A stretch of DNA of 64,000 nucleotides from contig CAUYUJ010001380.1 of the NCBI GenBank assembly GCA_963575745.1, positions 1 to 64,000 of the forward strand, in the 5' to 3' direction. This document shows, one piece after another, positions 1-64,000 of the stretch (positions are counted from its first letter, which is position 1; the number at the start of each line of letters is the position of its first letter). Origin of the DNA: Prorocentrum cordatum. Lineage: Eukaryota; Sar; Dinophyceae; Prorocentrales; Prorocentraceae. The position numbers and the translations under genes are program-made. Under the pieces are notes generated by a model. The model saw only the letters and a program-made list of their open reading frames with translations, had not been told where the DNA came from and searched no databases.

Positions 1-1220
1 GCGTCTGGTTTTTTTGAAACAACAGATTGCAACGCCTATATGTTTTATGGTCCCGGGAAACTCGATCTTGAAGAATTGTGGCATGCGCTGGCGACGATGC
101 GCGCGTGCAGAGTTCGTGATCTTTTCAGAGGAATTGAAAACTTCTGTTGTTTGATGAACGAGTCTGCGCGCATAGTGCCAGTTGACAGCGATGACGGGTG
201 AGGTCGATACCCGGTCCCCATGGCCCCATGGGATGGGAGGTCGATACCGGGTCCCCAGGGCATTGTCGTCATTTTAAAAAGGAGAACCTATGCGAGGCGG
301 CGGCGAGGCGGCGACGGGGCGGCGACAGCGAGCACAGAAGCCACACCGACACACAGGCCCAGACGAGGGGCGGCGACGAGGCGGCGGCGACGGGGCGGCG
401 ACGGCGAGCAAAGAGCTGCCAAAACGACACCCAGGCCCAGACGACGGGCGGCGACGAGACGGCGACGGGGCGGCGACGGTGGCTACCGCCAGACCGACCG
501 ACAGGCCCAATTCCTTAGAACAGAAGTCAGAACCCCTAAATGCAAACACTGCTTGGGGAACTTCGCCGCTGAAGACGCCTGACAGTTGATGCGTGAGAGT
601 TGGAAGTCTGACCCTGGTGGTTCACTTTGGGGGGAAAGGCATGTTCGGAGGTCGACGTGGACCTCTTACAGCGGAAGCCTATGCCAAGACGCACCCTGCT
701 CGCTCCAGGGCGCCCTGTGTGCCTCTGGTCTCGATGGCTCTGCCATGGAGAGCGTGACGTTCCCACACCAAAGATCAATGGCTGTCCTGGGGTCTCAGGG
801 TTGGGTTTCTTGTGGAGGGTTTCTTGTGAAGCGACTTCATCCCTCTTCTGGTCGTCTTATTGTCCATCCTTCTCTTCTCGCCCCGTTTCTCCTTGTCCCC
901 CGTTTCTCGTGCTGCCTTTCACTTCTCACGACCGGCCGTTTAGGGCCCTTGAGTCCCTTGAGCCGGTCGCCGCGCGCCCCGCGGAAAGAGCGAGCGCCCG
1001 GCCTTCCTGGAGAGCCCTGCCGGGCATTCCGTCTCCCTGGAGCTCTCGCGCCTGGATGGTGTTCGTTCGAGACATCCTCATCCTGTGGTCCAGCTCCTGC
1101 TGCAGGTCGGCACCGGAGCCGCCCGCGCGCCAGGAGCGGTGCCCCAGAGGCTCCGCCAAGGGGGTGCGGGGAGGGGGATCCAGCGGCGGACCCCCGAGAG
1201 AACGCCGCGCGGGCCTCGAG

Positions 1221-1222
<2 letters not shown>
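1..1222. other. gene-free left flank
   Basis: No reading frame here has recognisable domain content; the longer frames are products of GC-rich repeat composition. A short duplication of a GAGGTCGATACC...GGTCCCCA motif lies at about 201-259. Confidence 0.5.
290..500. repeat. approx. 76-bp GC-rich tandem repeat
   Basis: The motif GACGGGGCGGCGAC recurs at 313, 389 and 464, a period of 75-76 bp, with similar spacer sequence (CCCAGACGA-like) between copies. About 2.5 imperfect copies are visible. The alanine/arginine-rich frames across it are compositional. Confidence 0.7.

Positions 1223-1264
<42 letters not shown>
1223..1264. repeat. (AT)n microsatellite, left border of DIRS-1
   Basis: An uninterrupted run of about 21 AT dinucleotides abuts the first base of the A1 repeat of the following retroelement. 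A matching (TA)n run abuts the other end of the element (8855-8903), so the element appears to sit inside one AT microsatellite. Confidence 0.9.
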
Positions 1265-1268
<4 letters not shown>

Positions 1269-1353
1269 GTGTACTGGTTCCCTGTATGCGTATACCCGTC
1301 TTCCCCCCTTTGGCCAGGACACGCCGCCCCAACACGTCCGTAGCCTGTTTGGG
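1265..1353 (+). repeat. split direct repeat A1 of DIRS-1
   Basis: This 89-bp sequence recurs at 8475-8563 with one difference (GTGTAC versus GTATAC). It starts directly after the (AT)n tract, and similarity stops after TAGCCTGTTTGGG. Confidence 0.9.
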
Positions 1354-1364
1354 CTTTAGGATCC

Positions 1365-3246
1365 ATGCATTCTTCGGGGTCACGGCCACGAGTGTCTCGG
1401 TGGCCGCGAGGCCTGCTGCGAGGCCCGCCATCCGCCCTCCTCGCGCTCCTGGCGGCTGCACTGGGAGGGGACGGTCGCTGGCCTGACTCGCGGCAGGCGC
1501 GAGGCTGGGTGGCCCAGGCGGATTTCGAGGACCTCGACGGTGGAGACGAGGACCTCTGGGAGGCGCTGGAGGCCGTCGTGCCCGCGCCCGAGGTGGACGG
1601 GCCCGTGCCGATCGACCCGTTGGCGGTGGCCCAGGGCGAATGCTACTGCAGCACGGGCAACACAGCAGGCGGCCTTGAGCAGTGCCGGTTCGCGTGGCGG
1701 GCGCTGCGGGTCTCCAGCGCAGTGCCGCCGCGGCGCTTCGCGAAGGCCGAGTTCCTTGTCCGCGACGGCGGCTACTGGGACTGGTGGGCCAGCCAGCCTG
1801 GGCAGCCGAGCACGGTGACAAAACGCCCGCTCATCCACGTGTGCTCGGGGAACCCGTGCTCAGTCGTGGAGGGGCCGGGGACGTGCACCGAGCTGGTCCA
1901 CGTGGCGGACGGGGAGGAGCTCGGCCTCACGGACCTGCGGGCGCTGTTCGTCGAGTGCCAGGAGGCGCACCCGGAGGCGGCTTGGCCAGGAGCATGCCTC
2001 GGGCCGCTGGTCGCCGCCGCCGCCCCCGCGAGGCCTGCTGCGGTGGCCAGAGCGACGGGTCGCCCGCCAGCCGCAGCAGGTCCTCCCAGGGCCCCGCCTG
2101 GCGCTGCCCCCTTCGACGACTTGCGAAGCATAGGTGGCTCGTCGCGCGGCCCTGGCTCAGAGCTGGCCGCAGACGAGGAGGCAGCTGGCGCGGGCGGCCT
2201 GGGGGGCAAGCTCGCAGGGGTTCGCGTGCGCCTCGAGGAAGGGAAGCGGGCTGCTGAGGACGTCAGCTTGAGCGGTTTCCCCCTCGGCGCAGAGGCGGCT
2301 GGCAAGGAGCCTGAGAAGAAGCGGTCGCTCGGGCACCTGCTGGTCGAGCGCGCCGCGAAGCTCACGAGGGCCGCCTCGGACGCGGGCCCCCGAGGGTCAG
2401 GGGGCCCCGCGCCCGAGCGGGCGCCGCCAGGAGCTGGTCTGAGCGGCGGCACGGCGGAGCTGGCGCAGGCGGTCGCGAAGGCCATCCGCGAGGGCAAGGA
2501 GGCCCCCCCTGGTGGCAGCGGCGGGGACGGCCTCGGCTCCCTGGACCCCGCGGCGGTGCCGCGCGACCTGGCCACGAGGAGGGCCTTCTGTCGTCGGACG
2601 GCCGCCGCCTCCACGGGCCGCCTCACGGAGCTGAGCCTGCAGCAGATGGCGGACTTCCTGGACTCGCAGGAGGGGGGAGGCGGCCGTCGACGCGACGGGC
2701 CCGATCGCGCTGCGGTACCTCCTCACGGTCTACCTGCCGCAGCATCCGGTGAAGGAGATCGGCGTGCAGACGTACCGTGTGCTCCGCACCCTTGCGGAGG
2801 CGGTGGACCTGCTGATGCAGGGGAAGGTGGCCCACGCCTGCGACCTGATCGTCCAGCGCCTAAGGGCGCTGCAGGTGGCAACGACGGACGGCTCGTGGGC
2901 GGCGGCGAGGTGGTTGGTACTGATCCCGCCGCGCAACGATCCCACGGTCATCTGCAGCGAGGAGGAGGAGCTCATCCGCAGCATCCAGCTCGGCGGGATG
3001 AGGTTGGACGAGCTCTCCGCGCGCCTGGCCTCCGCCAAGGCGCCGGGATGGGGCGGGGGCCCGACGGGGGCGCGCCCGCCGCTGGCGCCTCCGTTTGTTG
3101 GCCAGGGGTCGGCAGCCCCACCGCCGTGGAAGATGTCCTTCGCGGAGATGCGGAAGGAATTCCCGAAGCAGCCAGTGGGGGCGAACACCCTGCACCACCT
3201 GCGAGCCTTCAAAGCTCGCGCGGCGGCGCGCCCCCGTCGGACCTGA
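1365..3246 (+). pseudogene. gag-like protein of DIRS-1, frameshifted
   Basis: An ATG at 1365 opens a frame with a Cys/Trp-containing N-terminal region (residues about 90-160), then a low-complexity Ala/Gly/Pro-rich linker. Near 2690 the meaningful frame moves by one, next to a run of six G. It continues from there to a TGA at 3244-3246 with a helical segment (about ALRYLLTVYLPQ to QRLRALQ) that resembles the gag core of dinoflagellate DIRS-like elements as I know it. The assignment rests on position before RT and on that pattern, not on a named domain. The frame change could be a real mutation or an indel in a G homopolymer. The protein would package element RNA if functional. Confidence 0.55.
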
Positions 3247-4563
3247 GCGGCGGCAGCCTGCCGCCTGCCCCGCGCTATGGTGGGGCCTCCTCAGGGAGGG
3301 TGGCCGATGCCTCCATCAAAGGCGCGAGCCCTGCGAGGGGTGCTGGTGGGGGAGTCCGCGGCGGAAGCCAAACTCGGTTTACCGAGAGCGGAGATCGTGC
3401 CACCCTATGCGAGGGGGGCGAGGGCGTCGCGGAGCCCCCGCTGGCCACCGCGCTGCAGCGCTGGGCCGACGAGCTCTCCCTCGGCTTCGGCAAGAGCCTC
3501 GTCGCGGTCGGCCTGGCGGCGCAGCTGGCAGCAGCAGTGCGACGCCACCCAGGCAGCCTTGGCCACTTCGCTCGGTCGTTCAGCACGCGTGCGGACACAT
3601 TTTGTGGGAGCGGAGGGTCGTCGAACAGGAGGGTTCGGGACGCCCTGCCGCTTCCCCTTCCGTCGACCGAGGAGGTGGGCCGCTGGCTGGCCCACAGCGC
3701 CTTGCCCGAGGCACGCAGGTGCCGCCGCCGCGCCGCGGCGCGGGAGGTCAGCGAGCAGGCGTGGCTGCACCTCAGCGCGGCGGCGCTCAACTATGCGTTC
3801 TGCGGCCGCTCGCAGGGAGGCTGGCGCCACAGGCTGACCCTGTCGAAGGCGCAGGCGCGGGTCTACGTGCATTTGAAGAGCCGAGCGGCGGCCTTGGCGG
3901 AGGACCCGCTCGCTATGGTCGTGGTCCCTGCGATCGACGAGCTGGCGGGCGGCTGCGAGTCAGCGTGCGAGGGCGAGACAGGCGTGAAGGCCCTCCCCTG
4001 CCGGCTCTGCGAGCTGGCCCCTGGCCTGCCCACGCGGGAGTGCGCTGCCACGCTCGACGCGACCGACTTCGTTGGCGCTGAGGTCGGCGCCTGGCTGCGC
4101 CGCCTCGTGCTGGCGCTCCTCGACCAGTCCGACTGGCCCGACCCGTCGCCGCGGGCCCGCGTGAACGTGGAGACGGAGGCGGACTGGGAGGAGCTGGTGC
4201 TGCACCTCGTGTCGCTCAGCATCTTCACCGCGCTCGCGGAGAGCGAGCTGGTCCGCGTGAGGGGCGAGCCCGTGCTGATCGGCCTGTTCGCAATGGAGAA
4301 GAAGGGCACCGCAGCGCCTGACGCCACGCGGGTCACCAGGCTCATCCCCGACATGGTGCCAGGCAACTCGCTCCTGAAGGCCCACGTGGGCGAGGCGGCG
4401 CTGCTCGCGGCCTCGGCGTCCTGGACGGCGGTCGTGGTCCCCGACGGGAAGCTGCTGCTGTGGTCGGGCGACGACCAGAAGGGGGCCTTCTTCGTGTGGC
4501 GGGTCTCGCCCGCGCGTTGCACCCCTACATGGCCGTGGGGCGGCCGCTCGCGGGCGAGCTGTT
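3244..4563 (+). pseudogene. reverse transcriptase, fingers and palm start, DIRS-1
   Basis: In the frame that reopens around 3244 there is a long helical region, then an RT segment near 4260-4500. It contains GLFAMEKKG, a RLIPDMVPGN-like motif and LLLWSGDDQKGAFFVWR, the pattern expected for the fingers and first palm strand of DIRS-type RTs. Near 4505-4560 the coding signal passes through two further frame changes (HPYMAVGRPLAGELF reads in a third frame) before joining the frame that contains YIDD at 4720. Several frame disruptions within 60 bp mean this copy cannot make RT without repair. No splice signals that would explain the jumps were recognised. Confidence 0.7.
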
Positions 4564-7479
4564 TTGCCGCTCGGAGCCTTCCAGCGCATTCACCGACGGC
4601 TGCGCCGCCTGGCGCCGCCCCTCGGGGCGGGGCTTCCCCTAGACGGGGAGTGGCGCAGGGATTGCGCGCGGCCCCTGGTCGAGGCTGGCAGCGGCCAGGA
4701 CGCTGGCCGGTGGCAGGGCTACATCGACGACTTCGATGCGCCGGAGATCGTCGAGGAGGTTTTGGCCTGCAAGCTCGTGGGGGCCCCGAGCGACCTCCAG
4801 CTGCAGGTCCGCGCCAGCTGCGAGAGGGCGAGCGCCTCCTTCTCGGCCGAGAAGGCGCACTGCAGGCAGCTGAGTGTCAAGCGCATGGGCGCGGACGTCG
4901 ACGGCGTCGGCGGGCGCCTCGCGGTCCCCGCCTCCAAGGCGCTGGCCACTGCGGGCCTTTGCTTGGCCGCGGTGCCGCGGCGCCTGGTCCCGCGGCGCGT
5001 TGCCATGGCGGCCCTCGGCATGCTCGCGAGGGTCCTCGAGTTCAGGCGGCCGCTCTTCGGGGTCCCGCACTCCGTCTGGGCGCTGGCTGCGCCCTCGGCG
5101 CAGGAGGCTTACCTGGACGCGGAGATGGTGGAGGATCTCCTCATGGGCGTGATGGTCCTGCCGCTGGCCGCCTCCTCGCTGCGGGCGCGCATCGACGGCG
5201 TGGTCACGTCCTCGGACGCGTTGGAAATGGGCGGCGGCGTGTGCACGTCGGCCGGCCTGCGCGAGGATGTCGCCGCCGCCTTGCAGGTGCCGAGGACGGT
5301 CCCCGACCAGCTGGGGATAGGGGCCAGGCTCCTCGACATGGCCGAGGATCCCGCCCGACCGCGGGCGGCAGCCAACCCGCGCGTCCCCGCCAGGGCAGTC
5401 CGCAGGGTGTTGTCGGTGCTGCTCATCTGCCTGTTCGACGGCATCGGAGGCCTCGCCGTCGCCTTCTCGAGGCTGCCCTTCCGCATCGCGGCCTGCGTCG
5501 CGGCCGAGACGGGCGCCAAGGCGAGGCGCGTTGTCAGGCTCCGCTGGCCAGGTGTCATCGGCTGGGGCGACGTCACCCGCGTGGGCAGCGAGACGATGCG
5601 GGACCTGTTCGAGGGGTTCGGCGGCCTCGTTGACCCCGTGGCGGTCGCTGCGGGCAGCCCCTGCCATCACCTGTCACGCCTCGACGTCGGCGGGCGCGGC
5701 CTCAGCGGTAGGGGGTCCTCGCTGTCCCACGAGGTGCCGCGTGTCCTGGCTCTCCTCGCCGCCGTCTTCAGGGGCAAGCTCGTTTGGTTCGTGGAGAACA
5801 TGGCCAGCATGTCCAACGTCAATGTGGAGCTGATCTCGGAGGCGCTGCAGGTGAGACCGACGCTGGTGTGCTCGTCGGTGTTCGTGCCGTGCCGCAGGCC
5901 GCGCCTGTTCTGGACGAGCTGGGGCGTCACCTCATCGGCGCCTCTTCGGCTGACCGACCGCGGGGTCTACGACGAGCTGGTGGGCCCTGGCGTCCCGCTT
6001 ATGGGCCTCGCGTGGGAGGACGAGGGCGGCTCTTGGCCAGGGAGACCGAGGTACACCTCCCTAGCCACCCAGGGCTCGAACCCTCAGGACGCCTTCGACG
6101 CCAGGGCTTTCCTCCTCGGCAACAGCTTCAGTATTCACGACGTGGCACGGTTGCGCCAGCAACTCCTGCACCGCCGCGGCGCGCTGGACAGGGAGCTGTC
6201 GATAGAAGAGACGCCCCCCGTCCGCGAGTGCCAGGTGACGTGGGACCAGGCGGGGGCCTTCGTCACGGAGCCAGGGGAGCCGGACACCGCGGAGGCGAGG
6301 CAGCTGGTCCTGCACTACCTCAGCCGCGCGGAGAAGGGCGGGTCGGACGTCAGGCTGGACTACGGCGTCCCCTACCGCCCGCGAGGTTGGCCGAGGACGA
6401 GCCTGGGCCCGTTTGTGTGGAAGTGGCGCGTGGCGGTCAGCATGGCGTGGCCCGGGCGGAACTCCACCCACATAAACGTGAGAGAGCTGCAGGCGGCCAC
6501 GTCGGCGATCAGGTGGCGCGCCCGCAAGGTCGCGCAGCACGGGGGCGAATTCTTGCACCTCGTCGACAGCCAGGTGGTCGCGGCCATCGTGACGAGGGGC
6601 CGCAGCAGCAGCAGGAAGCTCCAGCCCATCCTGATGCGCCTGATGGCCGTTGTCGTGGCGGCCGACATGTACCCACTGATCGGCTACGTGGTCTCGGAGG
6701 ACAACCCCGCGTGGCTCGGAGCCCAGGAGGCGAGGGCGACCCGTGCCGCGCGCGCGGCCGTTCACCGCAGGCCCGTGCCCGTAAGGCGCCGCGGGACGCG
6801 CTGCCAGACTCTCCCTTCCCTGACAGTGTCGGCGGAGACGCGGCGGCGCTACGGGCGGGCTCCGCGGGCCCTGCTGGCCCACTTCGGAGCTGAGCAGGCG
6901 GGGGCGGACGCTTTGCGCGGCGACCCCGAGGACGCCGACGCCCTCGTCGCGGAGTGCCTCGAGGACCTGTGGGCTTCTGGCGCGGGCAGCGCGGCCGCCA
7001 GCAACACGCTGGCAGAGGTGTGCTTCGCAACGCCTCGCCTGAGGCGACACCCTGGCCTGAGCGGGACTCTCCTCAGGGCATGGAGGCAGCATGGGCCAGC
7101 GCCCAGGGTGCTGCTGCTCGCGACCCAGGCCGTCGCGGCCATGGCGGGGATCGCTTGCGCTGCAGGCGCTTTCGACGCGGCCGCCCTGACGGTGAGCGAC
7201 ATCGTCGACCGCGACATCGTCGACGAGCTGTTTGTGGTCCGCATCAGCTCGTCCAAGACCACGGCTGGCAAGGACTGCGCGGAGGCAGTCATCGTCCGCG
7301 GCAGGATGGCCGTGGTGCTCCTGCGGATGGCAGGCCGCGGCCTTGGTGCAGGTGCGCGGCTCTCCACCGCACGCCTGTGCATCGAGGGCGCGGTGGCCAG
7401 CTCAGTGCCCGCCAGCCCGGGGGCAGGGCAGCCCGCGCCGTTGCGCGAGGACTGCGGCTCCTGCAGCTGGCCACTGTAA
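4564..7479 (+). CDS. RT C-terminus, DNMT3-like methyltransferase, RNase H, YR-like remnant
   Basis: This is one open frame of 971 codons; no ATG marks its start, so it is the downstream part of a pol polyprotein. RT catalytic YIDDF is at residues 53-57. A C5 methyltransferase follows with motif I FDGIGG (291-296), SPC with the catalytic Cys at 367, motif VI VENM (410-413), RPRLFW (445-450) and motif X GNSFS (519-523). The SPC and motif X forms resemble DNMT3 more than DNMT1. RNase H follows with HINVRELQA near 636 and LVDSQVV. The last 200 residues resemble the N-terminal part of a DIRS tyrosine recombinase, but I see no HxxR box or nucleophilic Tyr before the TAA, so the recombinase looks truncated. 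The likely role was methylation of CG sites in element DNA and replication of the element. Confidence 0.8.
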   Translation: MPLGAFQRIHRRLRRLAPPLGAGLPLDGEWRRDCARPLVEAGSGQDAGRWQGYIDDFDAPEIVEEVLACKLVGAPSDLQLQVRASCERASASFSAEKAHCRQLSVKRMGADVDGVGGRLAVPASKALATAGLCLAAVPRRLVPRRVAMAALGMLARVLEFRRPLFGVPHSVWALAAPSAQEAYLDAEMVEDLLMGVMVLPLAASSLRARIDGVVTSSDALEMGGGVCTSAGLREDVAAALQVPRTVPDQLGIGARLLDMAEDPARPRAAANPRVPARAVRRVLSVLLICLFDGIGGLAVAFSRLPFRIAACVAAETGAKARRVVRLRWPGVIGWGDVTRVGSETMRDLFEGFGGLVDPVAVAAGSPCHHLSRLDVGGRGLSGRGSSLSHEVPRVLALLAAVFRGKLVWFVENMASMSNVNVELISEALQVRPTLVCSSVFVPCRRPRLFWTSWGVTSSAPLRLTDRGVYDELVGPGVPLMGLAWEDEGGSWPGRPRYTSLATQGSNPQDAFDARAFLLGNSFSIHDVARLRQQLLHRRGALDRELSIEETPPVRECQVTWDQAGAFVTEPGEPDTAEARQLVLHYLSRAEKGGSDVRLDYGVPYRPRGWPRTSLGPFVWKWRVAVSMAWPGRNSTHINVRELQAATSAIRWRARKVAQHGGEFLHLVDSQVVAAIVTRGRSSSRKLQPILMRLMAVVVAADMYPLIGYVVSEDNPAWLGAQEARATRAARAAVHRRPVPVRRRGTRCQTLPSLTVSAETRRRYGRAPRALLAHFGAEQAGADALRGDPEDADALVAECLEDLWASGAGSAAASNTLAEVCFATPRLRRHPGLSGTLLRAWRQHGPAPRVLLLATQAVAAMAGIACAAGAFDAAALTVSDIVDRDIVDELFVVRISSSKTTAGKDCAEAVIVRGRMAVVLLRMAGRGLGAGARLSTARLCIEGAVASSVPASPGAGQPAPLREDCGSCSWPL

Positions 7480-7575
7480 AAGGCCACCGCTTGCGCCCTA
7501 CAGTGCTTGCCAAAATTCGGGCGTTTGTCTTCGCTGCGGCGAAGGCAACCGCCCTCCCGCCGTGGGGCCGCCTGG

Positions 7576-7638
<63 letters not shown>

Positions 7639-8243
7639 GTCCTGGTTTCCTGGGGCCCCTGGGCCCGCCCGTTGTGTGGGGCGTTCTCTGTTTGGGGTCC
7701 ACGCCCGTCTCACCTCCTTCGCGCTTCGCGTCACCTCCTCCCGTCGCCTCCCCCCGTCGCCTCCTCCTCGAACGTGCCAACCCTTTCGGGGCCCAGCGGC
7801 CGTGAGAAGGGGACCCAGGGGGGGGGATAACACTCTGCGCGGCCTGCCCTTTGGGCGTTGCCGCGCCGCTCTGGCGGCTGCAGAGTGTTGTCCCCCTCCT
7901 GGGTACCGTCCTCACGGTCCTTGGACCCCAGAAAAGGCTGCCGTGCCGTGCGGAGGGCAAGGGCTGGAGAAGGGCGTGGAGTGGGGGAGTGCGCGTGGGG
8001 GCCAAACCAAGGGGCTGCTGGGGGGGGGTCTGGCACGCCTAGGGCCGCCCTGTGCGGTGCCTGCCCCGCGTCAGGCCTGTGGCCTGGCGCGGGTGGCGTG
8101 TCCAGACCTCCCAGGCAGTCCTGTGGTTTGCCCCCCAGCACACCCCCGAGTTAAGGACCGGCATAACTATGCCATTTTCAGGGGGGGTGGGAGTTAAACA
8201 CGGACGGCCTACGTAGCCTTAAGGCCAGTAGGTGGGGGTGTTA
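7480..8243. other. untranslated 3' part of DIRS-1 with (CT)n
   Basis: No coding similarity is visible. A pure (CT)n microsatellite occupies 7579-7634. It lies just where the recombinase C-terminus would be expected, so it may mark the site where the catalytic part was lost. Confidence 0.5.
7579..7634. repeat. (CT)n microsatellite
   Basis: About 28 uninterrupted CT units. Confidence 0.95.
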
Positions 8244-8474
8244 GATAGCGTAGGCCCCCTCCCCAGATTGCTGTATGCGAACGGTGGAGCACCACCTCGC
8301 ACGCCTTAGGTGGCAAGCGCGCGGTGCGGTAGGCGCCGCGTGCTTGCCGCCTAGGAGATGCGTGGCGTAGGGTACCCTTGCATCCCGATGCGTACAGTAG
8401 CTGGGGGGTTTGAGGGGGGTCTAGCCTACTCTGACCATTGGCGTGTCCGCACGCAAAAAGGTGGGGCAGGGTAT
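8244..8474 (+). repeat. split direct repeat B1 of DIRS-1
   Basis: This 231-bp sequence from GATAGCGTAGGC to CAGGGTAT recurs at 8628-8857 with a few substitutions and one 1-bp indel. Its last bases, CAGGGTAT, abut A2 directly. Confidence 0.9.
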
Positions 8475-8563
8475 GTCCGTATACTGGTTCCCTGTATGCG
8501 TATACCCGTCTTCCCCCCTTTGGCCAGGACACGCCGCCCCAACACGTCCGTAGCCTGTTTGGG
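8475..8563 (+). repeat. split direct repeat A2 of DIRS-1
   Basis: Second copy of the 89-bp A repeat, placed directly after B1. The B1-A2 join (GGGTAT|GTCCGT) is the expected circle junction of this element class. Confidence 0.9.
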
Positions 8564-8627
8564 TTCCCGCCCGCGGTCCACCCCTTCCGTGTTGAGGCGC
8601 GGTTTCTGCTGGTGCCGTAGCCCAGAA

Positions 8628-8852
8628 GATAGCGTAGGCACCCTCCCCAGATTGTTGTGTGCGAGCGGTGGAGCACCACCTCGCACGCCTTATGTGGCAA
8701 GCGCGCGGTGCGGTAGGCGCCGCGTGCTTGCCGCCTAGGAATGCGTGGCGTAGGGTACCCTTGCATCCCGATGCGTACAGTAGCTGGGGGGTTTGAGGGG
8801 GGTCTAGCCTACTCTGACCATTGGCGTGTCCGCACGCAAAAAGGTGGGGCAG

Positions 8853-8857
<5 letters not shown>
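8628..8857 (+). repeat. split direct repeat B2 of DIRS-1
   Basis: Second copy of the B repeat. It ends in GGGTAT and runs straight into a (TA)n tract, mirroring the (AT)n tract before A1. Confidence 0.9.
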
Positions 8858-8897
<40 letters not shown>

Positions 8898-8903
8898 TAT
8901 ATA
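8855..8903. repeat. (TA)n microsatellite, right border of DIRS-1
   Basis: TA run with one TAAT interruption, continuous with the end of B2. Confidence 0.9.
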
Positions 8904-8978
8904 CAGGCGGCCGTGTCTGGGCGAGTGCGCCGCGAGCTGCTGCGGCGCCGCCGCTTTCGCAGGCGCTGGCCTTTTAAG

Positions 8979-9132
8979 GTGGGCCTGTCCTCCCACAGGA
9001 GGAAATTATTCAAGGATGGTCAACAAGAGTCGTCGGGGAATGTTTTTTTGTATTTTTCCGCATTTTTGGTGTATGGTTTGACAATTTTCTATTTTTCGTC
9101 CACAATCCGCCTGTGGGGGGACACGCCCGACC
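8979..9132. mobile_element. MITE family 1, copy 1
   Basis: The ends form an inverted repeat: GGTGGGCCTGTCCTCCCACAGG at the left and CCTGTGGGGGGACACGCCCGACC at the right. The interior is AT-rich with T runs (ATTTTTCCGCATTTTTGG). Related copies lie at 59513-59670 and 60867-61016, with partial copies at 14149 and 46066. A short CTGGCC occurs on both sides (8966-8971 and 9138-9143), a possible but imperfect target duplication. It has no coding capacity. Confidence 0.75.
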
Positions 9133-9723
9133 CAACACTGGCCGCCGATGCTGTGCATGCGGCGGCGGCGGCGGGGTCCGCCGATGCTCTCCTTCACTCA
9201 TCACTTGTGTTGTCGCCCTGAACCCCTGCAGCCTGGTGGCTTTCTCCTTCGAGTGAATCTCGGAACGTCGGAAGTCGGGGCCGCTGCGGGTGGCTCTCAG
9301 GACCCTCTTCCGGGGCCCCAAAGCGTCCCAGTGCCCCGAGGTGGCCCCCGCAGACGCGCAGCGACACGCCGACAACGCCCCAAGATGGCCGCGAGATGGC
9401 CAAACAGGTTCTCATCGCGGCCAGAGGAGAAGGAGAAGGAGGAGGAGGAGGAGGAGGAGGAAGAGGAGGAGGAGGAGGAGTCAGGTGAGATGTGGAGCGA
9501 GGTGGAGGAAGGCGAGGGGGGGAAAAAGCAGCGCTGTGGAGGAGGAGGAGGGGGAGGATGAGGACCTGTGCCGACTACTGTCCGCTGTGCGTCGGAGGCC
9601 TTCGGGGCGCACGGCTCGGGATGAGCGGGTGCAGCTACAGGTCCTTTGACTGCATCGTTTCATGCCCAGCTGGCCCATGGCAACTGGTACTGCCCCATTC
9701 GCCGCGCTCCCCACGAGGGTCCC
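9133..9723. other. intergenic, GGC and GAG tracts
   Basis: No gene recognised. It contains a (GGC)n-like stretch at about 9157-9176 and a GAG-rich purine tract at 9425-9482. Confidence 0.5.
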
Positions 9724-9743
9724 AAGTCAAGTCAAGTCAAGTC
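9724..9743 (-). repeat. (CTTGA)4 tail of the LINE
   Basis: Four tandem AAGTC units on the plus strand (GACTT on the minus strand) lie downstream of the LINE stop codon. Short tandem tails in place of poly(A) are common for several LINE clades. Confidence 0.6.
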
Positions 9744-9876
9744 CGGTCGAGGGGCCTATGGAGGCACCTCGCTCCGCAAGCGGAGCCGGAGGGCGTGGGA
9801 CACTACGGCAACAAAACGCGCATGCAAGAGAAACGTAGTGGACAGGGCAGCAATAAATTATACATAGTAGTATGCA

Positions 9877-12369
9877 TCAGTCGCTCTTCATGAAATCTAG
9901 AAAATGCTTTTCCATCCGCTGCCAAGGGAAAAGCTCCTGGCTGCGAATCACATTCATTAAATTCGTGCCGTGCTCTTGTCGCAGAAATGAATCGACGGCA
10001 TCTGTCCATCTTCGACGTGGCCGCCCTCGGCGTCTGATGCCGTCCTGACGACACCGTAGAACTTGCGCCGGCCATTCTCGCGAGCCGCCGGTGGCGAGTC
10101 GCGCCACGAGGCGCCACATTGAGCGATCCAACACGACAAGCCAGTTCGACACAGGAAAAATCTTCAGAGCAACGGTCACTTTCTGCTTGGTGCGTCGCCC
10201 CGCTTCCTCCCAACTTTCGTGGGAAAGCTTGCCGAGACCAACTATCCGGCGGAGCATTTTTGAGCGCGTCGATACAACTCGCGCCCGCTGCTGTGCTGTC
10301 ATGGCTGTTGTCGAAAGACCGTAAACAGCCGTGGGCGTAACAATCGCGTCGAAAAGCTTTAAACGAAGGCGCAAAGATATAGATCTGTTCAAAAATACTG
10401 CCTTCTGGGAATGGAACTTCCCCCATGCGCACTCCATGCGGTAGTTCACATTGCACTCTGACCTATTGCGCAAGTCGCCCCCGAATTTCTTACCTAAATA
10501 CTTGTGAAACACCTGGGACGTCATAACCGGCAAATGGCAACCGGCAAGCTGCAGAATGGTGGGCTCTGCAGCATTGGAAACAGCAACGTCGTTAGTACAT
10601 ATTCGCGTTTTGTCTGCATTCAATGACAGGCCGCATGCTGACAATTCTTCCGAAAGGATGTCCAGCATGCGACAAAGGTCTGCTGCAGAACGCGCATATA
10701 GTAAAATGTCGTCGGCGTACCGTATATTGCTAAGCAAGCTGACGCCTCCAACGTCGAAGCCGCACTGCCGAGCACGCAGCTTGAACTTCCGAATTGCGTG
10801 CTCCAAGCCGGCGTTAAAGAGCAATGAAGACAAAACGTCTCCTTGCTTGACGCCGCGCGTAATGTCGAACGCTTCACTTCCATTGACGCTGCCCCATTGG
10901 GCACTGTAGATGTCTGACAAGAGACGCACATATTCTACATGAACTCCCTGCTCCGACAATGCCTGGAAAAGCACGTGGTGTTCCAGCCTGTCGATCGCTT
11001 TCGTGAGGTCTATGCTAGCGATCCACAGTGGGAGTTGCCACTCCCAAGCTTTCGTGGACAGATCCTCCAGAACAACAAAAGCGTCGTCCACGGAGCGGCC
11101 TGGACGGAATCCTACCTGGTCATGTGTTTGTTCTTTCTCTAGATCAGGCTGCAAGCGTGCAAACAGTAATCGTGCAAATATCTTATATGTGATGCGTAAA
11201 ATGGCTATGGGGCGCCAGTTTTTTACATCATGTCTGCTCCCCGTTTTCGGCAGCATGACAAAACACGTTTCCTGCCATGTGGGATCGATGCATCCTGTGC
11301 TGAGCAACGAATTCAAACACGACAACAGGTGTCTGTGCAGAGCATCGCCTCCACACGCAAACATTTCGAGGGTGATGCCGCGTTTATCTGCGCACTTTCC
11401 GCGCTTCATGCGCTTAAAAGCTTGCCGCAACTCCTCCATGCAAAACGGTGGGATATTATACGAGCCTCTGTTGCAATGTGCCTCGGCCCAGTCGTTCCTG
11501 GCAGTGCCGCAGTCCGTGGCAAAAATCTGTTCGAGCGAAGCTTTAAAAACATTACAGTCTAATGGACAACGCTTGCTCTGCTGCGAAGGGAACATGTGCA
11601 CTCGAGGTAGGTGCTTGATACCCTCAAATTTCAACAGCTGTGACGCAGCACGCTCGTCGCAATACTCCCGCATGCGTTTCCGGTGCAGTCGGAAAAGCTG
11701 CTTGGACAATTTGGACCGTTCCTCTGGGTCACATGCATCGCGTCGCTGTCGACGCATCTCTCGCAACTCAGGTGCATCCCATGGCTTCGCATGCGAGCGA
11801 GTTGCGTTACTTCGAGCTCCAGCCCGCTTGGCTGCGGCGACAACGTGATCCTCCAGCGCAAAGAAAGAGGACGGCCTAGATTCAGAGAGAGATTCCTGCG
11901 CAAAGCTCTCATATAACAAATCGCGGCCTTCGGCATTGAGCGAAGGTTTCCATCGAATTGCATCGTGCTGACGGCTCTTCTGGCGCCGAAAACTTGGGCC
12001 TAGGTTAAACGTCCCGTGCACCGCACGGTGATCAGATCCCAGATCTACTGCTAGCACACGGCCAAATCGCGAACGCGTGGCTGTGACACCTCCCGCGTGC
12101 CGAGCATGTAAGCAGATAGCCACCCCAGCGTATATAGACGAGCCCGCTGCCGCTATGAAGCGGTGACCCCCGTCGAGATCAATATCATCAGACGCTGCAC
12201 GGGTCTCACTAAAACAAACAACATCCCATGTTAGTTCCGAAAGCTCCCCAAGCAAAAGCCCTAGCCGATCAAGGGTATGTACACGTGCGTTTTTGCCGTA
12301 AACGTCAAAATTTGGATTAACATTGAATTCTGGTGAAACGTCTCCTGTTCCCCTCGACCGGTGTTGTCC
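9877..12369 (-). CDS. LINE ORF2: endonuclease (deleted) and reverse transcriptase
   Basis: The frame is open from the codon after a TAG at 12372-12370 down to 9877; no ATG marks a start. The first 120 residues hold pieces of an APE-type endonuclease: NFDVYGKN, CFSET, GVAICLH and SDHRAV. The stretch from VLAVDL to GSDHRAV is fused directly, so about 100-140 residues normally found between these motifs, including the catalytic DFN region, are absent. The RT is well preserved: LPKTGS and NWRPI, GFRPGRS, SIDLTKAID (motif A), GVKQGD, and YADD at 10719-10708, followed by a thumb region and a basic C-terminus. No RNase H or zinc knuckle was seen. It would copy element RNA at a nick, but the endonuclease looks dead. 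Confidence 0.85.
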   Translation of the reverse strand, partial: GQHRSRGTGDVSPEFNVNPNFDVYGKNARVHTLDRLGLLLGELSELTWDVVCFSETRAASDDIDLDGGHRFIAAAGSSIYAGVAICLHARHAGGVTATRSRFGRVLAVDLGSDHRAVHGTFNLGPSFRRQKSRQHDAIRWKPSLNAEGRDLLYESFAQESLSESRPSSFFALEDHVVAAAKRAGARSNATRSHAKPWDAPELREMRRQRRDACDPEERSKLSKQLFRLHRKRMREYCDERAASQLLKFEGIKHLPRVHMFPSQQSKRCPLDCNVFKASLEQIFATDCGTARNDWAEAHCNRGSYNIPPFCMEELRQAFKRMKRGKCADKRGITLEMFACGGDALHRHLLSCLNSLLSTGCIDPTWQETCFVMLPKTGSRHDVKNWRPIAILRITYKIFARLLFARLQPDLEKEQTHDQVGFRPGRSVDDAFVVLEDLSTKAWEWQLPLWIASIDLTKAIDRLEHHVLFQALSEQGVHVEYVRLLSDIYSAQWGSVNGSEAFDITRGVKQGDVLSSLLFNAGLEHAIRKFKLRARQCGFDVGGVSLLSNIRYADDILLYARSAADLCRMLDILSEELSACGLSLNADKTRICTNDVAVSNAAEPTILQLAGCHLPVMTSQVFHKYLGKKFGGDLRNRSECNVNYRMECAWGKFHSQKAVFLNRSISLRLRLKLFDAIVTPTAVYGLSTTAMTAQQRARVVSTRSKMLRRIVGLGKLSHESWEEAGRRTKQKVTVALKIFPVSNWLVVLDRSMWRLVARLATGGSREWPAQVLRCRQDGIRRRGRPRRRWTDAVDSFLRQEHGTNLMNVIRSQELFPWQRMEKHFLDFMKSD

Positions 12370-13506
12370 CTAGCTGCGACCGTCTGCAGCTGCCGGGGCG
12401 GGTGGAGGGCGAACCGGATCTCCAGCTCGCTGTTGCTGTCCTGCCTTACCACCGCCTTTGCCCCTTTTACCGCTGCCCTTGCCCGTGCCGCTGCGCAGGA
12501 GCTTGTCTGAGTGCGTCTTCAGAAGCCCTTGCCACTCCGGGTCTGCGCTGAGGTACTGCTCCCAACCGTCGCCGTACTTGATCTTCAACGCTCCCGTCGT
12601 CACGCTCGCCTCCATCACGGTGTCGGGCCCCATCTTTATCGTGCCCGCTTCCGGGTCCACCCAGAACGCTCCCTTCTCGAAGCCCCACGAAACGAAAAGC
12701 TTCTTCGCGCTGAACAGAACGGATTGGGGTACCCGGACCTCAAGAGGAGCATCCGCCTTTGCCCAGACTGGTTTGTCCTCCAAATAGACACGCGCGGCTC
12801 GGAGCTTTGATATTGCAGAGTTTCGATCGGCCGTGGAGGCAAACTTGCCGAAGAGAATGCCCGAGAAGAAGTCCTCCTTTGAGTAGAACTCGTCGGCGGA
12901 CGGGGCATTGTACCACCAGAGCTGGTCCTTCAACCATTTCTCTGCCTCCGCCTGGCCGCTAAATCCGAGGAGGTTGCCAAATACGGCAGTCTCCTGCTTG
13001 GAAGTGGTGCCAATGGAGCCGATGGAGCCGGCGGCGCTCCTCAGCTCGGCGATCTCGATCTCCAGCGCCTTGATGTGGTTCATGACTTCCTCGGTCGCAT
13101 GGGATCCTGAGTAAGATCCTTCGGGGGCCATGGGGATCGTGTTTTCCAAGGTCGTCAGACGGATGTCGATATCTTCGAGTCTCTCCTCGGTCGCGCCCAT
13201 TCTCGCCTCGAAGGTTTTCCCAAGATCTGCCACGCTGCGCTGCCGCTGCACCCCAGAAATTGCATTCCGTAGGGGCTGAACCTCCTGCTTCATGATGGCC
13301 GCGATCTGCGCGAGCGTGGCCGCCTCAGGAGCTGATCCTTGTTGTCGCTGTTCCGACGTCGTAGGAGTTGCCATCGCGTGCACCTCCGGTCGGGGAGGGG
13401 AGAGGTCGAGATCGTCCATCTCGTGAAGTGGGCTGAACAAGCGTTGGCGAACGTCTCGCTCAAGTACTCCTCGAACTGGGGTCCCTGGCGCTCGCGTACC
13501 GGCCAT
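12370..13506 (-). CDS. LINE ORF1, RRM-like RNA-binding protein
   Basis: The frame starts at an ATG (13506-13504) and ends at a TAG at 12370-12372, 378 residues. Residues about 70-140 form a likely coiled coil (heptads around ARMGATEERLEDIDIRLTTLE). Residues about 190-320 alternate short strands and helices with FFSGILFGKF and WAKADAPLEVRVP, a pattern I associate with RRM-like ORF1 proteins of dinoflagellate LINEs. The C-terminus is a basic GKGSGKRGKGGGK tail. Together these suggest an RNA chaperone that forms a particle with element RNA. The stop codon is in frame with ORF2, and its context is TAG GGA. Confidence 0.7.
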   Translation of the reverse strand: MAGTRAPGTPVRGVLERDVRQRLFSPLHEMDDLDLSPPRPEVHAMATPTTSEQRQQGSAPEAATLAQIAAIMKQEVQPLRNAISGVQRQRSVADLGKTFEARMGATEERLEDIDIRLTTLENTIPMAPEGSYSGSHATEEVMNHIKALEIEIAELRSAAGSIGSIGTTSKQETAVFGNLLGFSGQAEAEKWLKDQLWWYNAPSADEFYSKEDFFSGILFGKFASTADRNSAISKLRAARVYLEDKPVWAKADAPLEVRVPQSVLFSAKKLFVSWGFEKGAFWVDPEAGTIKMGPDTVMEASVTTGALKIKYGDGWEQYLSADPEWQGLLKTHSDKLLRSGTGKGSGKRGKGGGKAGQQQRAGDPVRPPPAPAAADGRS

Positions 13507-13550
13507 CGCGAGATATGGGAAAGGGAACGGGAAAGGTGGCGTGGTGGTAG

Positions 13551-13598
13551 AAGTCAGAAGGATGTATGTAGTCAGAAGGATGTATGAAGTCAGAAGGG
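13551..13598. repeat. 18-bp tandem repeat upstream of LINE ORF1
   Basis: Units AAGTCAGAAGGATGTATG, TAGTCAGAAGGATGTATG and a partial third copy. Confidence 0.85.
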
Positions 13599-15840
13599 TC
13601 CCGTCAGCAAGGAATGCCCCGCTTCGGACGGAGGGGGGGGGGACCTTGCGGCCCAGACGATCCGCACGATGGGACCAGCAGCGTTGGCGGAGGACCCCCC
13701 AGCGGCTCGGGGGGAGCCCGTGGGCTCCTTGACGTCCCGGGAGAACGCCCCCCCGGACTCCCCCGAGGGGCCCGACCGCGGGCCGGGCCCCGCCGGACCA
13801 CGCGGTGCCGCCCGCCAGGACGGCGGGGCAAGGGCCGTCGAGGAGAGAGTGGCCATGTGGGACACGCGCAGCCCAGCTCTAGGCCTCCTATACATGGGGT
13901 CGGAGCAGATGAGGTCGGAGGCTCGCGTCGCGCCAGCGATGCGTCGCCGATGCGGCTCGATGTGGGGCCCAATCTTCTCGACGCCGACGTCGCCAACGCG
14001 TCGCCGGCGTCGCCGGTGCATGGTCGAGGCATCGCCGATGCATCGCCGATGTGCCGGCGGTGCGGCGAGGTCTTCCGGCCCCATTCGGGAGGCCGCTGCC
14101 AGCTGGCCCAGGGCCCGGCCCTCGAGTGAAACGCGCGAGAAGACTTCAGTCGGGCCTGTCCCTCTACAGGAAGAATTCTTTAGGCTTACGCCACATCCGC
14201 CGACCCCTTTTTATTTTAGTTTCCGCATTTGGAGTGTGCTAGTGCTGGGATGGGTTACTCGGGCTATCTTTGGTTTTTCGGGTGGTATTTTTGGGTTCAT
14301 ATGGTGCTCAAGCGTACGGCGCCGCATTCAGCAGACGTCGCCATATCATAAGAAACTCTGCGGTTTCGAGTTTCTTTGATGTAGCGCGTTTGCGCTGGCA
14401 CGGGTTTTGGGACAATCCTGGTCAATCTTGGAACGCACCTGGTGCTCGAGCACGGGGTTTTCAACTTTTTGTGATGGTTTGCGTTGTTGCTTGTATTCTG
14501 TATGGGGCTATCTTGAGTTATCTCTGGTTGTTTTGGGGTGAAGATGGTGCGCGAGCAAACGGGCCCTTGATCCAGTCGGGGCTTCGTGCTGTGTGGTGCT
14601 GCTGCTCGCGTGTAGGGGTGGAAGGATCTCACATGACTCGAGCCCCCCAGGGCTCGGCGGGTTAGGGAATGGGTGGGATTGGGGATTCCGATGTCGTTCG
14701 TACCATCGGGCCGTGTGTACGGTGGCTTACATTCCACCGTTTGTTCTTCCATCTTGCGCTTTTTCGAATGCTTGACCTATCCGAAGTTTTTATTCCTCCG
14801 ATCGTCGTCCTCTCCGCGACTTGAGGTATCCGTCGTCGTTCGTTTTCGGATCCGCGGGCTCCTCAAGGTTCCGAGATTTTCTCTCAGGGCTCGGTTTGAG
14901 TGTAATTCGGGGAGGAGAGGAGAGAGGGGGATGAGGCGAAGGAGGGGCTTCTTGCACCCCCCTTCTCGGCCTTCGGGGGGCCGTGTTCGAACTCCGGGGA
15001 CATCAAAAACGGACTCAGGGGGAAAAGCTACCCCCTGGGAAGGTCCTCTCTGGGAAGGTCCTCTCCTTCCTCTCCCATCCTCCTCGTCGTCCTCCTCCCT
15101 CATCTTTGCCCCCCTCCCACATCGTCGTGTTTTTTTCGCAGCGTCGGCGCCCAGAGGTCCGGAGATCTTCCCCGGGACCATTTTTTCACTCCGAGTCGTT
15201 TTGTGACGCTCCCGAGGCCCGGCGAGGGCCTCCGGAGGCCGACAATAGCCAAAAACCGCCCGCCGTGTTTTTTTCACGACGCGAGAAGGTCTGTGTCCTC
15301 CTCCCTCGCTTCCCTCCCCCCCCGCCCGCGCGGCCCGAGCCGTGCGCCCGCCTGCGTCCGCGCGCCGCCGGGCGCGGCGGCAGCTGGCGGGAGCCGTTGT
15401 CGTCATCTCTGTCGCCGGGCGGCCCTTCTTCCTTTTTGACGGGGGAGGGGGCGGTATTTTGCAAAGAGTGGGCCCGCACCTCCACTGACCTGGGCGCGGG
15501 GGTCCCCCTGTTTGCAGGAGCCTTGCGGAGCTTTTCCCGTGTTCCTGCAAATGGGCGCGACCTCCCGTGTTCAGGTTCTGTTGAAGGGTCGTTTTATGTA
15601 GTATTCTCGAAGCCTCGGGTGGTCTTTGAGTCCGCGCAAGGTGCGCCCGCGGAGTTTCTCCCAGCGCGCGCTCTCCGCGAATTCTCTGATGCCTTGTGGC
15701 TTCTGCCGGCCCTCTGCAAAATAGTGGGGGGGCACCCGGAGAAGGCGAAGAGCAGAGCAGAGCGGCCGTTCCATAGATCTTTGTTTGTTTACTGGATTCC
15801 CCGCTGATGGTTAAACTGGGCTGTCCGTATGAATTCCCAG
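13599..15840. other. no recognisable gene
   Basis: Long frames here give only basic, Pro/Arg-rich sequence without domains. A degenerate TCGCCGATGC-type repeat lies at about 13935-14075, and a half MITE end at 14149-14170. About 15000-15110 is CT-rich with a duplicated GGGAAGGTCCTCTC motif. Confidence 0.5.
14149..14170. mobile_element. MITE family 1, left end only
   Basis: GTCGGGCCTGTCCCTCTACA matches the left terminal repeat of the copy at 59517. The following 60 bp keep a weak resemblance (TTTCCGCATTTGG), but no right end was found. Confidence 0.45.
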
Positions 15841-15945
15841 GTCGTTCGTGCGAAAGGGGTGAGTCGTTCGTATGAAAAGGGTAGGTCGGTCGCATGAACA
15901 GGCGGGTTGTTCTGTCGAAGCCTACGTCAGTCGTTCGCATGAAAG
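15841..15945. repeat. approx. 25-bp degenerate tandem repeat
   Basis: GTCGTTCGTGCGAAAGG-like units recur about four times with substitutions just before the 100-bp minisatellite. Confidence 0.6.
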
Positions 15946-15947
15946 GA

Positions 15948-16415
15948 GCGCACCCAAACGTGCACTCAAATGGGGGGCCCAAGAGGGCCTCAGGAGGCCC
16001 ACGCGATATGGATGACCCCGAGAGCGCGCCCAAATGGAGGCCCTAAGAGGGCACCAAACGTGCACCCAAATGGGGGCTCCGAGAGGGCCTCAGGAGGCCC
16101 ACGCGATAAGGATGACCCCAAGAGCGCACCCAATATGGAGGACCCAAGAGGGCACCGAACGCGCGCCCAAATGGGGGGGCCCTGAAGGGCCTCAGGAGGC
16201 CCACGCGATAAGGATGACCATAAGAGTGCACCCAAATGGAGGCCCCAAGAGGGCACCAAACGCGCGCCCGAATGGGGGTCCCAAGAGGGCCTCACGAGGC
16301 CCACGCGATAAGGATGACCCCGATAGTGCACCCAAGCGGAGGCCCCAAGAGGGCACCGAACGTGCACGCAAATGGAGGCTCCAAAAGGGCCTCAGGAGGC
16401 TCACGCGATAAGGGT
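15948..16415. repeat. 100-102 bp minisatellite
   Basis: The motif ACGCGATA recurs at 16001, 16101, 16203, 16303 and 16403. Each unit is itself made of two related halves (CACCCAAATGGxGGCCC). About 4.5 units are present; frames on both strands are periodic and not gene-like. Confidence 0.9.
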
Positions 16416-16954
16416 GTGAACAAATCGTGCCCTCCCCTCCAGCGAGCGGGGGCGAAGCTAAATGCCACGGGGTCGGCGCGGAGGATTCTTGGTTGTGGGC
16501 CACGCGGGCATGATACAGAGCGCAGAGCACAGCGGGGCCCGCAATTGGTTTGTCACTCCACCGCCGCCACATGCGAACCAGGCCATTGTCGAAGACAATG
16601 TTTTGCCGGAGGGGGCCCGGAAAGTACATCGCAAAGAACTGCCCAGCAAGTCTGTGGACCATGCGAAAGGGTTAGAATTCACGCGCGTTAGAATTCCAAC
16701 AGCGACCGTGGCAGCTGTTGGAATTGAAGAAACGCGGTGCCCCGCTCGACAACCCGAATGCGTGCAAGAAACATGCAGTAGCAAGTGCTCCGGTTTCTTT
16801 CCTTGACCTGCTGGGCAGATACCACGCTGCAGTAACTGCTACAAGCGCGACGGCGGATGCAATTTTAGACGAGTTATTTAATCGCTTTGCTCATGCCGCC
16901 GGCCCATATTGCATCGCTGTCGCTGCATGTTGGCGTGCTCGTGGCGAGCGAGAA

Positions 16955-16956
<2 letters not shown>
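16416..16956. other. no recognisable gene
   Basis: No domain content in any frame. A perfect 12-bp hairpin lies at 16692-16725. Confidence 0.5.
16692..16725. repeat. 12-bp perfect hairpin
   Basis: AATTCCAACAGC (16692-16703) pairs with GCTGTTGGAATT (16714-16725) around a 10-nt loop. A second TTAGAATTC copy lies just upstream. Confidence 0.85.
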
Positions 16957-16988
<32 letters not shown>

Positions 16989-17019
16989 AGAGGAGGAGGA
17001 GGAGGAGGAGGAGCAGGAT

Positions 17020-17050
<31 letters not shown>

Positions 17051-17066
17051 AGGAGGAGGAAGAGGG
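16957..17066. repeat. GGA/GAG purine tract
   Basis: Almost pure purine strand of GGA units with one GCAGGATGAT interruption. Confidence 0.9.
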
Positions 17067-17099
17067 GAGAAGGATATTGAGGAGAAGGCCTCTCGATTG

Positions 17100-17830
17100 C
17101 TTCTCGGGTCATTTTGGGTCAAGCCTGATCGTGGACAAGACGCCTCTTTGGGGGGCTTCTTGGCGTATCTTGGGGGGCCTTTCGGGGGCCTTTTGGTGGT
17201 ATTTGGGAGATCTCCCGGGGTTTCTTGGCGGCCTCTTCGGGGCATCTTGGGGGCCCCTTGGGGGCCTCTCGGAGCCTTTTGGGGGCCTCTTGGGGCTTCC
17301 TGGGGACATCTCGGGGCCGACAGCTCGAAGCGTTCATTCGGGTCCCCCGTCTGGGCCCGCTCTTGGAGCCGTCTTGGGGGCCTCTTGGGCAATCTTGGAG
17401 GCGTCTGGGGCTGTTTTGGGGCTCTCTGGGGCCGTCGCGGGGCCCTCTCGGAAGCTTTTTGGGCCGTGTTGGGGGGATTTTGGGGGTCTCTTGGGCCGTC
17501 TTGGAGCGCCAGCAAGCCGAAAAGGCGAGAACGCACAAATCCTCAAAAAACCAATGGGAAATCAACAATTTTTGCTCCTGGGGGCGCTCTTGGGAGGTCT
17601 CTTGGAGGCCTTTTCGCGCGTCTGGAGGCCATCTTGGACGCCTTGGACCAGGTTTTCGGTGATTCGGAACCCTCTTGGACTGTCTTGGGGGCCTCTTGGG
17701 GCCCTCTTGGACCGATCTGTAGCCTTCTTTGGCTCCGGAAAAGAGTTCCGGCATCCTTGAACCCACTTTGCCGGGGCTCTCCCGGGGATCTCCCGGGACC
17801 TTGCCGGGATTTGCCCGGGCTCTTTTGGCC
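17100..17830. repeat. G-rich quasi-periodic block A
   Basis: CTTGGGGGCCTCTTGGGGCC-like motifs repeat irregularly every 15-30 bp without a fixed unit. A 60-bp A/T-rich core interrupts the block at about 17520-17575. Similar blocks lie at 18690-19330, 24255-24905 and, inverted, 46320-47120. Long frames through it are compositional. Confidence 0.8.
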
Positions 17831-17948
17831 CGGGGACCCCCAGGGGCCGCCCCGCGCGCGCGAGCTAGAACTATTGTAAAGCAGTTACCGGAGATCTAAG
17901 CACGCCCTGGCCCATTGGGCCGGCGAACTTTCGCAACTGAACTGCGGT

Positions 17949-18662
17949 GTGTGTGTGTGTGTGCGTGTTGAGAAGGAAAGCTCGATAGAAGGCGTGCCGA
18001 CCGAGGAAGACGCCGCTGGCTTGGACGCTTTGCCGGAGGAGTTGGATGACCCTTGCGTGCTCGATGCGGACAGTGGCGCTCTCGTCGTGCACGCTGGCCC
18101 CGCCGACGGAGATCTCCCCGGGTGCGTCGCGGAGGCGGAGCTTATCCATATGCGCCATTCCAAGAAGCGCCCGCCCCGACCAGCGCGCTTGAACTTCACG
18201 CAAGCCAAATTCCTTTTCTTCTCCACTCGATTGGGGGGCGACGTCAAGAAATGGGCTTTCGATCTAGCTTCGCGCATTGGGGTTGTCCAGAATCGGTTGC
18301 ATTTGATTTTTGCCTACGTGCACTTTCTGGGGGAGTGCCTCGTACGAGAAACCGGGATGCACGCTGCGAGTGCCGACGTGGTGTCGCGGTGGCGATCAGG
18401 GGCAAAGCAGATGGCGCCCGTCGAGGCAGCGTACATGAACAAGCGCCAGCCAGCTATGGACGCTCGAGAGAGATCTCGCGCGCCATCATTTGCGGAAATA
18501 TTTGGGACTCTGCGGGCGACCTGCCATGACGGAAGCGACGCTGACTTGTCGTGGCTCCGTTTGGTAAGCGCATGGTTATGGTTGGTTACGATAGGTTATC
18601 CTCCTGCCTGCGGCACCCCCCGCCGCTGTGCCTGTGCAACAGCACAGCAGGAAGAAGGCTGA
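17949..18662 (+). CDS. hypothetical protein, 237-codon frame
   Basis: I do not recognise this product. The frame opens in a short GTGT tract and the first ATG is around residue 68. Composition is balanced, with an acidic N-terminal third, a basic KKRPPRPAR segment and a segment with NFTQAKFLFFSTRLGGDVKKWAF and HLIFAYVHFLGEC that looks like folded protein rather than repeat translation. The end runs toward the G-rich block B, after which the Helitron-like frames begin at 19446 on the same strand. It could be an upstream exon or the N-terminal part of that element, or an unrelated gene fragment. Confidence 0.35.
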   Translation: MCVCVRVEKESSIEGVPTEEDAAGLDALPEELDDPCVLDADSGALVVHAGPADGDLPGCVAEAELIHMRHSKKRPPRPARLNFTQAKFLFFSTRLGGDVKKWAFDLASRIGVVQNRLHLIFAYVHFLGECLVRETGMHAASADVVSRWRSGAKQMAPVEAAYMNKRQPAMDARERSRAPSFAEIFGTLRATCHDGSDADLSWLRLVSAWLWLVTIGYPPACGTPRRCACATAQQEEG

Positions 18663-18689
18663 AACATTTCCAACAAAAAAGAAAACGAC

Positions 18690-19330
18690 AACTTCACAAT
18701 TTTTCAAACGTCGATTGAAATTCAATGTTTTTGTTGCCTCTTCGGGGCCTCCTGGGCGCCGTTTTTGGATCTCCTGGGGGCCTCCTGGGGCCTCTTGGGC
18801 GCCTCTTGGGGCCACTTGGGCAATTTTAGGTGGTTCTTGGCCCGTCCGACGTCTGCGGAGGCCATCTCGGGGGTCTCTCTGGGCCGTCTTGGTGCCTTCT
18901 TGCTTTCTTGGAGCGCGTCAGGGCCGTCTTGGGGCCCTCTTGGGTGCCTCTTGGGCGATCTTGGGGTCCTGTTGGGCCGACTTCGGGCCCTTTTGAGGGC
19001 CTTTTGGGCTGTCTTGGAGCTAAATTGCAGGCCTCTTGGGCCGTCTTGGGCGGTCGGAAACCCAAAGAGGCGAAACCTTGAAAAACCTACAAAAACATTC
19101 GGAACATCCATGGGTTTTGCCTCCTCGGGCTCTCCTCGAGGGCTTATTGGAGCTTTCTTGGGCCGTCTTGGTCCGTTTGGGGGGCCTCTTGCATCGTTTT
19201 GAGGCCGTCTTCCGGGCCTCTTGAGCCGTCTTGGGCCATGTTGGGCCATCTTGGTGTCAGCTTGGCTGTCTTGGAAGCTGTCCAGGAGGCCATCTTGGCC
19301 GTCTGGATGCCGAAAAGAGCGCCGGAGAGG
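18690..19330. repeat. G-rich quasi-periodic block B
   Basis: Same composition as block A, with A/T-rich cores at about 18680-18735 and 19070-19115. It separates the hypothetical frame at 17949 from the Helitron-like frames. Confidence 0.8.
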
Positions 19331-19445
19331 CAAAATCAGGGGGGCGGTTTTCTAGGGGTGCGCGCGGCGAGGGGGGTGGGGGGTCCTTAAAAAACATTAC
19401 AAAACAACAAAACCACCAAACAAGCATTCGAACACGCCCACCCCG

Positions 19446-20054
19446 CGCAGGCACGGTGGCGGACTACATCGGGAACCCGGCGTTCGTCAGTGATGTTCTC
19501 TTGCGCGGGCACCCTCTGGAGCGGAACCAAACCATGCAGGCCATCGCGCTGTGGGTGGCCCAGAAATGCAGCGACGCGGAGCTGGTGGCGTGCGTGCGCG
19601 ACCGGTTGACATTCTATCTTCTGACCAGATCGTCCGCCAAGCTATGGTTGAACTCCCTGGACGGGACACGCTTGCCTGATGGGTCTTCTCCCGTGGTCGC
19701 TTATTCCAGTCGGACATTGGCTACCAGCTACCAGCGATGCTAAGCGGCGCGGTAGGATTGAATTTTAACAGCGACTCGCAGATCCCGCACAGGTTCCCGT
19801 TGACGGAAGCGACGCATGACAGCTGCGTGTGTGATGAGCGGTGTTGGGGGACGGATCGACCCGTAGACGTGGTTCTGGCAGCGCAACGAGCGCAGAATGC
19901 AGCATCGGGGTACGCGGCGGACTATCAGTGCAAGCGGTGTGCCCCGTCGTTCAACGAGGTGAGGGAGATCAAAAAGGGCCACCACGCGCTGGCGGAGCAG
20001 ACGAAAGACAGGACCGCAGCGTACCGAGCGAGCAGGCACATGAAAAGGTTCTGA
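19446..20054 (+). pseudogene. Helitron-like protein, region before the helicase, broken
   Basis: Two frames cover this part. The first (to 19743) has VADYIGNPAFVSDVLL and a helical segment; the second (19740-20054) contains GYAADYQCKRCAPSFNEVREIKKGHHAL. That motif resembles the segment between the replication initiator and helicase domains of Helitron-like proteins (YxxDYQxKR, NEVxE). The frame ends at TGA 20052-20054, and the sequence continues in another frame (LSDMYGRGVVRSAQES). No HUH (Rep) motif was found, so membership in Helitrons rests on this motif and on the helicase that follows. Confidence 0.5.
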
Positions 20055-21647
20055 GTGACATGTACGGGAGAGGCGTGGTGCGGTCAGCGCAGGAAAGTGC
20101 GAATCTGCGAGCGTACCGAGACCGCAGAGACGTGACTGGTGCCGAGAGTATCAAGACTGCGAAGACAGCCATGATCCCGGGAGCAGAAGCCGTGCGCATG
20201 GCGGAACGGCTCTGTTCAGACGGGGGCGGTGTCACCGTAGCAGCGTCGGGGATTCTGGAAGCGGACAAACGAGAAGGGTCGAAAAAGGTTCGAATTGTGT
20301 CTAAGAGTCCAGTGTACTTGTATGGCATGCGCCCGGTTGACGCTCCTGGTGCGCCCGACTTGGCACACTTATCGTTGTACGAGTTCCTGCGATATTGGCG
20401 CGTCGAGTTGGCAGCATTTCCCCGCAGCGGAGCAGAGCTGGCAGCCGCGGCCAGCAATGATTACCAGGCGGAGCTGACGCTGTCAGGGATTCAGAAGGTC
20501 CGCGAAGCAGACCAGCAGAGAGCGGATAATGACGAAAGCGGTGCGCAGGCCGGACCCCAGTTGAAAGCCGGAGTGGATTATGTGATCAAGGAGGGGTGTG
20601 GGAGTTATTCGTGGGTTCCCTTTCCAGATGTTCCTGAGCTGGAAAGTTTGAGGCGCGCGTGGGTGCTGGTGCGAAACGAGCGCCCGAGAAACCCTAGTTT
20701 TCATGGGGCGCCGCAGCCGAAACACGGAGCGGGGCAGGAGGATAGGAACGGGCTCTTGTTGATGTTATATTTCCGAGCCTTCACGCTCCGTGAGGATGTC
20801 GACTGTGGAGCGCCGCACCTGCGGGAGTTCCGCGGAGCGCAGGGGTCGTGGGCAGAGGAGTCATTGGAGTGGTTAAAGCAAGGCATGCCATGTGAAGAAA
20901 CAAAGAGGTACGTGCAGAACTACATGGGCGTGGTGGATTTGCGACCAGTCGCGGACGAAGATCTTTTCAAGCACGAGGACGAGCTGTGCAGCGATGAAGA
21001 ATTGGATCCGAGAATTGTCGACGCGTCGACTAGGCGGAAGACGCGCGTGGGAGGTACGTCCATGGAGAACGAGGACAGGCGGACAAATGTAGATGCGGAG
21101 TGCGAGAAGGAGAAGAGCCGCGAGGCCATGGCCAGGGGCGACGCCGTGCGGGGCGTGAGCACCGGTCGGATGAACGGAAAGCGCAAGAAGCGCGGAGGGG
21201 GCGGTGTGTTGAGGTGGGATGACGCGGCAGTGAAGAGAGCTCAAGCGGTGGCTGCGGCGTCGAGGGCCGCAGAAGGCAGCGGCGCGGGCGGTGCGGAAGG
21301 TGCCCCAGAGGTGGTGGCGGCCAAGAAAGCAACGGCGTCAAGTGTGCGGAAGTGGAGAAAAGGGCTTGCGGATAGCGGGTTAAACGCCGGGCAGCGTAGC
21401 GTCGTTGAGAAGGTGGCAGATCGAGCGTTGGCGCAGGAATTCGCGAGTTCTGGGAGCGACAAGAAAACAGGCCAGAGTCGTCCCGATTTGCAACCCCTCG
21501 TGTGGATGTTGCATGGTGGCCCGGGGACCGGGAAAAGTTTCGTCATAGACAAGATCCGGAAGGAGCTGTTCGAAAAAGAGCTGGGGTGGACGCACGGCAT
21601 AGATTTCCAGGTGGCAGCGTTGCAGGCTACAAAACGCGTCAGCTCTC
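20050..21647 (+). pseudogene. PIF1-type helicase, N-terminal part (Helitron-like)
   Basis: This frame continues with NLRAY, SKSPVYLYGMRPVD and LSLYEFLRYWRVEL, typical of the linker before Helitron helicases. It then has an acidic and basic linker and the PIF1 helicase start: LNAGQRSVVEKVADRAL (Q-like motif) and Walker A HGGPGTGKS at 21512-21538. Soon after ALQATK the coding signal moves to another frame at about 21648, where LDGHAIHSAFGLG (motif Ia) is found. The helicase would unwind DNA 5' to 3' during rolling-circle transposition. The frameshift inactivates this copy. Confidence 0.7.
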
Positions 21648-23975
21648 GACGGGCATGCGATTCACAGTGCATTTGGGCTCGGTGTAAACAAAACGAAGGA
21701 GGCGAATGCGGGGGGCGATGCGAGCGCGGAGTCGAAAAAGAAGACGAAGAAGGAAGTGGCAGCGCAGCGTATGTCACAGTGGAGGTGGCTGATAGTGGAC
21801 GAGGTGAGCATGGTCAGCGCGAACTTCATTGCAGAGCTAGACTCACACTTGCGGTCGTGCATGTCAGCTGCAAGCGACACGAAGGTAGGTGAAGACGGCA
21901 TAGCCAGGCCCTTCGGCGGCGTGAATGTGCTGTTCTGCGGGGATTTCTATCAATTGGAGCCGCCATCGGGGACTGCCATTAACGCGTTTCCCACGTCGTA
22001 TTTGAAAAAAGCGAGGAAATACGCGCCGGGTGCCACAGAGGACCACGGACAGCATATCTTTTGGGGAGCGGGTGGCGAAGGCGCAGTGCAGGGAATGACG
22101 GAGTTGACGGAGTGCAAGCGCGTGGAGGACCAGGATGACTGGTTTCTTGGAGTGCAAGATGAGTTTCGCCGAGGAAAGTTGTCTGAACGCACGCATAATT
22201 TTTTGCATGGCAGACCGACGGATGTTCTGGGGTCGTGGGTGAACGGGGCGCCGCTGTGCGGGAACGCGCGTTGTCTCGAAGACAGGGATGCAATTGCGAA
22301 GCAAAACGAGTTGGTGTGTGAGGCATGCAAAATTGAGCGGGAGAAGAGGAAGCTCGTCGCGACGTCGCCAGAAGACGCGCGGTTTCGGGAGGAACAATTT
22401 GTGGAAGTTGTCGCCATTTATGCGAACCAGGACATTCGTTGCCACGTTGGGAAGCAGAGAGCTGTGCAGTGGGCCAAAGAGCGAGGGGAACAGTTGCTCT
22501 GGGTCGCAGCCAGGGACCGCCCTTGCCATGGGGGGGAACAGAGGCGGCCGTACACGGTGGAGGATAAGGTACGCTGGCTCGGGTACCACGAGAAGGAGTG
22601 CGCAAGCCTGCCCGGGTGGCTGCCACTGGCCAAAGGGATGCCCGTGGCTTTGGGAGATCACCCGGATAGATCAAAGAAGAAGCTTCTGCGGGGGCGCGCA
22701 GCGACGATCCATGGATGGGTGTTGCACGAGGACGAGGTCGTTGGATATGAAGACGAGGAGGTGTTGTTGCACCTACCAAGAGTGATAGTGTTGGACTTCC
22801 ATGCGAAGGAGTGGCACCTGCCAGGGCGGGAGCCAGGGCTGTATCCGATCTTCCCATCGTAAGGGCGGCAATGGTTCTTGGACGGGTATCGGAAGCATCC
22901 AGTGTTGAGTGTGAGGCGCATGCAGTTTATGATAACCCCGTCTTTGGCAGTGACGGCGCACTCTGCGCAGGGCCGGACTATGGCCGCAGTGATAGCAGAC
23001 CTTGAAAGAGGGCGCGGCGTGAGTTGGACGTGAAGTTACGTTGCCATCACGCGCGTGCGCAAGAGAGAGGATCTTCTGATTGTCCGGCCTTTCGATAGGA
23101 GACCGCACAACGCAGGTGAGATGGAGGGCGCGAAGAAACTGTTGCAGGTGCTACGAGGGGAGAGCGTCGATTGGGATGAATGGGAGGCGGAAGTAACGCC
23201 ACGTGACCAGTGCGAGCGGTGCCGGCGGAGATTGTTGGTGGAGGCGTTCACGAAGTACGAGTTCCAGAGGAAGGACAGGCCTGCGCTCTGCAAAGAGTGC
23301 ACGGAAGAGATGAAAAACGCCGACGAGAAATGGCGCAAAACGTGCAGAGGGTGGGCAACGAGAGCAGAGAATGACAACGCGGCACGCCATGGTAGCGGTG
23401 AGAACGCGGATGCGGCGGCCGACTACGGGGAGACGAAAAGAATTAGGACAATGTGCTGCGCGAAGCGCAGCCATGTCAAAAGCAAACAGAAGTCGCGGAG
23501 CGCCAACGCGAAGTGGAACGAGAGCGTCGGAAAAGTGCGATGTACGAACGATAAGTGCCTTTCGCTGCATGACGAAAAGGCGGAGATGTCCGAAGCCCAG
23601 AAGAGGCACAACACAGCGTGCGAGAGGTTGTGTCGGAAGTGCGCGGAAGAACGTGACAGGACGACGCGCGAGTCGAATAATAAGAAACGGAAAGCCGAGG
23701 CGGACGCGAGGCCGCTCATGTGCGCGGCGTGCGGAGGAGCGTTCTCGGACACGAAACATTTGAAGCCGAAGCAAGTGGAAGATCACCGAGGAGCGAAGGG
23801 AGCGAAAGTGGCGTGCGGAGGCTGCAAGGAACTCGGGTTCACAGCCCGTAGTTGCCAGGCGTATCAGTGCAGTGGCGCGTGCAAGAGAAGACTACCGAAG
23901 TCGGCGTTCCCCGACCCGCACAATGTCCCGCGCGACGCCCAAAAAGGCACCCTGAAGTGCAAGACGTGCAAATGA
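21648..23975 (+). pseudogene. PIF1-type helicase C-terminal part with Cys-rich tail
   Basis: One frame covers motif Ia (LDGHAIHS), Walker B LIVDEVSMVS, motif III FGGVNVLFCGDFYQLEPP and the 2A domain. It is interrupted by TAA at 22860-22862 and TGA at 23031-23033. Between and after the stops the same frame reads ITPSLAVTAHSAQGRTMAAVI (motif V) and SYVAITRVRKREDLLIVR (motif VI), so both stops are nonsense mutations inside the gene. From 23200 to the TGA after 23972 there is a Cys-rich tail with at least six CxxC or CxxxC pairs, likely zinc-binding, of a kind I associate with dinoflagellate helicases of this group. Confidence 0.75.
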
Positions 23976-24130
23976 TGGCGCATCGGGCGCCCGTGCTGGG
24001 GGGAAAAAGGAGAACGTGGACAGGGGCATGGGGGACGAGGCGGAGGATGCGGGAGATAAGCATCGAGGATGACGAGGTGAAGCGGGCCACGAACAAGAGG
24101 AGGGGGACGCTGAGGAGGGAAACGAGGAGA

Positions 24131-24176
24131 GGGTGGAGGAGGAGGAGGAGGAGGAGGAGGAGGAGGAGGAGGACAC
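24131..24176. repeat. GGA/GAG purine tract
   Basis: Run of GGA units directly downstream of the helicase pseudogene; further GAG units lie at 24220-24245. Confidence 0.9.
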
Positions 24177-24254
24177 TGAGATGAGGCTCTGGGGGGCCGA
24201 GGTTGACAAGGACGGTGAGGAGGAGGAGGAGGGGGACACGGAGGAAATGATCGG

Positions 24255-24905
24255 GTCATGGATTATTGGTTCTTGGCCTCGAGAGCGCTGGGATCTCTTG
24301 CGGGATTTGTCCCGGGAATCTTGGAGGCAGTTTCGAAGCCTCTTTGGGGCCGTTTTAGAGCCGTTTTGGGGCTGTTTTGGGGCCTCTTCGGGGCCTTTTG
24401 GGGCCTCTTGGGGGCGTCTTGGGGATCTCCTGGGGCCTCTTGGGGCCTTCTGCGGTTGGCTTGGGGCGGAAGGCTCGGATTGTCGGTTCGGGCTCGCGCT
24501 CTGGGGCCCCTCTTGGGGACGTGTTGGGGCCTTTTTGGGCCGTCTTTTGGGCTTTTTGGGCTGTCTTGGCGCCCTTTTGGGCCGACTTCGGCGCCTCTTG
24601 GGGGCCTCTTGGGCCCTCTTGGTGCGGTTTTGGAGTGCTCGTAGACCGTCTTCAACGCCGTGAAGGCCGACAAATCGAATATTATGGAAATGTACGTTTT
24701 CCCATAAGAATGTCATAATTTCCGGCTCTTCGGCCCTTCTGAGGGTTGCTCTTGGAGGCCTCTTGGGCCGTCTTGGAGGCCTCTGAGCTCGCCTTGGGGC
24801 CATCTTGGGCGTCTTGGAGCGTTCGTTTGGCGTCTCGGGGCCCTCGTGAGCCGTTTTGGAAGCGTCTTGGGGCCTCCTTGACTGGTCTTGAGCTTTTTTG
24901 GGGCC
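24255..24905. repeat. G-rich quasi-periodic block C
   Basis: Same style as blocks A and B (GGGGCCTCTTGGGG). It contains an A/T-rich core at 24665-24720 with partial self-complementarity (ATTATGG ... CCATAAG). Confidence 0.8.
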
Positions 24906-24992
24906 CAAAAATGCCCCGTGAGTCGCTCGTCGGGGGCCGGGGGGGGGGGGTCAAATCGCCGGTTTGGGGCCCCTGGGGGGGGACTATAGGGG

Positions 24993-25118
24993 GGGAACTA
25001 TCTCACACGCCTAGAGACCCACAAGGGGTCGGCGGATATTCAAAGATAGTCCAAAAATAATCAGGGGATGTTTTTTGGGGTATATTTTTCACCATTTGAG
25101 AATTTCTTTGATTATGTG
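24993..25118. mobile_element. possible MITE family 1 relic, left half
   Basis: GGATATTCAAAGATAGTCC followed by GGGGATGTTTTTTGGGG aligns loosely with the interior of MITE family 1. The sequence after the copia element (41498-41523, CCAAATCCTGAGTGGGG) resembles its right end, so the copia insertion may have split it. Confidence 0.3.
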
Positions 25119-25123
25119 TTATT
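25119..25123. repeat. target-site duplication TTATT, left
   Basis: TTATT immediately before the 5' LTR is repeated at 41493-41497 immediately after the 3' LTR. Five bp is the usual copia target duplication. Confidence 0.85.
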
Positions 25124-25408
25124 ACTTTAAACGGAGAAGGTTAAAGGCGAGGTATAAATCGAGCATGTACCGCTGCCGTGCCTGGCTCAAGCCGGGCCCG
25201 GCCAAATATGTGATTGTGCCTCACCGAGGCGCACGACTTGCATCAGAGATCGGAAAATACCTTTTCCATTGACGATGCCCATCCTATCCTTTACTCCAGA
25301 TCCCATGCTTCGTCTTGCTCTCTTGCTCATGCGATATGAGCCAAAGCCTGGGATATGGCAACGCTTAAAGCGTAACACATACCTAAGCTTACCAGCTTGT
25401 TTTCGACT
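25124..25408 (+). repeat. 5' LTR
   Basis: 285 bp, identical to 41208-41492 except A/T at 25375/41459. It contains a GCCGGGCCCGGC palindrome near 25192. The ATG of the first polyprotein (25275) lies inside it. Confidence 0.95.
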
Positions 25409-28400
25409 TGGTAGCGGAGCTGGCTACACTCTCGTGTGGCTGGCTCTCGCTCTGATTCCTGTAATCCACGGCACAACTTGGTGGACTACTACTACGGTGG
25501 AATACCATGTTGCGCCGGCTCTGCGAGGAGCGGAGCCAGTCCGCGATCGAGCTAGCGGGGCAACCCGCGAACTCGAGACGCTCTCTCCTACTTCACTGCG
25601 CTACTTCACTCCCGACTTCCACCAGATGCCAATCGGCAACTCGATCGAGAACGTGGTCACCCTGCGGGGCTACCCGCAGCGGGGCCACCTGCATCCCGTG
25701 CCAGTCAGGCGCCTCACGGCTACTACGCCAGAGCCTGACAAACCACAGCCTAAACCAATCACCGAAGCCGAAATGCACATGCACTGGATTAAGATAACTA
25801 TCTTCGGCATTCTGTGGGTAATAATGGGATGTGCTGTGGGATACATGCGGCAGGGGATGGACGACACGCGTACTACTGGCCCTTCATGGGACCCTGCCGG
25901 TACTACGCCTTTTCGCGAATATGTTCGCGAAGTACATGCATGGTTAAACGTAACGAGCGGCAATATGACACCACCACAACAAGCTGCAGCACTACAACGA
26001 GGCCTTCAAGGTCTTGCTCGTCGTATCGCCATGCAGGTCCCCTCCCAGATCATCAATTATGGTGTAACTGTCAATGGACAGCCAACGGATGCAGTAACAT
26101 ATATACTGTACTTACTGAGCACCAAATTTGAAAATCTGGAAGATGAGCGCCAGCTCAACTCTGGCACTGCCCTTATCGACTTTCGCGTCGAAAGGGGCGA
26201 GCGAATCGACTCAGTGTTAGCTCGATTCGAGATGGCCCGTGACGAGGCTAACTCTGTTGGATTTGTCATCCCCAACTTTCAGATCCTAACGCTGATTCTC
26301 TTCAGAGCGTTAGGCGTTGGCGCGTCACGAGCCCAACACCTGCTGGAGCCCTTTAATCATCAGATGCCCCGAACACAAGCAGACTATGACAGGCTGCTGA
26401 CCAGGATGAGGAACTACGGACATGTCGCCGAGCGCTCTCCTGGCAACATAGCGGGTATCTTCACAGGGCACCACTCACATGCAGGTGTCTACGCCACGAC
26501 TGCGGGGTCACCCGCTGGTCCTGGCGAGCCAAATCCCTGGGCTGACCCAGCCGATATGCCCAACGAGGCCACTGCCCTTTTAGGGCAGACTGGCCAGGCA
26601 TCGGCAGAGGCAGCTGAGGCGAACGCCTGGTCGAACTACTCGCCAGGCGCCGCCTACACTGCAAGCCCGCCCTCGGGCACAACCCTCTGGGGCCAAGCGG
26701 AGTCATCCGCTCAAGGGTCTCAGCCACCCTCACCGTTTGAATCTGGCACTGACACAGACACCTCATCTGACGATGAGCACAATGGCATAGTCTCTGCTGG
26801 TAATGACTATCCAGCGGATGACACTCACCTTTCTGAACAACAAAGAGCGGAAGCCGCTTTTATGGCCTATCGCAAATCAAAACGCCGTTGGAGGCGCTTT
26901 ATGAAGAAACCAGTCAGAAAAGTGAGACGTGCAGTACGCCGACATTTCAAACGATATGGAAAGGGTCGTGGCAAAGGGGGTCGCAGACGCCGTATGCATG
27001 GTAGGGGTATCACTGCTTTCCTCACGTCCTTAACTGATATAGCCTTTGAGGAAGTTCTTATCGGAGGCAAAGGTCGGGGTCACAGGCGGACCTCCGGTAA
27101 GGGAAAAGGGCGGAGGGGCAACCCTAGGGACGCTTCTGGCAATACTATGAAGTGTCATACATGCGGTAGCACAGATCATTTGCGCGATCAATGCCCGAAG
27201 GGGAAAGGAAAGGGATCCGTACATTTGGCTCAAAATTCTTTTATGGATGACATAGACTACATTGACTACGAGTTTTACGTCAATCCAGAAGCGGCTCCCG
27301 CTGCGGGCTCCTCCACGTATTACGTGATGGCCCGCTACGCTGAAGCAACCGTAGCCCTGGAAGACTACGCAGTGACCCTCTTCGACGAGTTCCACGGCTG
27401 GGACGAGGTCGACGAGGTCGCGTTCAATGCTTGGTTCGGTCTTCCAGCGGGGCCACCCGCCGGCGACGAGGTCTCCGAAGCTGAGACCGTCCCGGCGACC
27501 GAGGAAGAGCTCACCGCCGCGCTGGCACCGCAGGTGATTGGCATGCCGTTGCTGCCAGACCTTTCGCGAGCTGGTTCGGAGGCGGGAGACGCTGATGACG
27601 AAATGCGGGGCCATCCCGCGTACTCTGACTCCGAAGAGGCGGAAGATGACTATAAGGACATGCTCCAAGAGCAGGTCGCTGAAGCAATCCGACTCCTGAG
27701 TGCGCCAGCACATCAGCAGATAACCATGAACGACCTGCTGTCGCGCCCAGGGGCTGCACGGCTGCGTCCATACCTGGATTCGGACATGTCGGCACCTCAG
27801 ATGCTGACAGCACTCCAGGCTCTAGCGGGGTCACCCGCCGAAGTGACGCCAGCCGCAACAGCGGGGCCACCCGCTTGGTCTATGGATGTATTTATGCAAG
27901 GTTGTGATCAAATAGACCTTAACGACCTCACGATGGAGCAGTTAAACGACATCGGGTACTTCCGAAGCCCGTATCAACACGTGTTCATGGTCCAGGACAG
28001 CTCAGAGGACTCGGAGGACATGCGCTACGCCAAGAGGGACAGACGACCGTCGCCTCCCCGAGACTCAGAGCATGACGATCAAAGGCCAATGGAACGTGGT
28101 AGTGCGTCAGCGGGGCCAGCCCGCAGGAGGAGCCGTTCAGCTCCCAGACGCCCTACACATGATGCATCGGGCTATCCATACAGTACTGAGCACTCCGTTG
28201 GAGTATCCGCTCAGCATGTGCCGGATTGGTACATCAACTGGTACCCCGGCTATTCGATGGACGTGATCCGCCACTGGTATTCTAAGGAGTACTGCACCAA
28301 AAGGGACGAAACTGGCGTGATAATACGTACCAAGGGTGGCAAGACCAAAACGCCAGAGGCTTGGGACAAAAGGGCTAAGAAACAGGAGATCATCAACGAT

Positions 28401-31400
28401 CGCAAGACATACAGGAAACAAGTATGTCAGTGCGAGCCCTTCAAAGGTCACATGCGCAGTTGTCCGATGGACCGCCCCTCCAGGAGTCCTCATCACGGTG
28501 AGACCCCGTGGAATTGGTCTCATGGAGATGACGCTGGCAACGTCCATGATCCTAATAAGGAGGTCCCTGGAGGAGGAAAGCGCATCACCGAAGCCGATCG
28601 CGTCCCTATGACCGAAGAGGTGGCCAACATCGTCAGGGAAAATTGGGTACAGCTTCCCAATGACCATCGCCTCAAGGAATGGAACCGCCGATTCCATAAA
28701 GAGGCGGGGTCACCCGCAGGATCCAGTAAAGAGGCGGGGTCACCCGCAGGATCCAGCAAAGAAGCGGGGTCACCCGCAGACGCGGCGCCAGCCGCTGGGT
28801 CCGCGGACGACGATTGGATAGCTGTTGCATCTGCTGCTGGGTCCGCCGCCGGCACTGACCACACCGAACTGAATGAAGAATGGGCGGCGGAAGACGGCTC
28901 AGAGAATCCATTCCCTGATGGATGCGCCTGCTGGTACTACAGCTCTTCGGCGCAGAAGTGGTTTTGCACGAGGGTAATTCACCGCCATGAAAATGGCAAG
29001 TACAAGCTGGCCATAAAAGGTACTGCCGACATCGACCAGATGAGGCAGGTCATCCATGATCATGGCCAGCCAGAAGGCCCTCCTAGAGACCCTCCTGGTC
29101 CACAACCGGGCAAGGGCAGCAGACCACCTCCAAGACCTGAAGCCGACTCCTCGTCTTCACCGACTCCTGCGAAAAGGCACCCGTCCAAGAGCCCCGAAGG
29201 CACACAGGGGCGGGCGAAGGCCAGAGGGATCGCCAAGACGGACGACCCTGAGCCGGTAGATCCTCCCGGTCTGTCCGTGACGGAGAGGAGGAAGGCTTTT
29301 GCTGGACCATCGACCCCGATGCCACCGGCGACCCAAGGCGATGTCAAGGATGAAGCTCGCAATCAGCCTAAGGCAGCCTTCCGAGGTGACTGGACTCCAA
29401 CTCTGCATCAGCCGCGCCTTGCACCACGACCAGGTTCGGCACGAATGAAAGCACAGCCGAAGCCCGAAGCTGGGATGAGGTCGGTGCGGGCAGAAGCGGC
29501 CGCCAAGGCTAAGGAGGACAAGGGCTCTGCGGGGCCACCCGCTAAAGCGGCGCCAGCTGCAGCAGCGGGGACACCCGCAGAAGGCACTCTCTCAAGAGAA
29601 GAACGCTTCAGAGTCCTCAAAGAATTTGGCGACCGACAGAAACTAACCGATGATGCAGTTGCTGACCAAGGTCACCCGAACCCTGGCGCGGAGTCATCCG
29701 CTGGAGCTGCCTCGTCAGCCGCAGGCTCTGCTGGGCCACCCGTTAAAGCGCCGCCAGCTGCATTAGCGGGGCCACCCGCACGCGGGCAGCCAGTAATGTC
29801 TGTTCTTAGGAACATCCCTCTGGGAGCCATCGAATACTGGCAAGGCATTGAAGGCAAAGGCCCGAAGCGCACCATAAACCCACGAGTCACTCGAGACGAT
29901 ACGGACCGATACGAGGTCATTAATTGCCCTGATCGTCGTAACTTCGAGTGCCGCAACGACTGGGAACGTGAACAACAAACCGTGGGAAATATGTTGCGAG
30001 ACAGGCCGCCACTACGCGTTGCGCAGCATAAAGCAGAGCTCCTGAAGGTCATGGAGAGGTTCGGCATGGATCCGACTTTGCCGCGCGAAGGGCAAATGAC
30101 CAAGGTGTCAATATGGTTCTCTACAGCCCTACGCCATAGTCCATATTGGAAGGACGGATTCAGCCGACACTTCGAAAAGATCAGCACTTTCGATCCATAC
30201 GATGGCTGGGTTGTTGTTGACGATCTGCTGACAAACTGGACTGAAAATGATCAGTGGAAAGGCTATCGTGAAATGCACGAGGTGCTGATCAAGGGCAGGC
30301 CCCACACGTCATACGTGTATTGGGTGCTGCTAAACTGCTGTGAGATGATTGACCATCACGGCATGCAGAAGGGCAGGCTCCAGATGAAGTGCGTTGAGGA
30401 CAGCATGCTGCTGCCTCCCAGGTTTCGACCAAAGGCACGCAGGCCACAGTACTTCATCAGAGCCACGAACGGCCACAGCAGTCCAGGCATCCACTGTCCC
30501 GAGTCGCTTTATAAGCCGATCACAACATGGATGAAAGAACCAGACGACCCAGTATATTTCATCCACGGGACACAGTGGGAGTATGTCAAGGACATCCTTG
30601 CTAATGGCCTTTCATGCCTCGCACAGGACAACCCTAAAAGGAAGGGGGGGCGCCAATTTGTGCACGGCTGCCCCTACCTCCCGGGCGACCCGAGGATTCA
30701 ATCGGGCATCCGTCCTGACTCGGAGGTGCTCATATTCTGCAGCATCAACAAGATGCTGTCCAGTGGCTTCTCCCTATGGAGATCAGCAAATGACATAGTC
30801 ATGACACGGGGCCACGACGGACGTATACCGCCCGATCATATCCTCCAGATTGTGAGCATTGCGAAATATCGGGTCGGCGAAGCCTGGAGCAATCCGCTGG
30901 CTTATGACAAGTCGCGGAGGCGGGGCCAACCCGCGGACAGGATTCGCACCGATGACTACCTGCCACTTAAAATGTGTGACAGAACTCTGGGTGTAATGGA
31001 AGATCACGCCATGTACCTAAAGGGCTGGACTAAGACGGACGGTCGCCCATTCAATTTGGTCATGACCGAGCAAGATGTTGCTCCACGACCGTACGACACA
31101 CAGACAGTCCTCATGATGAATGCCCAGGAGGACGAGGTCATGCCTGAAGCGGGGCCACCCGCAGGTGCGGGGACACCCGCGGTAGACACCTCGGACGGTT
31201 CATGGCAACAAGTGGTCACACCAGTAGCAACGGTAGCATCTCCTTGGAGGCCGGACCAGCAGACATGGGTCCAGGCCCTCAACAGCTATTTGACACCAGC
31301 CGACGTCTCTGGACTGACCGATCAGCTATATCGTGCTGACCCGTGGGCAGTGCATACAGGTATCCAAGACGCACAGCAGAGGAACCTGCGCACTCCTGCT

Positions 31401-34112
31401 GGGCCACCAGGCGTCCTAGGACCACAACCACAACGCCCTCCGCAGCAAGCTGGAGGTGCGAGGTTTGTCCCTATGGGCGGTTCAGATGGTGGCTCGCCGT
31501 TTCGGACTCCGCCGTCTGAAACGAGCGAGAACAGCTTGTGGCAAAGACTCCAGGCGATTCGCGGGAATCCGGCGCTCGCAGCAGCACTCCAGGCGACCAC
31601 TCCCTTTGGCACTCCGAGGGGTAGTGAAGGAGGAGTGGCTGCGGGGACACCCGCCGAGCGAACGCCTGCGGAGCCACCCGCACACGCGGGGCCACCCGCT
31701 GACGGACAGCAAGGGTCAGACTATGAACGTCGGGCAGCCAACTTAAGAGCACAGGCTACCTTTCTGCAGCAACAAGCTGATAGAGTGCCCAGCCTGTTGC
31801 GGAACCGCAACATAGATGTTACGAATCATGGCGACTTTCGGCCTCTCTGGAGCTGGACTTCTGAAGATGCTCCAAATGCTGATCCCACGAATCCATATCG
31901 ACAGGTGTTTATTCCAGGAATAGCATCACACCCAATATATGGATGGGACAATCATGGACCAGCAGAGGCACAGGCCATGGACGCGCCGATGTACCCGGAG
32001 TACTACGCGCAGATGAATAACACTCCTATGATTGCGGGGCCACCTGCGAACGAATACACTCGGAATCTTGCCAATGAGATGTTTCGTTTGCAGTTTACAC
32101 GAGCGGTCGATGCGCAGTCTATGCCGCACTACGCCTACATGCCCACGCCGACGGACCCCGAGACCGTAGTTCAGCCAGCTGGTCTCGCGGTGCCAGCCGC
32201 TATGGGCAGCATGCCAGACTACATCCGCGACGTGCACAACACGCAGCAAGCGATACTGGCATCTAGGCAGCAGGCTCGGGACAACGCCAGGCTGCGCCAA
32301 CAACGCGCGATCCAGAGAAGGATCGAGCGTGAGACCCAAGCGGGGACACCCGCAGACGCGGGGCCACCCGCTGAACGGACAGATAGACGGCCGCCACCGA
32401 CGCCATATCGGGAGGGCGAAACCACTTTCGAGCGCCAAGCTCGGACTCGCCCAGACGTGCCTGCTCCAGTTATTTCAGACTACAACTTCACACAGTGCCC
32501 AATCTGTATGGACACCTACGAGATGGGCACCATAGTGTGGAGACTGGCGTGTGGGCACTTCTTCCACGATATATGCTGGGATCGTGTTGCACAGCAGCAC
32601 GTCCGCAATCAGCGGCCAGGTGCGCCGAACGAGGCCCCCTGCGCTGTATGTCGTGGGCCGGGCATAGTTATAGCACATTTCCCATATGCTGGACAGCGCG
32701 ACGCTGAGTCAGAACAAGCGCGCCAGCAGGAGAGGTACGTGGCAGATGCCCGGGAAATGCGTCGGCTACGGGAAGCAGTGGAGGCACTAGAGGCTCGAGC
32801 CGCACAATCGGCGGAGCCATCCGCACGTGCCCCAGCTGCACAGGCATACCCCTGGCCAGCGCCAGAGCAAGGCATCCAGATGCCAATCCTGCCTACGCTT
32901 CGAGCACAGGAGCCCCCAGCTGCGGGGCCACCCGCTGAAGCGGCCCCCGCCGCCAAAGCGGGGCCACCCGCAAATGGGCCTCCAAATCCAGGTTTCCTGA
33001 GGGCAATGGAGGCCAACATCAGGCGGAGTGGCAGGAGCGGAGGCGGGACTCGAAGGCCAACTGGATCATCCAGGACCTCACGCGTGGCAAGCCCGGTCAG
33101 CGCTAGGAGCCGGGCAAGCGCTGAGAGCGCGGAGGCAGCCCAGTTCCACACCACATTCATGATCGATATAGAGGGGCTGACCTATGCACGTGACGACACG
33201 GACACGCTGCCGCCAGGAGGTGAATGGATGTCCACACCCTCTGCGAATTATTGGGTTCTCGAACAGGAACCAATTACCGTGGAGGAGCGCCGCCAATATG
33301 AGCAGATGTGGTGCACCGAGTTAACCATGAGTCAATGGGTGCTTGAACAACGCCTGTTGAAAGGCACACTCGGTTCACAGATTACGTACCACACCGATGA
33401 CCATGGTACAATGGCTCTGGCAGCGCGAAATGGGACATTCTTTCCTGACGAAGACGGTATGCCCTGCATCTCGTTCATGCTAGACATTGGCTCCAACGTG
33501 AACATCATTGGAGCCAATACGGCGCGAACCTTCCAGGAGATTATGGCCAGGTACAATCACAGACCTGCCATATGCACCCTGAGCAAGACCCTCTACATCA
33601 ACGGTGTCGGTGAGGGTGCTGCGATATGTCGGAAGATGGGCAACTTCAAGATCGGGGTGCAATACGCCAATGAGGCAAGCCCCCGTATCGAGGAGTATGC
33701 CTCCAACATCGCAGAAGGCTCGGGTGCCAATCTCCCGGCCATCTGGGGCCTAGGAGCCATGGAAGCACGTGACACGATCATCGTGCTGAAGCCAGGCTAC
33801 CAGAAGGTTATCTTCCCCAGCGGTGACTACACCCTGAAGCTGGGAAGGGGTGCCAAGGTCCTGAGGGCGAAGAAAACTCCCTCGGGACATCTCGCGATTC
33901 CCTGCGGTTTGTATGACGGGGCTAAAAGCCAGACGGTCACGAACACCTTCACAATCCGCAGCAGTCGAGATGGCTACACCGAGACGGAGAACGAAGAGGA
34001 CCCCGTCAGTGCGGGGCCACCCGCCGGAGTAAGTGCGGGGCCACCCGCCGGAGTAAGTGCGGGGCCACCCGCCGAGACCACAGCGGGCAACCCGCGACGG
34101 GACAGTCCATGA
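25275..34112 (+). CDS. copia polyprotein 1: capsid, CCHC, Tpt1-like, RING-H2, protease
   Basis: The frame opens at ATG 25275 inside the LTR and reads across the primer binding site for about 2,945 codons; numbering below counts from 25269. Two hydrophobic segments (about residues 53-70 and 175-195) precede the capsid, so a later ATG (for example near 25771) may be the true start. The capsid-like helical region spans about 215-400. A CCHC knuckle, C629-C632-H637-C642, follows. Cys/Trp-rich modules with WYYSSSAQKWFCTRV lie near 1220. A Tpt1/KptA-like domain covers about 1600-1870, a RING-H2 finger 2410-2461 and a retropepsin with DIGS at Asp2739. Linkers carry AGPPA, AGSPA and AGTPA peptides encoded by minihairpins. 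It ends DSP with TGA at 34110-34112, overlapping the next ATG. Confidence 0.85.
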   Translation: MPILSFTPDPMLRLALLLMRYEPKPGIWQRLKRNTYLSLPACFRLGSGAGYTLVWLALALIPVIHGTTWWTTTTVEYHVAPALRGAEPVRDRASGATRELETLSPTSLRYFTPDFHQMPIGNSIENVVTLRGYPQRGHLHPVPVRRLTATTPEPDKPQPKPITEAEMHMHWIKITIFGILWVIMGCAVGYMRQGMDDTRTTGPSWDPAGTTPFREYVREVHAWLNVTSGNMTPPQQAAALQRGLQGLARRIAMQVPSQIINYGVTVNGQPTDAVTYILYLLSTKFENLEDERQLNSGTALIDFRVERGERIDSVLARFEMARDEANSVGFVIPNFQILTLILFRALGVGASRAQHLLEPFNHQMPRTQADYDRLLTRMRNYGHVAERSPGNIAGIFTGHHSHAGVYATTAGSPAGPGEPNPWADPADMPNEATALLGQTGQASAEAAEANAWSNYSPGAAYTASPPSGTTLWGQAESSAQGSQPPSPFESGTDTDTSSDDEHNGIVSAGNDYPADDTHLSEQQRAEAAFMAYRKSKRRWRRFMKKPVRKVRRAVRRHFKRYGKGRGKGGRRRRMHGRGITAFLTSLTDIAFEEVLIGGKGRGHRRTSGKGKGRRGNPRDASGNTMKCHTCGSTDHLRDQCPKGKGKGSVHLAQNSFMDDIDYIDYEFYVNPEAAPAAGSSTYYVMARYAEATVALEDYAVTLFDEFHGWDEVDEVAFNAWFGLPAGPPAGDEVSEAETVPATEEELTAALAPQVIGMPLLPDLSRAGSEAGDADDEMRGHPAYSDSEEAEDDYKDMLQEQVAEAIRLLSAPAHQQITMNDLLSRPGAARLRPYLDSDMSAPQMLTALQALAGSPAEVTPAATAGPPAWSMDVFMQGCDQIDLNDLTMEQLNDIGYFRSPYQHVFMVQDSSEDSEDMRYAKRDRRPSPPRDSEHDDQRPMERGSASAGPARRRSRSAPRRPTHDASGYPYSTEHSVGVSAQHVPDWYINWYPGYSMDVIRHWYSKEYCTKRDETGVIIRTKGGKTKTPEAWDKRAKKQEIINDRKTYRKQVCQCEPFKGHMRSCPMDRPSRSPHHGETPWNWSHGDDAGNVHDPNKEVPGGGKRITEADRVPMTEEVANIVRENWVQLPNDHRLKEWNRRFHKEAGSPAGSSKEAGSPAGSSKEAGSPADAAPAAGSADDDWIAVASAAGSAAGTDHTELNEEWAAEDGSENPFPDGCACWYYSSSAQKWFCTRVIHRHENGKYKLAIKGTADIDQMRQVIHDHGQPEGPPRDPPGPQPGKGSRPPPRPEADSSSSPTPAKRHPSKSPEGTQGRAKARGIAKTDDPEPVDPPGLSVTERRKAFAGPSTPMPPATQGDVKDEARNQPKAAFRGDWTPTLHQPRLAPRPGSARMKAQPKPEAGMRSVRAEAAAKAKEDKGSAGPPAKAAPAAAAGTPAEGTLSREERFRVLKEFGDRQKLTDDAVADQGHPNPGAESSAGAASSAAGSAGPPVKAPPAALAGPPARGQPVMSVLRNIPLGAIEYWQGIEGKGPKRTINPRVTRDDTDRYEVINCPDRRNFECRNDWEREQQTVGNMLRDRPPLRVAQHKAELLKVMERFGMDPTLPREGQMTKVSIWFSTALRHSPYWKDGFSRHFEKISTFDPYDGWVVVDDLLTNWTENDQWKGYREMHEVLIKGRPHTSYVYWVLLNCCEMIDHHGMQKGRLQMKCVEDSMLLPPRFRPKARRPQYFIRATNGHSSPGIHCPESLYKPITTWMKEPDDPVYFIHGTQWEYVKDILANGLSCLAQDNPKRKGGRQFVHGCPYLPGDPRIQSGIRPDSEVLIFCSINKMLSSGFSLWRSANDIVMTRGHDGRIPPDHILQIVSIAKYRVGEAWSNPLAYDKSRRRGQPADRIRTDDYLPLKMCDRTLGVMEDHAMYLKGWTKTDGRPFNLVMTEQDVAPRPYDTQTVLMMNAQEDEVMPEAGPPAGAGTPAVDTSDGSWQQVVTPVATVASPWRPDQQTWVQALNSYLTPADVSGLTDQLYRADPWAVHTGIQDAQQRNLRTPAGPPGVLGPQPQRPPQQAGGARFVPMGGSDGGSPFRTPPSETSENSLWQRLQAIRGNPALAAALQATTPFGTPRGSEGGVAAGTPAERTPAEPPAHAGPPADGQQGSDYERRAANLRAQATFLQQQADRVPSLLRNRNIDVTNHGDFRPLWSWTSEDAPNADPTNPYRQVFIPGIASHPIYGWDNHGPAEAQAMDAPMYPEYYAQMNNTPMIAGPPANEYTRNLANEMFRLQFTRAVDAQSMPHYAYMPTPTDPETVVQPAGLAVPAAMGSMPDYIRDVHNTQQAILASRQQARDNARLRQQRAIQRRIERETQAGTPADAGPPAERTDRRPPPTPYREGETTFERQARTRPDVPAPVISDYNFTQCPICMDTYEMGTIVWRLACGHFFHDICWDRVAQQHVRNQRPGAPNEAPCAVCRGPGIVIAHFPYAGQRDAESEQARQQERYVADAREMRRLREAVEALEARAAQSAEPSARAPAAQAYPWPAPEQGIQMPILPTLRAQEPPAAGPPAEAAPAAKAGPPANGPPNPGFLRAMEANIRRSGRSGGGTRRPTGSSRTSRVASPVSARSRASAESAEAAQFHTTFMIDIEGLTYARDDTDTLPPGGEWMSTPSANYWVLEQEPITVEERRQYEQMWCTELTMSQWVLEQRLLKGTLGSQITYHTDDHGTMALAARNGTFFPDEDGMPCISFMLDIGSNVNIIGANTARTFQEIMARYNHRPAICTLSKTLYINGVGEGAAICRKMGNFKIGVQYANEASPRIEEYASNIAEGSGANLPAIWGLGAMEARDTIIVLKPGYQKVIFPSGDYTLKLGRGAKVLRAKKTPSGHLAIPCGLYDGAKSQTVTNTFTIRSSRDGYTETENEEDPVSAGPPAGVSAGPPAGVSAGPPAETTAGNPRRDSP
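25409..25422 (+). promoter_or_regulatory. tRNA primer binding site
   Basis: TGGTAGCGGAGCTG starts exactly after the LTR. TGGTAGC is the complement of a ...GCUACCA tRNA 3' end, as in initiator Met tRNAs used by many copia elements. The matching dinoflagellate tRNA was not checked. Confidence 0.65.
28704..28795 (+). repeat. 30-bp tandem repeat carrying minihairpins
   Basis: Three copies at 28704, 28734 and 28764, each with one hairpin and an AGGATCCAG(T/C)AAA spacer, followed by a GCGGC-GCCA-GCCGC variant at 28782. Confidence 0.9.
30070..30870 (+). other. Tpt1/KptA-like 2'-phosphotransferase domain
   Basis: The translated segment shows, in order, TALRHSPYW (Arg1622), DGWVVVDDLL, YFIRATNGHS (Arg1731, His1736), YFIHGT (His1766) with VKDILANGL, RQFVHG (Arg1795, His1799), SGIRPDSEVLIF and an SANDIVMTRG...GRIPP end. 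These match the known Tpt1/KptA pattern LRH, DGWxxVxxLL, RxxxGHS, HGT, GL, RxHVH and GxxPPxxI. That family removes an internal 2'-phosphate from RNA using NAD+. The order and key Arg and His residues are kept, so activity is plausible. The spacing between LRH and RxxxGHS is about 50 residues longer than usual. The role in a retrotransposon is unknown. Confidence 0.75.
32496..32651 (+). other. RING-H2 finger in polyprotein 1
   Basis: CPIC (C2410, C2413), ACGHFFHDIC (C2428, H2430, H2433, C2436) and CAVC (C2458, C2461) form a C3H2C3 RING-H2. RING-H2 proteins usually recruit E2 enzymes for ubiquitin transfer. It sits about 280 residues before the protease domain, and a following Arg/Glu/Ala-rich helix looks like a coiled coil. 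Confidence 0.85.
33140..33930 (+). other. aspartic protease (retropepsin) domain
   Basis: FMLDIGSNVNIIG with catalytic Asp2739 is followed by a flap-like INGVGEGAA region and LPAIWGLGAMEARDTII, corresponding to the hydrophobic ILG-type motif of retropepsins. A DIGS in place of the commoner DSGA/DTGA is typical of dinoflagellate copia polyproteins as I know them. Confidence 0.75.
34011..34082 (+). repeat. 24-bp tandem repeat carrying minihairpins
   Basis: Three copies at 34011, 34035 and 34059, each GCGGG-GCCA-CCCGC plus CGGAGTAAGT, just before the end of polyprotein 1. Confidence 0.9.
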
Positions 34113-34504
34113 CCGTCACGACTGATACGTACATTGTCGAGCCGTATCTCGACAAGCAGCTCCTGGAAGACACGACCCGTTTGATCGTGGACAGGACGCT
34201 GAACAGCTGGTGGGAGGGCCAACAGTGTCCCGAGGGGACCTGGCCACATATGAAGGATGCCCTGAAGTCTAAGATATTCTGGGCAGTCCAGGAGGCGGTG
34301 AATAAATGGACGCCTGAGAACCAAGCGGGGCCACCCGCGACACCGCCACCACCACCAAGCTACACGGGCGGAGGCTCGTCGGACTCTGCGGGGCCAACCC
34401 GCGTGGAGATCGTGAGCGTAGCCGCACCAGCGACTCCTGCGGAGCCATCCGCTAACAGCATGCCCCCGAGTCAGACGGCAACGTGGTCACACGACCGCCG
34501 CTGA
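34109..34504 (+). CDS. copia linker frame, 131 codons before TGA
   Basis: The ATG at 34109 overlaps the stop of polyprotein 1 as ATGA. The product starts with a helical segment (TYIVEPYLDKQLLEDTTRLI), then a Pro-rich linker carrying three minihairpins. It ends at TGA 34502-34504 with context TGA CGG GGG. The same frame stays open beyond this stop straight into polyprotein 2, so this is best seen as the N-terminus of polyprotein 2 behind one UGA. Confidence 0.6.
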   Translation: MTVTTDTYIVEPYLDKQLLEDTTRLIVDRTLNSWWEGQQCPEGTWPHMKDALKSKIFWAVQEAVNKWTPENQAGPPATPPPPPSYTGGGSSDSAGPTRVEIVSVAAPATPAEPSANSMPPSQTATWSHDRR

Positions 34505-34513
34505 CGGGGGCAG
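34502..34513 (+). promoter_or_regulatory. in-frame TGA CGG, candidate readthrough site
   Basis: The TGA is followed by CGG GGG and a GC-rich, self-complementary stretch (GGCGGGCGCGCCGGCGGC near 34515-34532). UGA-CGG with a 3' structure is a known class of leaky stop codon in some viruses. It may also be a simple nonsense mutation. Confidence 0.4.
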
Positions 34514-35130
34514 GCGGGCGCGCCGGCGGCGCTCGCTTGCGAAGAGAAGCCGAATACCGGCCTCCTCGCGACATACGTTGGCCGCGCTGAGGCCCGAGAG
34601 GAAAAATATCATTCAAAATGTCTTGTCATCGAAGATATTCGCACAGCTTGCGCTGAACTCCGAACCCGTGGATATATATGCGACCGGATTACCCATAATG
34701 AGGTAATGACTTCAACTGGAACACAGTATTTGGGAAATTTGTTGGCAGGAGACTACAATATGTTGTGGGTGGCCACACCCTCTGATTGGTACGTTCGTAC
34801 TCCAGGAAAGAGGGCGGGACCACATTATCAACGTATACAAAATCTCCTGATCAAAGCGCGTGCTCTGAGAATGCAGATAGTTATCCTGGGGCCACCCGGG
34901 TATTTCTGGAAACAGGGTCCGATCAAAGATGTTATCGAAGATTTGAAGCTAAGCATTATACGAATGAGACTCTGTCATTTCGGTATCAAGTTTGACCGAT
35001 CCAGTAAATATCCCAGTGGTTCTTATATACAAGTTGCTACATCTTGTCCTCATATACCGATAAACTTATGGAAATGTACTTGTGGCTCACACAAGGAGCA
35101 TGATTTGGATTGGTATGGCCAAGATCAGCA
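34505..35130 (+). other. first methyltransferase-like segment
   Basis: Pattern: VIEDIRTACAELRTRG, LWVATPSDWY, VILGPPGYFWK, RLCHFGIKF, PSGSYIQVATS, CTCGSHKEH. This parallels motifs IV-VIII of the second domain (PSC, EQP, DQCTTG, KPT, CxxxH), but no glycine-rich motif I is visible. It looks like a degenerate duplicate; the assignment is tentative. Confidence 0.4.
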
Positions 35131-38100
35131 ACGTGCCGAGTTTCGGTATAAAACTTTGGCTATCATTATTGCACGCTTCCTTGATCAACTCGATAAAGCC
35201 AACATGATCAGGAATGAGCGGAGTGCGGTACACCTCAGCGTGTGTACTCGCGTTGACAAAAAGGTCAGACACTACGTCCAATGTCCACAAAAGGGCCCTC
35301 AATGGGACCATGTTGTTCGTAGAGTCACGACCGACCTGGACACGAATAAGATCGTTCAAGATATCAGAATCCAGGATCAGCCAACTGGGTACAATTATGT
35401 AGCTCCATTACCTGATGGGGTTACAAACATCAGTACTCGGCTATACTGGGAGCCTCCGGCTCCAGTTCTTCATGGCGACGGTGAGTCGCGAAGGCCACGC
35501 CCAAAGCGTGTGACGATCGTCGACGACGATCGATCTCCTCCCCCTTCGATTGAGCGTTGCCAAACGCGACCCACCAACAACCTTCCTGAAATTCCGCCAT
35601 TTCCTGACTTAACAGCGGATTCCTCCGCAGCGGATCTCTCCGCGGAAACTGCGTTGCCCACTGATGCCAGGATAAAACAGAAAGAAAAGCAGAAAGCTGA
35701 CAAAGAGGCCGGCATCAAACCGAAGAAAGTCCCGAAGAAAGTGGAAGACGGTAACGACGACTGTGGAGAGGACCTCAAAGGACTTGACTGCTCCACATAT
35801 TTCAACGACGTTCCTCTTGACGACTCGGACTCGGACAGCGAATCAGAGGACATCTTCATGATGTTACCGGCGGGGCAACCCGCTGACTCACATGCTGATG
35901 TCTTCTCGATGGTCCAGTCATTATGCTACGGCAGAAACAATCAAGTGGACATGCTTGAATTATGTGGGGGCAAGGGTGGTATATCCATATTAGCCTTCAA
36001 GAGGGGACTCTCGTCAGGCGGGAACCTTGACAAGATATCTATGGTTGACCTTGGAAACTCGGAAGTACAAAGAGCAGTCCTCCACTACCTCAAGACTTGC
36101 TTTGTCAAGATCACGATTCTGCAGCCAAGCTGCAGAACTACTGGACTTCCTTCCTATTTCAATGCACAGGTCAATCATGATACGTGGCTTAAACACCACA
36201 AAGAGGACCTGCCTCACATCACGTTCTGTGGAACAGTCGCTCTATTACAAGACGACCTAAGACGTTTCTTTCTCAGGGAACAACCAATGGGCACGTGGGT
36301 GGATGAGATCCAGCCATGGAAGGAACTGGCACAACGCAAGGTCACTTGCCAAACGATTATTGATCAGTGCACGACTGGTCTCAAAGATTCATTTGGACAA
36401 TACATCCGCAAGCCAACACAGATGATGGCAAACAAAGAAGAGTTGTTGGCACCTTTCAGAGGCAAGCGTTGTCCAGGTAATCATGTGCACGCCAATGCTT
36501 GTAACAAAGAACTAGCAAGGGCGGCACAGTATACCTACAGAATGCAGTCACTGATCGTTGATGCGGTGCAAATCGCCAAAGACCTGTTTGCTTACGGTCG
36601 CGATCCATTCGCGAATCGTGAACGCAGCTATGCGTTCGTAACAAACAGTGCTGGCTACGACTTGGACGACCCAACAATCCGGAGACACCCAAACGGAGAA
36701 ATCTGGCGACCACCACCTGGCGGTCTTGGGTGCCCTGGCTGTGTGGACAACAACTACAAGCAATCACCAAAGCACAGCAGGGATCCGAAGATGTGTCGGT
36801 GGTATGATGTTGAACCGTATTACTGGGACTGTCCAAGCTGTAAGAAGGAATATCAGAAGAGCAATCCTCACCACACCAAGATATCTGGCCAATGCAGATT
36901 CGCCGAAAAATGGAAGCTGCCAGATAACTTTGGCCAGCCGCGCCCGGCGGGGCAAGCCGCTCCTGCGGCGCCAGCCGCGGAAGCGGCTCCAGCCGCAGAA
37001 GCGGCGCCAGCCGCAAAAGCGGCGCCGGCCGCGAGAGCGCGCATACGCGCGCCTAGGCCGCCACGGCCTGGCGAGGGCGATCCAACCGCAGGCGCCAGCA
37101 GCCATGACATCACCAGAGCCGAAGGGGCTAATGGTGGCAACACTGGCGCTGGCAGCTCTGACGATCACCGTAGACTGCCACAAGTTGCAGCAAGGCGCGG
37201 ACGCATGGAGGGAGGAGATCCTCCACCACCGCCGCAGCCTCAAGCAGAGCCGAGGCCAAGGCCAAGGCTCCCTGATTGGACTCGCTTCGACGTTCAGCTC
37301 AGCCTCCAAAACCTGCGCAGCTTCGACCCAGCTGTAGTGCAGCGAGAACTCCGCAAACTCCACTTGAGATGGTTTCATGCCAAGGAGCCAAAAATGCGGA
37401 TGATTCTAACCAAGGTTGGTCTGGGTGAAACCCGTTTGAGTCTGATCAAAGGCATTTGTGACTCGTGTAGAGAATGTCGAGCCTGGGACAAACCAGGCAA
37501 CACGGTGATGCCTTCTGTGTCACTGCCAGGACGTTTCAACGAGGAAGTCGAATGTGATCTTTTCTTTTACAAACAGGAACATATTGTTTTTCACATCATC
37601 GACCGTTGTATTCGCTGGGCAGCTGGCACAGAGATTCCTGATAAAGCCATGCATACTGTTCTCGATGCCTATCATACGACTTGGATGCAACATGGCCCTG
37701 CTAAAATCTTATACTCCGATGGGGAAGGAGCACTGAATAATGATACAGCAAAGGCCATCCTTAAGGCTAAGGGAACAGAGCTTCGTATCCGAGCGCGTGG
37801 CCAACACGCCACAACTATCGAAGCTAGGAACGGCATCCTGCGACACCTCTTACACGTGATGGGAGAAGAATTGAATAGATTAAATATTCCTCTCAATTTC
37901 ACTCGTCTCTTACATGAAGCCTTGTTTGCCAGCAACGCATTTACCTTCTACAATGAAGTGTCTCCGTACAATGCGCTGTATGGCAGACAACCAGCTATGC
38001 TTCCCGATTTCCCTGTCTTGGATCATGATCAGTCCGCTGAATCATCAGATCACTCAAGGGAGGAAACAATCAGGAGGGTTAGTCTGGAGGCAATCACGCA

Positions 38101-39433
38101 GGCCACTGCGGTTGCCAAGACGAACAGGGCTCTCCGTACGAAGACTACTGCTACGGGTGAATTTCACTACAAAGAGGGAGATCTCGTGGACTATCATCGC
38201 CCGACCACCACGAAAGACGACTGGGGTGGATGGAGTGGTCCATACCCGGTCATCCGCAACGAACCTGACCGAGGCCAGGTCATCGTGAAGGTCGGCAGTC
38301 GCGAGGTGCGAGTACAGTATCCTGACACACGACACACGCTGTACATCGAAGCACTTATGGTCCGCGAGATAGGATCGGACAATACGGCCCTTCGGACAGT
38401 ATTGGCCTTTATTGCCGGTCTGCCAGCAGGGAAACCCGCCATGACTTTCGGATATCTACCAGCGAAACAGGGTCGGCTGCAGATGACTGCTGCGAGCCGA
38501 CTTTCGCGTAAGGTGCACTTGGCTCTTCAGTGCCTCATACGCAACTACTTTCGTATTGAAAACGTTGTTGCTGTACGACTTGCCAAGAGCCTGACGAAGT
38601 TGCCTGCTGCACCCTATGCAGACAGCTGTACACTAGTGCACTATGATAATGATGTGACCCCTGGTTTTCATTACTATGAAGCTGATGGCACTGCCTTGAA
38701 CATCTATGACATCACAGGATCTACACACTCACGCATCATCCAGTGTCTTAAATCCAGGAAGTCGTCTGCTGGATTTGACCGAGACCTCACTAAGTTTGAG
38801 GAACTCGCTGATGGTCCACCACCAAGCGAGTCACCTCCAGCAGCTGCTCCTGAGGAGCCTCCTACGGATAACGATGGTCGGCTCCCGACCATCATAGAGG
38901 AAACAGAAGAAGATCTGGATGCTTTTGTCTTGAAGTCGTGGTATGCTGAACTGATGGATGACAGAACACTCCTTGAAGCTGACACAGAGGAAGTCATGCA
39001 TACAGTTCCCACATACATGACAGACACACAGTGTGTGTTAGTCTCTACGACCTGTGAAGATGTGCAAGGCCACTTGCCGGAGCGGGGTCACCCGCCAGGA
39101 TACGACATGGACACTTCTTACTACGTTCCCTTATGCTCCACGGATCCGGACAGTAAATATGATCTGGACTCCGATGAGCACGGGAAGTACATCGAGCTCT
39201 GCTTCACAGCAGACATGTCCAAAGTCGTCCTGTCCGAGCAGCAACACCGATTGTTGGATGACAGCAGCGTCACAACTATGCGAGTATACGTTAGTGCTGC
39301 TTCCAAACGTGCCGTGGTCGTCAAGGAAGACGATCTACTCACGAAGGCCGACATCCAAGCAAATCCGGTCAAAGTTTCCAAAGCCCTTTACACAGAATTG
39401 AAGACTTGGCTTGACAACAAATGCTTCAGATGA
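34706..39433 (+). CDS. copia polyprotein 2: methyltransferase-like domains and integrase
   Basis: The frame is open from 34505; the first ATG is at 34706, and numbering uses it as residue 1. Residues 1-150 with the upstream extension form a first methyltransferase-like segment (WVATPSDWY, VILGPPGYFW, MRLCHFGIKF). A second, clearer one spans about 413-640 with LELCGGKGG, QPSCRTTG (Cys476), REQPMGTW and a KPT box. The integrase has an HxxxxH...CxxC zinc part (HLRWFH, CDSCREC) and the DDE triad Asp951, Asp1005 and Glu1039. A 400-residue linker and the start of the RT region follow (ELKTWLDNKCF). It ends at TGA 39431-39433, overlapping an ATG of the next frame. Confidence 0.85.
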   Translation: MTSTGTQYLGNLLAGDYNMLWVATPSDWYVRTPGKRAGPHYQRIQNLLIKARALRMQIVILGPPGYFWKQGPIKDVIEDLKLSIIRMRLCHFGIKFDRSSKYPSGSYIQVATSCPHIPINLWKCTCGSHKEHDLDWYGQDQQRAEFRYKTLAIIIARFLDQLDKANMIRNERSAVHLSVCTRVDKKVRHYVQCPQKGPQWDHVVRRVTTDLDTNKIVQDIRIQDQPTGYNYVAPLPDGVTNISTRLYWEPPAPVLHGDGESRRPRPKRVTIVDDDRSPPPSIERCQTRPTNNLPEIPPFPDLTADSSAADLSAETALPTDARIKQKEKQKADKEAGIKPKKVPKKVEDGNDDCGEDLKGLDCSTYFNDVPLDDSDSDSESEDIFMMLPAGQPADSHADVFSMVQSLCYGRNNQVDMLELCGGKGGISILAFKRGLSSGGNLDKISMVDLGNSEVQRAVLHYLKTCFVKITILQPSCRTTGLPSYFNAQVNHDTWLKHHKEDLPHITFCGTVALLQDDLRRFFLREQPMGTWVDEIQPWKELAQRKVTCQTIIDQCTTGLKDSFGQYIRKPTQMMANKEELLAPFRGKRCPGNHVHANACNKELARAAQYTYRMQSLIVDAVQIAKDLFAYGRDPFANRERSYAFVTNSAGYDLDDPTIRRHPNGEIWRPPPGGLGCPGCVDNNYKQSPKHSRDPKMCRWYDVEPYYWDCPSCKKEYQKSNPHHTKISGQCRFAEKWKLPDNFGQPRPAGQAAPAAPAAEAAPAAEAAPAAKAAPAARARIRAPRPPRPGEGDPTAGASSHDITRAEGANGGNTGAGSSDDHRRLPQVAARRGRMEGGDPPPPPQPQAEPRPRPRLPDWTRFDVQLSLQNLRSFDPAVVQRELRKLHLRWFHAKEPKMRMILTKVGLGETRLSLIKGICDSCRECRAWDKPGNTVMPSVSLPGRFNEEVECDLFFYKQEHIVFHIIDRCIRWAAGTEIPDKAMHTVLDAYHTTWMQHGPAKILYSDGEGALNNDTAKAILKAKGTELRIRARGQHATTIEARNGILRHLLHVMGEELNRLNIPLNFTRLLHEALFASNAFTFYNEVSPYNALYGRQPAMLPDFPVLDHDQSAESSDHSREETIRRVSLEAITQATAVAKTNRALRTKTTATGEFHYKEGDLVDYHRPTTTKDDWGGWSGPYPVIRNEPDRGQVIVKVGSREVRVQYPDTRHTLYIEALMVREIGSDNTALRTVLAFIAGLPAGKPAMTFGYLPAKQGRLQMTAASRLSRKVHLALQCLIRNYFRIENVVAVRLAKSLTKLPAAPYADSCTLVHYDNDVTPGFHYYEADGTALNIYDITGSTHSRIIQCLKSRKSSAGFDRDLTKFEELADGPPPSESPPAAAPEEPPTDNDGRLPTIIEETEEDLDAFVLKSWYAELMDDRTLLEADTEEVMHTVPTYMTDTQCVLVSTTCEDVQGHLPERGHPPGYDMDTSYYVPLCSTDPDSKYDLDSDEHGKYIELCFTADMSKVVLSEQQHRLLDDSSVTTMRVYVSAASKRAVVVKEDDLLTKADIQANPVKVSKALYTELKTWLDNKCFR
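35940..36560 (+). other. second methyltransferase-like domain
   Basis: MLELCGGKGG (motif I-like, 35951 onward), an acidic VDLGN end of the second strand, ILQPSCRTTG (motif IV-like with Cys at 36131), FLREQPMGTW (ENP-like), IIDQCTTG and RKPT, then CPGNHVHANAC. The order follows C5 methyltransferases, but the catalytic motif is PSC in place of PCQ, so activity is uncertain. Confidence 0.6.
37300..38370 (+). other. copia integrase domain
   Basis: Zinc-binding HLRWFH...CDSCREC, catalytic Asp951 (ECDLFF), Asp1005 (YSDGEG) and Glu1039 (TTIEARNG) with 53- and 33-residue spacing, followed by an SH3-like C-terminal segment (FHYKEGDLVDYHRP). All three acidic residues are intact. Confidence 0.9.
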
Positions 39434-41103
39434 CTGACTTGAGCAAAGCGTCTAACATCATGACGTCACGCTACGTATACAAATGGAAGTTTGTCAAGAA
39501 CGAAAAGGGCGAAATGGAAAGGACGATCAGGTTACGCTTGGTACTCCGTGGCTTCATGGACCTTGAAGCCTTTGATGTCGAAACCTTCTCTGGCACGGCA
39601 AGGAGGTCAAGCCAGAGACTGCTCGCAAGTTCTGCTGCATGCAACAAAGCTTGGATCATCGCTTCCCTGGACATCAACATGGCTTTCTTGAAGGGACTGA
39701 CCTATGGCGAGCTCGCCGCGGCAACGGGCGAGAAAGAGCGTGTGGTGTGCTTCACACTACCACCTGGGTCAGCAGCTGTCCTTCGCACGCTGCCAGGCTT
39801 TGAGTCATATGACGAATCAAAGCATTGTCTTCGGTGTCTGAAGCCGGGGACGGGCACGAAGGATGCTCCCAGGGCATTCTCGCTGAAGCTCAGGTCCATC
39901 ACTAGGAGCTTTGGGCTACAGCCTACTTCATACGACGAAGAGTTCGAGATGAGCTCAAACCTCTTGACAGCCAAGCACGTTGATGACATCAATATGACTG
40001 GGAAGGAAGAGGCTATTGACAAGTATGTCAAGTGTGTTGAAGATACGTTTGGGAAGTGCAAACTGAACAAGCACACATACACAAACTGTGCCGTTCGGTA
40101 TAACAAGACCGATGATGGGAGCGTCACTCTTGATCAGGACGAATACATCAAACAGCTTCGTCCTATCACACATCCAGAACTCACAGGAGCTGATCCTGAG
40201 AGCAAAGCGACAAAGACGATTTCTGATATGTTCGTCAGTCTTCGTGGCGCTCTAGCCTATGCGTTGATCACGCAGGTATGGCTGATGGTCTATGTTGTCT
40301 CACTACAACGTATCCAGGAACCGACAAACATCCAGGTACGACGACTAAACGCGGTTACCAGAAAACTACAGGCAGGTCCGAAGAAGATCGTGTATCAAGC
40401 TATGACCCCAACAGGAGAAGTCGACCTGCATAGCGATTCTGGCTATCGTCGTCTCAACGGAGATGAAGACGACGAAGTCAAAGGCTATGGTATCCGCGGG
40501 GCTAACCTGCTGAGGCGTGGCCACACGCAAGCGGGGAAACCCGTCGTGCACCTGGTGGACGCATACTGCAAGTCTCATCGACTGCAGGTGCGTTCGAGCT
40601 ACTCTGCGGAAACACTGGCAGCAGCCCACAACTTGGAAGACTGCTACCCGACCATTGTAACGCTCCACGAGCTACACTCGGGACCATTGACCCCCACACA
40701 GTTAAAGAACATATTGGAAATGGGTGGTCTATGTATCAAAGTCACTCTGACTATTGATGCCGAGTCTGTCTTCAAGTCTTTGTCTAGCAAAGATCTGAAG
40801 AAGCCCACAGAATGTACTCTGCTTGGGCACATTAGCTGGATCCGCCAGATGATGGAGCGCGGAATCGTTGAAAGCGTTCAATGGTGTGACACGCGGGATA
40901 TGACTGCCGATGGTCATACCAAAGGTAGTATTGACCGCGCGTTGCTCCTACAAGTAATGGCCGGCCAGCAATCCTTCAAGCACGAGCTGAAGAAACATAC
41001 ACCGTATAGGGCGGGCAGGTCGTCTCAGGACGGCCCTGCCTCCCGAGCTAGCGGGGAAACCCGCGGGCAGGTGCGCTTTAATAGCGAGGAAACTCGCCGG
41101 TAG
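39421..41103 (+). CDS. copia reverse transcriptase and RNase H
   Basis: The RT starts with SNIMTSRYVYKWKFVKN and RLRLVLRGF (K-x-RLV-x-G pattern), motif A SLDINMAFLKG, and the catalytic box KHVDDI with Asp188 and Asp189 (HVDD in place of the usual YVDD). RNase H follows: HSDSGY, SYSAETLAA, TIDAESVFKS and the C-terminal DMTADGHTKG. The frame overlaps the end of polyprotein 2; the ATGA at 39430-39433 is the natural join, because alignment of the RT start requires a one-base shift there. TAG at 41101-41103 ends it. The last codons and the stop are inside minihairpins. Confidence 0.9.
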   Translation: MLQMTDLSKASNIMTSRYVYKWKFVKNEKGEMERTIRLRLVLRGFMDLEAFDVETFSGTARRSSQRLLASSAACNKAWIIASLDINMAFLKGLTYGELAAATGEKERVVCFTLPPGSAAVLRTLPGFESYDESKHCLRCLKPGTGTKDAPRAFSLKLRSITRSFGLQPTSYDEEFEMSSNLLTAKHVDDINMTGKEEAIDKYVKCVEDTFGKCKLNKHTYTNCAVRYNKTDDGSVTLDQDEYIKQLRPITHPELTGADPESKATKTISDMFVSLRGALAYALITQVWLMVYVVSLQRIQEPTNIQVRRLNAVTRKLQAGPKKIVYQAMTPTGEVDLHSDSGYRRLNGDEDDEVKGYGIRGANLLRRGHTQAGKPVVHLVDAYCKSHRLQVRSSYSAETLAAAHNLEDCYPTIVTLHELHSGPLTPTQLKNILEMGGLCIKVTLTIDAESVFKSLSSKDLKKPTECTLLGHISWIRQMMERGIVESVQWCDTRDMTADGHTKGSIDRALLLQVMAGQQSFKHELKKHTPYRAGRSSQDGPASRASGETRGQVRFNSEETRR

Positions 41104-41207
41104 CGAGGCTACTCGCGCGCCCTTTCCTTGTAGGCAGCCGCTGCTGCTTAGCACTGTTTTTCCGCATAATGTAGAAGTGCGGTGCCTGCTCGTCTCCTCC
41201 CCCTCCG
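41104..41207 (+). other. copia 3' untranslated region
   Basis: About 100 bp between the RNase H stop and the 3' LTR. It starts inside a GCGAG-GCTA-CTCGC minihairpin (41103-41116) and ends in a C/T-rich stretch; no purine tract is visible on the plus strand. Confidence 0.7.
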
Positions 41208-41492
41208 ACTTTAAACGGAGAAGGTTAAAGGCGAGGTATAAATCGAGCATGTACCGCTGCCGTGCCTGGCTCAAGCCGGGCCCGGCCAAATATGTGATTG
41301 TGCCTCACCGAGGCGCACGACTTGCATCAGAGATCGGAAAATACCTTTTCCATTGACGATGCCCATCCTATCCTTTACTCCAGATCCCATGCTTCGTCTT
41401 GCTCTCTTGCTCATGCGATATGAGCCAAAGCCTGGGATATGGCAACGCTTAAAGCGTATCACATACCTAAGCTTACCAGCTTGTTTTCGACT
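41208..41492 (+). repeat. 3' LTR
   Basis: 285 bp, one difference from the 5' LTR; followed by TTATT (41493-41497). Confidence 0.95.
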
Positions 41493-41726
41493 TTATTCCC
41501 CAAATCCTGAGTGGGGTTCTCGCTTTCCAAGAACGCCCTCTCCTTCTCCTTCTCCTTCTCCCGCTGCCTGTTCCACATGCCATCGCAAAAACATGTATAC
41601 CATACCATACCATACAATACACAATAATGCCGTAAGAGATCATGCAACACCATATCATATGATTTCGTATGATTCCATAAGATGTCATGCATCACCATAC
41701 CATATGATTTCGTATGAATTCGTACC

Positions 41727-42466
41727 CCTCCCACCCTGCAGGCAGGCCCCGCCTGAGCGAGGACCGTACTCGGATACCATGTGATTTATCAGGTTTCGTG
41801 CCCCTTCTACCCGTCCAGGGAGACCCCGCCTGAGCGAGGACAGTATTCGGACGCCATGTGATTTATCAGGTTGCGTGCCCTTCCCACCCGTCCATGGAGG
41901 CCCCGCCTGAGCGAGGACCGTACTCGGACACCATGTGATTTATCAGATTACGTGCCCCTCCCACCCGTCCAGGGAGGCCCCGCTTGAGCGAGGACAGTAT
42001 TCGGATGCCATGTGATTTATCAGCTTACGTGCCCCTCCCCCCCGTCCAGGGAGGCTCCGCCTTAGCGAGGACAGTATTCGGATACCATGTGACTTATCAG
42101 GTTACCTGCCCCTCCCACCCGTCCAGGGAGGCCCCGCCTGAGCGAGGACAGTATTCGGATGCCATGTGATTTATCAGGTTGCGTGCCCCTCCCGCCCAGG
42201 GAGGCCCCGCCTGAGCGAGGACAGTATTCGGATACCATGTGATGTATCAGATTTCGTGCCCCTCCCGCCCGTCCAGGGAGGCCCCGCCTGAGCGAGGACA
42301 GTATTCGGATACCATGTGACTTATCAGGTTACCTGCCCCTCCCGTCCAGGGAGGCCCCGCCTGAGCGAGGACAGTATTCGCATACCATGTGATTTATCAG
42401 GTTACCTGCCCCTCCCACCCGTCCAGGGAGGCCCCGCCTGAGCGTGGACAGTATTCGGATCGGAGG
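41727..42466. repeat. 77-bp minisatellite, array 1
   Basis: GTGATTTATCAG recurs at 41781, 41858, 41935 and 42012 and onward with a 77-bp period; some units are shortened by a few bp. Each contains CCAGGGAGGCCCCGCCTGAGC. About nine to ten units. Confidence 0.95.
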
Positions 42467-42725
42467 TGAGGGGGTGAGATCGAAGTTGAACGAAGAGCCC
42501 CCTACCGGGAAATCGGTTTCGGTTTCGTGTTCGTGTGTGCCGTGCGTGCGGGCGAGGCGACATTGCGTGGGCGGGCGAGAAATGAGTCTCCTGTAGCTGA
42601 GGCGCGGCCGGACCAAAAGTCTCCGTTCCAGCAACCAGTGCCCCGCGGTGTCCCGCCAGTGTCCCGCTCGGGGGCTGGTGGCGCGCGTTCCCGCTGGTGT
42701 CCCGTCGGTGGCCCGTCGGTGTCCC
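42467..42725. other. spacer with GTGTCCCG repeats
   Basis: No gene. The end (42650-42725) repeats GTGTCCCG(T/C)-like motifs, which also punctuate the following GAT tract. Confidence 0.5.
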
Positions 42726-44634
<1,909 letters not shown>

Positions 44635-44642
44635 GATTGTGA

Positions 44643-44890
44643 TATCGATTGCGATATCGATAGTGAGATCGATAGTTAGACCGAATGTGAGATCGATTGT
44701 GCGATCGATAGTGAGATCGATGGTGAGATCGATTGTGAGATCGATAGTTAGATCGATTGTGAGATCGGTCGAATGAAATAGATCGAGTTAGATCGATTGT
44801 GAGATCGATCGAGTGAGATCGATCCAGCGAGACTTGTAGTGAGATCGATAGTGAGATCGATAGTGAGATCGATAGTGAGACCGATCGAGT
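44643..44890. repeat. 12-bp GAGATCGATAGT repeat
   Basis: About 20 degenerate 10-14 bp units rich in GATCGAT. Confidence 0.9.
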
Positions 44891-44945
44891 GCGACATTGG
44901 TTCCTCCCCCCCCCGAACCTCCTTACCACCCGAAGGGTGGTCGTA

Positions 44946-46034
44946 TAGGTACCATGTGATGTATGAGGTTTCGTGTCCCTCCCACCTGTCCAGGGAGGCC
45001 CCGCCTGAGCGAGGACAGTATTCTGATACCATGTGATTTATCAGGTTACGTGCCCCTCCCACCCGTCCAGGGAGGCCCCGCCTGAGCGAGGACAGTATTC
45101 GCATACCATATGATTTATCAGGTTGCGTGCCCCTCCCACCCCTCCAGGGAGGCCCCGCCTGAGCGAGGACAGTATTCGGATACCATGTGATTTATCAGAT
45201 TACCTGCCCCTCCCACCTGTCCAGGGAGGCCCCGCCTGAGCGAGGACAGTATTCGGATACCATGTGATTTATCAGGTTACGTGCCCCTCCCACCCCTCCA
45301 GGGAGGCCCTGCTTGAGCGAGGGCAGTATTCGGATACCATGTGATATATCAGGTTTCGTGCCTTTCCCACCCGTCCAGGGAAGCCCTGCCTGAGCGAGGA
45401 CAGTATGCGCATTTCATATGATTTATCAGGTTGCGTGCCCCTCCCACCGCCCCTCCCACCCGTCCAGGGAGGCCCCGCCTGAGCGAGGACCGTACTCGGA
45501 CACCATGTGATTTATCAGGTTGCGTGCAATTCCCACCCCTCCAGGGAGGCCCCGCCTAAGCGAGGAGAGTATTCGGATACCATGTGATTTATCAGATTAC
45601 CTGCCCCTCCCACCTGTCCAGGGAGGCCCCGCCTGAGCGAGGACAGTATTCGGATACCATGTGATTTATCAGGTTACGTGCCCCTCCCACCCCTCCAGGG
45701 AGGCCCTGCTTGAGCGAGGGCAGTATTCGGATACCATGTGATTTATCAGGTTTCGTTGCCTTCCCACCCGTCCAGGGAAGCCCTGCCTGAGCGAGGACAG
45801 TATTCGCATTTCATATGATTTATCAGGTTGCGTGCCCCTCCCACCGCCCCTCCCACCCGTCCAGGGAGGCCCCGCCTGAGCGAGGACAGTATTCGGATAC
45901 TATGTGATTTATCAGGTTACGTGCCCCTCCCACCAGTGCAGGGAGGCCCCGCCTGAGCGAGGACAGTATGCGCATTTCATATGATTTATCAGGTTTCGTG
46001 CCCCGTCCACCCGTCCAGCGGAGGCCCCGCCTCA
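44946..46034. repeat. 77-bp minisatellite, array 2
   Basis: Same unit and orientation as array 1, about fourteen copies, so arrays 1 and 2 flank the GAT and GATCGAT tracts. Some units share higher-order variants (for example CATTTCATATGATTTATCAGG near 45416, 45807 and 45974). Confidence 0.95.
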
Positions 46035-46065
46035 GACTTATGTGGGGAACTCCGGTGGCATAATT

Positions 46066-46102
46066 TGTCCTCCAAAATCCGCCTGGAGGGGGACAGGCCC
46101 GA
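46066..46102. mobile_element. MITE family 1, right end only
   Basis: CCAAAATCCGCCTGGAGG followed by GGACAGGCCCGACC matches the right terminal part of the copies at 9100-9132 and 59637-59668. The left end is replaced by minisatellite sequence. Confidence 0.6.
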
Positions 46103-46180
46103 CCTAAGTCAAGGCCGCAAGTGTGAAAGTACATCCTCAGAAGCTGCACGAGTGGCCTTCTGGACACGGGCTTGCCCTAT

Positions 46181-46222
46181 CTAGAACCTACGCGCGCGAA
46201 GGGCGCGCGCGCGTGGTTCTAG
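46181..46222. repeat. long hairpin CTAGAACC...GGTTCTAG
   Basis: CTAGAACC (46181-46188) pairs with GGTTCTAG (46215-46222), and the inner (CG)n arms pair around AAGG. A diverged relative lies at about 48008-48045 (GAACCTAAGTGCGCGCG ... GGTTCTAGTGTG). Confidence 0.75.
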
Positions 46223-46319
46223 TATGTATGTATGTGTAAATATAGATGTTTAAAGACATGGATGAGTATGCCCCCACCCCGCTCGGGGGCCTGGCACCTC
46301 GCTACCATCTCGTCTTCTT

Positions 46320-47120
46320 TTTAAGACCCCCCCAGGGCCTCCAAGAGTCCTCCAGACGGCACAAGGAAGACAGCCTGAGATATCCGCAAGACCGCCTCAG
46401 AGGACCCAAGATGAGCCGACGACTGACCACAAGGTGCACCAAGAGCTCCCAAGATGACCTCAGAACAGCTCAAGAGGTCCCCCCTAAGACGAGCCCCTAG
46501 CGCACCCTAAAGATGCCTTGAGGAGGCCACTCCCCCCTCTCCTGGGCCCCCCCCTCCTGAGAGCGGCTCAGCAGCGGCTCGAAGATCCCCAAGGAGGCTC
46601 ACGAGGCGGCCCCAATAGCCCCACTGACGGGACCAGGGAGCCGAACGAGCTCCCCTCAGAGGCCCTTCAGGAGACAAACGTCATCGAGTTTCATTGTGTT
46701 TTGCTGCATGATTCTCGTATATATGCTTTTTGCTCCTCAGGGCGCCCACGACGGGCTAAGAGGCCGCCAATCTCACCCCTGGACCGCCAGCCCAAGAGAG
46801 CCCTAACCGGCGTCAAAATGAGCCCAAGACGTTCAATCGGGCCCCAAGAGAATACCCAGAGGGGTTCAAAAAACCCAAGAGGGCCAGCGCACGGCGGCAC
46901 AAGAGGGCTCCAAAACGGCACAAGATGGGCAAAAGACGGCCTCGGCACGACCCCAAAAGACTCGAAGACAGCGAAAAGGACCCCCAAACTAGCCCCAAAA
47001 CTGCCCAAAGGGACTTCCAAGATGATCATACAGGCCCCCGAGACGGTTCCAAGACGGCCCCCGAAGACGCCGAAGGCCGCAACTCAAGCGTGCGTCCGCC
47101 CAAGAGGCTCAAAAACCGCC
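46320..47120. repeat. G-rich quasi-periodic block D (inverted)
   Basis: On the plus strand this is C/A-rich (CCCAAGAGGGCC), the reverse complement of the style of blocks A-C. An A/T-rich core at 46676-46735 contains GCTTTTTGCTCCT, close to TTTTTGCTCCT in the core of block A. Confidence 0.75.
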
Positions 47121-48461
47121 GGGGGGTGGCTCGAAAGCTCTTGAAAAAATGCTGTAGAAGGCAAAGTCATCGAACTTGGTACCCTGCCGGTGCGACCCAG
47201 ACGAGTTTTCTGGCCTTCGTGGCACCGTGGTTCAAGCCCAGATGCGTGGCCCGACAGGGAGAGGGGATGGCGGCCTGCGATCCGCCGTGGTTTGGGCCTA
47301 GTGGCGTGCACTGGGCCAGCCTCAGGCACCGCTTTACTGCCTTAGAGCAGACCGCGCGGGGGGCCCGCCTGCCGACGTCGATCGCCCCGAAGAGACGGGT
47401 AACGCTTCTCCACGTGGCCCAGTGGATGTACACATGGTTGACTGTTGCCCGAGCCGACACTTGTGGAGTCCCAAACCCGGACAGCAGGGCGCCCGAAGGG
47501 CGTGCAGAGGCCTCTCGAAGAACTCTGGAAGTTCCTGGAAGGAGCTTCGCAAGGAGCTTCTGGAGAGCTTCCGGGCAGGCGTATTGGAAAACGCTTAAAA
47601 AATGCCTCTCAGGACACACTGGTAGCTCAAGCAAGGCGCAGCGGTGTACATATGGCTAATTGTTGCCTGAGCCAACAGAACGGCCAATCAAAGTGTCCAG
47701 TCGTTTTGAGTAATTGTCAGTTGTCGGCGTACCCGCCAACGACCTCCTGTGACCATTCCAATCTCCGCTATCGCTTCACACTACTATATGTTACTTGCTA
47801 TTTCAAATGATCCAAGTGGCACGCCACATCAATTCTATGGAGAAGCGCTCTCGCGACACCGTCCGGAGCGCACACAACCAAATGGTTTCCTTACGCGTTG
47901 CCAGGATCCCCAAAATTCATCGCAGCAGGTCCCCCCATAAATCCCGAGAGGTTCCAGAATCGCCCCTGCACTCACTGGCAATTTGCGATGCGAGTTCATA
48001 GGCACGGCTCGAACCTAAGTGCGCGCGAAGCGTTCGGGGTTCTAGTGTGTAACTATATAGTTTACATGTACATCTGTTTACGCACACGCACGTGTGAGCA
48101 CGTATTTGTGTGTATGTGTTGCCTGTGCCTGTCCTTGTGTCCGTGCCTGTGTCCGTGTCTGTGGTTGTGGCTGTGGCTGTGGCTGTGTCTGCGTGTGCAT
48201 CCATCTCCATGCACCACCACCACCACTCGTCCCCTGACCCGGCCTCCCCCCCTCTCCGCGCGCGCATTTCTGTGCGCGGCGGAGGCAATCGACGAAGAGG
48301 AGTCAGGCAGGCTTCAGGACCCGCCTGCGCACGGGCGGGGAAGTGCCCAGAGGGCGCACACTCGGGAGGGCCGGGGAGGAGGAGGCTGCCGAAAGAAAGG
48401 AGGAGGAGGAGTAGGAGGAGGAGAGGAATGCCTTGAGCTTCCTTTTGGGCTATGTAGAGAA
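47121..48461. other. no recognisable gene; a diverged direct repeat
   Basis: CAGTGGATGTACACATGG (from about 47421) and CAGCGGTGTACATATGG (from about 47639) start two similar 37-40 bp segments about 218 bp apart. A GTCTGTG/GCTGTG-rich stretch lies at 48110-48200. Confidence 0.45.
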
Positions 48462-48712
48462 CTGTGTGGGCCCCGGAAACGGCAGGGCCGTTTTTTCACC
48501 GTTTCCCAATAAATGTCCCTTGAAAGTGGAAACGGCGAAAAAAAAACTGCGACCAGAAACGGCAAACAAATGGCTCCAGGATTGGAACCGGAGCCGGAAC
48601 CGGTCAAAAAAAGGCGACGGAACCGGTAAAACAACGGCGTCGGAACCGGCAAAACAATTGCAAAACGGAACCGGTAACAAAAACGGTCCTGTCGTTTCCA
48701 GGGCCCTTTAAG
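48462..48712. mobile_element. hAT-like MITE with 8-bp target duplication
   Basis: Terminal inverted repeats of about 35 bp pair GGGCCCCGGAAACGGCAGGG (from 48468) with the complement of the right end (GTCGTTTCCAGGGCCC). GTAGAGAA occurs at 48454-48461 and again at 48713-48720, an 8-bp direct repeat exactly at both ends. An 8-bp target duplication points to hAT-type transposition. The interior is rich in GGAACCGG and A runs and has no coding capacity. Confidence 0.8.
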
Positions 48713-48962
48713 GTAGAGAAGCCACTATTCTAAGTTCGCTGAGGCATGCCCCAGACGACCAAACCCAATATCGCCATTCTGAACTCGTTCAGATATGCTC
48801 GAACACATCAGCATATAGGATGCCAACGCACACTTCTGACGCACGCCCGACGACCCCACCCGCCCGCCTTGCGCACGCAGGCCAAATCTGGCCTCCCAGA
48901 GCTTTCAAAGAATCCAGGGGGACCCAATGGATGCCAAGAAAGAGGAGGAGGTTGCCAAAGAC

Positions 48963-49027
48963 GTGGAGGAGGAGGAGGAGGAGGAGGAGGAGGAGGAGGA
49001 GGAGGAGGAGGAGGAGGAGGAGGAGGA

Positions 49028-49092
<65 letters not shown>

Positions 49093-49147
49093 CAGCCGCA
49101 GCAGCAGGCAGCCGCAGCAGCCGCAGCAGCAGCAGCAGCAGCAGCAG

Positions 49148-49203
<56 letters not shown>

Positions 49204-49204
49204 C
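48963..49204. repeat. compound (GGA)n(GCA)n(GGCA)n microsatellite
   Basis: Three adjoining tracts: GAG/GGA (48963-49030), GCA (49031-49150, with small interruptions), then GGCA (49150-49204). Poly-Gly/Ala, poly-Gln and poly-Glu frames are artefacts of it. Confidence 0.95.
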
Positions 49205-51230
49205 GGGAGCGGACGCCCCCCGCCTCTCCTCTGCACTGGGGCGGTACCCCCGGCCTGCCGCCCGCCAGTCCTTCCCATGCCCTTCCTTCCTCCGCCGCAA
49301 GATGCCGTGGCCCGCCCTTTCACGCTGTGCATCGCTGTCCTCCTCCCCCCTCTCGCTGCCGCTCCTCTGTGCCCATCCTCCGTCCTCCTTCGTCGCTGCC
49401 CCTCCCGCGGGCGAGCATTTGAAAAGCAAACACTTTACACGGGCTCCGTGTCCCTGCCAGCGACCCGGGCCGAGGGGTCGCCCACGAGGTTGCGACTTTT
49501 CCTCGACGCCATACTGAACGCGGGCAGCCTGCAGGCTCAGCGCAGGTGCCGGCCAGCCATCGGCGGCGGCGGCGGGGCGCAGGTGGCGGCCGCAGCATCC
49601 TGCGGCCTGGGGCTTGGCCAGGGCGCCCAGCGGCGGCGGCGGGGCGCAGGTGCTGGCGGCGGCGGTGCTGCGGCGGGGCGGCGCCAGCGGCCCCGGCTCA
49701 CGACGTGCCCGGGCCGGCTGTCGCCGTGGCGTGGGCCTCCCGCGCCAAGTTCGCGGCGACCCCACGCCCGCCTCGATGTCCGAGTCCAGGCCCGCGCGCA
49801 GTCCGGTGATGATGGCCGCCGGCGGGAGTTCTGCCCACGTCGTGCCGCGCGCGAGCTCGCGGGCCGCCTCCTCGGCATGGCGGCACCTCTCCAGAGGGTG
49901 CAGCCCGTCGCGGGATGTGACCTCCACGCGCCGCGCGCACGTAGCTCGGGAGGCGGTCGTGTGCGTGGTGAGGCGGCCCCGGAGGCGTGGCTGTGCCCAC
50001 GCCCGGATGGCTGACCACGGGGCCGTTGCCGTGGTCGCCGCCTGGAGCACCGGCCGTGCCGTTGCCCCGCGGTGGGTGGGCGGCCGCCTCGCGGGCATGC
50101 CATCTCGGCTCCACCTCGGGCCGGCCTGGCGCCCGCCGCCTCCGTCGGGTATGTGTGACTGCGTTGATTTCTGCCCGCCCGGGCCAGCGCGCGTGCGGGC
50201 TCTTGATGTTTGTGGAGGGCAGGGCACGACCTAGACGCTGTTTTAGCGATCTCGTGGGCCGTTTTCGTTTTGATGCTGTTTTGCAGCAAGGGCGGGATGA
50301 GGGAAAGCGTAAACCGAAAACGGAAAGCATTGTTTAGGTCGAGCCCTGGTGGAGGGACCAAGGCGAGTACATTGCGATGGCGTATTCCTGCAGTGAGGCG
50401 CGCAGCGTCCACATCCACGCGCGCGGGGGCCGTTGCCGCAAGGCGCGCAGGCGGGCTTGGCTGGGAGCCTGGCACCGTGGATTTGATCTTGGCCGCTAGT
50501 GCCGCCGCTGTTCCGAGGGTCTGAGCTGCGAGCCGCTGCGGGTTGCCGAGCTCCCGGAGGAGGAGGAGGAGGAGGAGGAGGAGGAGAAGGAGGATCCTGA
50601 GGATCATCCTCCTCCTCCGCCGAGGCTCGGCGTAGGATCGACACGCCTACGCCTGTGCCGAGGCTCGTCGTAGGCGTGTCGATGTCGAGGAGGCGACTGG
50701 CCCACCCGTCCTGGACGGCGTTCAGCCGCGCCTTCCAGTCGTGGCAGACGAGGGGAGGGGCGTCGCCCAACACGCCTGCGGTCGGACTCTGGCATCCAGC
50801 GCACGGGGGACCACCGCCATGGGCAGTCCGAGCAGGACCGTGAGGATGGTAATCCAGCACCGCGCGGCTGCGTGCTCGACGTGCTGCATCAGCGCCGTCG
50901 CGCGCGCTCCTTCGTCCATGGGGACGCCGGCGCACGCGTGATCGGTGCTCGTCGACGCGCTGCGCGCCGCCGTGTGCGAGGCGGGCGCGTGGGCGCCCGC
51001 CGCCAAGCACTCCGTCTTGCCCGCCTGCCCGCGGCGCACCTCTGCGCGCGGGCTGCCCGCCGCAGTTTGCAGCGCCCGCGCGCTCGGCCTACAGTCAAGA
51101 CGCTGGAATAAGGAACAGTTTGGGTTCGGAAGGGGCTCGATTCTCCGCGGGTTCCTCCAGTGCCGTTCCTCTTGCCCTCCTGAGGCGCGGAGGCGCTTAC
51201 AGGGCCATGAAGGGGTGTCGTTCTTTATGA
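49205..51230. other. GC-rich region without a confirmed gene
   Basis: Frames on both strands are long but Arg/Pro/Ala-rich and lack motifs. A GGA tract lies at 50556-50590 and a perfect 15-bp hairpin at 50637-50683. Confidence 0.4.
50637..50683. repeat. 15-bp perfect hairpin
   Basis: ATCGACACGCCTACG (50637-50651) pairs with CGTAGGCGTGTCGAT (50669-50683) around a 17-nt loop. Confidence 0.9.
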
Positions 51231-51324
51231 TTTGATCGTCGATCGGTTTTATCTTGCCTGCGCCCCCATCCCCCTCCCGTCTGCCGAACAGAAACCGCAG
51301 TTCGTCTCCGGGCTCAAGTTTTCG
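51231..51324 (+). repeat. split direct repeat A1 of DIRS-2
   Basis: TTTGATCGTCGATCGGTTTT ... GGGCTCAAGTTTTCG; recurs at 58112-58204 with several substitutions and a longer C run. Confidence 0.9.
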
Positions 51325-51712
51325 GGCGAGCGAGCCACCCCGACGCGCCCTCGTCGGGTGGAAGCGGGGCGGCGCTGTGCCCGCCCACGTCGCAGGGGGC
51401 GACGGCTTTCCCGCGCTGGGCCGCGGGCCTCCTCGGGAGTCTCATCTCCTGGAAAGAGCTGGGCCCCTGCGGGTCGTGTCTGGGACCTACGACTACTACT
51501 GCCAGGATCTCGAGCCTGGAGGCGAGATCTTCGCGCCCGAGGGCCTGCTGCCTTCGGCGGGCCCCGCGGGCCAGTTCGACGGCGACTATTTGGGCGAGCA
51601 GATTATCGAGAAGGGCGGAGTCGACGAGCTTTCCATGCCCTTCAAGAAATGGCGCCGGGTCTACTACATGGCGAAGGCCCCCCCTTGCAACGGGACCTAG
51701 GGGCGGGGCGCG

Positions 51713-52905
51713 GTGATGCTTTTGGTTGAGAGGGCGTTCCCGCAGGAGAACGCCGACCCTCACTGGGCGGCCGCAGACCCTCGCAAGAGGGTCCAGGTGA
51801 TCAACGTGCGCGACAGGAGCAAGGTGAGCCCCGCGCCCAAGCAGGACATCGACTACGCGGACGTTCCAGGCTTCTCGAACGCCGACCTCATTCAGATCGA
51901 GAAGCAGTCCGCAAGCGCGGTGCGGAAGCGGAACAACCGAGCGGCGCTGACTTCCACGCCCGCACCAAAGAAGGGAGGAGGGCGCCAGGGCCGGCTCCCT
52001 TTCGTCGGGGCGGCGGTCAACATCATCGGTGGTATCCTCTCGTGGAGTGCCTTGGGTTACTGGGGCGGAGCATCGCGGGCCATCTACGTCGTCGGGAAGC
52101 GGCTCAAGGCCTGGTCGGCGCCCCACGGGATATGCTCGGCCGCCAGAGAGGTGGCCTCGTTCAGCGAGTACGCCAGCGAGAACATGGAGGAGTTCAGCGA
52201 GCATTTCGAGGACCTGGACTTCGAGCTCATGTGCCTGATCGCTGCGGGCGCCTTCCCCCTCTGGGGCCTCCTCAAGAAGGGTTCCGAGCTACGGCGGTTG
52301 GCCATGAGGTCTGCGGGGCTGGACTCGGACAGCGACTCGGACGGCTCGGGCTCCGATCGCGAGTTCGGACGCAGCGTGTCGGAGGTCGGGGAGGACGTCC
52401 AGATGCCAGAGCTTCTCGCCTCTTTGCTGCAGAGCCAGTCGGAGCTCGCGGAGAAGATCTCGCAGCTGAAGCAGCACGGGACTCCCCAGTCTTCGGGGGG
52501 CCTCGCGGGCGGCCCGACCAGTTCGACCCCTCGCGCGGAGCGGGGGGCGGAGCTGGAGTCGCCGAGGAGGGGCCAAGACATCGACTCATCGATCGACGCT
52601 CTCTTGGGAAGGCTACAGGAGCACGAGTCTATCGTGAAGACGGACGCTGGAACTCGGGGAACTGCGATGCGGGGCCCCGAGGGGCTGGCGCTCCAGATGA
52701 GGCCGGGTGCAGCGTCAAGCGGAAGCCCTTCCAGCAGTCCGGCGCAGGCTCTGATCGAGGTCATCGAGAAGGAGACGGTCGACCCGCGCGGAGCCCTCAT
52801 GGAGCACCGCCACAAGTACAAGGACATCGAGGGCTGGAACCTGGCGGGGGCGAAGGCGAGGATCGCGCCGCAGCACTTGGCTCGCATCTACAGGGGGGGG
52901 CAGGG
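51713..52905 (+). pseudogene. gag of DIRS-2, main part
   Basis: The frame begins upstream of the first Met and shows a basic region, a hydrophobic segment (VNIIGGILSWSALGYWGG), a helical part with SEYASENMEEFSEHFEDLDFELMCLIAAGAFPLWG, an acidic Ser/Asp stretch and a coiled-coil-like segment (ASLLQSQSELAEKISQLKQ). It then reaches a conserved-looking end (EHRHKYKDIEGWNLAGAKARI). At the run of eight G at 52893-52900 the coding signal moves by one base. The protein is recognised only by position and by similarity of style to other dinoflagellate DIRS gag proteins. Confidence 0.5.
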
Positions 52906-53149
52906 CTGCGTCCGAGACGGCCAGGTCCTGGATTTCCGAGAAGGAGCTGGACACTCGCCGCGCGGCCCAGGAGTTCTTGCTCCTCGCCATGATCCTGGAC
53001 AAGATGATCGTCGAACAGAAGGAGGACCTCATCAACAGCTCGGCCTGCGAGATCTTGCGTCGCCAGATGCGCGGATTGCAGCTCGCTTTCCAGAACGTCC
53101 ATCGGCGGTCCGACTGGAAGCAGCCGAAGGGGCAGCAGGGTCAGAAATA
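52906..53149 (+). pseudogene. gag C-terminus of DIRS-2, shifted frame
   Basis: After the G8 run this frame reads SETARSWISEKELDTRRAAQ, LLAMILDKMI, CEILRRQMRGLQLAFQNVH and a basic tail to TAA at 53147-53149. It is a helical capsid-like end. A single-base indel in the homopolymer joins it to the frame before. Confidence 0.5.
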
Positions 53150-53451
53150 AAAGTGAGAGTTCTGCGACCAGCACGACGCGCGGGCCTCGGACGAGAACGA
53201 GCTCGCGACGCCGGGGGCCGACGAGGAGGTCAGGCTCAGGCTGGAGAAGAAGGCCTTTTTCAACAAGTACCTGACGAAGGCCCAAGAGGGGTCCAAGGAC
53301 GCGGAAGGGGGCTCAGCCCCGTCCTTCCACCATCCAGAAGCCATCCCTCGAGGGGGGGCTCGCGGCCTCGCGGGGCAGCGACTGCTCGGCCGACTCGTCG
53401 TCTTGACGTTCGGCCTCTGCGACAGTTCTGTTTTCCAGCATCAACTTCCTC

Positions 53452-54960
53452 GTGGCACCGAGTTCCTGCACTCCTTCGGCTGGGTGCTTACCGCGTCGCA
53501 GTGCTCGCGACCCCGTGGACACCTTGCCTTTCTTGGCGCCACCTCTGGAGTGGCCGAGCGGCGTCGAGAGGCCAGAACGGGCGACGGACGCCCTCGCGGT
53601 GGACTACGTCGACTCGGCCATCCTCGCACTCGACGGCCTCCACCAGGGAAAGGTGGAGACGATCTTGGAGAGGATCCCGTGCTTTTCTCGGGCTCGTCTA
53701 TCATGGGCTTCGGCCTCGCCGATGTCTCGAGAGGCGGCGAAGCGTGTTTGGGAGCGGACTTGCGCGTGGGTTGCCGCCGAGGAGATGCTGTCGGGGGACG
53801 CTGCGCTCGCGCAGCTTACCAGATCTACGAACGACACCAAGCAGAAGGGAGTATAACTCCAGCGAGGAGACATCTGCCCTTGCCTCCCAGCGGAGGTGAG
53901 TTTGCCGCCGGCTGGGGCTACGCCGGTCGACATGATGAAGGCGCCCCCGACAGCAGCGGAGTTCCTCAACTTCCCGGACCAGATGATCGAGAGGGACGAG
54001 GAGGTCGACTGGGTGAAGTTCGATGACACCAAGGCCTTCATGTCCCCCGAGCTGAAGGACAAGAGCAACCTCTTGCTGCTGGCGGCCCGACTCTGGGAGG
54101 CGGGGATGCTGGCAACGTGCGAGCAAACTATGGAGACAGTGTCGGTCGTCACGGTGCTGAAGAAGCAGGAGGCGGGGCGACGGGCATCCAGGCTTGTCTG
54201 GGACTTGCGGCGATGCAACCTCCGATGGCGTGCCCCGCCTTGGGTCCCGCTTGGCATTCCGATTTCAATTGCCAACATCGAGCTGACCGACGATATGATC
54301 GGGTGTCAGATTTTCACGGTGGCGCACGGCGACTTGCCCGACTTCTGCTATACCATCTTGAAGCCGTCCTGGCTACACCCTTGGTTCGTCCTCGCGGGGA
54401 TCCCCCCGACCGAGTTGAAGAACTTCGCCGAGTCCGAGGGTTTTGCTTGGGCCGACGAGGTGGGCACCGCGAAGCCGTACTTGGCGTTGAAGGTGCTTCC
54501 CATGGGTTGGAGCTGGTATGTTTTCTTCGTTCATTCGACGTTGCAGGACGTCATTCACCACGGCGCTGCTGGCCTCGAGCCGGGCGGCCAACTCGTGGAC
54601 GGGACTCCCACTCCGCAGTTCGACGCTTTCAGGAAGCTCTTCTGGTTCTTCATCGGCGACTTCGCGGTGGGCGAGGTCCACGACAGCAACGCCGAGCACG
54701 ACGAGCTGAAGGCGCGCCAGACCCTGCTCGAGTGGAAGGAGGCGATCAAAGGAGCCGGCTTCAAGGTGCACAAGGGCGTGGTCGAGCATGGTGTCTCCGC
54801 GTTCTTGGGGGCACAGATCACGACGAACTAGTTCCTCAGAGTTCTGCCCGCCAAGCAGTCGAAGGCAGCTGCGGCCACCAGGGCCATTCTTCGCATGGGA
54901 TCGGCCACCTCCTACGACTTGCAGTGCCTGATCGGGAACTGGGTCTGGATACTGCTCCCA
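53452..54960 (+). pseudogene. reverse transcriptase of DIRS-2
   Basis: One frame runs from about 53452 with two in-frame stops, TAA 53854-53856 and TAG 54829-54831. Before the first stop lies a pol N-terminal segment (VDYVDSAILALDGLHQGKVETIL). After it comes the RT: SVVTVLKKQ, RRASRLVWDLRRCN, a VAHGDLPDFCY segment, LKVLPMGWSWYVFFVHSTLQ and the catalytic box FIGDF at 54649-54663. The box should be YVDDF or YIDDF, so the first catalytic Asp is Gly (codon GGC at 54655). The thumb continues past the TAG (LRVLPAKQSKAAAATRAIL). The enzyme is therefore doubly disabled. Confidence 0.75.
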
Positions 54961-54967
54961 TCTCGCG

Positions 54968-56508
54968 TTGGGCTGTCTAACCCCATCGGTCTCCCATCAG
55001 TTCATCAGCGAGCTGGGCAGGGATCAGCGTCGGCAGTTGTGGGCAGGAGTCAAGGCCGAGCTTGCGTCGCTGGTCGCCCTGCTCCCGCTGTTCTCGGTCG
55101 ACCTGAAGGCGAAGTGGAACCAGTGGGCGTGCATGCCGGATGCTTCGGACGAGGGATGCGGGGTGATCGCCGCTGCCACCGCGCCGTCGGAGGCGAGGGC
55201 CGAGGCCCGCTGGGCCCGGCGCCGAGGGCGGTGCGCGAAGCTGGAGGCCGCCTACTCGGAGGTCGAGGAGTCGGAGAGCATCCACGAGGACAATGCGCAG
55301 GGCAACGCGACCCGCTCCTTGGCGGAGCGAGTCGCGCGGCAGCGTGCATCGTGGCGGCCTGGCTTCCTGCCCCTCTTCTCGGGCGCGGGCGTCCTCGACT
55401 CAGCCATCAGGGAGAAGCGTTTGTCCTGTGTCGAGAGCTGGGACATCGAGATGGGCCCCCCCTTCGACATGTCAGACCTTGCGCGGGTGGCGATCCTGAT
55501 CCGACGGATCCGTGCCAAGTGCTACTGGTGCGTCCACCTTGCGCCGCCGTGCTCGTCGTTCAGTCGGGCCCGTCAGCCGTTCGCGACTGTCGACATCCTT
55601 AGGGTCGGCCGCGACTGGAAGGGAGAGCTGCGCGGCTTGTGGAAACGGGGAACTACCTCTGTCTTGTCGCCATCGAGATTACCTCAGAGTGCCTGAAGCA
55701 GGGCGTCCTCTTCAGCCTCGAGAGCCCCGCGCCCTCCATGATGTGGGAGCTCCCGCCGATGATCGAGTTCGTGAAGGCCCACTCCCTCGTGAAGGTCACG
55801 ATGGACTGCTGCCTTTTTGGCACGCCCTGGAAGAAGCCGACCTCCGTCCTCACCAACGCTCCAGAGTTGAAGGCCCTGGGGGAGCGCTGCAACCACTCGT
55901 TCCAGCACCGGGCGCTTCGTGGTCGAGACGGCGATGGGGGCACTTTGGACGGCGAGAGCCTGCCCGTACCCTCGAGACCTTTGCCTCGAGTACGCCGCGG
56001 CGGTGGCAGGGCGAGCCCCCGGCCTCCCCAGGGGCGAGACGGCTCCTCCAATGGACGAGTCGGCGCCAGGACCCCGAGGGTCGAAGGCGCCCGCGCCGAT
56101 GCTCGGAAAGAGTTGGGCGGCCCTCTCGAGGTGGCACCTCCTGTTCGCGGGGGGTGGAAGGATATCGAGCACGACAACATCCTGGAGGCGCGTGCGGCGC
56201 TGGCGGCTCTCCGACATGCATCGAGGGCTCGGGGGAACTGGGACACCCGCATCCTCTTCTTCACGGACAGTCTGGTGACTCTTGGAGCATTCTCAAAGGG
56301 GCGCTCCAGTGCCCGCCCCCTCCTTCAACTATGCCGACGAGCTGCAGCAATCACCCTAGGGCGATTGCTGGCGATCGTGCCGAGCGAGCTGAACTTCGCG
56401 GACAGCCCCAGCCGCCAGGAGGGGGTCGGTGTGGCGGGCGACACAGCGCGCGCCCACCGGCGGAAAGGGGTTTCCCGAGCAAGCTGCTCCGCTCCTTGCC
56501 GAAGTTGA
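54968..56508 (+). pseudogene. methyltransferase-like domain and RNase H of DIRS-2
   Basis: The first frame (to 55696) has a DASDEGCGV segment, then FLPLFSGAGVLDSAI (motif I-like, near 55373), ESWDIEMG and LAPPCSSFSRAR (motif IV-like, Cys at 55550). In the next frame (from 55639) follow SLESPAPSMMW (ENP-like), MDCCLFGTPWKKPT and CNHSFQHRALRG. RNase H follows with HDNILEARAALAALRH, ILFFTDSLVTLGAFSKGRSS and SELNFADSPSR. The methyltransferase-like part has the C5-type order of motifs but is far from bona fide DNMTs and differs from the DIRS-1 domain. One frame change near 55600 separates motif IV from the ENP-like motif. Confidence 0.65.
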
Positions 56509-57505
56509 GGATAGGGGCTCACGAACACAATTTCTGAGAAGCACAAGTGCCAGGAGGACAACTCCAGAGACGCTACGCTGCGCGATCATGATGTTCAACT
56601 TGATCTGCTTCGCCAGAGCGATGCCGAAGGCCCCCAATCCCCTATGGAGTCGTGGAGGACGCGCCTGGGACGGTGCTCTTGAACTGCCTTCCTCGGGGCG
56701 CGTCGCCGGAGGAGTGAATCGGTTGCAAGTTCACGCAGTTGATGACAAGACGAATGCAATCTACTTGGCAGCTGTGCGTGAATTCTTAATTCAGATGAGG
56801 TATGAACGAGTCCCGTTTGATACATTTGACGAACGAGACCGGGCCATGGCAGATTACCTAAGTGATTTTGGCTACTTGCGAGAGGGTTCCTTGGCCAAGG
56901 CGAGCCTTTTGGCATCAGGATTCACGCGTATCTTTCCAGAGCACTTGCAGCGCATGCCCGAGACCGCGAGAGCCCTACTCACCTGGCATCGACTCGGTCT
57001 TTCTCGCGAAGGTGGACCTCTGTCTTCAAAGGGCATCGCCGCGGTGATTCTTCAGATGATTAAGCATGGGGGTCTCTTCTCAGCACTCGCGGTCATGGTT
57101 TCTGAGGACGCTTATCTACGAGAGCAAGATTGGGCTCAGTTTTGTATGGGGGACGTATCTGGCGACCATACGAGGGTCGCCTTGGTCTCGGGAGTCCGTG
57201 AGAGAGGTGAAAAGGCCAAAACAGGGTCGAATCAAGGAATGCTTCTGGACAGAGCTTACGTCGGAGACACGTTGCTAGGCGTCCGGGAGCATCTCAAAGT
57301 CGGCGTGCCCTTCTTCCCGATCTCCACCGTCGAGTACAGACGACACTGGTGGAAGGCGCTCAACGACTTGGACATCGCCTTCCGCGGGCCTCCGCACAAC
57401 GCCCGCCGCAACCAGCCCTCGACCGACGCAGCCTCGGGAAGGCGAAAATTGGAAGGGATCCGACGCAGAGGCCGATGGAGTGCACTGAGCAGCGTCCAGA
57501 GGTAA
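56429..57505 (+). pseudogene. tyrosine recombinase of DIRS-2
   Basis: The frame shows an N-terminal helical domain (AVREFLIQMRYERVPFDTF, DYLSDFGYLREGSLAKASLLASG) and a catalytic part with RVALVSGVRERGEKAKTGSN. The box GPPHNARRN has HxxR at 57395-57406, and RRRGRWSALSSVQR follows. In this family QR is followed by the nucleophilic Tyr. Here the frame stops with TAA at 57503-57505 exactly at that position. The frame one base over continues the protein without stops to 57780, so a single-base deletion inside the Tyr codon is the simplest reading. This enzyme integrates the circular DNA of the element. Confidence 0.75.
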
Positions 57506-57921
57506 AGCTGCCCGCCAACCCGAAGCAGGTTGGGCTCGCTTTCCTCGGCTTTCCTCGAAGTCCACTCTCCAAGATCCAGATTGAAGAGCTGGAGTCACGT
57601 GCAGACGTCGTCTATCCAAGTGATCCACCTCTCCCGTCGATGACATTTCAGGGGGAAGCTCGAAGTCAACGAGCACGCAAGGCCGCCGTGACCAAAGAGA
57701 CCAGGAGCAAGACGAGAGAACGCCTTCAGCCCTCCTCGCCTTCGCCGGCCTCGTCCAACGGATCCTGGGAGCTATTGTGATTGATCCGCCCCGTCCTGTT
57801 GCTGGCCTTTTGGGAAGTCTGGCAGGGCCCGACTTCAGTAATTCAGGTGGCGGTGGGCTCCGACTTTTGAACCCCGAGCCCTCCCTCCCGTTGCCGACCA
57901 GGAGCAGAGACTGGGTCGTGG

Positions 57922-58109
57922 TAGAGAGCCTCGGCCGCCTGTTGACAGTGCTTGCAGGTGTCGGGTCGAGGCCGGCCCGCGCCCTATACTGGGCCATAGT
58001 GGCCCCCGCAGGCGCTGGAGAGTCAAAAGAGCGTGGCACGACACGCGCTGCATCTGACTCGCCTCGCGAGGCACGTCTGGGAGGGCAGGAGTGGCTAGGC
58101 GGGCGATAA
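57922..58109 (+). repeat. split direct repeat B1 of DIRS-2
   Basis: 188 bp from GTAGAGAGC to GGCGATAA; recurs at 58259-58447 with scattered differences. It abuts A2 after two bases. Confidence 0.9.
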
Positions 58110-58111
58110 TA

Positions 58112-58204
58112 TTTGATCGTCGATCGGTTTTTATTTTGCCTGTGCCCCCCCCCCCCCCGTCTGCTGAACAGAAACCGCCGTTCGTTTCTGGGCTCAAGTT
58201 TTCG
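58112..58204 (+). repeat. split direct repeat A2 of DIRS-2
   Basis: Second copy of the A repeat, between B1 and B2. Confidence 0.9.
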
Positions 58205-58258
58205 AGCCCGCCTCGCCTACCCGAGGTGCAGGCATCTAAGGGTACTAGAGTTCGACAG

Positions 58259-58447
58259 GTAGAGAGCATCGGCCGCCTGTTGACAGTGTTTGCAGGTGTC
58301 GGATCGAGGCTGGCCCGCGCCCTATACTGGGCCATAGCGGCCCCCGCGGGCGCTGGACAGTCATAAGAGCGCGGCACGACACGCGCTGCATCTGACTGGC
58401 TTCGCGAGGCACGTCTGGGAGGGCAGGAGTGGCTTGGCGGACGATAA
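58259..58447 (+). repeat. split direct repeat B2 of DIRS-2
   Basis: Second copy of the B repeat; ends GGACGATAA. Confidence 0.9.
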
Positions 58448-58534
58448 CTAGCGTTCCTTATTTCCGCGGCCCGACTGTAGGCTTCCCATGAGGAGGGTGG
58501 ATCGGAGGGGGCGTCGTCGTTCGAGTTGGCCCTG

Positions 58535-58762
58535 AAGGGGGTCCAGCGACAAGGGGGTGGTGTACTAGGTCTGGTGCAACAGATCTGTGGGGTTGCAATA
58601 CATCTGGGGCGTGCGATACAGTTCGGGGCGCAGGTGTATTGCTGTATTTTCGCGTGCACCACGTAATTTGCAATGCAATGCCATACAACTCTCCGGCGCA
58701 ATAGATTTGTAATACACTTGCCCCAAATCTAGTGCACCACCCCCTTTCAGCTGGACCCCTTT
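58535..58762. mobile_element. TIR element, possible MITE (family 3)
   Basis: The left end AAGGGGGTCCAGCGACAAGG plus GGGTGGTGTACTAGGT is matched by the complement of the right end (ATCTAGTGCACCACCCCC then TTTCAGCTGGACCCCTTTTT), about 36 bp with a few mismatches. The interior has repeated GCAATAC(A)-type words. No clear target duplication was seen. Confidence 0.65.
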
Positions 58763-59512
58763 TTGGATCACCCAAAGTCGCCCAGTAGGCTGGTCTTCGT
58801 GGCGGCCGCGGCGTCGACGATCCAGAGCCGGCGTCGGAGGTGGCCTAGGTCATGGTCCCAGCTCTCTTCCCCCGCTGCTGCCGCCCTCGTCGCGTCCTCG
58901 GCCGCCGCGCGATCGGGTTCGGTGGCGTCGCCTTTGCCCAGGCGGCTCCAGCGGGATGCGCGGGCAGCCTCCTCCGGCGGGTCGAAGCCTGTGCCGAGGT
59001 GGCCCGCCGCGGTGGCGACCAGGAAACGCCTGGCTCGAGCACGCGAAGAAGGCCGACGCGAGCCACCTCCCCTCCAGCACGCCTGTAGTGAGGGGCTGCG
59101 GCGCAGCGGCGACGTGGCCCGAGGTAGCGCTGACGGAGGAATCGTGGATCATGGCTGCAGCCAACGCCAGGTCCTCGCCCTCCAGGCCGGCCGTGTCGCG
59201 GAGGTCGAGAGATTACGGCCGGGGGGCAGGCGGTGTCAAAGGCGCCTACGGAGGTCCATGAAACACTCGCCGCAGGGGGAGGTTCTGGCTGCGCCGTGCC
59301 TGATGATGCGCGCGCGTCGATGGCGATGCGTCGCAGAAGAATCGGCGTAAACATGAACTTTTGGGCGCTCCGCGCGGATTTCTTGCATCGGCGCTGGGCC
59401 CCTCCCTGGCGGCGCCTCCGGCGCCGCCCGCCTTTGGTGCGCGCTCCGCGTGCCGAGGCGGGCGGTCCCGCGCGGACCCCAGAAATCCGCGCGCACTTCG
59501 GAAAGTTTGATT
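58763..59512. other. GC-rich region without a confirmed gene
   Basis: Frames on both strands lack recognisable motifs. A GCGCGGACCCCAGAAATCCGCGC hairpin-like unit at about 59470-59492 is repeated at 59704-59726, so the two copies flank the MITE copy at 59513. Confidence 0.4.
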
Positions 59513-59670
59513 CCAAGTCGGGCCTGTCCCTTTACAGGGGGAAGATTCAGAAATAGTCCAGAAACAGTCGGGAGACGATGCTTCGAGTATGTTTGACCAT
59601 TTTGAATGCATTTTTGGGTTATTTTCTATTCTTCGTCCAAAATCCGCCTGCAAGGGGACGTGCCCGACCG
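59513..59670. mobile_element. MITE family 1, copy 2
   Basis: The left end GTCGGGCCTGTCCCTTTACAG (from 59517) is inverted at the right (CTGCAAGGGGACGTGCCCGAC, to 59668). AAGTTTGATT is present at 59503-59512 and again at 59671-59680, a 10-bp direct repeat flanking the element. The interior matches copies 1 and 3 (GGGTTATTTTCTATTCTTCGTCC). Confidence 0.85.
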
Positions 59671-60866
59671 AAGTTTGATTACGTTCGCCGGGGAGGGTGG
59701 TCCGGCGCGGACCCCAGAAATCCGCGCGGACCTCCAGAAGTGTAAGTTTATGTGCTTCTTTCTTCCTCGAATGTAGGATTGCGAAGAAGCCAAGCGCCCC
59801 ACCGCTGGCTTCTCGCGCGTAACTCTTCACTGCAGTTTCACAGGTCCTTCTCGAAGGGCCAGCGTGCCAAGCACGCCTGTCGCCTGTATTCGGGCCGCCT
59901 TTCGGGGCGTTGACGGCTGCGTTCTGCGTTCTGCGTAACGTAGAGCTGCGACGACCGCGTCCCCCCGACCTCGCGCACAAGGGCCTCTGCCCTGCGCCTG
60001 GGGTCCCGAGCGGTCGGGGTCAGAGCACGGCAAAGCTGCGGCAGTGGCGCCCCCGCTCGCGCACCCCGACTTCGAATCGGCACGGCTCTATCGGGCGGCG
60101 TCCAACCTCAACCTACCCCACCCCATCCCCACCCCTCCTTCTCACAAGGGAGGAAAAGCCACCCAGACCCTGGCAATCTGCGTTTACGAAGCGGCCTCGG
60201 GCGTCTATTCAACAGCCCTGTCCTCTTCGATTCTTTCCCTGGGCGCGTGTAACCGAAACGGCCTCGCTTGTCGGGGTGCTTCTTCGCTTGGTATTCCACG
60301 GAAGCGAGCTGAACCCGTGCAATTGGGGGGGGCGTGCCTTGGGGGTGGCGCCGTGGTGTTTCCGTGGGTCGCCCTTCGGCCTTCCAGGGCTACAGCGTGT
60401 CCGGCGTTGCCCGGGCCCGCGCGTGCTCGTTCCCGACCAGGGTTTGTGCCGGGCGTTCCGGCGCGTCGTCCCCAAACCGGTGCGCGCGGCATTAGCCCTG
60501 GCCGCGTCGCCAAGGAAAAAGGTCGCCTATTAGTGGGCAGTGCTGACGGGGAGGACCTCCAGCGGAATTTCCGCCCTGCTTGGTCGCGCGTCCCGGCGGC
60601 TGAGAAAGGCTTGACCCTTCCTTCGTGGAGCGCCTAGCTGATACAATCCCCCCCCCCCCTCGCCCTCCTCCCCGCTCTCTGTCGAAGAGGAGCACAAGAA
60701 ATTGCCGCCAGGGCGCTGAAATGAGCACCGCTTCGGGCTCGGGTGGGGCTCCGGTTTTCGGGCCGCATTCCTCAGATCTGGGTCGGGGAAGCTGTCCGTG
60801 GCCCAGGCTCGCCGTGGCCAGAAGTTCTCTTCTGTTCCTGATTCAGCCTTCTCATGGTAGTATTAA
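59671..60866. other. no recognisable gene
   Basis: Arg/Pro-rich frames only; a C run at 60649-60659. Confidence 0.45.
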
Positions 60867-61016
60867 GTCGGGCATGTCCCTGCACAGAAGGAATATGCAA
60901 ACATTGTCAAAAATCAGTCTGGGAACGATTTTCTACCATGTTTGATTATTTGTTAGTGTTTTTTGGTTATTCTTCGCTTTTCTGTCGAAACCCGCCTGTG
61001 GGAGGACATGCCCGAC
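60867..61016. mobile_element. MITE family 1, copy 3
   Basis: The left end GTCGGGCATGTCCCTGCACAG is inverted at the right (CTGTGGGAGGACATGCCCGAC). ATGGTAG flanks both sides (60854-60860, 61020-61026) within an imperfect 12-bp match. The interior is T-rich, as in the other copies. Confidence 0.85.
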
Positions 61017-61448
61017 CTGATGGTAGCACGATGATTGTACATTGGCATGATTTGTCAGGCTTCCGCGCGGGTTTCTTGAATCGCCGCCGGAGGCTCCGAG
61101 CGGAGAGGGATACAGATAGTGCCAGTCCAATAAATGTGCCTGTCCAATAAATCCCTGCGGATGTCCGAAAGTTTGTGGTTATGAAGTTTGTATTCTATTC
61201 TGTTTTCCCTCCCCGCCGCCCCTCCCACCTGTCATTGTTCTGGCATCGTTTCCTCTGCGCCCCGCCGCGCCCCCCTCAAGCAGGACCTTCTCGACCTGGT
61301 GGGAGATCAGGCGCCGCCTCGGTCGTCCTCGCGGGGGCAACCCGCTCCTCTTTGTCCTCGTCGTCATCGTCATTCTCCCTAGATCAAAATCCGACGCTAC
61401 CCGAGCTTCTGCCGCCAGTGCCTGTGAGAAGAAGCAGGTTACACCCAC
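61017..61448. other. no recognisable gene
   Basis: Short CCAATAAATG(T)GCCTGTCCAATAAAT duplication at 61126-61151; otherwise nothing. Confidence 0.45.
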
Positions 61449-61588
61449 CAGTATCAGCATCAGCATCACCATCATCAGCATCATCACCATCACCATCACC
61501 ATCACCATCACCTCACCATCACCATCACCATCACCATCATCATCATCATCATCATCATCATCAGCATCATCATCATCATCATCACCAT

Positions 61589-61635
<47 letters not shown>

Positions 61636-61636
61636 G

Positions 61637-61680
<44 letters not shown>

Positions 61681-61707
61681 CCATCACCATCACCATCACC
61701 ATCATCA
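61449..61707. repeat. (ATC)n microsatellite
   Basis: ATC and ACC triplets; poly-His, poly-Asp and poly-Met frames come from it. Confidence 0.95.
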
Positions 61708-62484
61708 TTCGTTCGCGCGGGGCAGGGGGGAGCAGCAGAGAAAGCGTGGGCGCCAAGAGGTCGAGCAGGGGGCGGGGCCCCGGCAGTCCCCCTCCTCCGC
61801 TGGCGCGCGCGCGGAAAGTGTGCCGCAGCGTTGTTCGGAAGCTTCTGCGGAGAGCCACGCACACGCCCGAGCGTGAGCATGAGCAGGGGTGCGTCAGGCG
61901 ATCGCAAGCGTGGATCAAGGGGCTCGTGGGTTAGCGACGGGTCCCGTTTCCATGGGAAACCGCGGATTTCCGCCGCCGCGCGAGGCGGCACCGGCCGCGT
62001 TACGGGGAGGGCACCTCCCGAATGAGCCCGGACAGAGCACCTGTGCGACACAACCTGAAGGGAGGTGCCCAAGGTGTTTGAATGAATTCACATGCAGTCG
62101 GACCTCGCAACATGAACGGCGGCACAGACCCGCCCCAAGCGTCACATCTGTTCCGCCGTTGCGAGATGCCTCGAGATGCCACCCCGAGACATGGCCACCG
62201 GCACCACCCCCACTTGGCCGCCGGCCTCAAGCAGCGGAGACCCCGCTGCCCAAGGACTTACAGTTCCCGCGCCCCCCACGTCGGGGGACCCCTTCGAGTA
62301 ACCCCATCGGGCCTCTCAAGGGTGGTATGGCGGGTCCGCACCTACTGTGGCTGGCCAAGCACAGGGCAAGAGTCTCACCCAGAGCCCCGTCGAGCTGTGG
62401 TGACGATCGGGCTGCCAACCCGCCTGTTTTCCTGGGACGCCACGAGGGCACCCAGCGGCACAGGTGCCGGGAGGGCACCTCCCC

Positions 62485-62526
62485 CGATCCATGGATTTGG
62501 CGACCGCGCCCCAAATCCATGGATCG
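62485..62526. repeat. 16-bp perfect hairpin
   Basis: CGATCCATGGATTTGG (62485-62500) pairs fully with CCAAATCCATGGATCG (62511-62526) around a 10-nt loop. Confidence 0.95.
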
Positions 62527-62558
62527 CTAATCCATGTTTGCGCGCCCCTGGGTGCGCA

Positions 62559-62579
62559 GCTCATGCTCCGAGCATGAGC
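62559..62579. repeat. 9-bp perfect hairpin
   Basis: GCTCATGCT and AGCATGAGC with a CCG loop. Confidence 0.9.
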
Positions 62580-63120
62580 CACGCCACCCCGAGCAGGATC
62601 CCGACCTTCCAGCGAGGGTGGCCCGTCACTCGGGCATCAAGGGTCCGCCGTGCGGAGAACAATCGGTGCGCAGGTTACGTGCATCCGCAAACCATCCTCG
62701 AGGCCCGCCGCGACGTCCAGGTACGGTCGCCGATCTGCTTCACATTGGCAAGTTCTGCTGAACTTCCTCTGGAAAACGTCGAGCACCATTCCGTGGACGC
62801 GAGGACGCTTTCCTGTGAGGGTCCCGTCCGTCGAGCGATCCATTGCTGCGAGCCAGTTGCTTGTGCACTTCTCTGCGGGAGAGGCCCACAGGCCCATCGT
62901 GGCGTGGGCATTGCAAGGCAAGGACTGACAGGCGATGGTGAAGAGGAAGATGAGAGGCGAGGCAGGAAACAAGAAGTGGAGGAGGAAGGAGGCATGTAGC
63001 AGAAGTACGAAGCAGAAGCTCGTTGTCTTGGTTCTGCTGCTCGTCCTGCTGGGAGGGAGGAGTCGCAGGTCGGCGTGCGTTTCCGGCTGCGGGCTGCGAT
63101 ACTAGATATAGCTGGATATA

Positions 63121-63347
63121 TGCATACATACATACATACATACATACATACATACATACATACATACATACATACACACACACACATACATACATACATA
63201 CATACATACATACATACATACATACACACACATACACACATACACACATATACACACATACACACACATACATACATACATACATACATACATACATACA
63301 TACATACATACATACATACATACATACATACATACATACATACATAC

Positions 63348-63406
<59 letters not shown>
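63121..63406. repeat. (CATA)n microsatellite
   Basis: CATA units with CACA interruptions; poly(Tyr-Ile-His) and poly(Met-Tyr-Val-Cys) frames come from it. Confidence 0.95.
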
Positions 63407-63407
<1 letters not shown>

Positions 63408-63769
63408 GACCGTATACACGCATGTGCATGCTCATACGAGGGGGGTGGGTGCGCCTATCGCCGTCTTGCTACACGTAGCCTTTTGAGACTCAGAGTTTGG
63501 CTGGGATTCGGGCGGTCCCCGTGCCGTCAGCAGAGCCCCGCCTGCCCCCGCGCCCAGGGTGCATCCGGGCGCGCTGCGAGGGCAGCGCGCGCGCGAGGTC
63601 GGGCGGCACCAGGCGAACCCGACCTGGATCGCGCCGCGGGAGGGGAGGCCGCCAAGGGCGCCTCCCTCTCCTCCCTGCGGCGGCGGCGGGCGCGGCGAGG
63701 GGGGAGCGGCGGAGGCGGCGCTGGCGGCGAGCCGTTGGGTCCCGCCCTCGCCGCGACGTCGGGGGCGGC

Positions 63770-64000
63770 GACGGGGACCTGACCTAGCCGACGCCCCCGC
63801 CGTGGGCCCGCAGGCCCGCCCCGCGGCGGCTGCGGGCGCCGACGAGTTCCTGGAGACGGACGTGGCGCCGGTCGCGCGGGTGGACTGCGAGCTGTACGCG
63901 CACGTCGGCTACAGCAACGCCCTGGAGGTGCTGTGCCAGTTCGTGTGGCTGCGCGGGTGGCACTCGCGCCGTGGTGGGCTCGCTCGCGTGAGGCTGCTCT
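63770..64000 (+). CDS. partial ORF at right edge, possible DIRS gag start
   Basis: A frame open to the window edge reads GADEFLETDVAPVARVDCELY followed by AHVGYSNALEVLCQFVWLRGW. Its composition is protein-like, and the order (Pro/Ala linker, VAxxxCxxY, Leu-Glu, Phe-x-Trp) recalls the gag N-terminus of DIRS-1 at about 1600-1720 (PLAVAQGECYCST, LEQCRFAWRALR). It could be the beginning of another element of that family. No start codon was assigned. Confidence 0.35.

What the first reader, a model, noticed from the sequence alone, without database searches (positions are those of the whole stretch)
25530..41116. About 40 covarying GNNA minihairpins spread through one retrotransposon
A 14-nt unit, five-bp stem around GNNA (mostly GCGGG-GNNA-CCCGC), recurs across the copia element. 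Both stem strands change together in variants (GCGGA/TCCGC, GCGGC/GCCGC, GCGAG/CTCGC, GCGTG/CACGC) while the loop mostly keeps G first and A last. Copies occur in all three codon phases (for example 26502, 25555, 30920), some with five-nt loops, and one overlaps the final stop codon into the untranslated region (41103). The encoded peptides differ (AGPPA, SGETR, RGQPA, ERGHP), so the hairpin and not the peptide seems to be maintained or spreading. Palindromic elements inserted in ORFs are known from Rickettsia and organelles; I know of none described for a nuclear LTR retrotransposon.
Basis: partly seen in the sequence, partly recalled or inferred. Interest (0 to 1): 0.9.

Follow-up and report, generated by a model that had tools for sequence, protein, structure and literature searches.

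The report
RNA mini-hairpins throughout dinoflagellate retrotransposon
A jumping gene of a marine alga carries about forty copies of one tiny RNA hairpin scattered through its protein-coding sequence, and related jumping genes keep the hairpins by changing both sides of the stem together, which suggests they mark the RNA for recognition, probably by the element's own coat protein.

Summary
The window lies in a 4.13-Gb assembly, probably Prorocentrum cordatum. The copia element (25124-41492; LTRs differ at one position; TTATT duplication) has 42 perfect GC-stem/GNNA hairpins, in all three codon phases, and none on either strand of the other 47.6 kb. Shuffles give means of about 1. Across close copies, stems vary at 1-2% of columns, flanks at 10-14%. 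Diverged families in the same genome use other stems: GCAGG/CCTGC, GCTCG/CGAGC, GCACG/CGTGC, GCCAG/CTGGC. Two of them, 73% identical, differ at 5/148 stem sites against 1270/4513 elsewhere, one site by a double compensatory change. Hairpins are nearly all in sense. Genome-wide, the G.U form of one pair (4611, control 406) outnumbers its mirror-image A.C form (755, control 295). So selection acts on sense RNA, not on peptides or mobile palindromes. My best reading, inferred and untested: repeated binding sites for Gag, whose arginine-rich tract and CCHC knuckle persist in four diverged elements. Predicted folding in context is equivocal: 20 of 42 above 0.5.

The parts
25124..41492 (+). copia LTR retrotransposon that carries the hairpins
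   Evidence: LTR pair and TTATT on both sides (25119-25123, 41493-41497), coordinates read; RVT_2
25124..25408 (+). 5' LTR, 285 nt
   Evidence: one difference to the 3' LTR (25375)
41208..41492 (+). 3' LTR, 285 nt
25269..34112 (+). ORF1: Gag region, Tpt1-like domain, RING finger and further linkers
34505..39433 (+). ORF2: aligns with the integrase-containing part of relatives' polyproteins (integrase by context; no Pfam match)
39415..41103 (+). ORF3: reverse transcriptase and RNase H part
26868..27008 (+). arginine-rich tract of the Gag region, candidate reader of the hairpins
   Evidence: 56-67% identical in D3, D96, D103, D136
27150..27200 (+). CCHC zinc knuckle
   Evidence: weak Pfam match below the curated cut-off; matched in the same four elements
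30201..30812 (+). Tpt1/KptA-like RNA 2'-phosphotransferase domain
   Evidence: Pfam 2.7e-15; matched in six diverged elements
32493..32654 (+). RING finger
39430..40197 (+). RVT_2 reverse transcriptase domain
   Evidence: Pfam 2e-11
25555..25568 (+). hairpin GCGGG-GCAA-CCCGC
25664..25677 (+). hairpin GCGGG-GCTA-CCCGC
25679..25692 (+). hairpin with G.U pair GCGGG-GCCA-CCTGC
26502..26515 (+). hairpin GCGGG-GTCA-CCCGC
26697..26710 (+). hairpin GCGGA-GTCA-TCCGC
27447..27460 (+). hairpin GCGGG-GCCA-CCCGC
27605..27619 (+). hairpin with 5-nt loop GCGGG-GCCAT-CCCGC
27825..27838 (+). hairpin GCGGG-GTCA-CCCGC
27861..27874 (+). hairpin GCGGG-GCCA-CCCGC
28110..28124 (+). hairpin with 5-nt loop GCGGG-GCCAG-CCCGC
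28704..28777 (+). three hairpins GCGGG-GTCA-CCCGC at 28704, 28734, 28764 (30-nt tandem)
28782..28795 (+). hairpin GCGGC-GCCA-GCCGC
28984..28997 (+). hairpin GCCAT-GAAA-ATGGC (poorly kept in close copies, perhaps chance)
29529..29542 (+). hairpin GCGGG-GCCA-CCCGC
29565..29578 (+). hairpin GCGGG-GACA-CCCGC
29688..29701 (+). hairpin GCGGA-GTCA-TCCGC
29766..29779 (+). hairpin GCGGG-GCCA-CCCGC
30920..30934 (+). hairpin with 5-nt loop GCGGG-GCCAA-CCCGC
31149..31180 (+). two hairpins at 31149 (GCGGG-GCCA-CCCGC) and 31167 (GCGGG-GACA-CCCGC)
31641..31654 (+). hairpin GCGGG-GACA-CCCGC
31668..31681 (+). near-hairpin GCGGA-GCCA-CCCGC (A.C); two close copies have the paired form GCGGA-GTCA-TCCGC
31686..31699 (+). 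hairpin GCGGG-GCCA-CCCGC
32034..32047 (+). hairpin with G.U pair GCGGG-GCCA-CCTGC
32187..32200 (+). hairpin with U.G closing pair GCGGT-GCCA-GCCGC
32340..32371 (+). two hairpins at 32340 (loop GACA) and 32358 (loop GCCA), stem GCGGG
32811..32824 (+). hairpin GCGGA-GCCA-TCCGC
32922..32971 (+). two hairpins GCGGG-GCCA-CCCGC at 32922 and 32958
34011..34072 (+). three hairpins GCGGG-GCCA-CCCGC at 34011, 34035, 34059 (24-nt tandem)
34083..34095 (+). hairpin with 3-nt loop GCGGG-CAA-CCCGC
34325..34338 (+). hairpin GCGGG-GCCA-CCCGC
34388..34402 (+). hairpin with 5-nt loop GCGGG-GCCAA-CCCGC
34439..34452 (+). hairpin GCGGA-GCCA-TCCGC
35554..35567 (+). hairpin GCGTT-GCCA-AACGC
35870..35883 (+). hairpin GCGGG-GCAA-CCCGC
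36336..36349 (+). hairpin GCAAG-GTCA-CTTGC
36965..37014 (+). hairpins at 36965 and 37001 (GCGGC-GCCA-GCCGC) and an overlapping one at 36974 (GCCGC-GGAA-GCGGC)
38426..38439 (+). near-hairpin GCAGG-GAAA-CCCGC (A.C); three close copies have GCGGG-GAAA-CCCGC
39064..39077 (+). hairpin GCAAG-GCCA-CTTGC
39082..39095 (+). hairpin GCGGG-GTCA-CCCGC
40515..40528 (+). hairpin GCGTG-GCCA-CACGC
40531..40544 (+). hairpin with outer G.U pair GCGGG-GAAA-CCCGT
41051..41064 (+). hairpin GCGGG-GAAA-CCCGC
41084..41097 (+). hairpin GCGAG-GAAA-CTCGC
41103..41116 (+). hairpin GCGAG-GCTA-CTCGC, begins on the last base of the ORF3 stop codon

Best explanation
The element's sense RNA carries dozens of copies of one structural unit, roughly 5'-GCNNG-GNNA-CNNGC-3': a 5-bp stem in which pairing matters and the middle pairs are fairly free, and a loop whose first G and last A matter. 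Shown here: excess over controls, sense-strand bias, compensatory stem changes, conservation at silent sites, near confinement to one clade of copia elements, and persistence across diverged families. Inferred: the units are repeated binding sites for an element-encoded RNA-binding protein, most likely Gag through its arginine-rich tract and CCHC knuckle, so that many small contacts let Gag pick out and package its own long RNA. The sites seem to sit where the polyprotein tolerates them, mainly in linkers. That they are selected sense-RNA hairpins I hold at about 0.95; Gag recognition or packaging as their role at about 0.5.
For: Excess over three kinds of shuffle and none elsewhere in the window. 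Stem columns vary 1-2% against 10-14% in flanks within 21 nt, loop middle 7-12%, with the copy that defines the sites left out. Fourfold-degenerate sites vary 5/124 in hairpins, 80/386 nearby, 570/2495 outside (here the defining copy is counted). Double compensatory changes at homologous sites: D3 11881 / D136 12535, L042 2158 / L044 2367. L042 has 14 perfect hairpins with nine different stems against a Markov mean of 0.036, max 1 of 500; all 14 outer-frame cases have compatible middle pairs. L042 against L044: stems differ 5/148, outside 1270/4513. Outer frame sense/antisense: W 35/1, D3 19/1, D96 21/1, D103 28/0, D136 19/0, L042 14/0, L044 10/1. One-defect hairpins in seven elements: 53 G.U, 11 A.C; genome-wide G.U 4611 (control 406), A.C 755 (control 295). 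Arginine-rich tract 56-67% identical and CCHC matched in D3, D96, D103, D136.
Against: No binding, packaging or RNA-structure data exist here. In 134-nt contexts only 20 of 42 hairpins have mean stem probability above 0.5 (16 of 42 for the antisense strand), partly because neighbouring arms can swap partners. Copies and sites share ancestry, so the G.U/A.C counts are not independent; 40 of the 53 G.U cases are at pair 3, and L044 shows 0 G.U and 2 A.C. With any stem allowed, the antisense strand is not empty: D3 13 sense/3 antisense, D96 17/0, D103 16/6, D136 8/5. Five L042 sites are not intact in L044 (577, 2694, 2727, 3262, 3794). The loop is often GNCA in this element rather than canonical GNRA. 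The arginine-rich tract also lies in a generally basic stretch and could bind RNA without specificity; the 5-kb stretches L042 and L044 do not cover it.
Confidence: 0.55

Rival explanations
1. The hairpins are read by a host protein, or by the element's Tpt1-like domain, and control RNA fate (stability, export, translation, RNA repair) rather than packaging.
For: A Tpt1-like domain is matched in all six diverged elements examined that reach that region, and an RNA-modifying domain in such an element is unusual.
Against: A host reader does not by itself explain why the unit is at background level outside the elements: 18 perfect hairpins in 295,160 both-strand bases, 10 of them the baits. KptA/Tpt1 enzymes are known for acting on 2'-phosphates (recalled; abstract start of PMC6333775), not for hairpin recognition.
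Confidence: 0.22
2. The hairpins set translation tempo between protein domains or help frame changes.
For: Many lie in linkers between conserved domains (positions against domains; no test was made).
Against: Tempo control would not need a fixed loop G and A or GC ends; some hairpins lie inside conserved stretches (40515, 40531) and one runs over the stop codon into the untranslated region (41103).
Confidence: 0.07
3. The hairpins act as single-stranded DNA or during reverse transcription (pausing, template switching), and template switching itself makes the stems perfect.
For: Hairpins would also form in cDNA; template switching between arms can create compensatory changes without selection (recalled).
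Against: G.U exceeds its mirror-image A.C on the sense strand; arm correction would not keep one loop pattern and GC ends across nine stems or freeze silent sites.
Confidence: 0.06
4. Selfish palindromic DNA units spread by insertion.
For: Near-identical 14-mers in different phases and places; short tandem copies at 28704 and 34011; two hairpins at 34035 and 34059 missing in some close copies.
Against: Not found as a family in ten stretches without a close relative of the element; sense-only; most sites shared between families 73% identical; no cassette-size gap at the few sites I inspected in protein alignments.
Confidence: 0.05
5. Protein-level linker repeats (AGxPA) or base composition give hairpin-like words by accident.
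For: 31 of 42 copies share phase 0 and encode similar small-residue linkers.
Against: Synonymous shuffles give a mean of 1.14 GC-stem hairpins against 41; silent sites are frozen; other stems with other peptides in relatives.
Confidence: 0.02

Closest known systems
Multiple dispersed packaging signals of single-stranded RNA viruses, e.g. enterovirus E (abstract of PMC7793301) and phage MS2 (abstract start of PMC4751978 in a listing)
   Same: Many short RNA stem-loops spread through a coding genome, proposed to be read by the capsid protein.
   Different: There the sites are degenerate and found by selection experiments; here one explicit unit recurs about 40 times in an LTR retrotransposon and covaries. 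No binding shown.
Ty1 retrotransposon RNA packaging (abstract of PMC8396678)
   Same: Copia-type element whose Gag binds and packages its own RNA.
   Different: Ty1 is described there with a packaging signal region and a 5' pseudoknot, not with dozens of copies of one hairpin.
Lambdoid boxB RNA and N protein (recalled, no call)
   Same: A 5-bp stem with a GNRA-like loop read by an arginine-rich peptide.
Coding palindromes of Nematomorpha mitochondria (abstract of PMC6649704) and Rickettsia palindromic elements (recalled)
   Same: Inverted repeats inside protein-coding sequence.
   Different: The nematomorph repeats are long (up to 284 bp); the Rickettsia ones are inserted units (recalled). Here a 14-nt unit is shared, sense-oriented and nearly confined to one element clade.

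Membership tests
Dispersed packaging signals | many similar stem-loops spread along the genomic RNA | tested here: met
   42 perfect hairpins over 25555-41116
Dispersed packaging signals | structure conserved between relatives beyond the protein code | tested here: met
Dispersed packaging signals | specific binding by the capsid protein | not testable with these tools
   needs binding or cross-linking experiments
Dispersed packaging signals | effect on RNA packaging | not testable with these tools
   needs particles
Mobile palindromic elements (Rickettsia type) | copies in unrelated genes and spacers of the host | tested here: not met
   ten stretches without a close relative of the element, and the rest of the window, have no such family
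Mobile palindromic elements (Rickettsia type) | clean insertion gaps at orthologous sites | tested here: inconclusive
   only a few sites inspected, no cassette-size gap there; tandem units do vary in number
Copia LTR retrotransposon | paired LTRs, target-site duplication and RVT_2 reverse transcriptase | tested here: met
Copia LTR retrotransposon | integrase upstream of reverse transcriptase | tested here: inconclusive
   ORF2 has no Pfam match but aligns in front of the RT in one-frame relatives
Known Rfam RNA families | match at the curated score | tested here: not met
   0 matches in 24900-41700

The most novel reading that the evidence does not exclude
A clade of copia retrotransposons, in dinoflagellates and perhaps other plankton, writes a multivalent RNA code through its coding sequence: about 40 copies of GCNNG-GNNA-CNNGC per genome, read by the arginine-rich region of Gag. 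Each family drifts to its own stem and loop preference, so the code works as a self-recognition tag among hundreds of co-resident copies.
Probability: 0.4. Interest if true: 0.93.

Novelty: new variant of a known kind. Interest (0 to 1): 0.87.

Why it matters
How LTR retrotransposons choose their own RNA is unsettled even for Ty1 (abstract of PMC8396678). Here is a countable, explicit and evolving set of RNA sites with a candidate reader in the same element, so recognition can be tested by simple binding and compensation experiments. It also shows dual coding on an unusual scale: one 14-nt RNA unit placed about forty times in all reading phases, shaping the polyprotein's linkers. Protein traces in plankton sequences (HGNV-type linkers) suggest that it is more widespread.

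Tried and rejected
Rejected: chance or composition; peptide repeats; mobile palindromes; a DNA-strand effect.

Led nowhere: viral contigs by pattern (0 matches) and by RT profile (1 stretch, not confirmed). Genome contigs gave 11 bacterial stretches with their own GCGGG hairpins; I took them as unrelated, without a test beyond listing them. The ORF1 protein search gave 4 P. cordatum proteins that share pieces. L043 (RT-motif variant F3) had no element homology in the 5 kb read and no sense hairpins, so F3 is untested. NCBIfam found nothing. Context folding was equivocal. The tblastn list was cut at 60 lines; one search repeated it uncut for the ten other stretches and brought up L031, a 22-26% match to copia proteins without a hairpin family.

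Indirect evidence, weaker: in proteins of metagenomic relatives, linkers carry p-x-G-[ND]-y-f peptides (HGNV, RGNA, HGDV and others). In 54 such cases, purine-ending codons before the unit were followed by a C/T-starting codon in 18 of 22 (51 of 166 in the background), pyrimidine-ending ones by an A/G-starting codon in 4 of 4; 28 cases were undecidable (Fisher p 0.0047). Middle pair H/R against V,M-type/A,T-type: p 0.013, with 6 incompatible H cases. Dropped before that count: conserved-domain cases (RAWQK-type, HGNPTGK-type). No DNA was at hand for those proteins, but L042 at 4410 has GCACGGAAACGTGC, read in an open frame as THGNVH.

Literature: searches (open-licence PMC papers only); the listings showed no such hairpins in LTR retrotransposons. 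Passages of PMC11453091 seen: 'hairpin' 0, 'palindrom' 0. Abstract and outline seen: PMC6649704, PMC8396678, PMC7793301. Listing only: PMC10449503, PMC4751978, PMC6333775. Recalled, from no call: boxB/N, Rickettsia elements, template-switch correction, KptA chemistry.

Full report
What was checked. On its + strand the element contains 42 perfect hairpins of the form GCnnn-GNNA-nnnGC in 16.4 kb (2 on the - strand); the other 47,630 bases of the window have none on either strand. GNNA hairpins of any stem number 46 in the element and 3 outside on the + strand. Synonymous-codon shuffles, codon-order shuffles and first-order Markov sequences (300 each) give means of 1-2 and maxima of 5-8 for GNNA hairpins, and means of 0.1-1.1 for the GC-stem kind.

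What carries it. Two 285-nt LTRs (25124-25408, 41208-41492) differ at one position and are flanked by TTATT on both sides, which suggests a young insertion (coordinates read). ORF1 has a weak CCHC match, a Tpt1/KptA domain and a RING finger; ORF3 has RVT_2; ORF2 has no Pfam match. ORF1 and ORF2 are in different frames and a stop lies between them; ORF2 and ORF3 are in different frames and overlap slightly. A relative, P0081, reads through the ORF2-ORF3 part in one frame. The genome is probably that of Prorocentrum cordatum: four database proteins of that species share pieces 94-100% identical to the element, and the assembly held has 4.13 Gb, against about 4.15 Gbp stated in the abstract of PMC10449503 (listing).

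Close copies. Copies at C1, C2, C83 and C159, the clusters in the capped list, match the element at 88-98% in BLAST pieces. In the alignment of five copies, stem columns vary far less than flanks whichever copy defines the hairpins, with that copy left out of the count: for sites defined in the window, 7/395 stem, 3/80 loop G/A, 8/80 loop middle, 170/1202 within 21 nt, 1539/14597 further away. Silent positions agree: 5/124 fourfold sites in hairpins vary, 80/386 nearby, 570/2495 outside (defining copy included). At 31668 the window, C1 and C83 have GCGGA-GCCA-CCCGC, with a mismatch, while C2 and C159 have GCGGA-GTCA-TCCGC, paired. Decay also occurs: 28782, 28984, 29730 and 38426 are broken in one or more copies.

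Diverged families. I fetched 14 stretches, all those around isolated matches in the list. Four (L022, L027, L029, L030) lie in elements 26-78% identical to this one in tblastn pieces. Nine have no match to it, and one, L031, has only a 22-26% match to copia proteins of the relatives and no hairpin beyond the bait. The four elements (D3, D96, D103, D136) have the GCAGG/CCTGC stem (2, 7, 8 and 3 perfect copies) besides GCGGG/CCCGC (4, 1, 1, 2), GCAAG/CTTGC and GCGTG/CACGC, and many GCGGG-GNNA-CCTGC copies with a G.U pair. At one homologous site D3 has GCGGG-GCCA-CCCGC and D136 has GCAGG-GCCA-CCTGC. With any stem allowed, sense/antisense counts in these stretches are 13/3, 17/0, 16/6 and 8/5.

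Two 5-kb stretches upstream of other RT-motif variants, L042 and L044, are 72.8% identical to each other. L042 has 14 perfect GC-stem hairpins with nine different stems, against a Markov mean of 0.036, and none on the other strand; L044 has 10. Between the two, at sites defined mainly in L042, stems differ at 5/148 positions, loop G/A 2/30, loop middle 9/30 and the rest 1270/4513. Where L042 has GCAGG/CCTGC at 2158, L044 has GCGGG/CCCGC; these two are among the five stem differences. Five L042 sites are not intact in L044 (577, 2694, 2727, 3262, 3794), four of them by one to three changes and one by a gap.

Which molecule. The outer frame GC..GG..AC..GC is found 35/1 (sense/antisense) in W, 19/1, 21/1, 28/0 and 19/0 in D3, D96, D103 and D136, 14/0 in L042 and 10/1 in L044. 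In 295,160 both-strand bases without close relatives of the element it occurs 28 times, 11 with both middle pairs compatible, 10 of these being baits (counts of baits). Counting hairpins with one non-Watson-Crick pair over seven elements, sense has 53 G.U, 11 A.C and 32 others, antisense 2, 2 and 13. Genome-wide for pair 3-12 with loop GNCA: G-C 16925 (control 995), A-T 2936 (138), G.U 4611 (406), A.C 755 (295). G.U and A.C arise from the Watson-Crick form by mirror-image changes, so decay of duplex DNA alone should make them equal. Copies are not independent, so these counts describe rather than test; the direction is that of sense RNA. L044 alone shows 0 G.U and 2 A.C.

Wider spread, indirect. 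Among the 93 proteins (mostly metagenome sources; one named Polarella glacialis, one Pyramimonas, one Amphidinium), linkers carry peptides HGNV, HGDV, RGNV, RGNA and the like at places that are often not homologous, consistent with a hairpin such as GCACG-GCAA-CGTGC. Outer-pair and middle-pair associations support this (p 0.0047 and 0.013), and L042 encodes THGNVH from a GCACG-GAAA-CGTGC hairpin.

How it may work. The unit is short, repeated, mostly sense, conserved in pairing and in loop G/A but free in the loop middle, and largely absent from the conserved enzyme domains (positions; not tested). That fits many small binding sites better than one structure. A tract RRWRRFMKKPVRKVRRAVRR followed by a CCHC knuckle lies in the Gag region and is 56-67% identical in four diverged elements. 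I propose that it reads the hairpins. This step is inference. The main alternatives are a host reader or the Tpt1-like domain. Predicted folding in context supports only 20 of 42 hairpins at probability above 0.5, partly because neighbouring arms are interchangeable; a protein reader would have to stabilise the local form.

Novelty. The paper searches listed under Tried and rejected showed nothing like it; the library holds open-licence papers only, so absence from print is not shown. As a kind it is nearest to dispersed packaging signals, hence 'new variant of a known kind'; for an LTR retrotransposon with an explicit, evolving hairpin unit I know of no precedent.

Noticed in passing
window 30201-30812: A Tpt1/KptA-like RNA 2'-phosphotransferase domain sits inside the retrotransposon polyprotein and is matched in six diverged elements of the same genome; one paper search found no report of such a domain in a retrotransposon (listing).
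   Followed up: partly
window 32493-32654: A RING finger in the same polyprotein, also matched in the six diverged elements.
   Followed up: partly
P0095, P0097, P0098: P. cordatum predicted proteins contain the same ORF1 pieces (ending at window 28286 and starting again at 30045) inside otherwise different genes, as if element copies were used as exons with fixed splice sites.
   Followed up: no
window 51482-57358: Matches to P0096 (24-46% identity) on both sides of several gaps; the protein looks like a repeated mobile-element polyprotein, possibly with a recombinase-like part (by eye).
   Followed up: no
window 41585-46027: Directly after the element: 77-nt tandem repeats in two blocks around a region of 9-12-nt repeats with strong GC skew.
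   Followed up: no
window 41150-41207: The stretch before the 3' LTR is pyrimidine-rich (CTCGTCTCCTCCCCCTCCG), where a polypurine tract would be expected.
   Followed up: no
L001, L002, L005, L006, L008: A Ruminococcus MAG has GCGGG-GTCA-CCCGC units in tandem on four contigs, and a Treponema MAG has 12 GCGGG/CCCGC hairpins with varying loops at 21-nt spacing; probably convergent.
   Followed up: partly
L031:314-5012: A distant copia-like match (22-26%) without the hairpin family; could mark where on the tree the hairpins begin.
   Followed up: no
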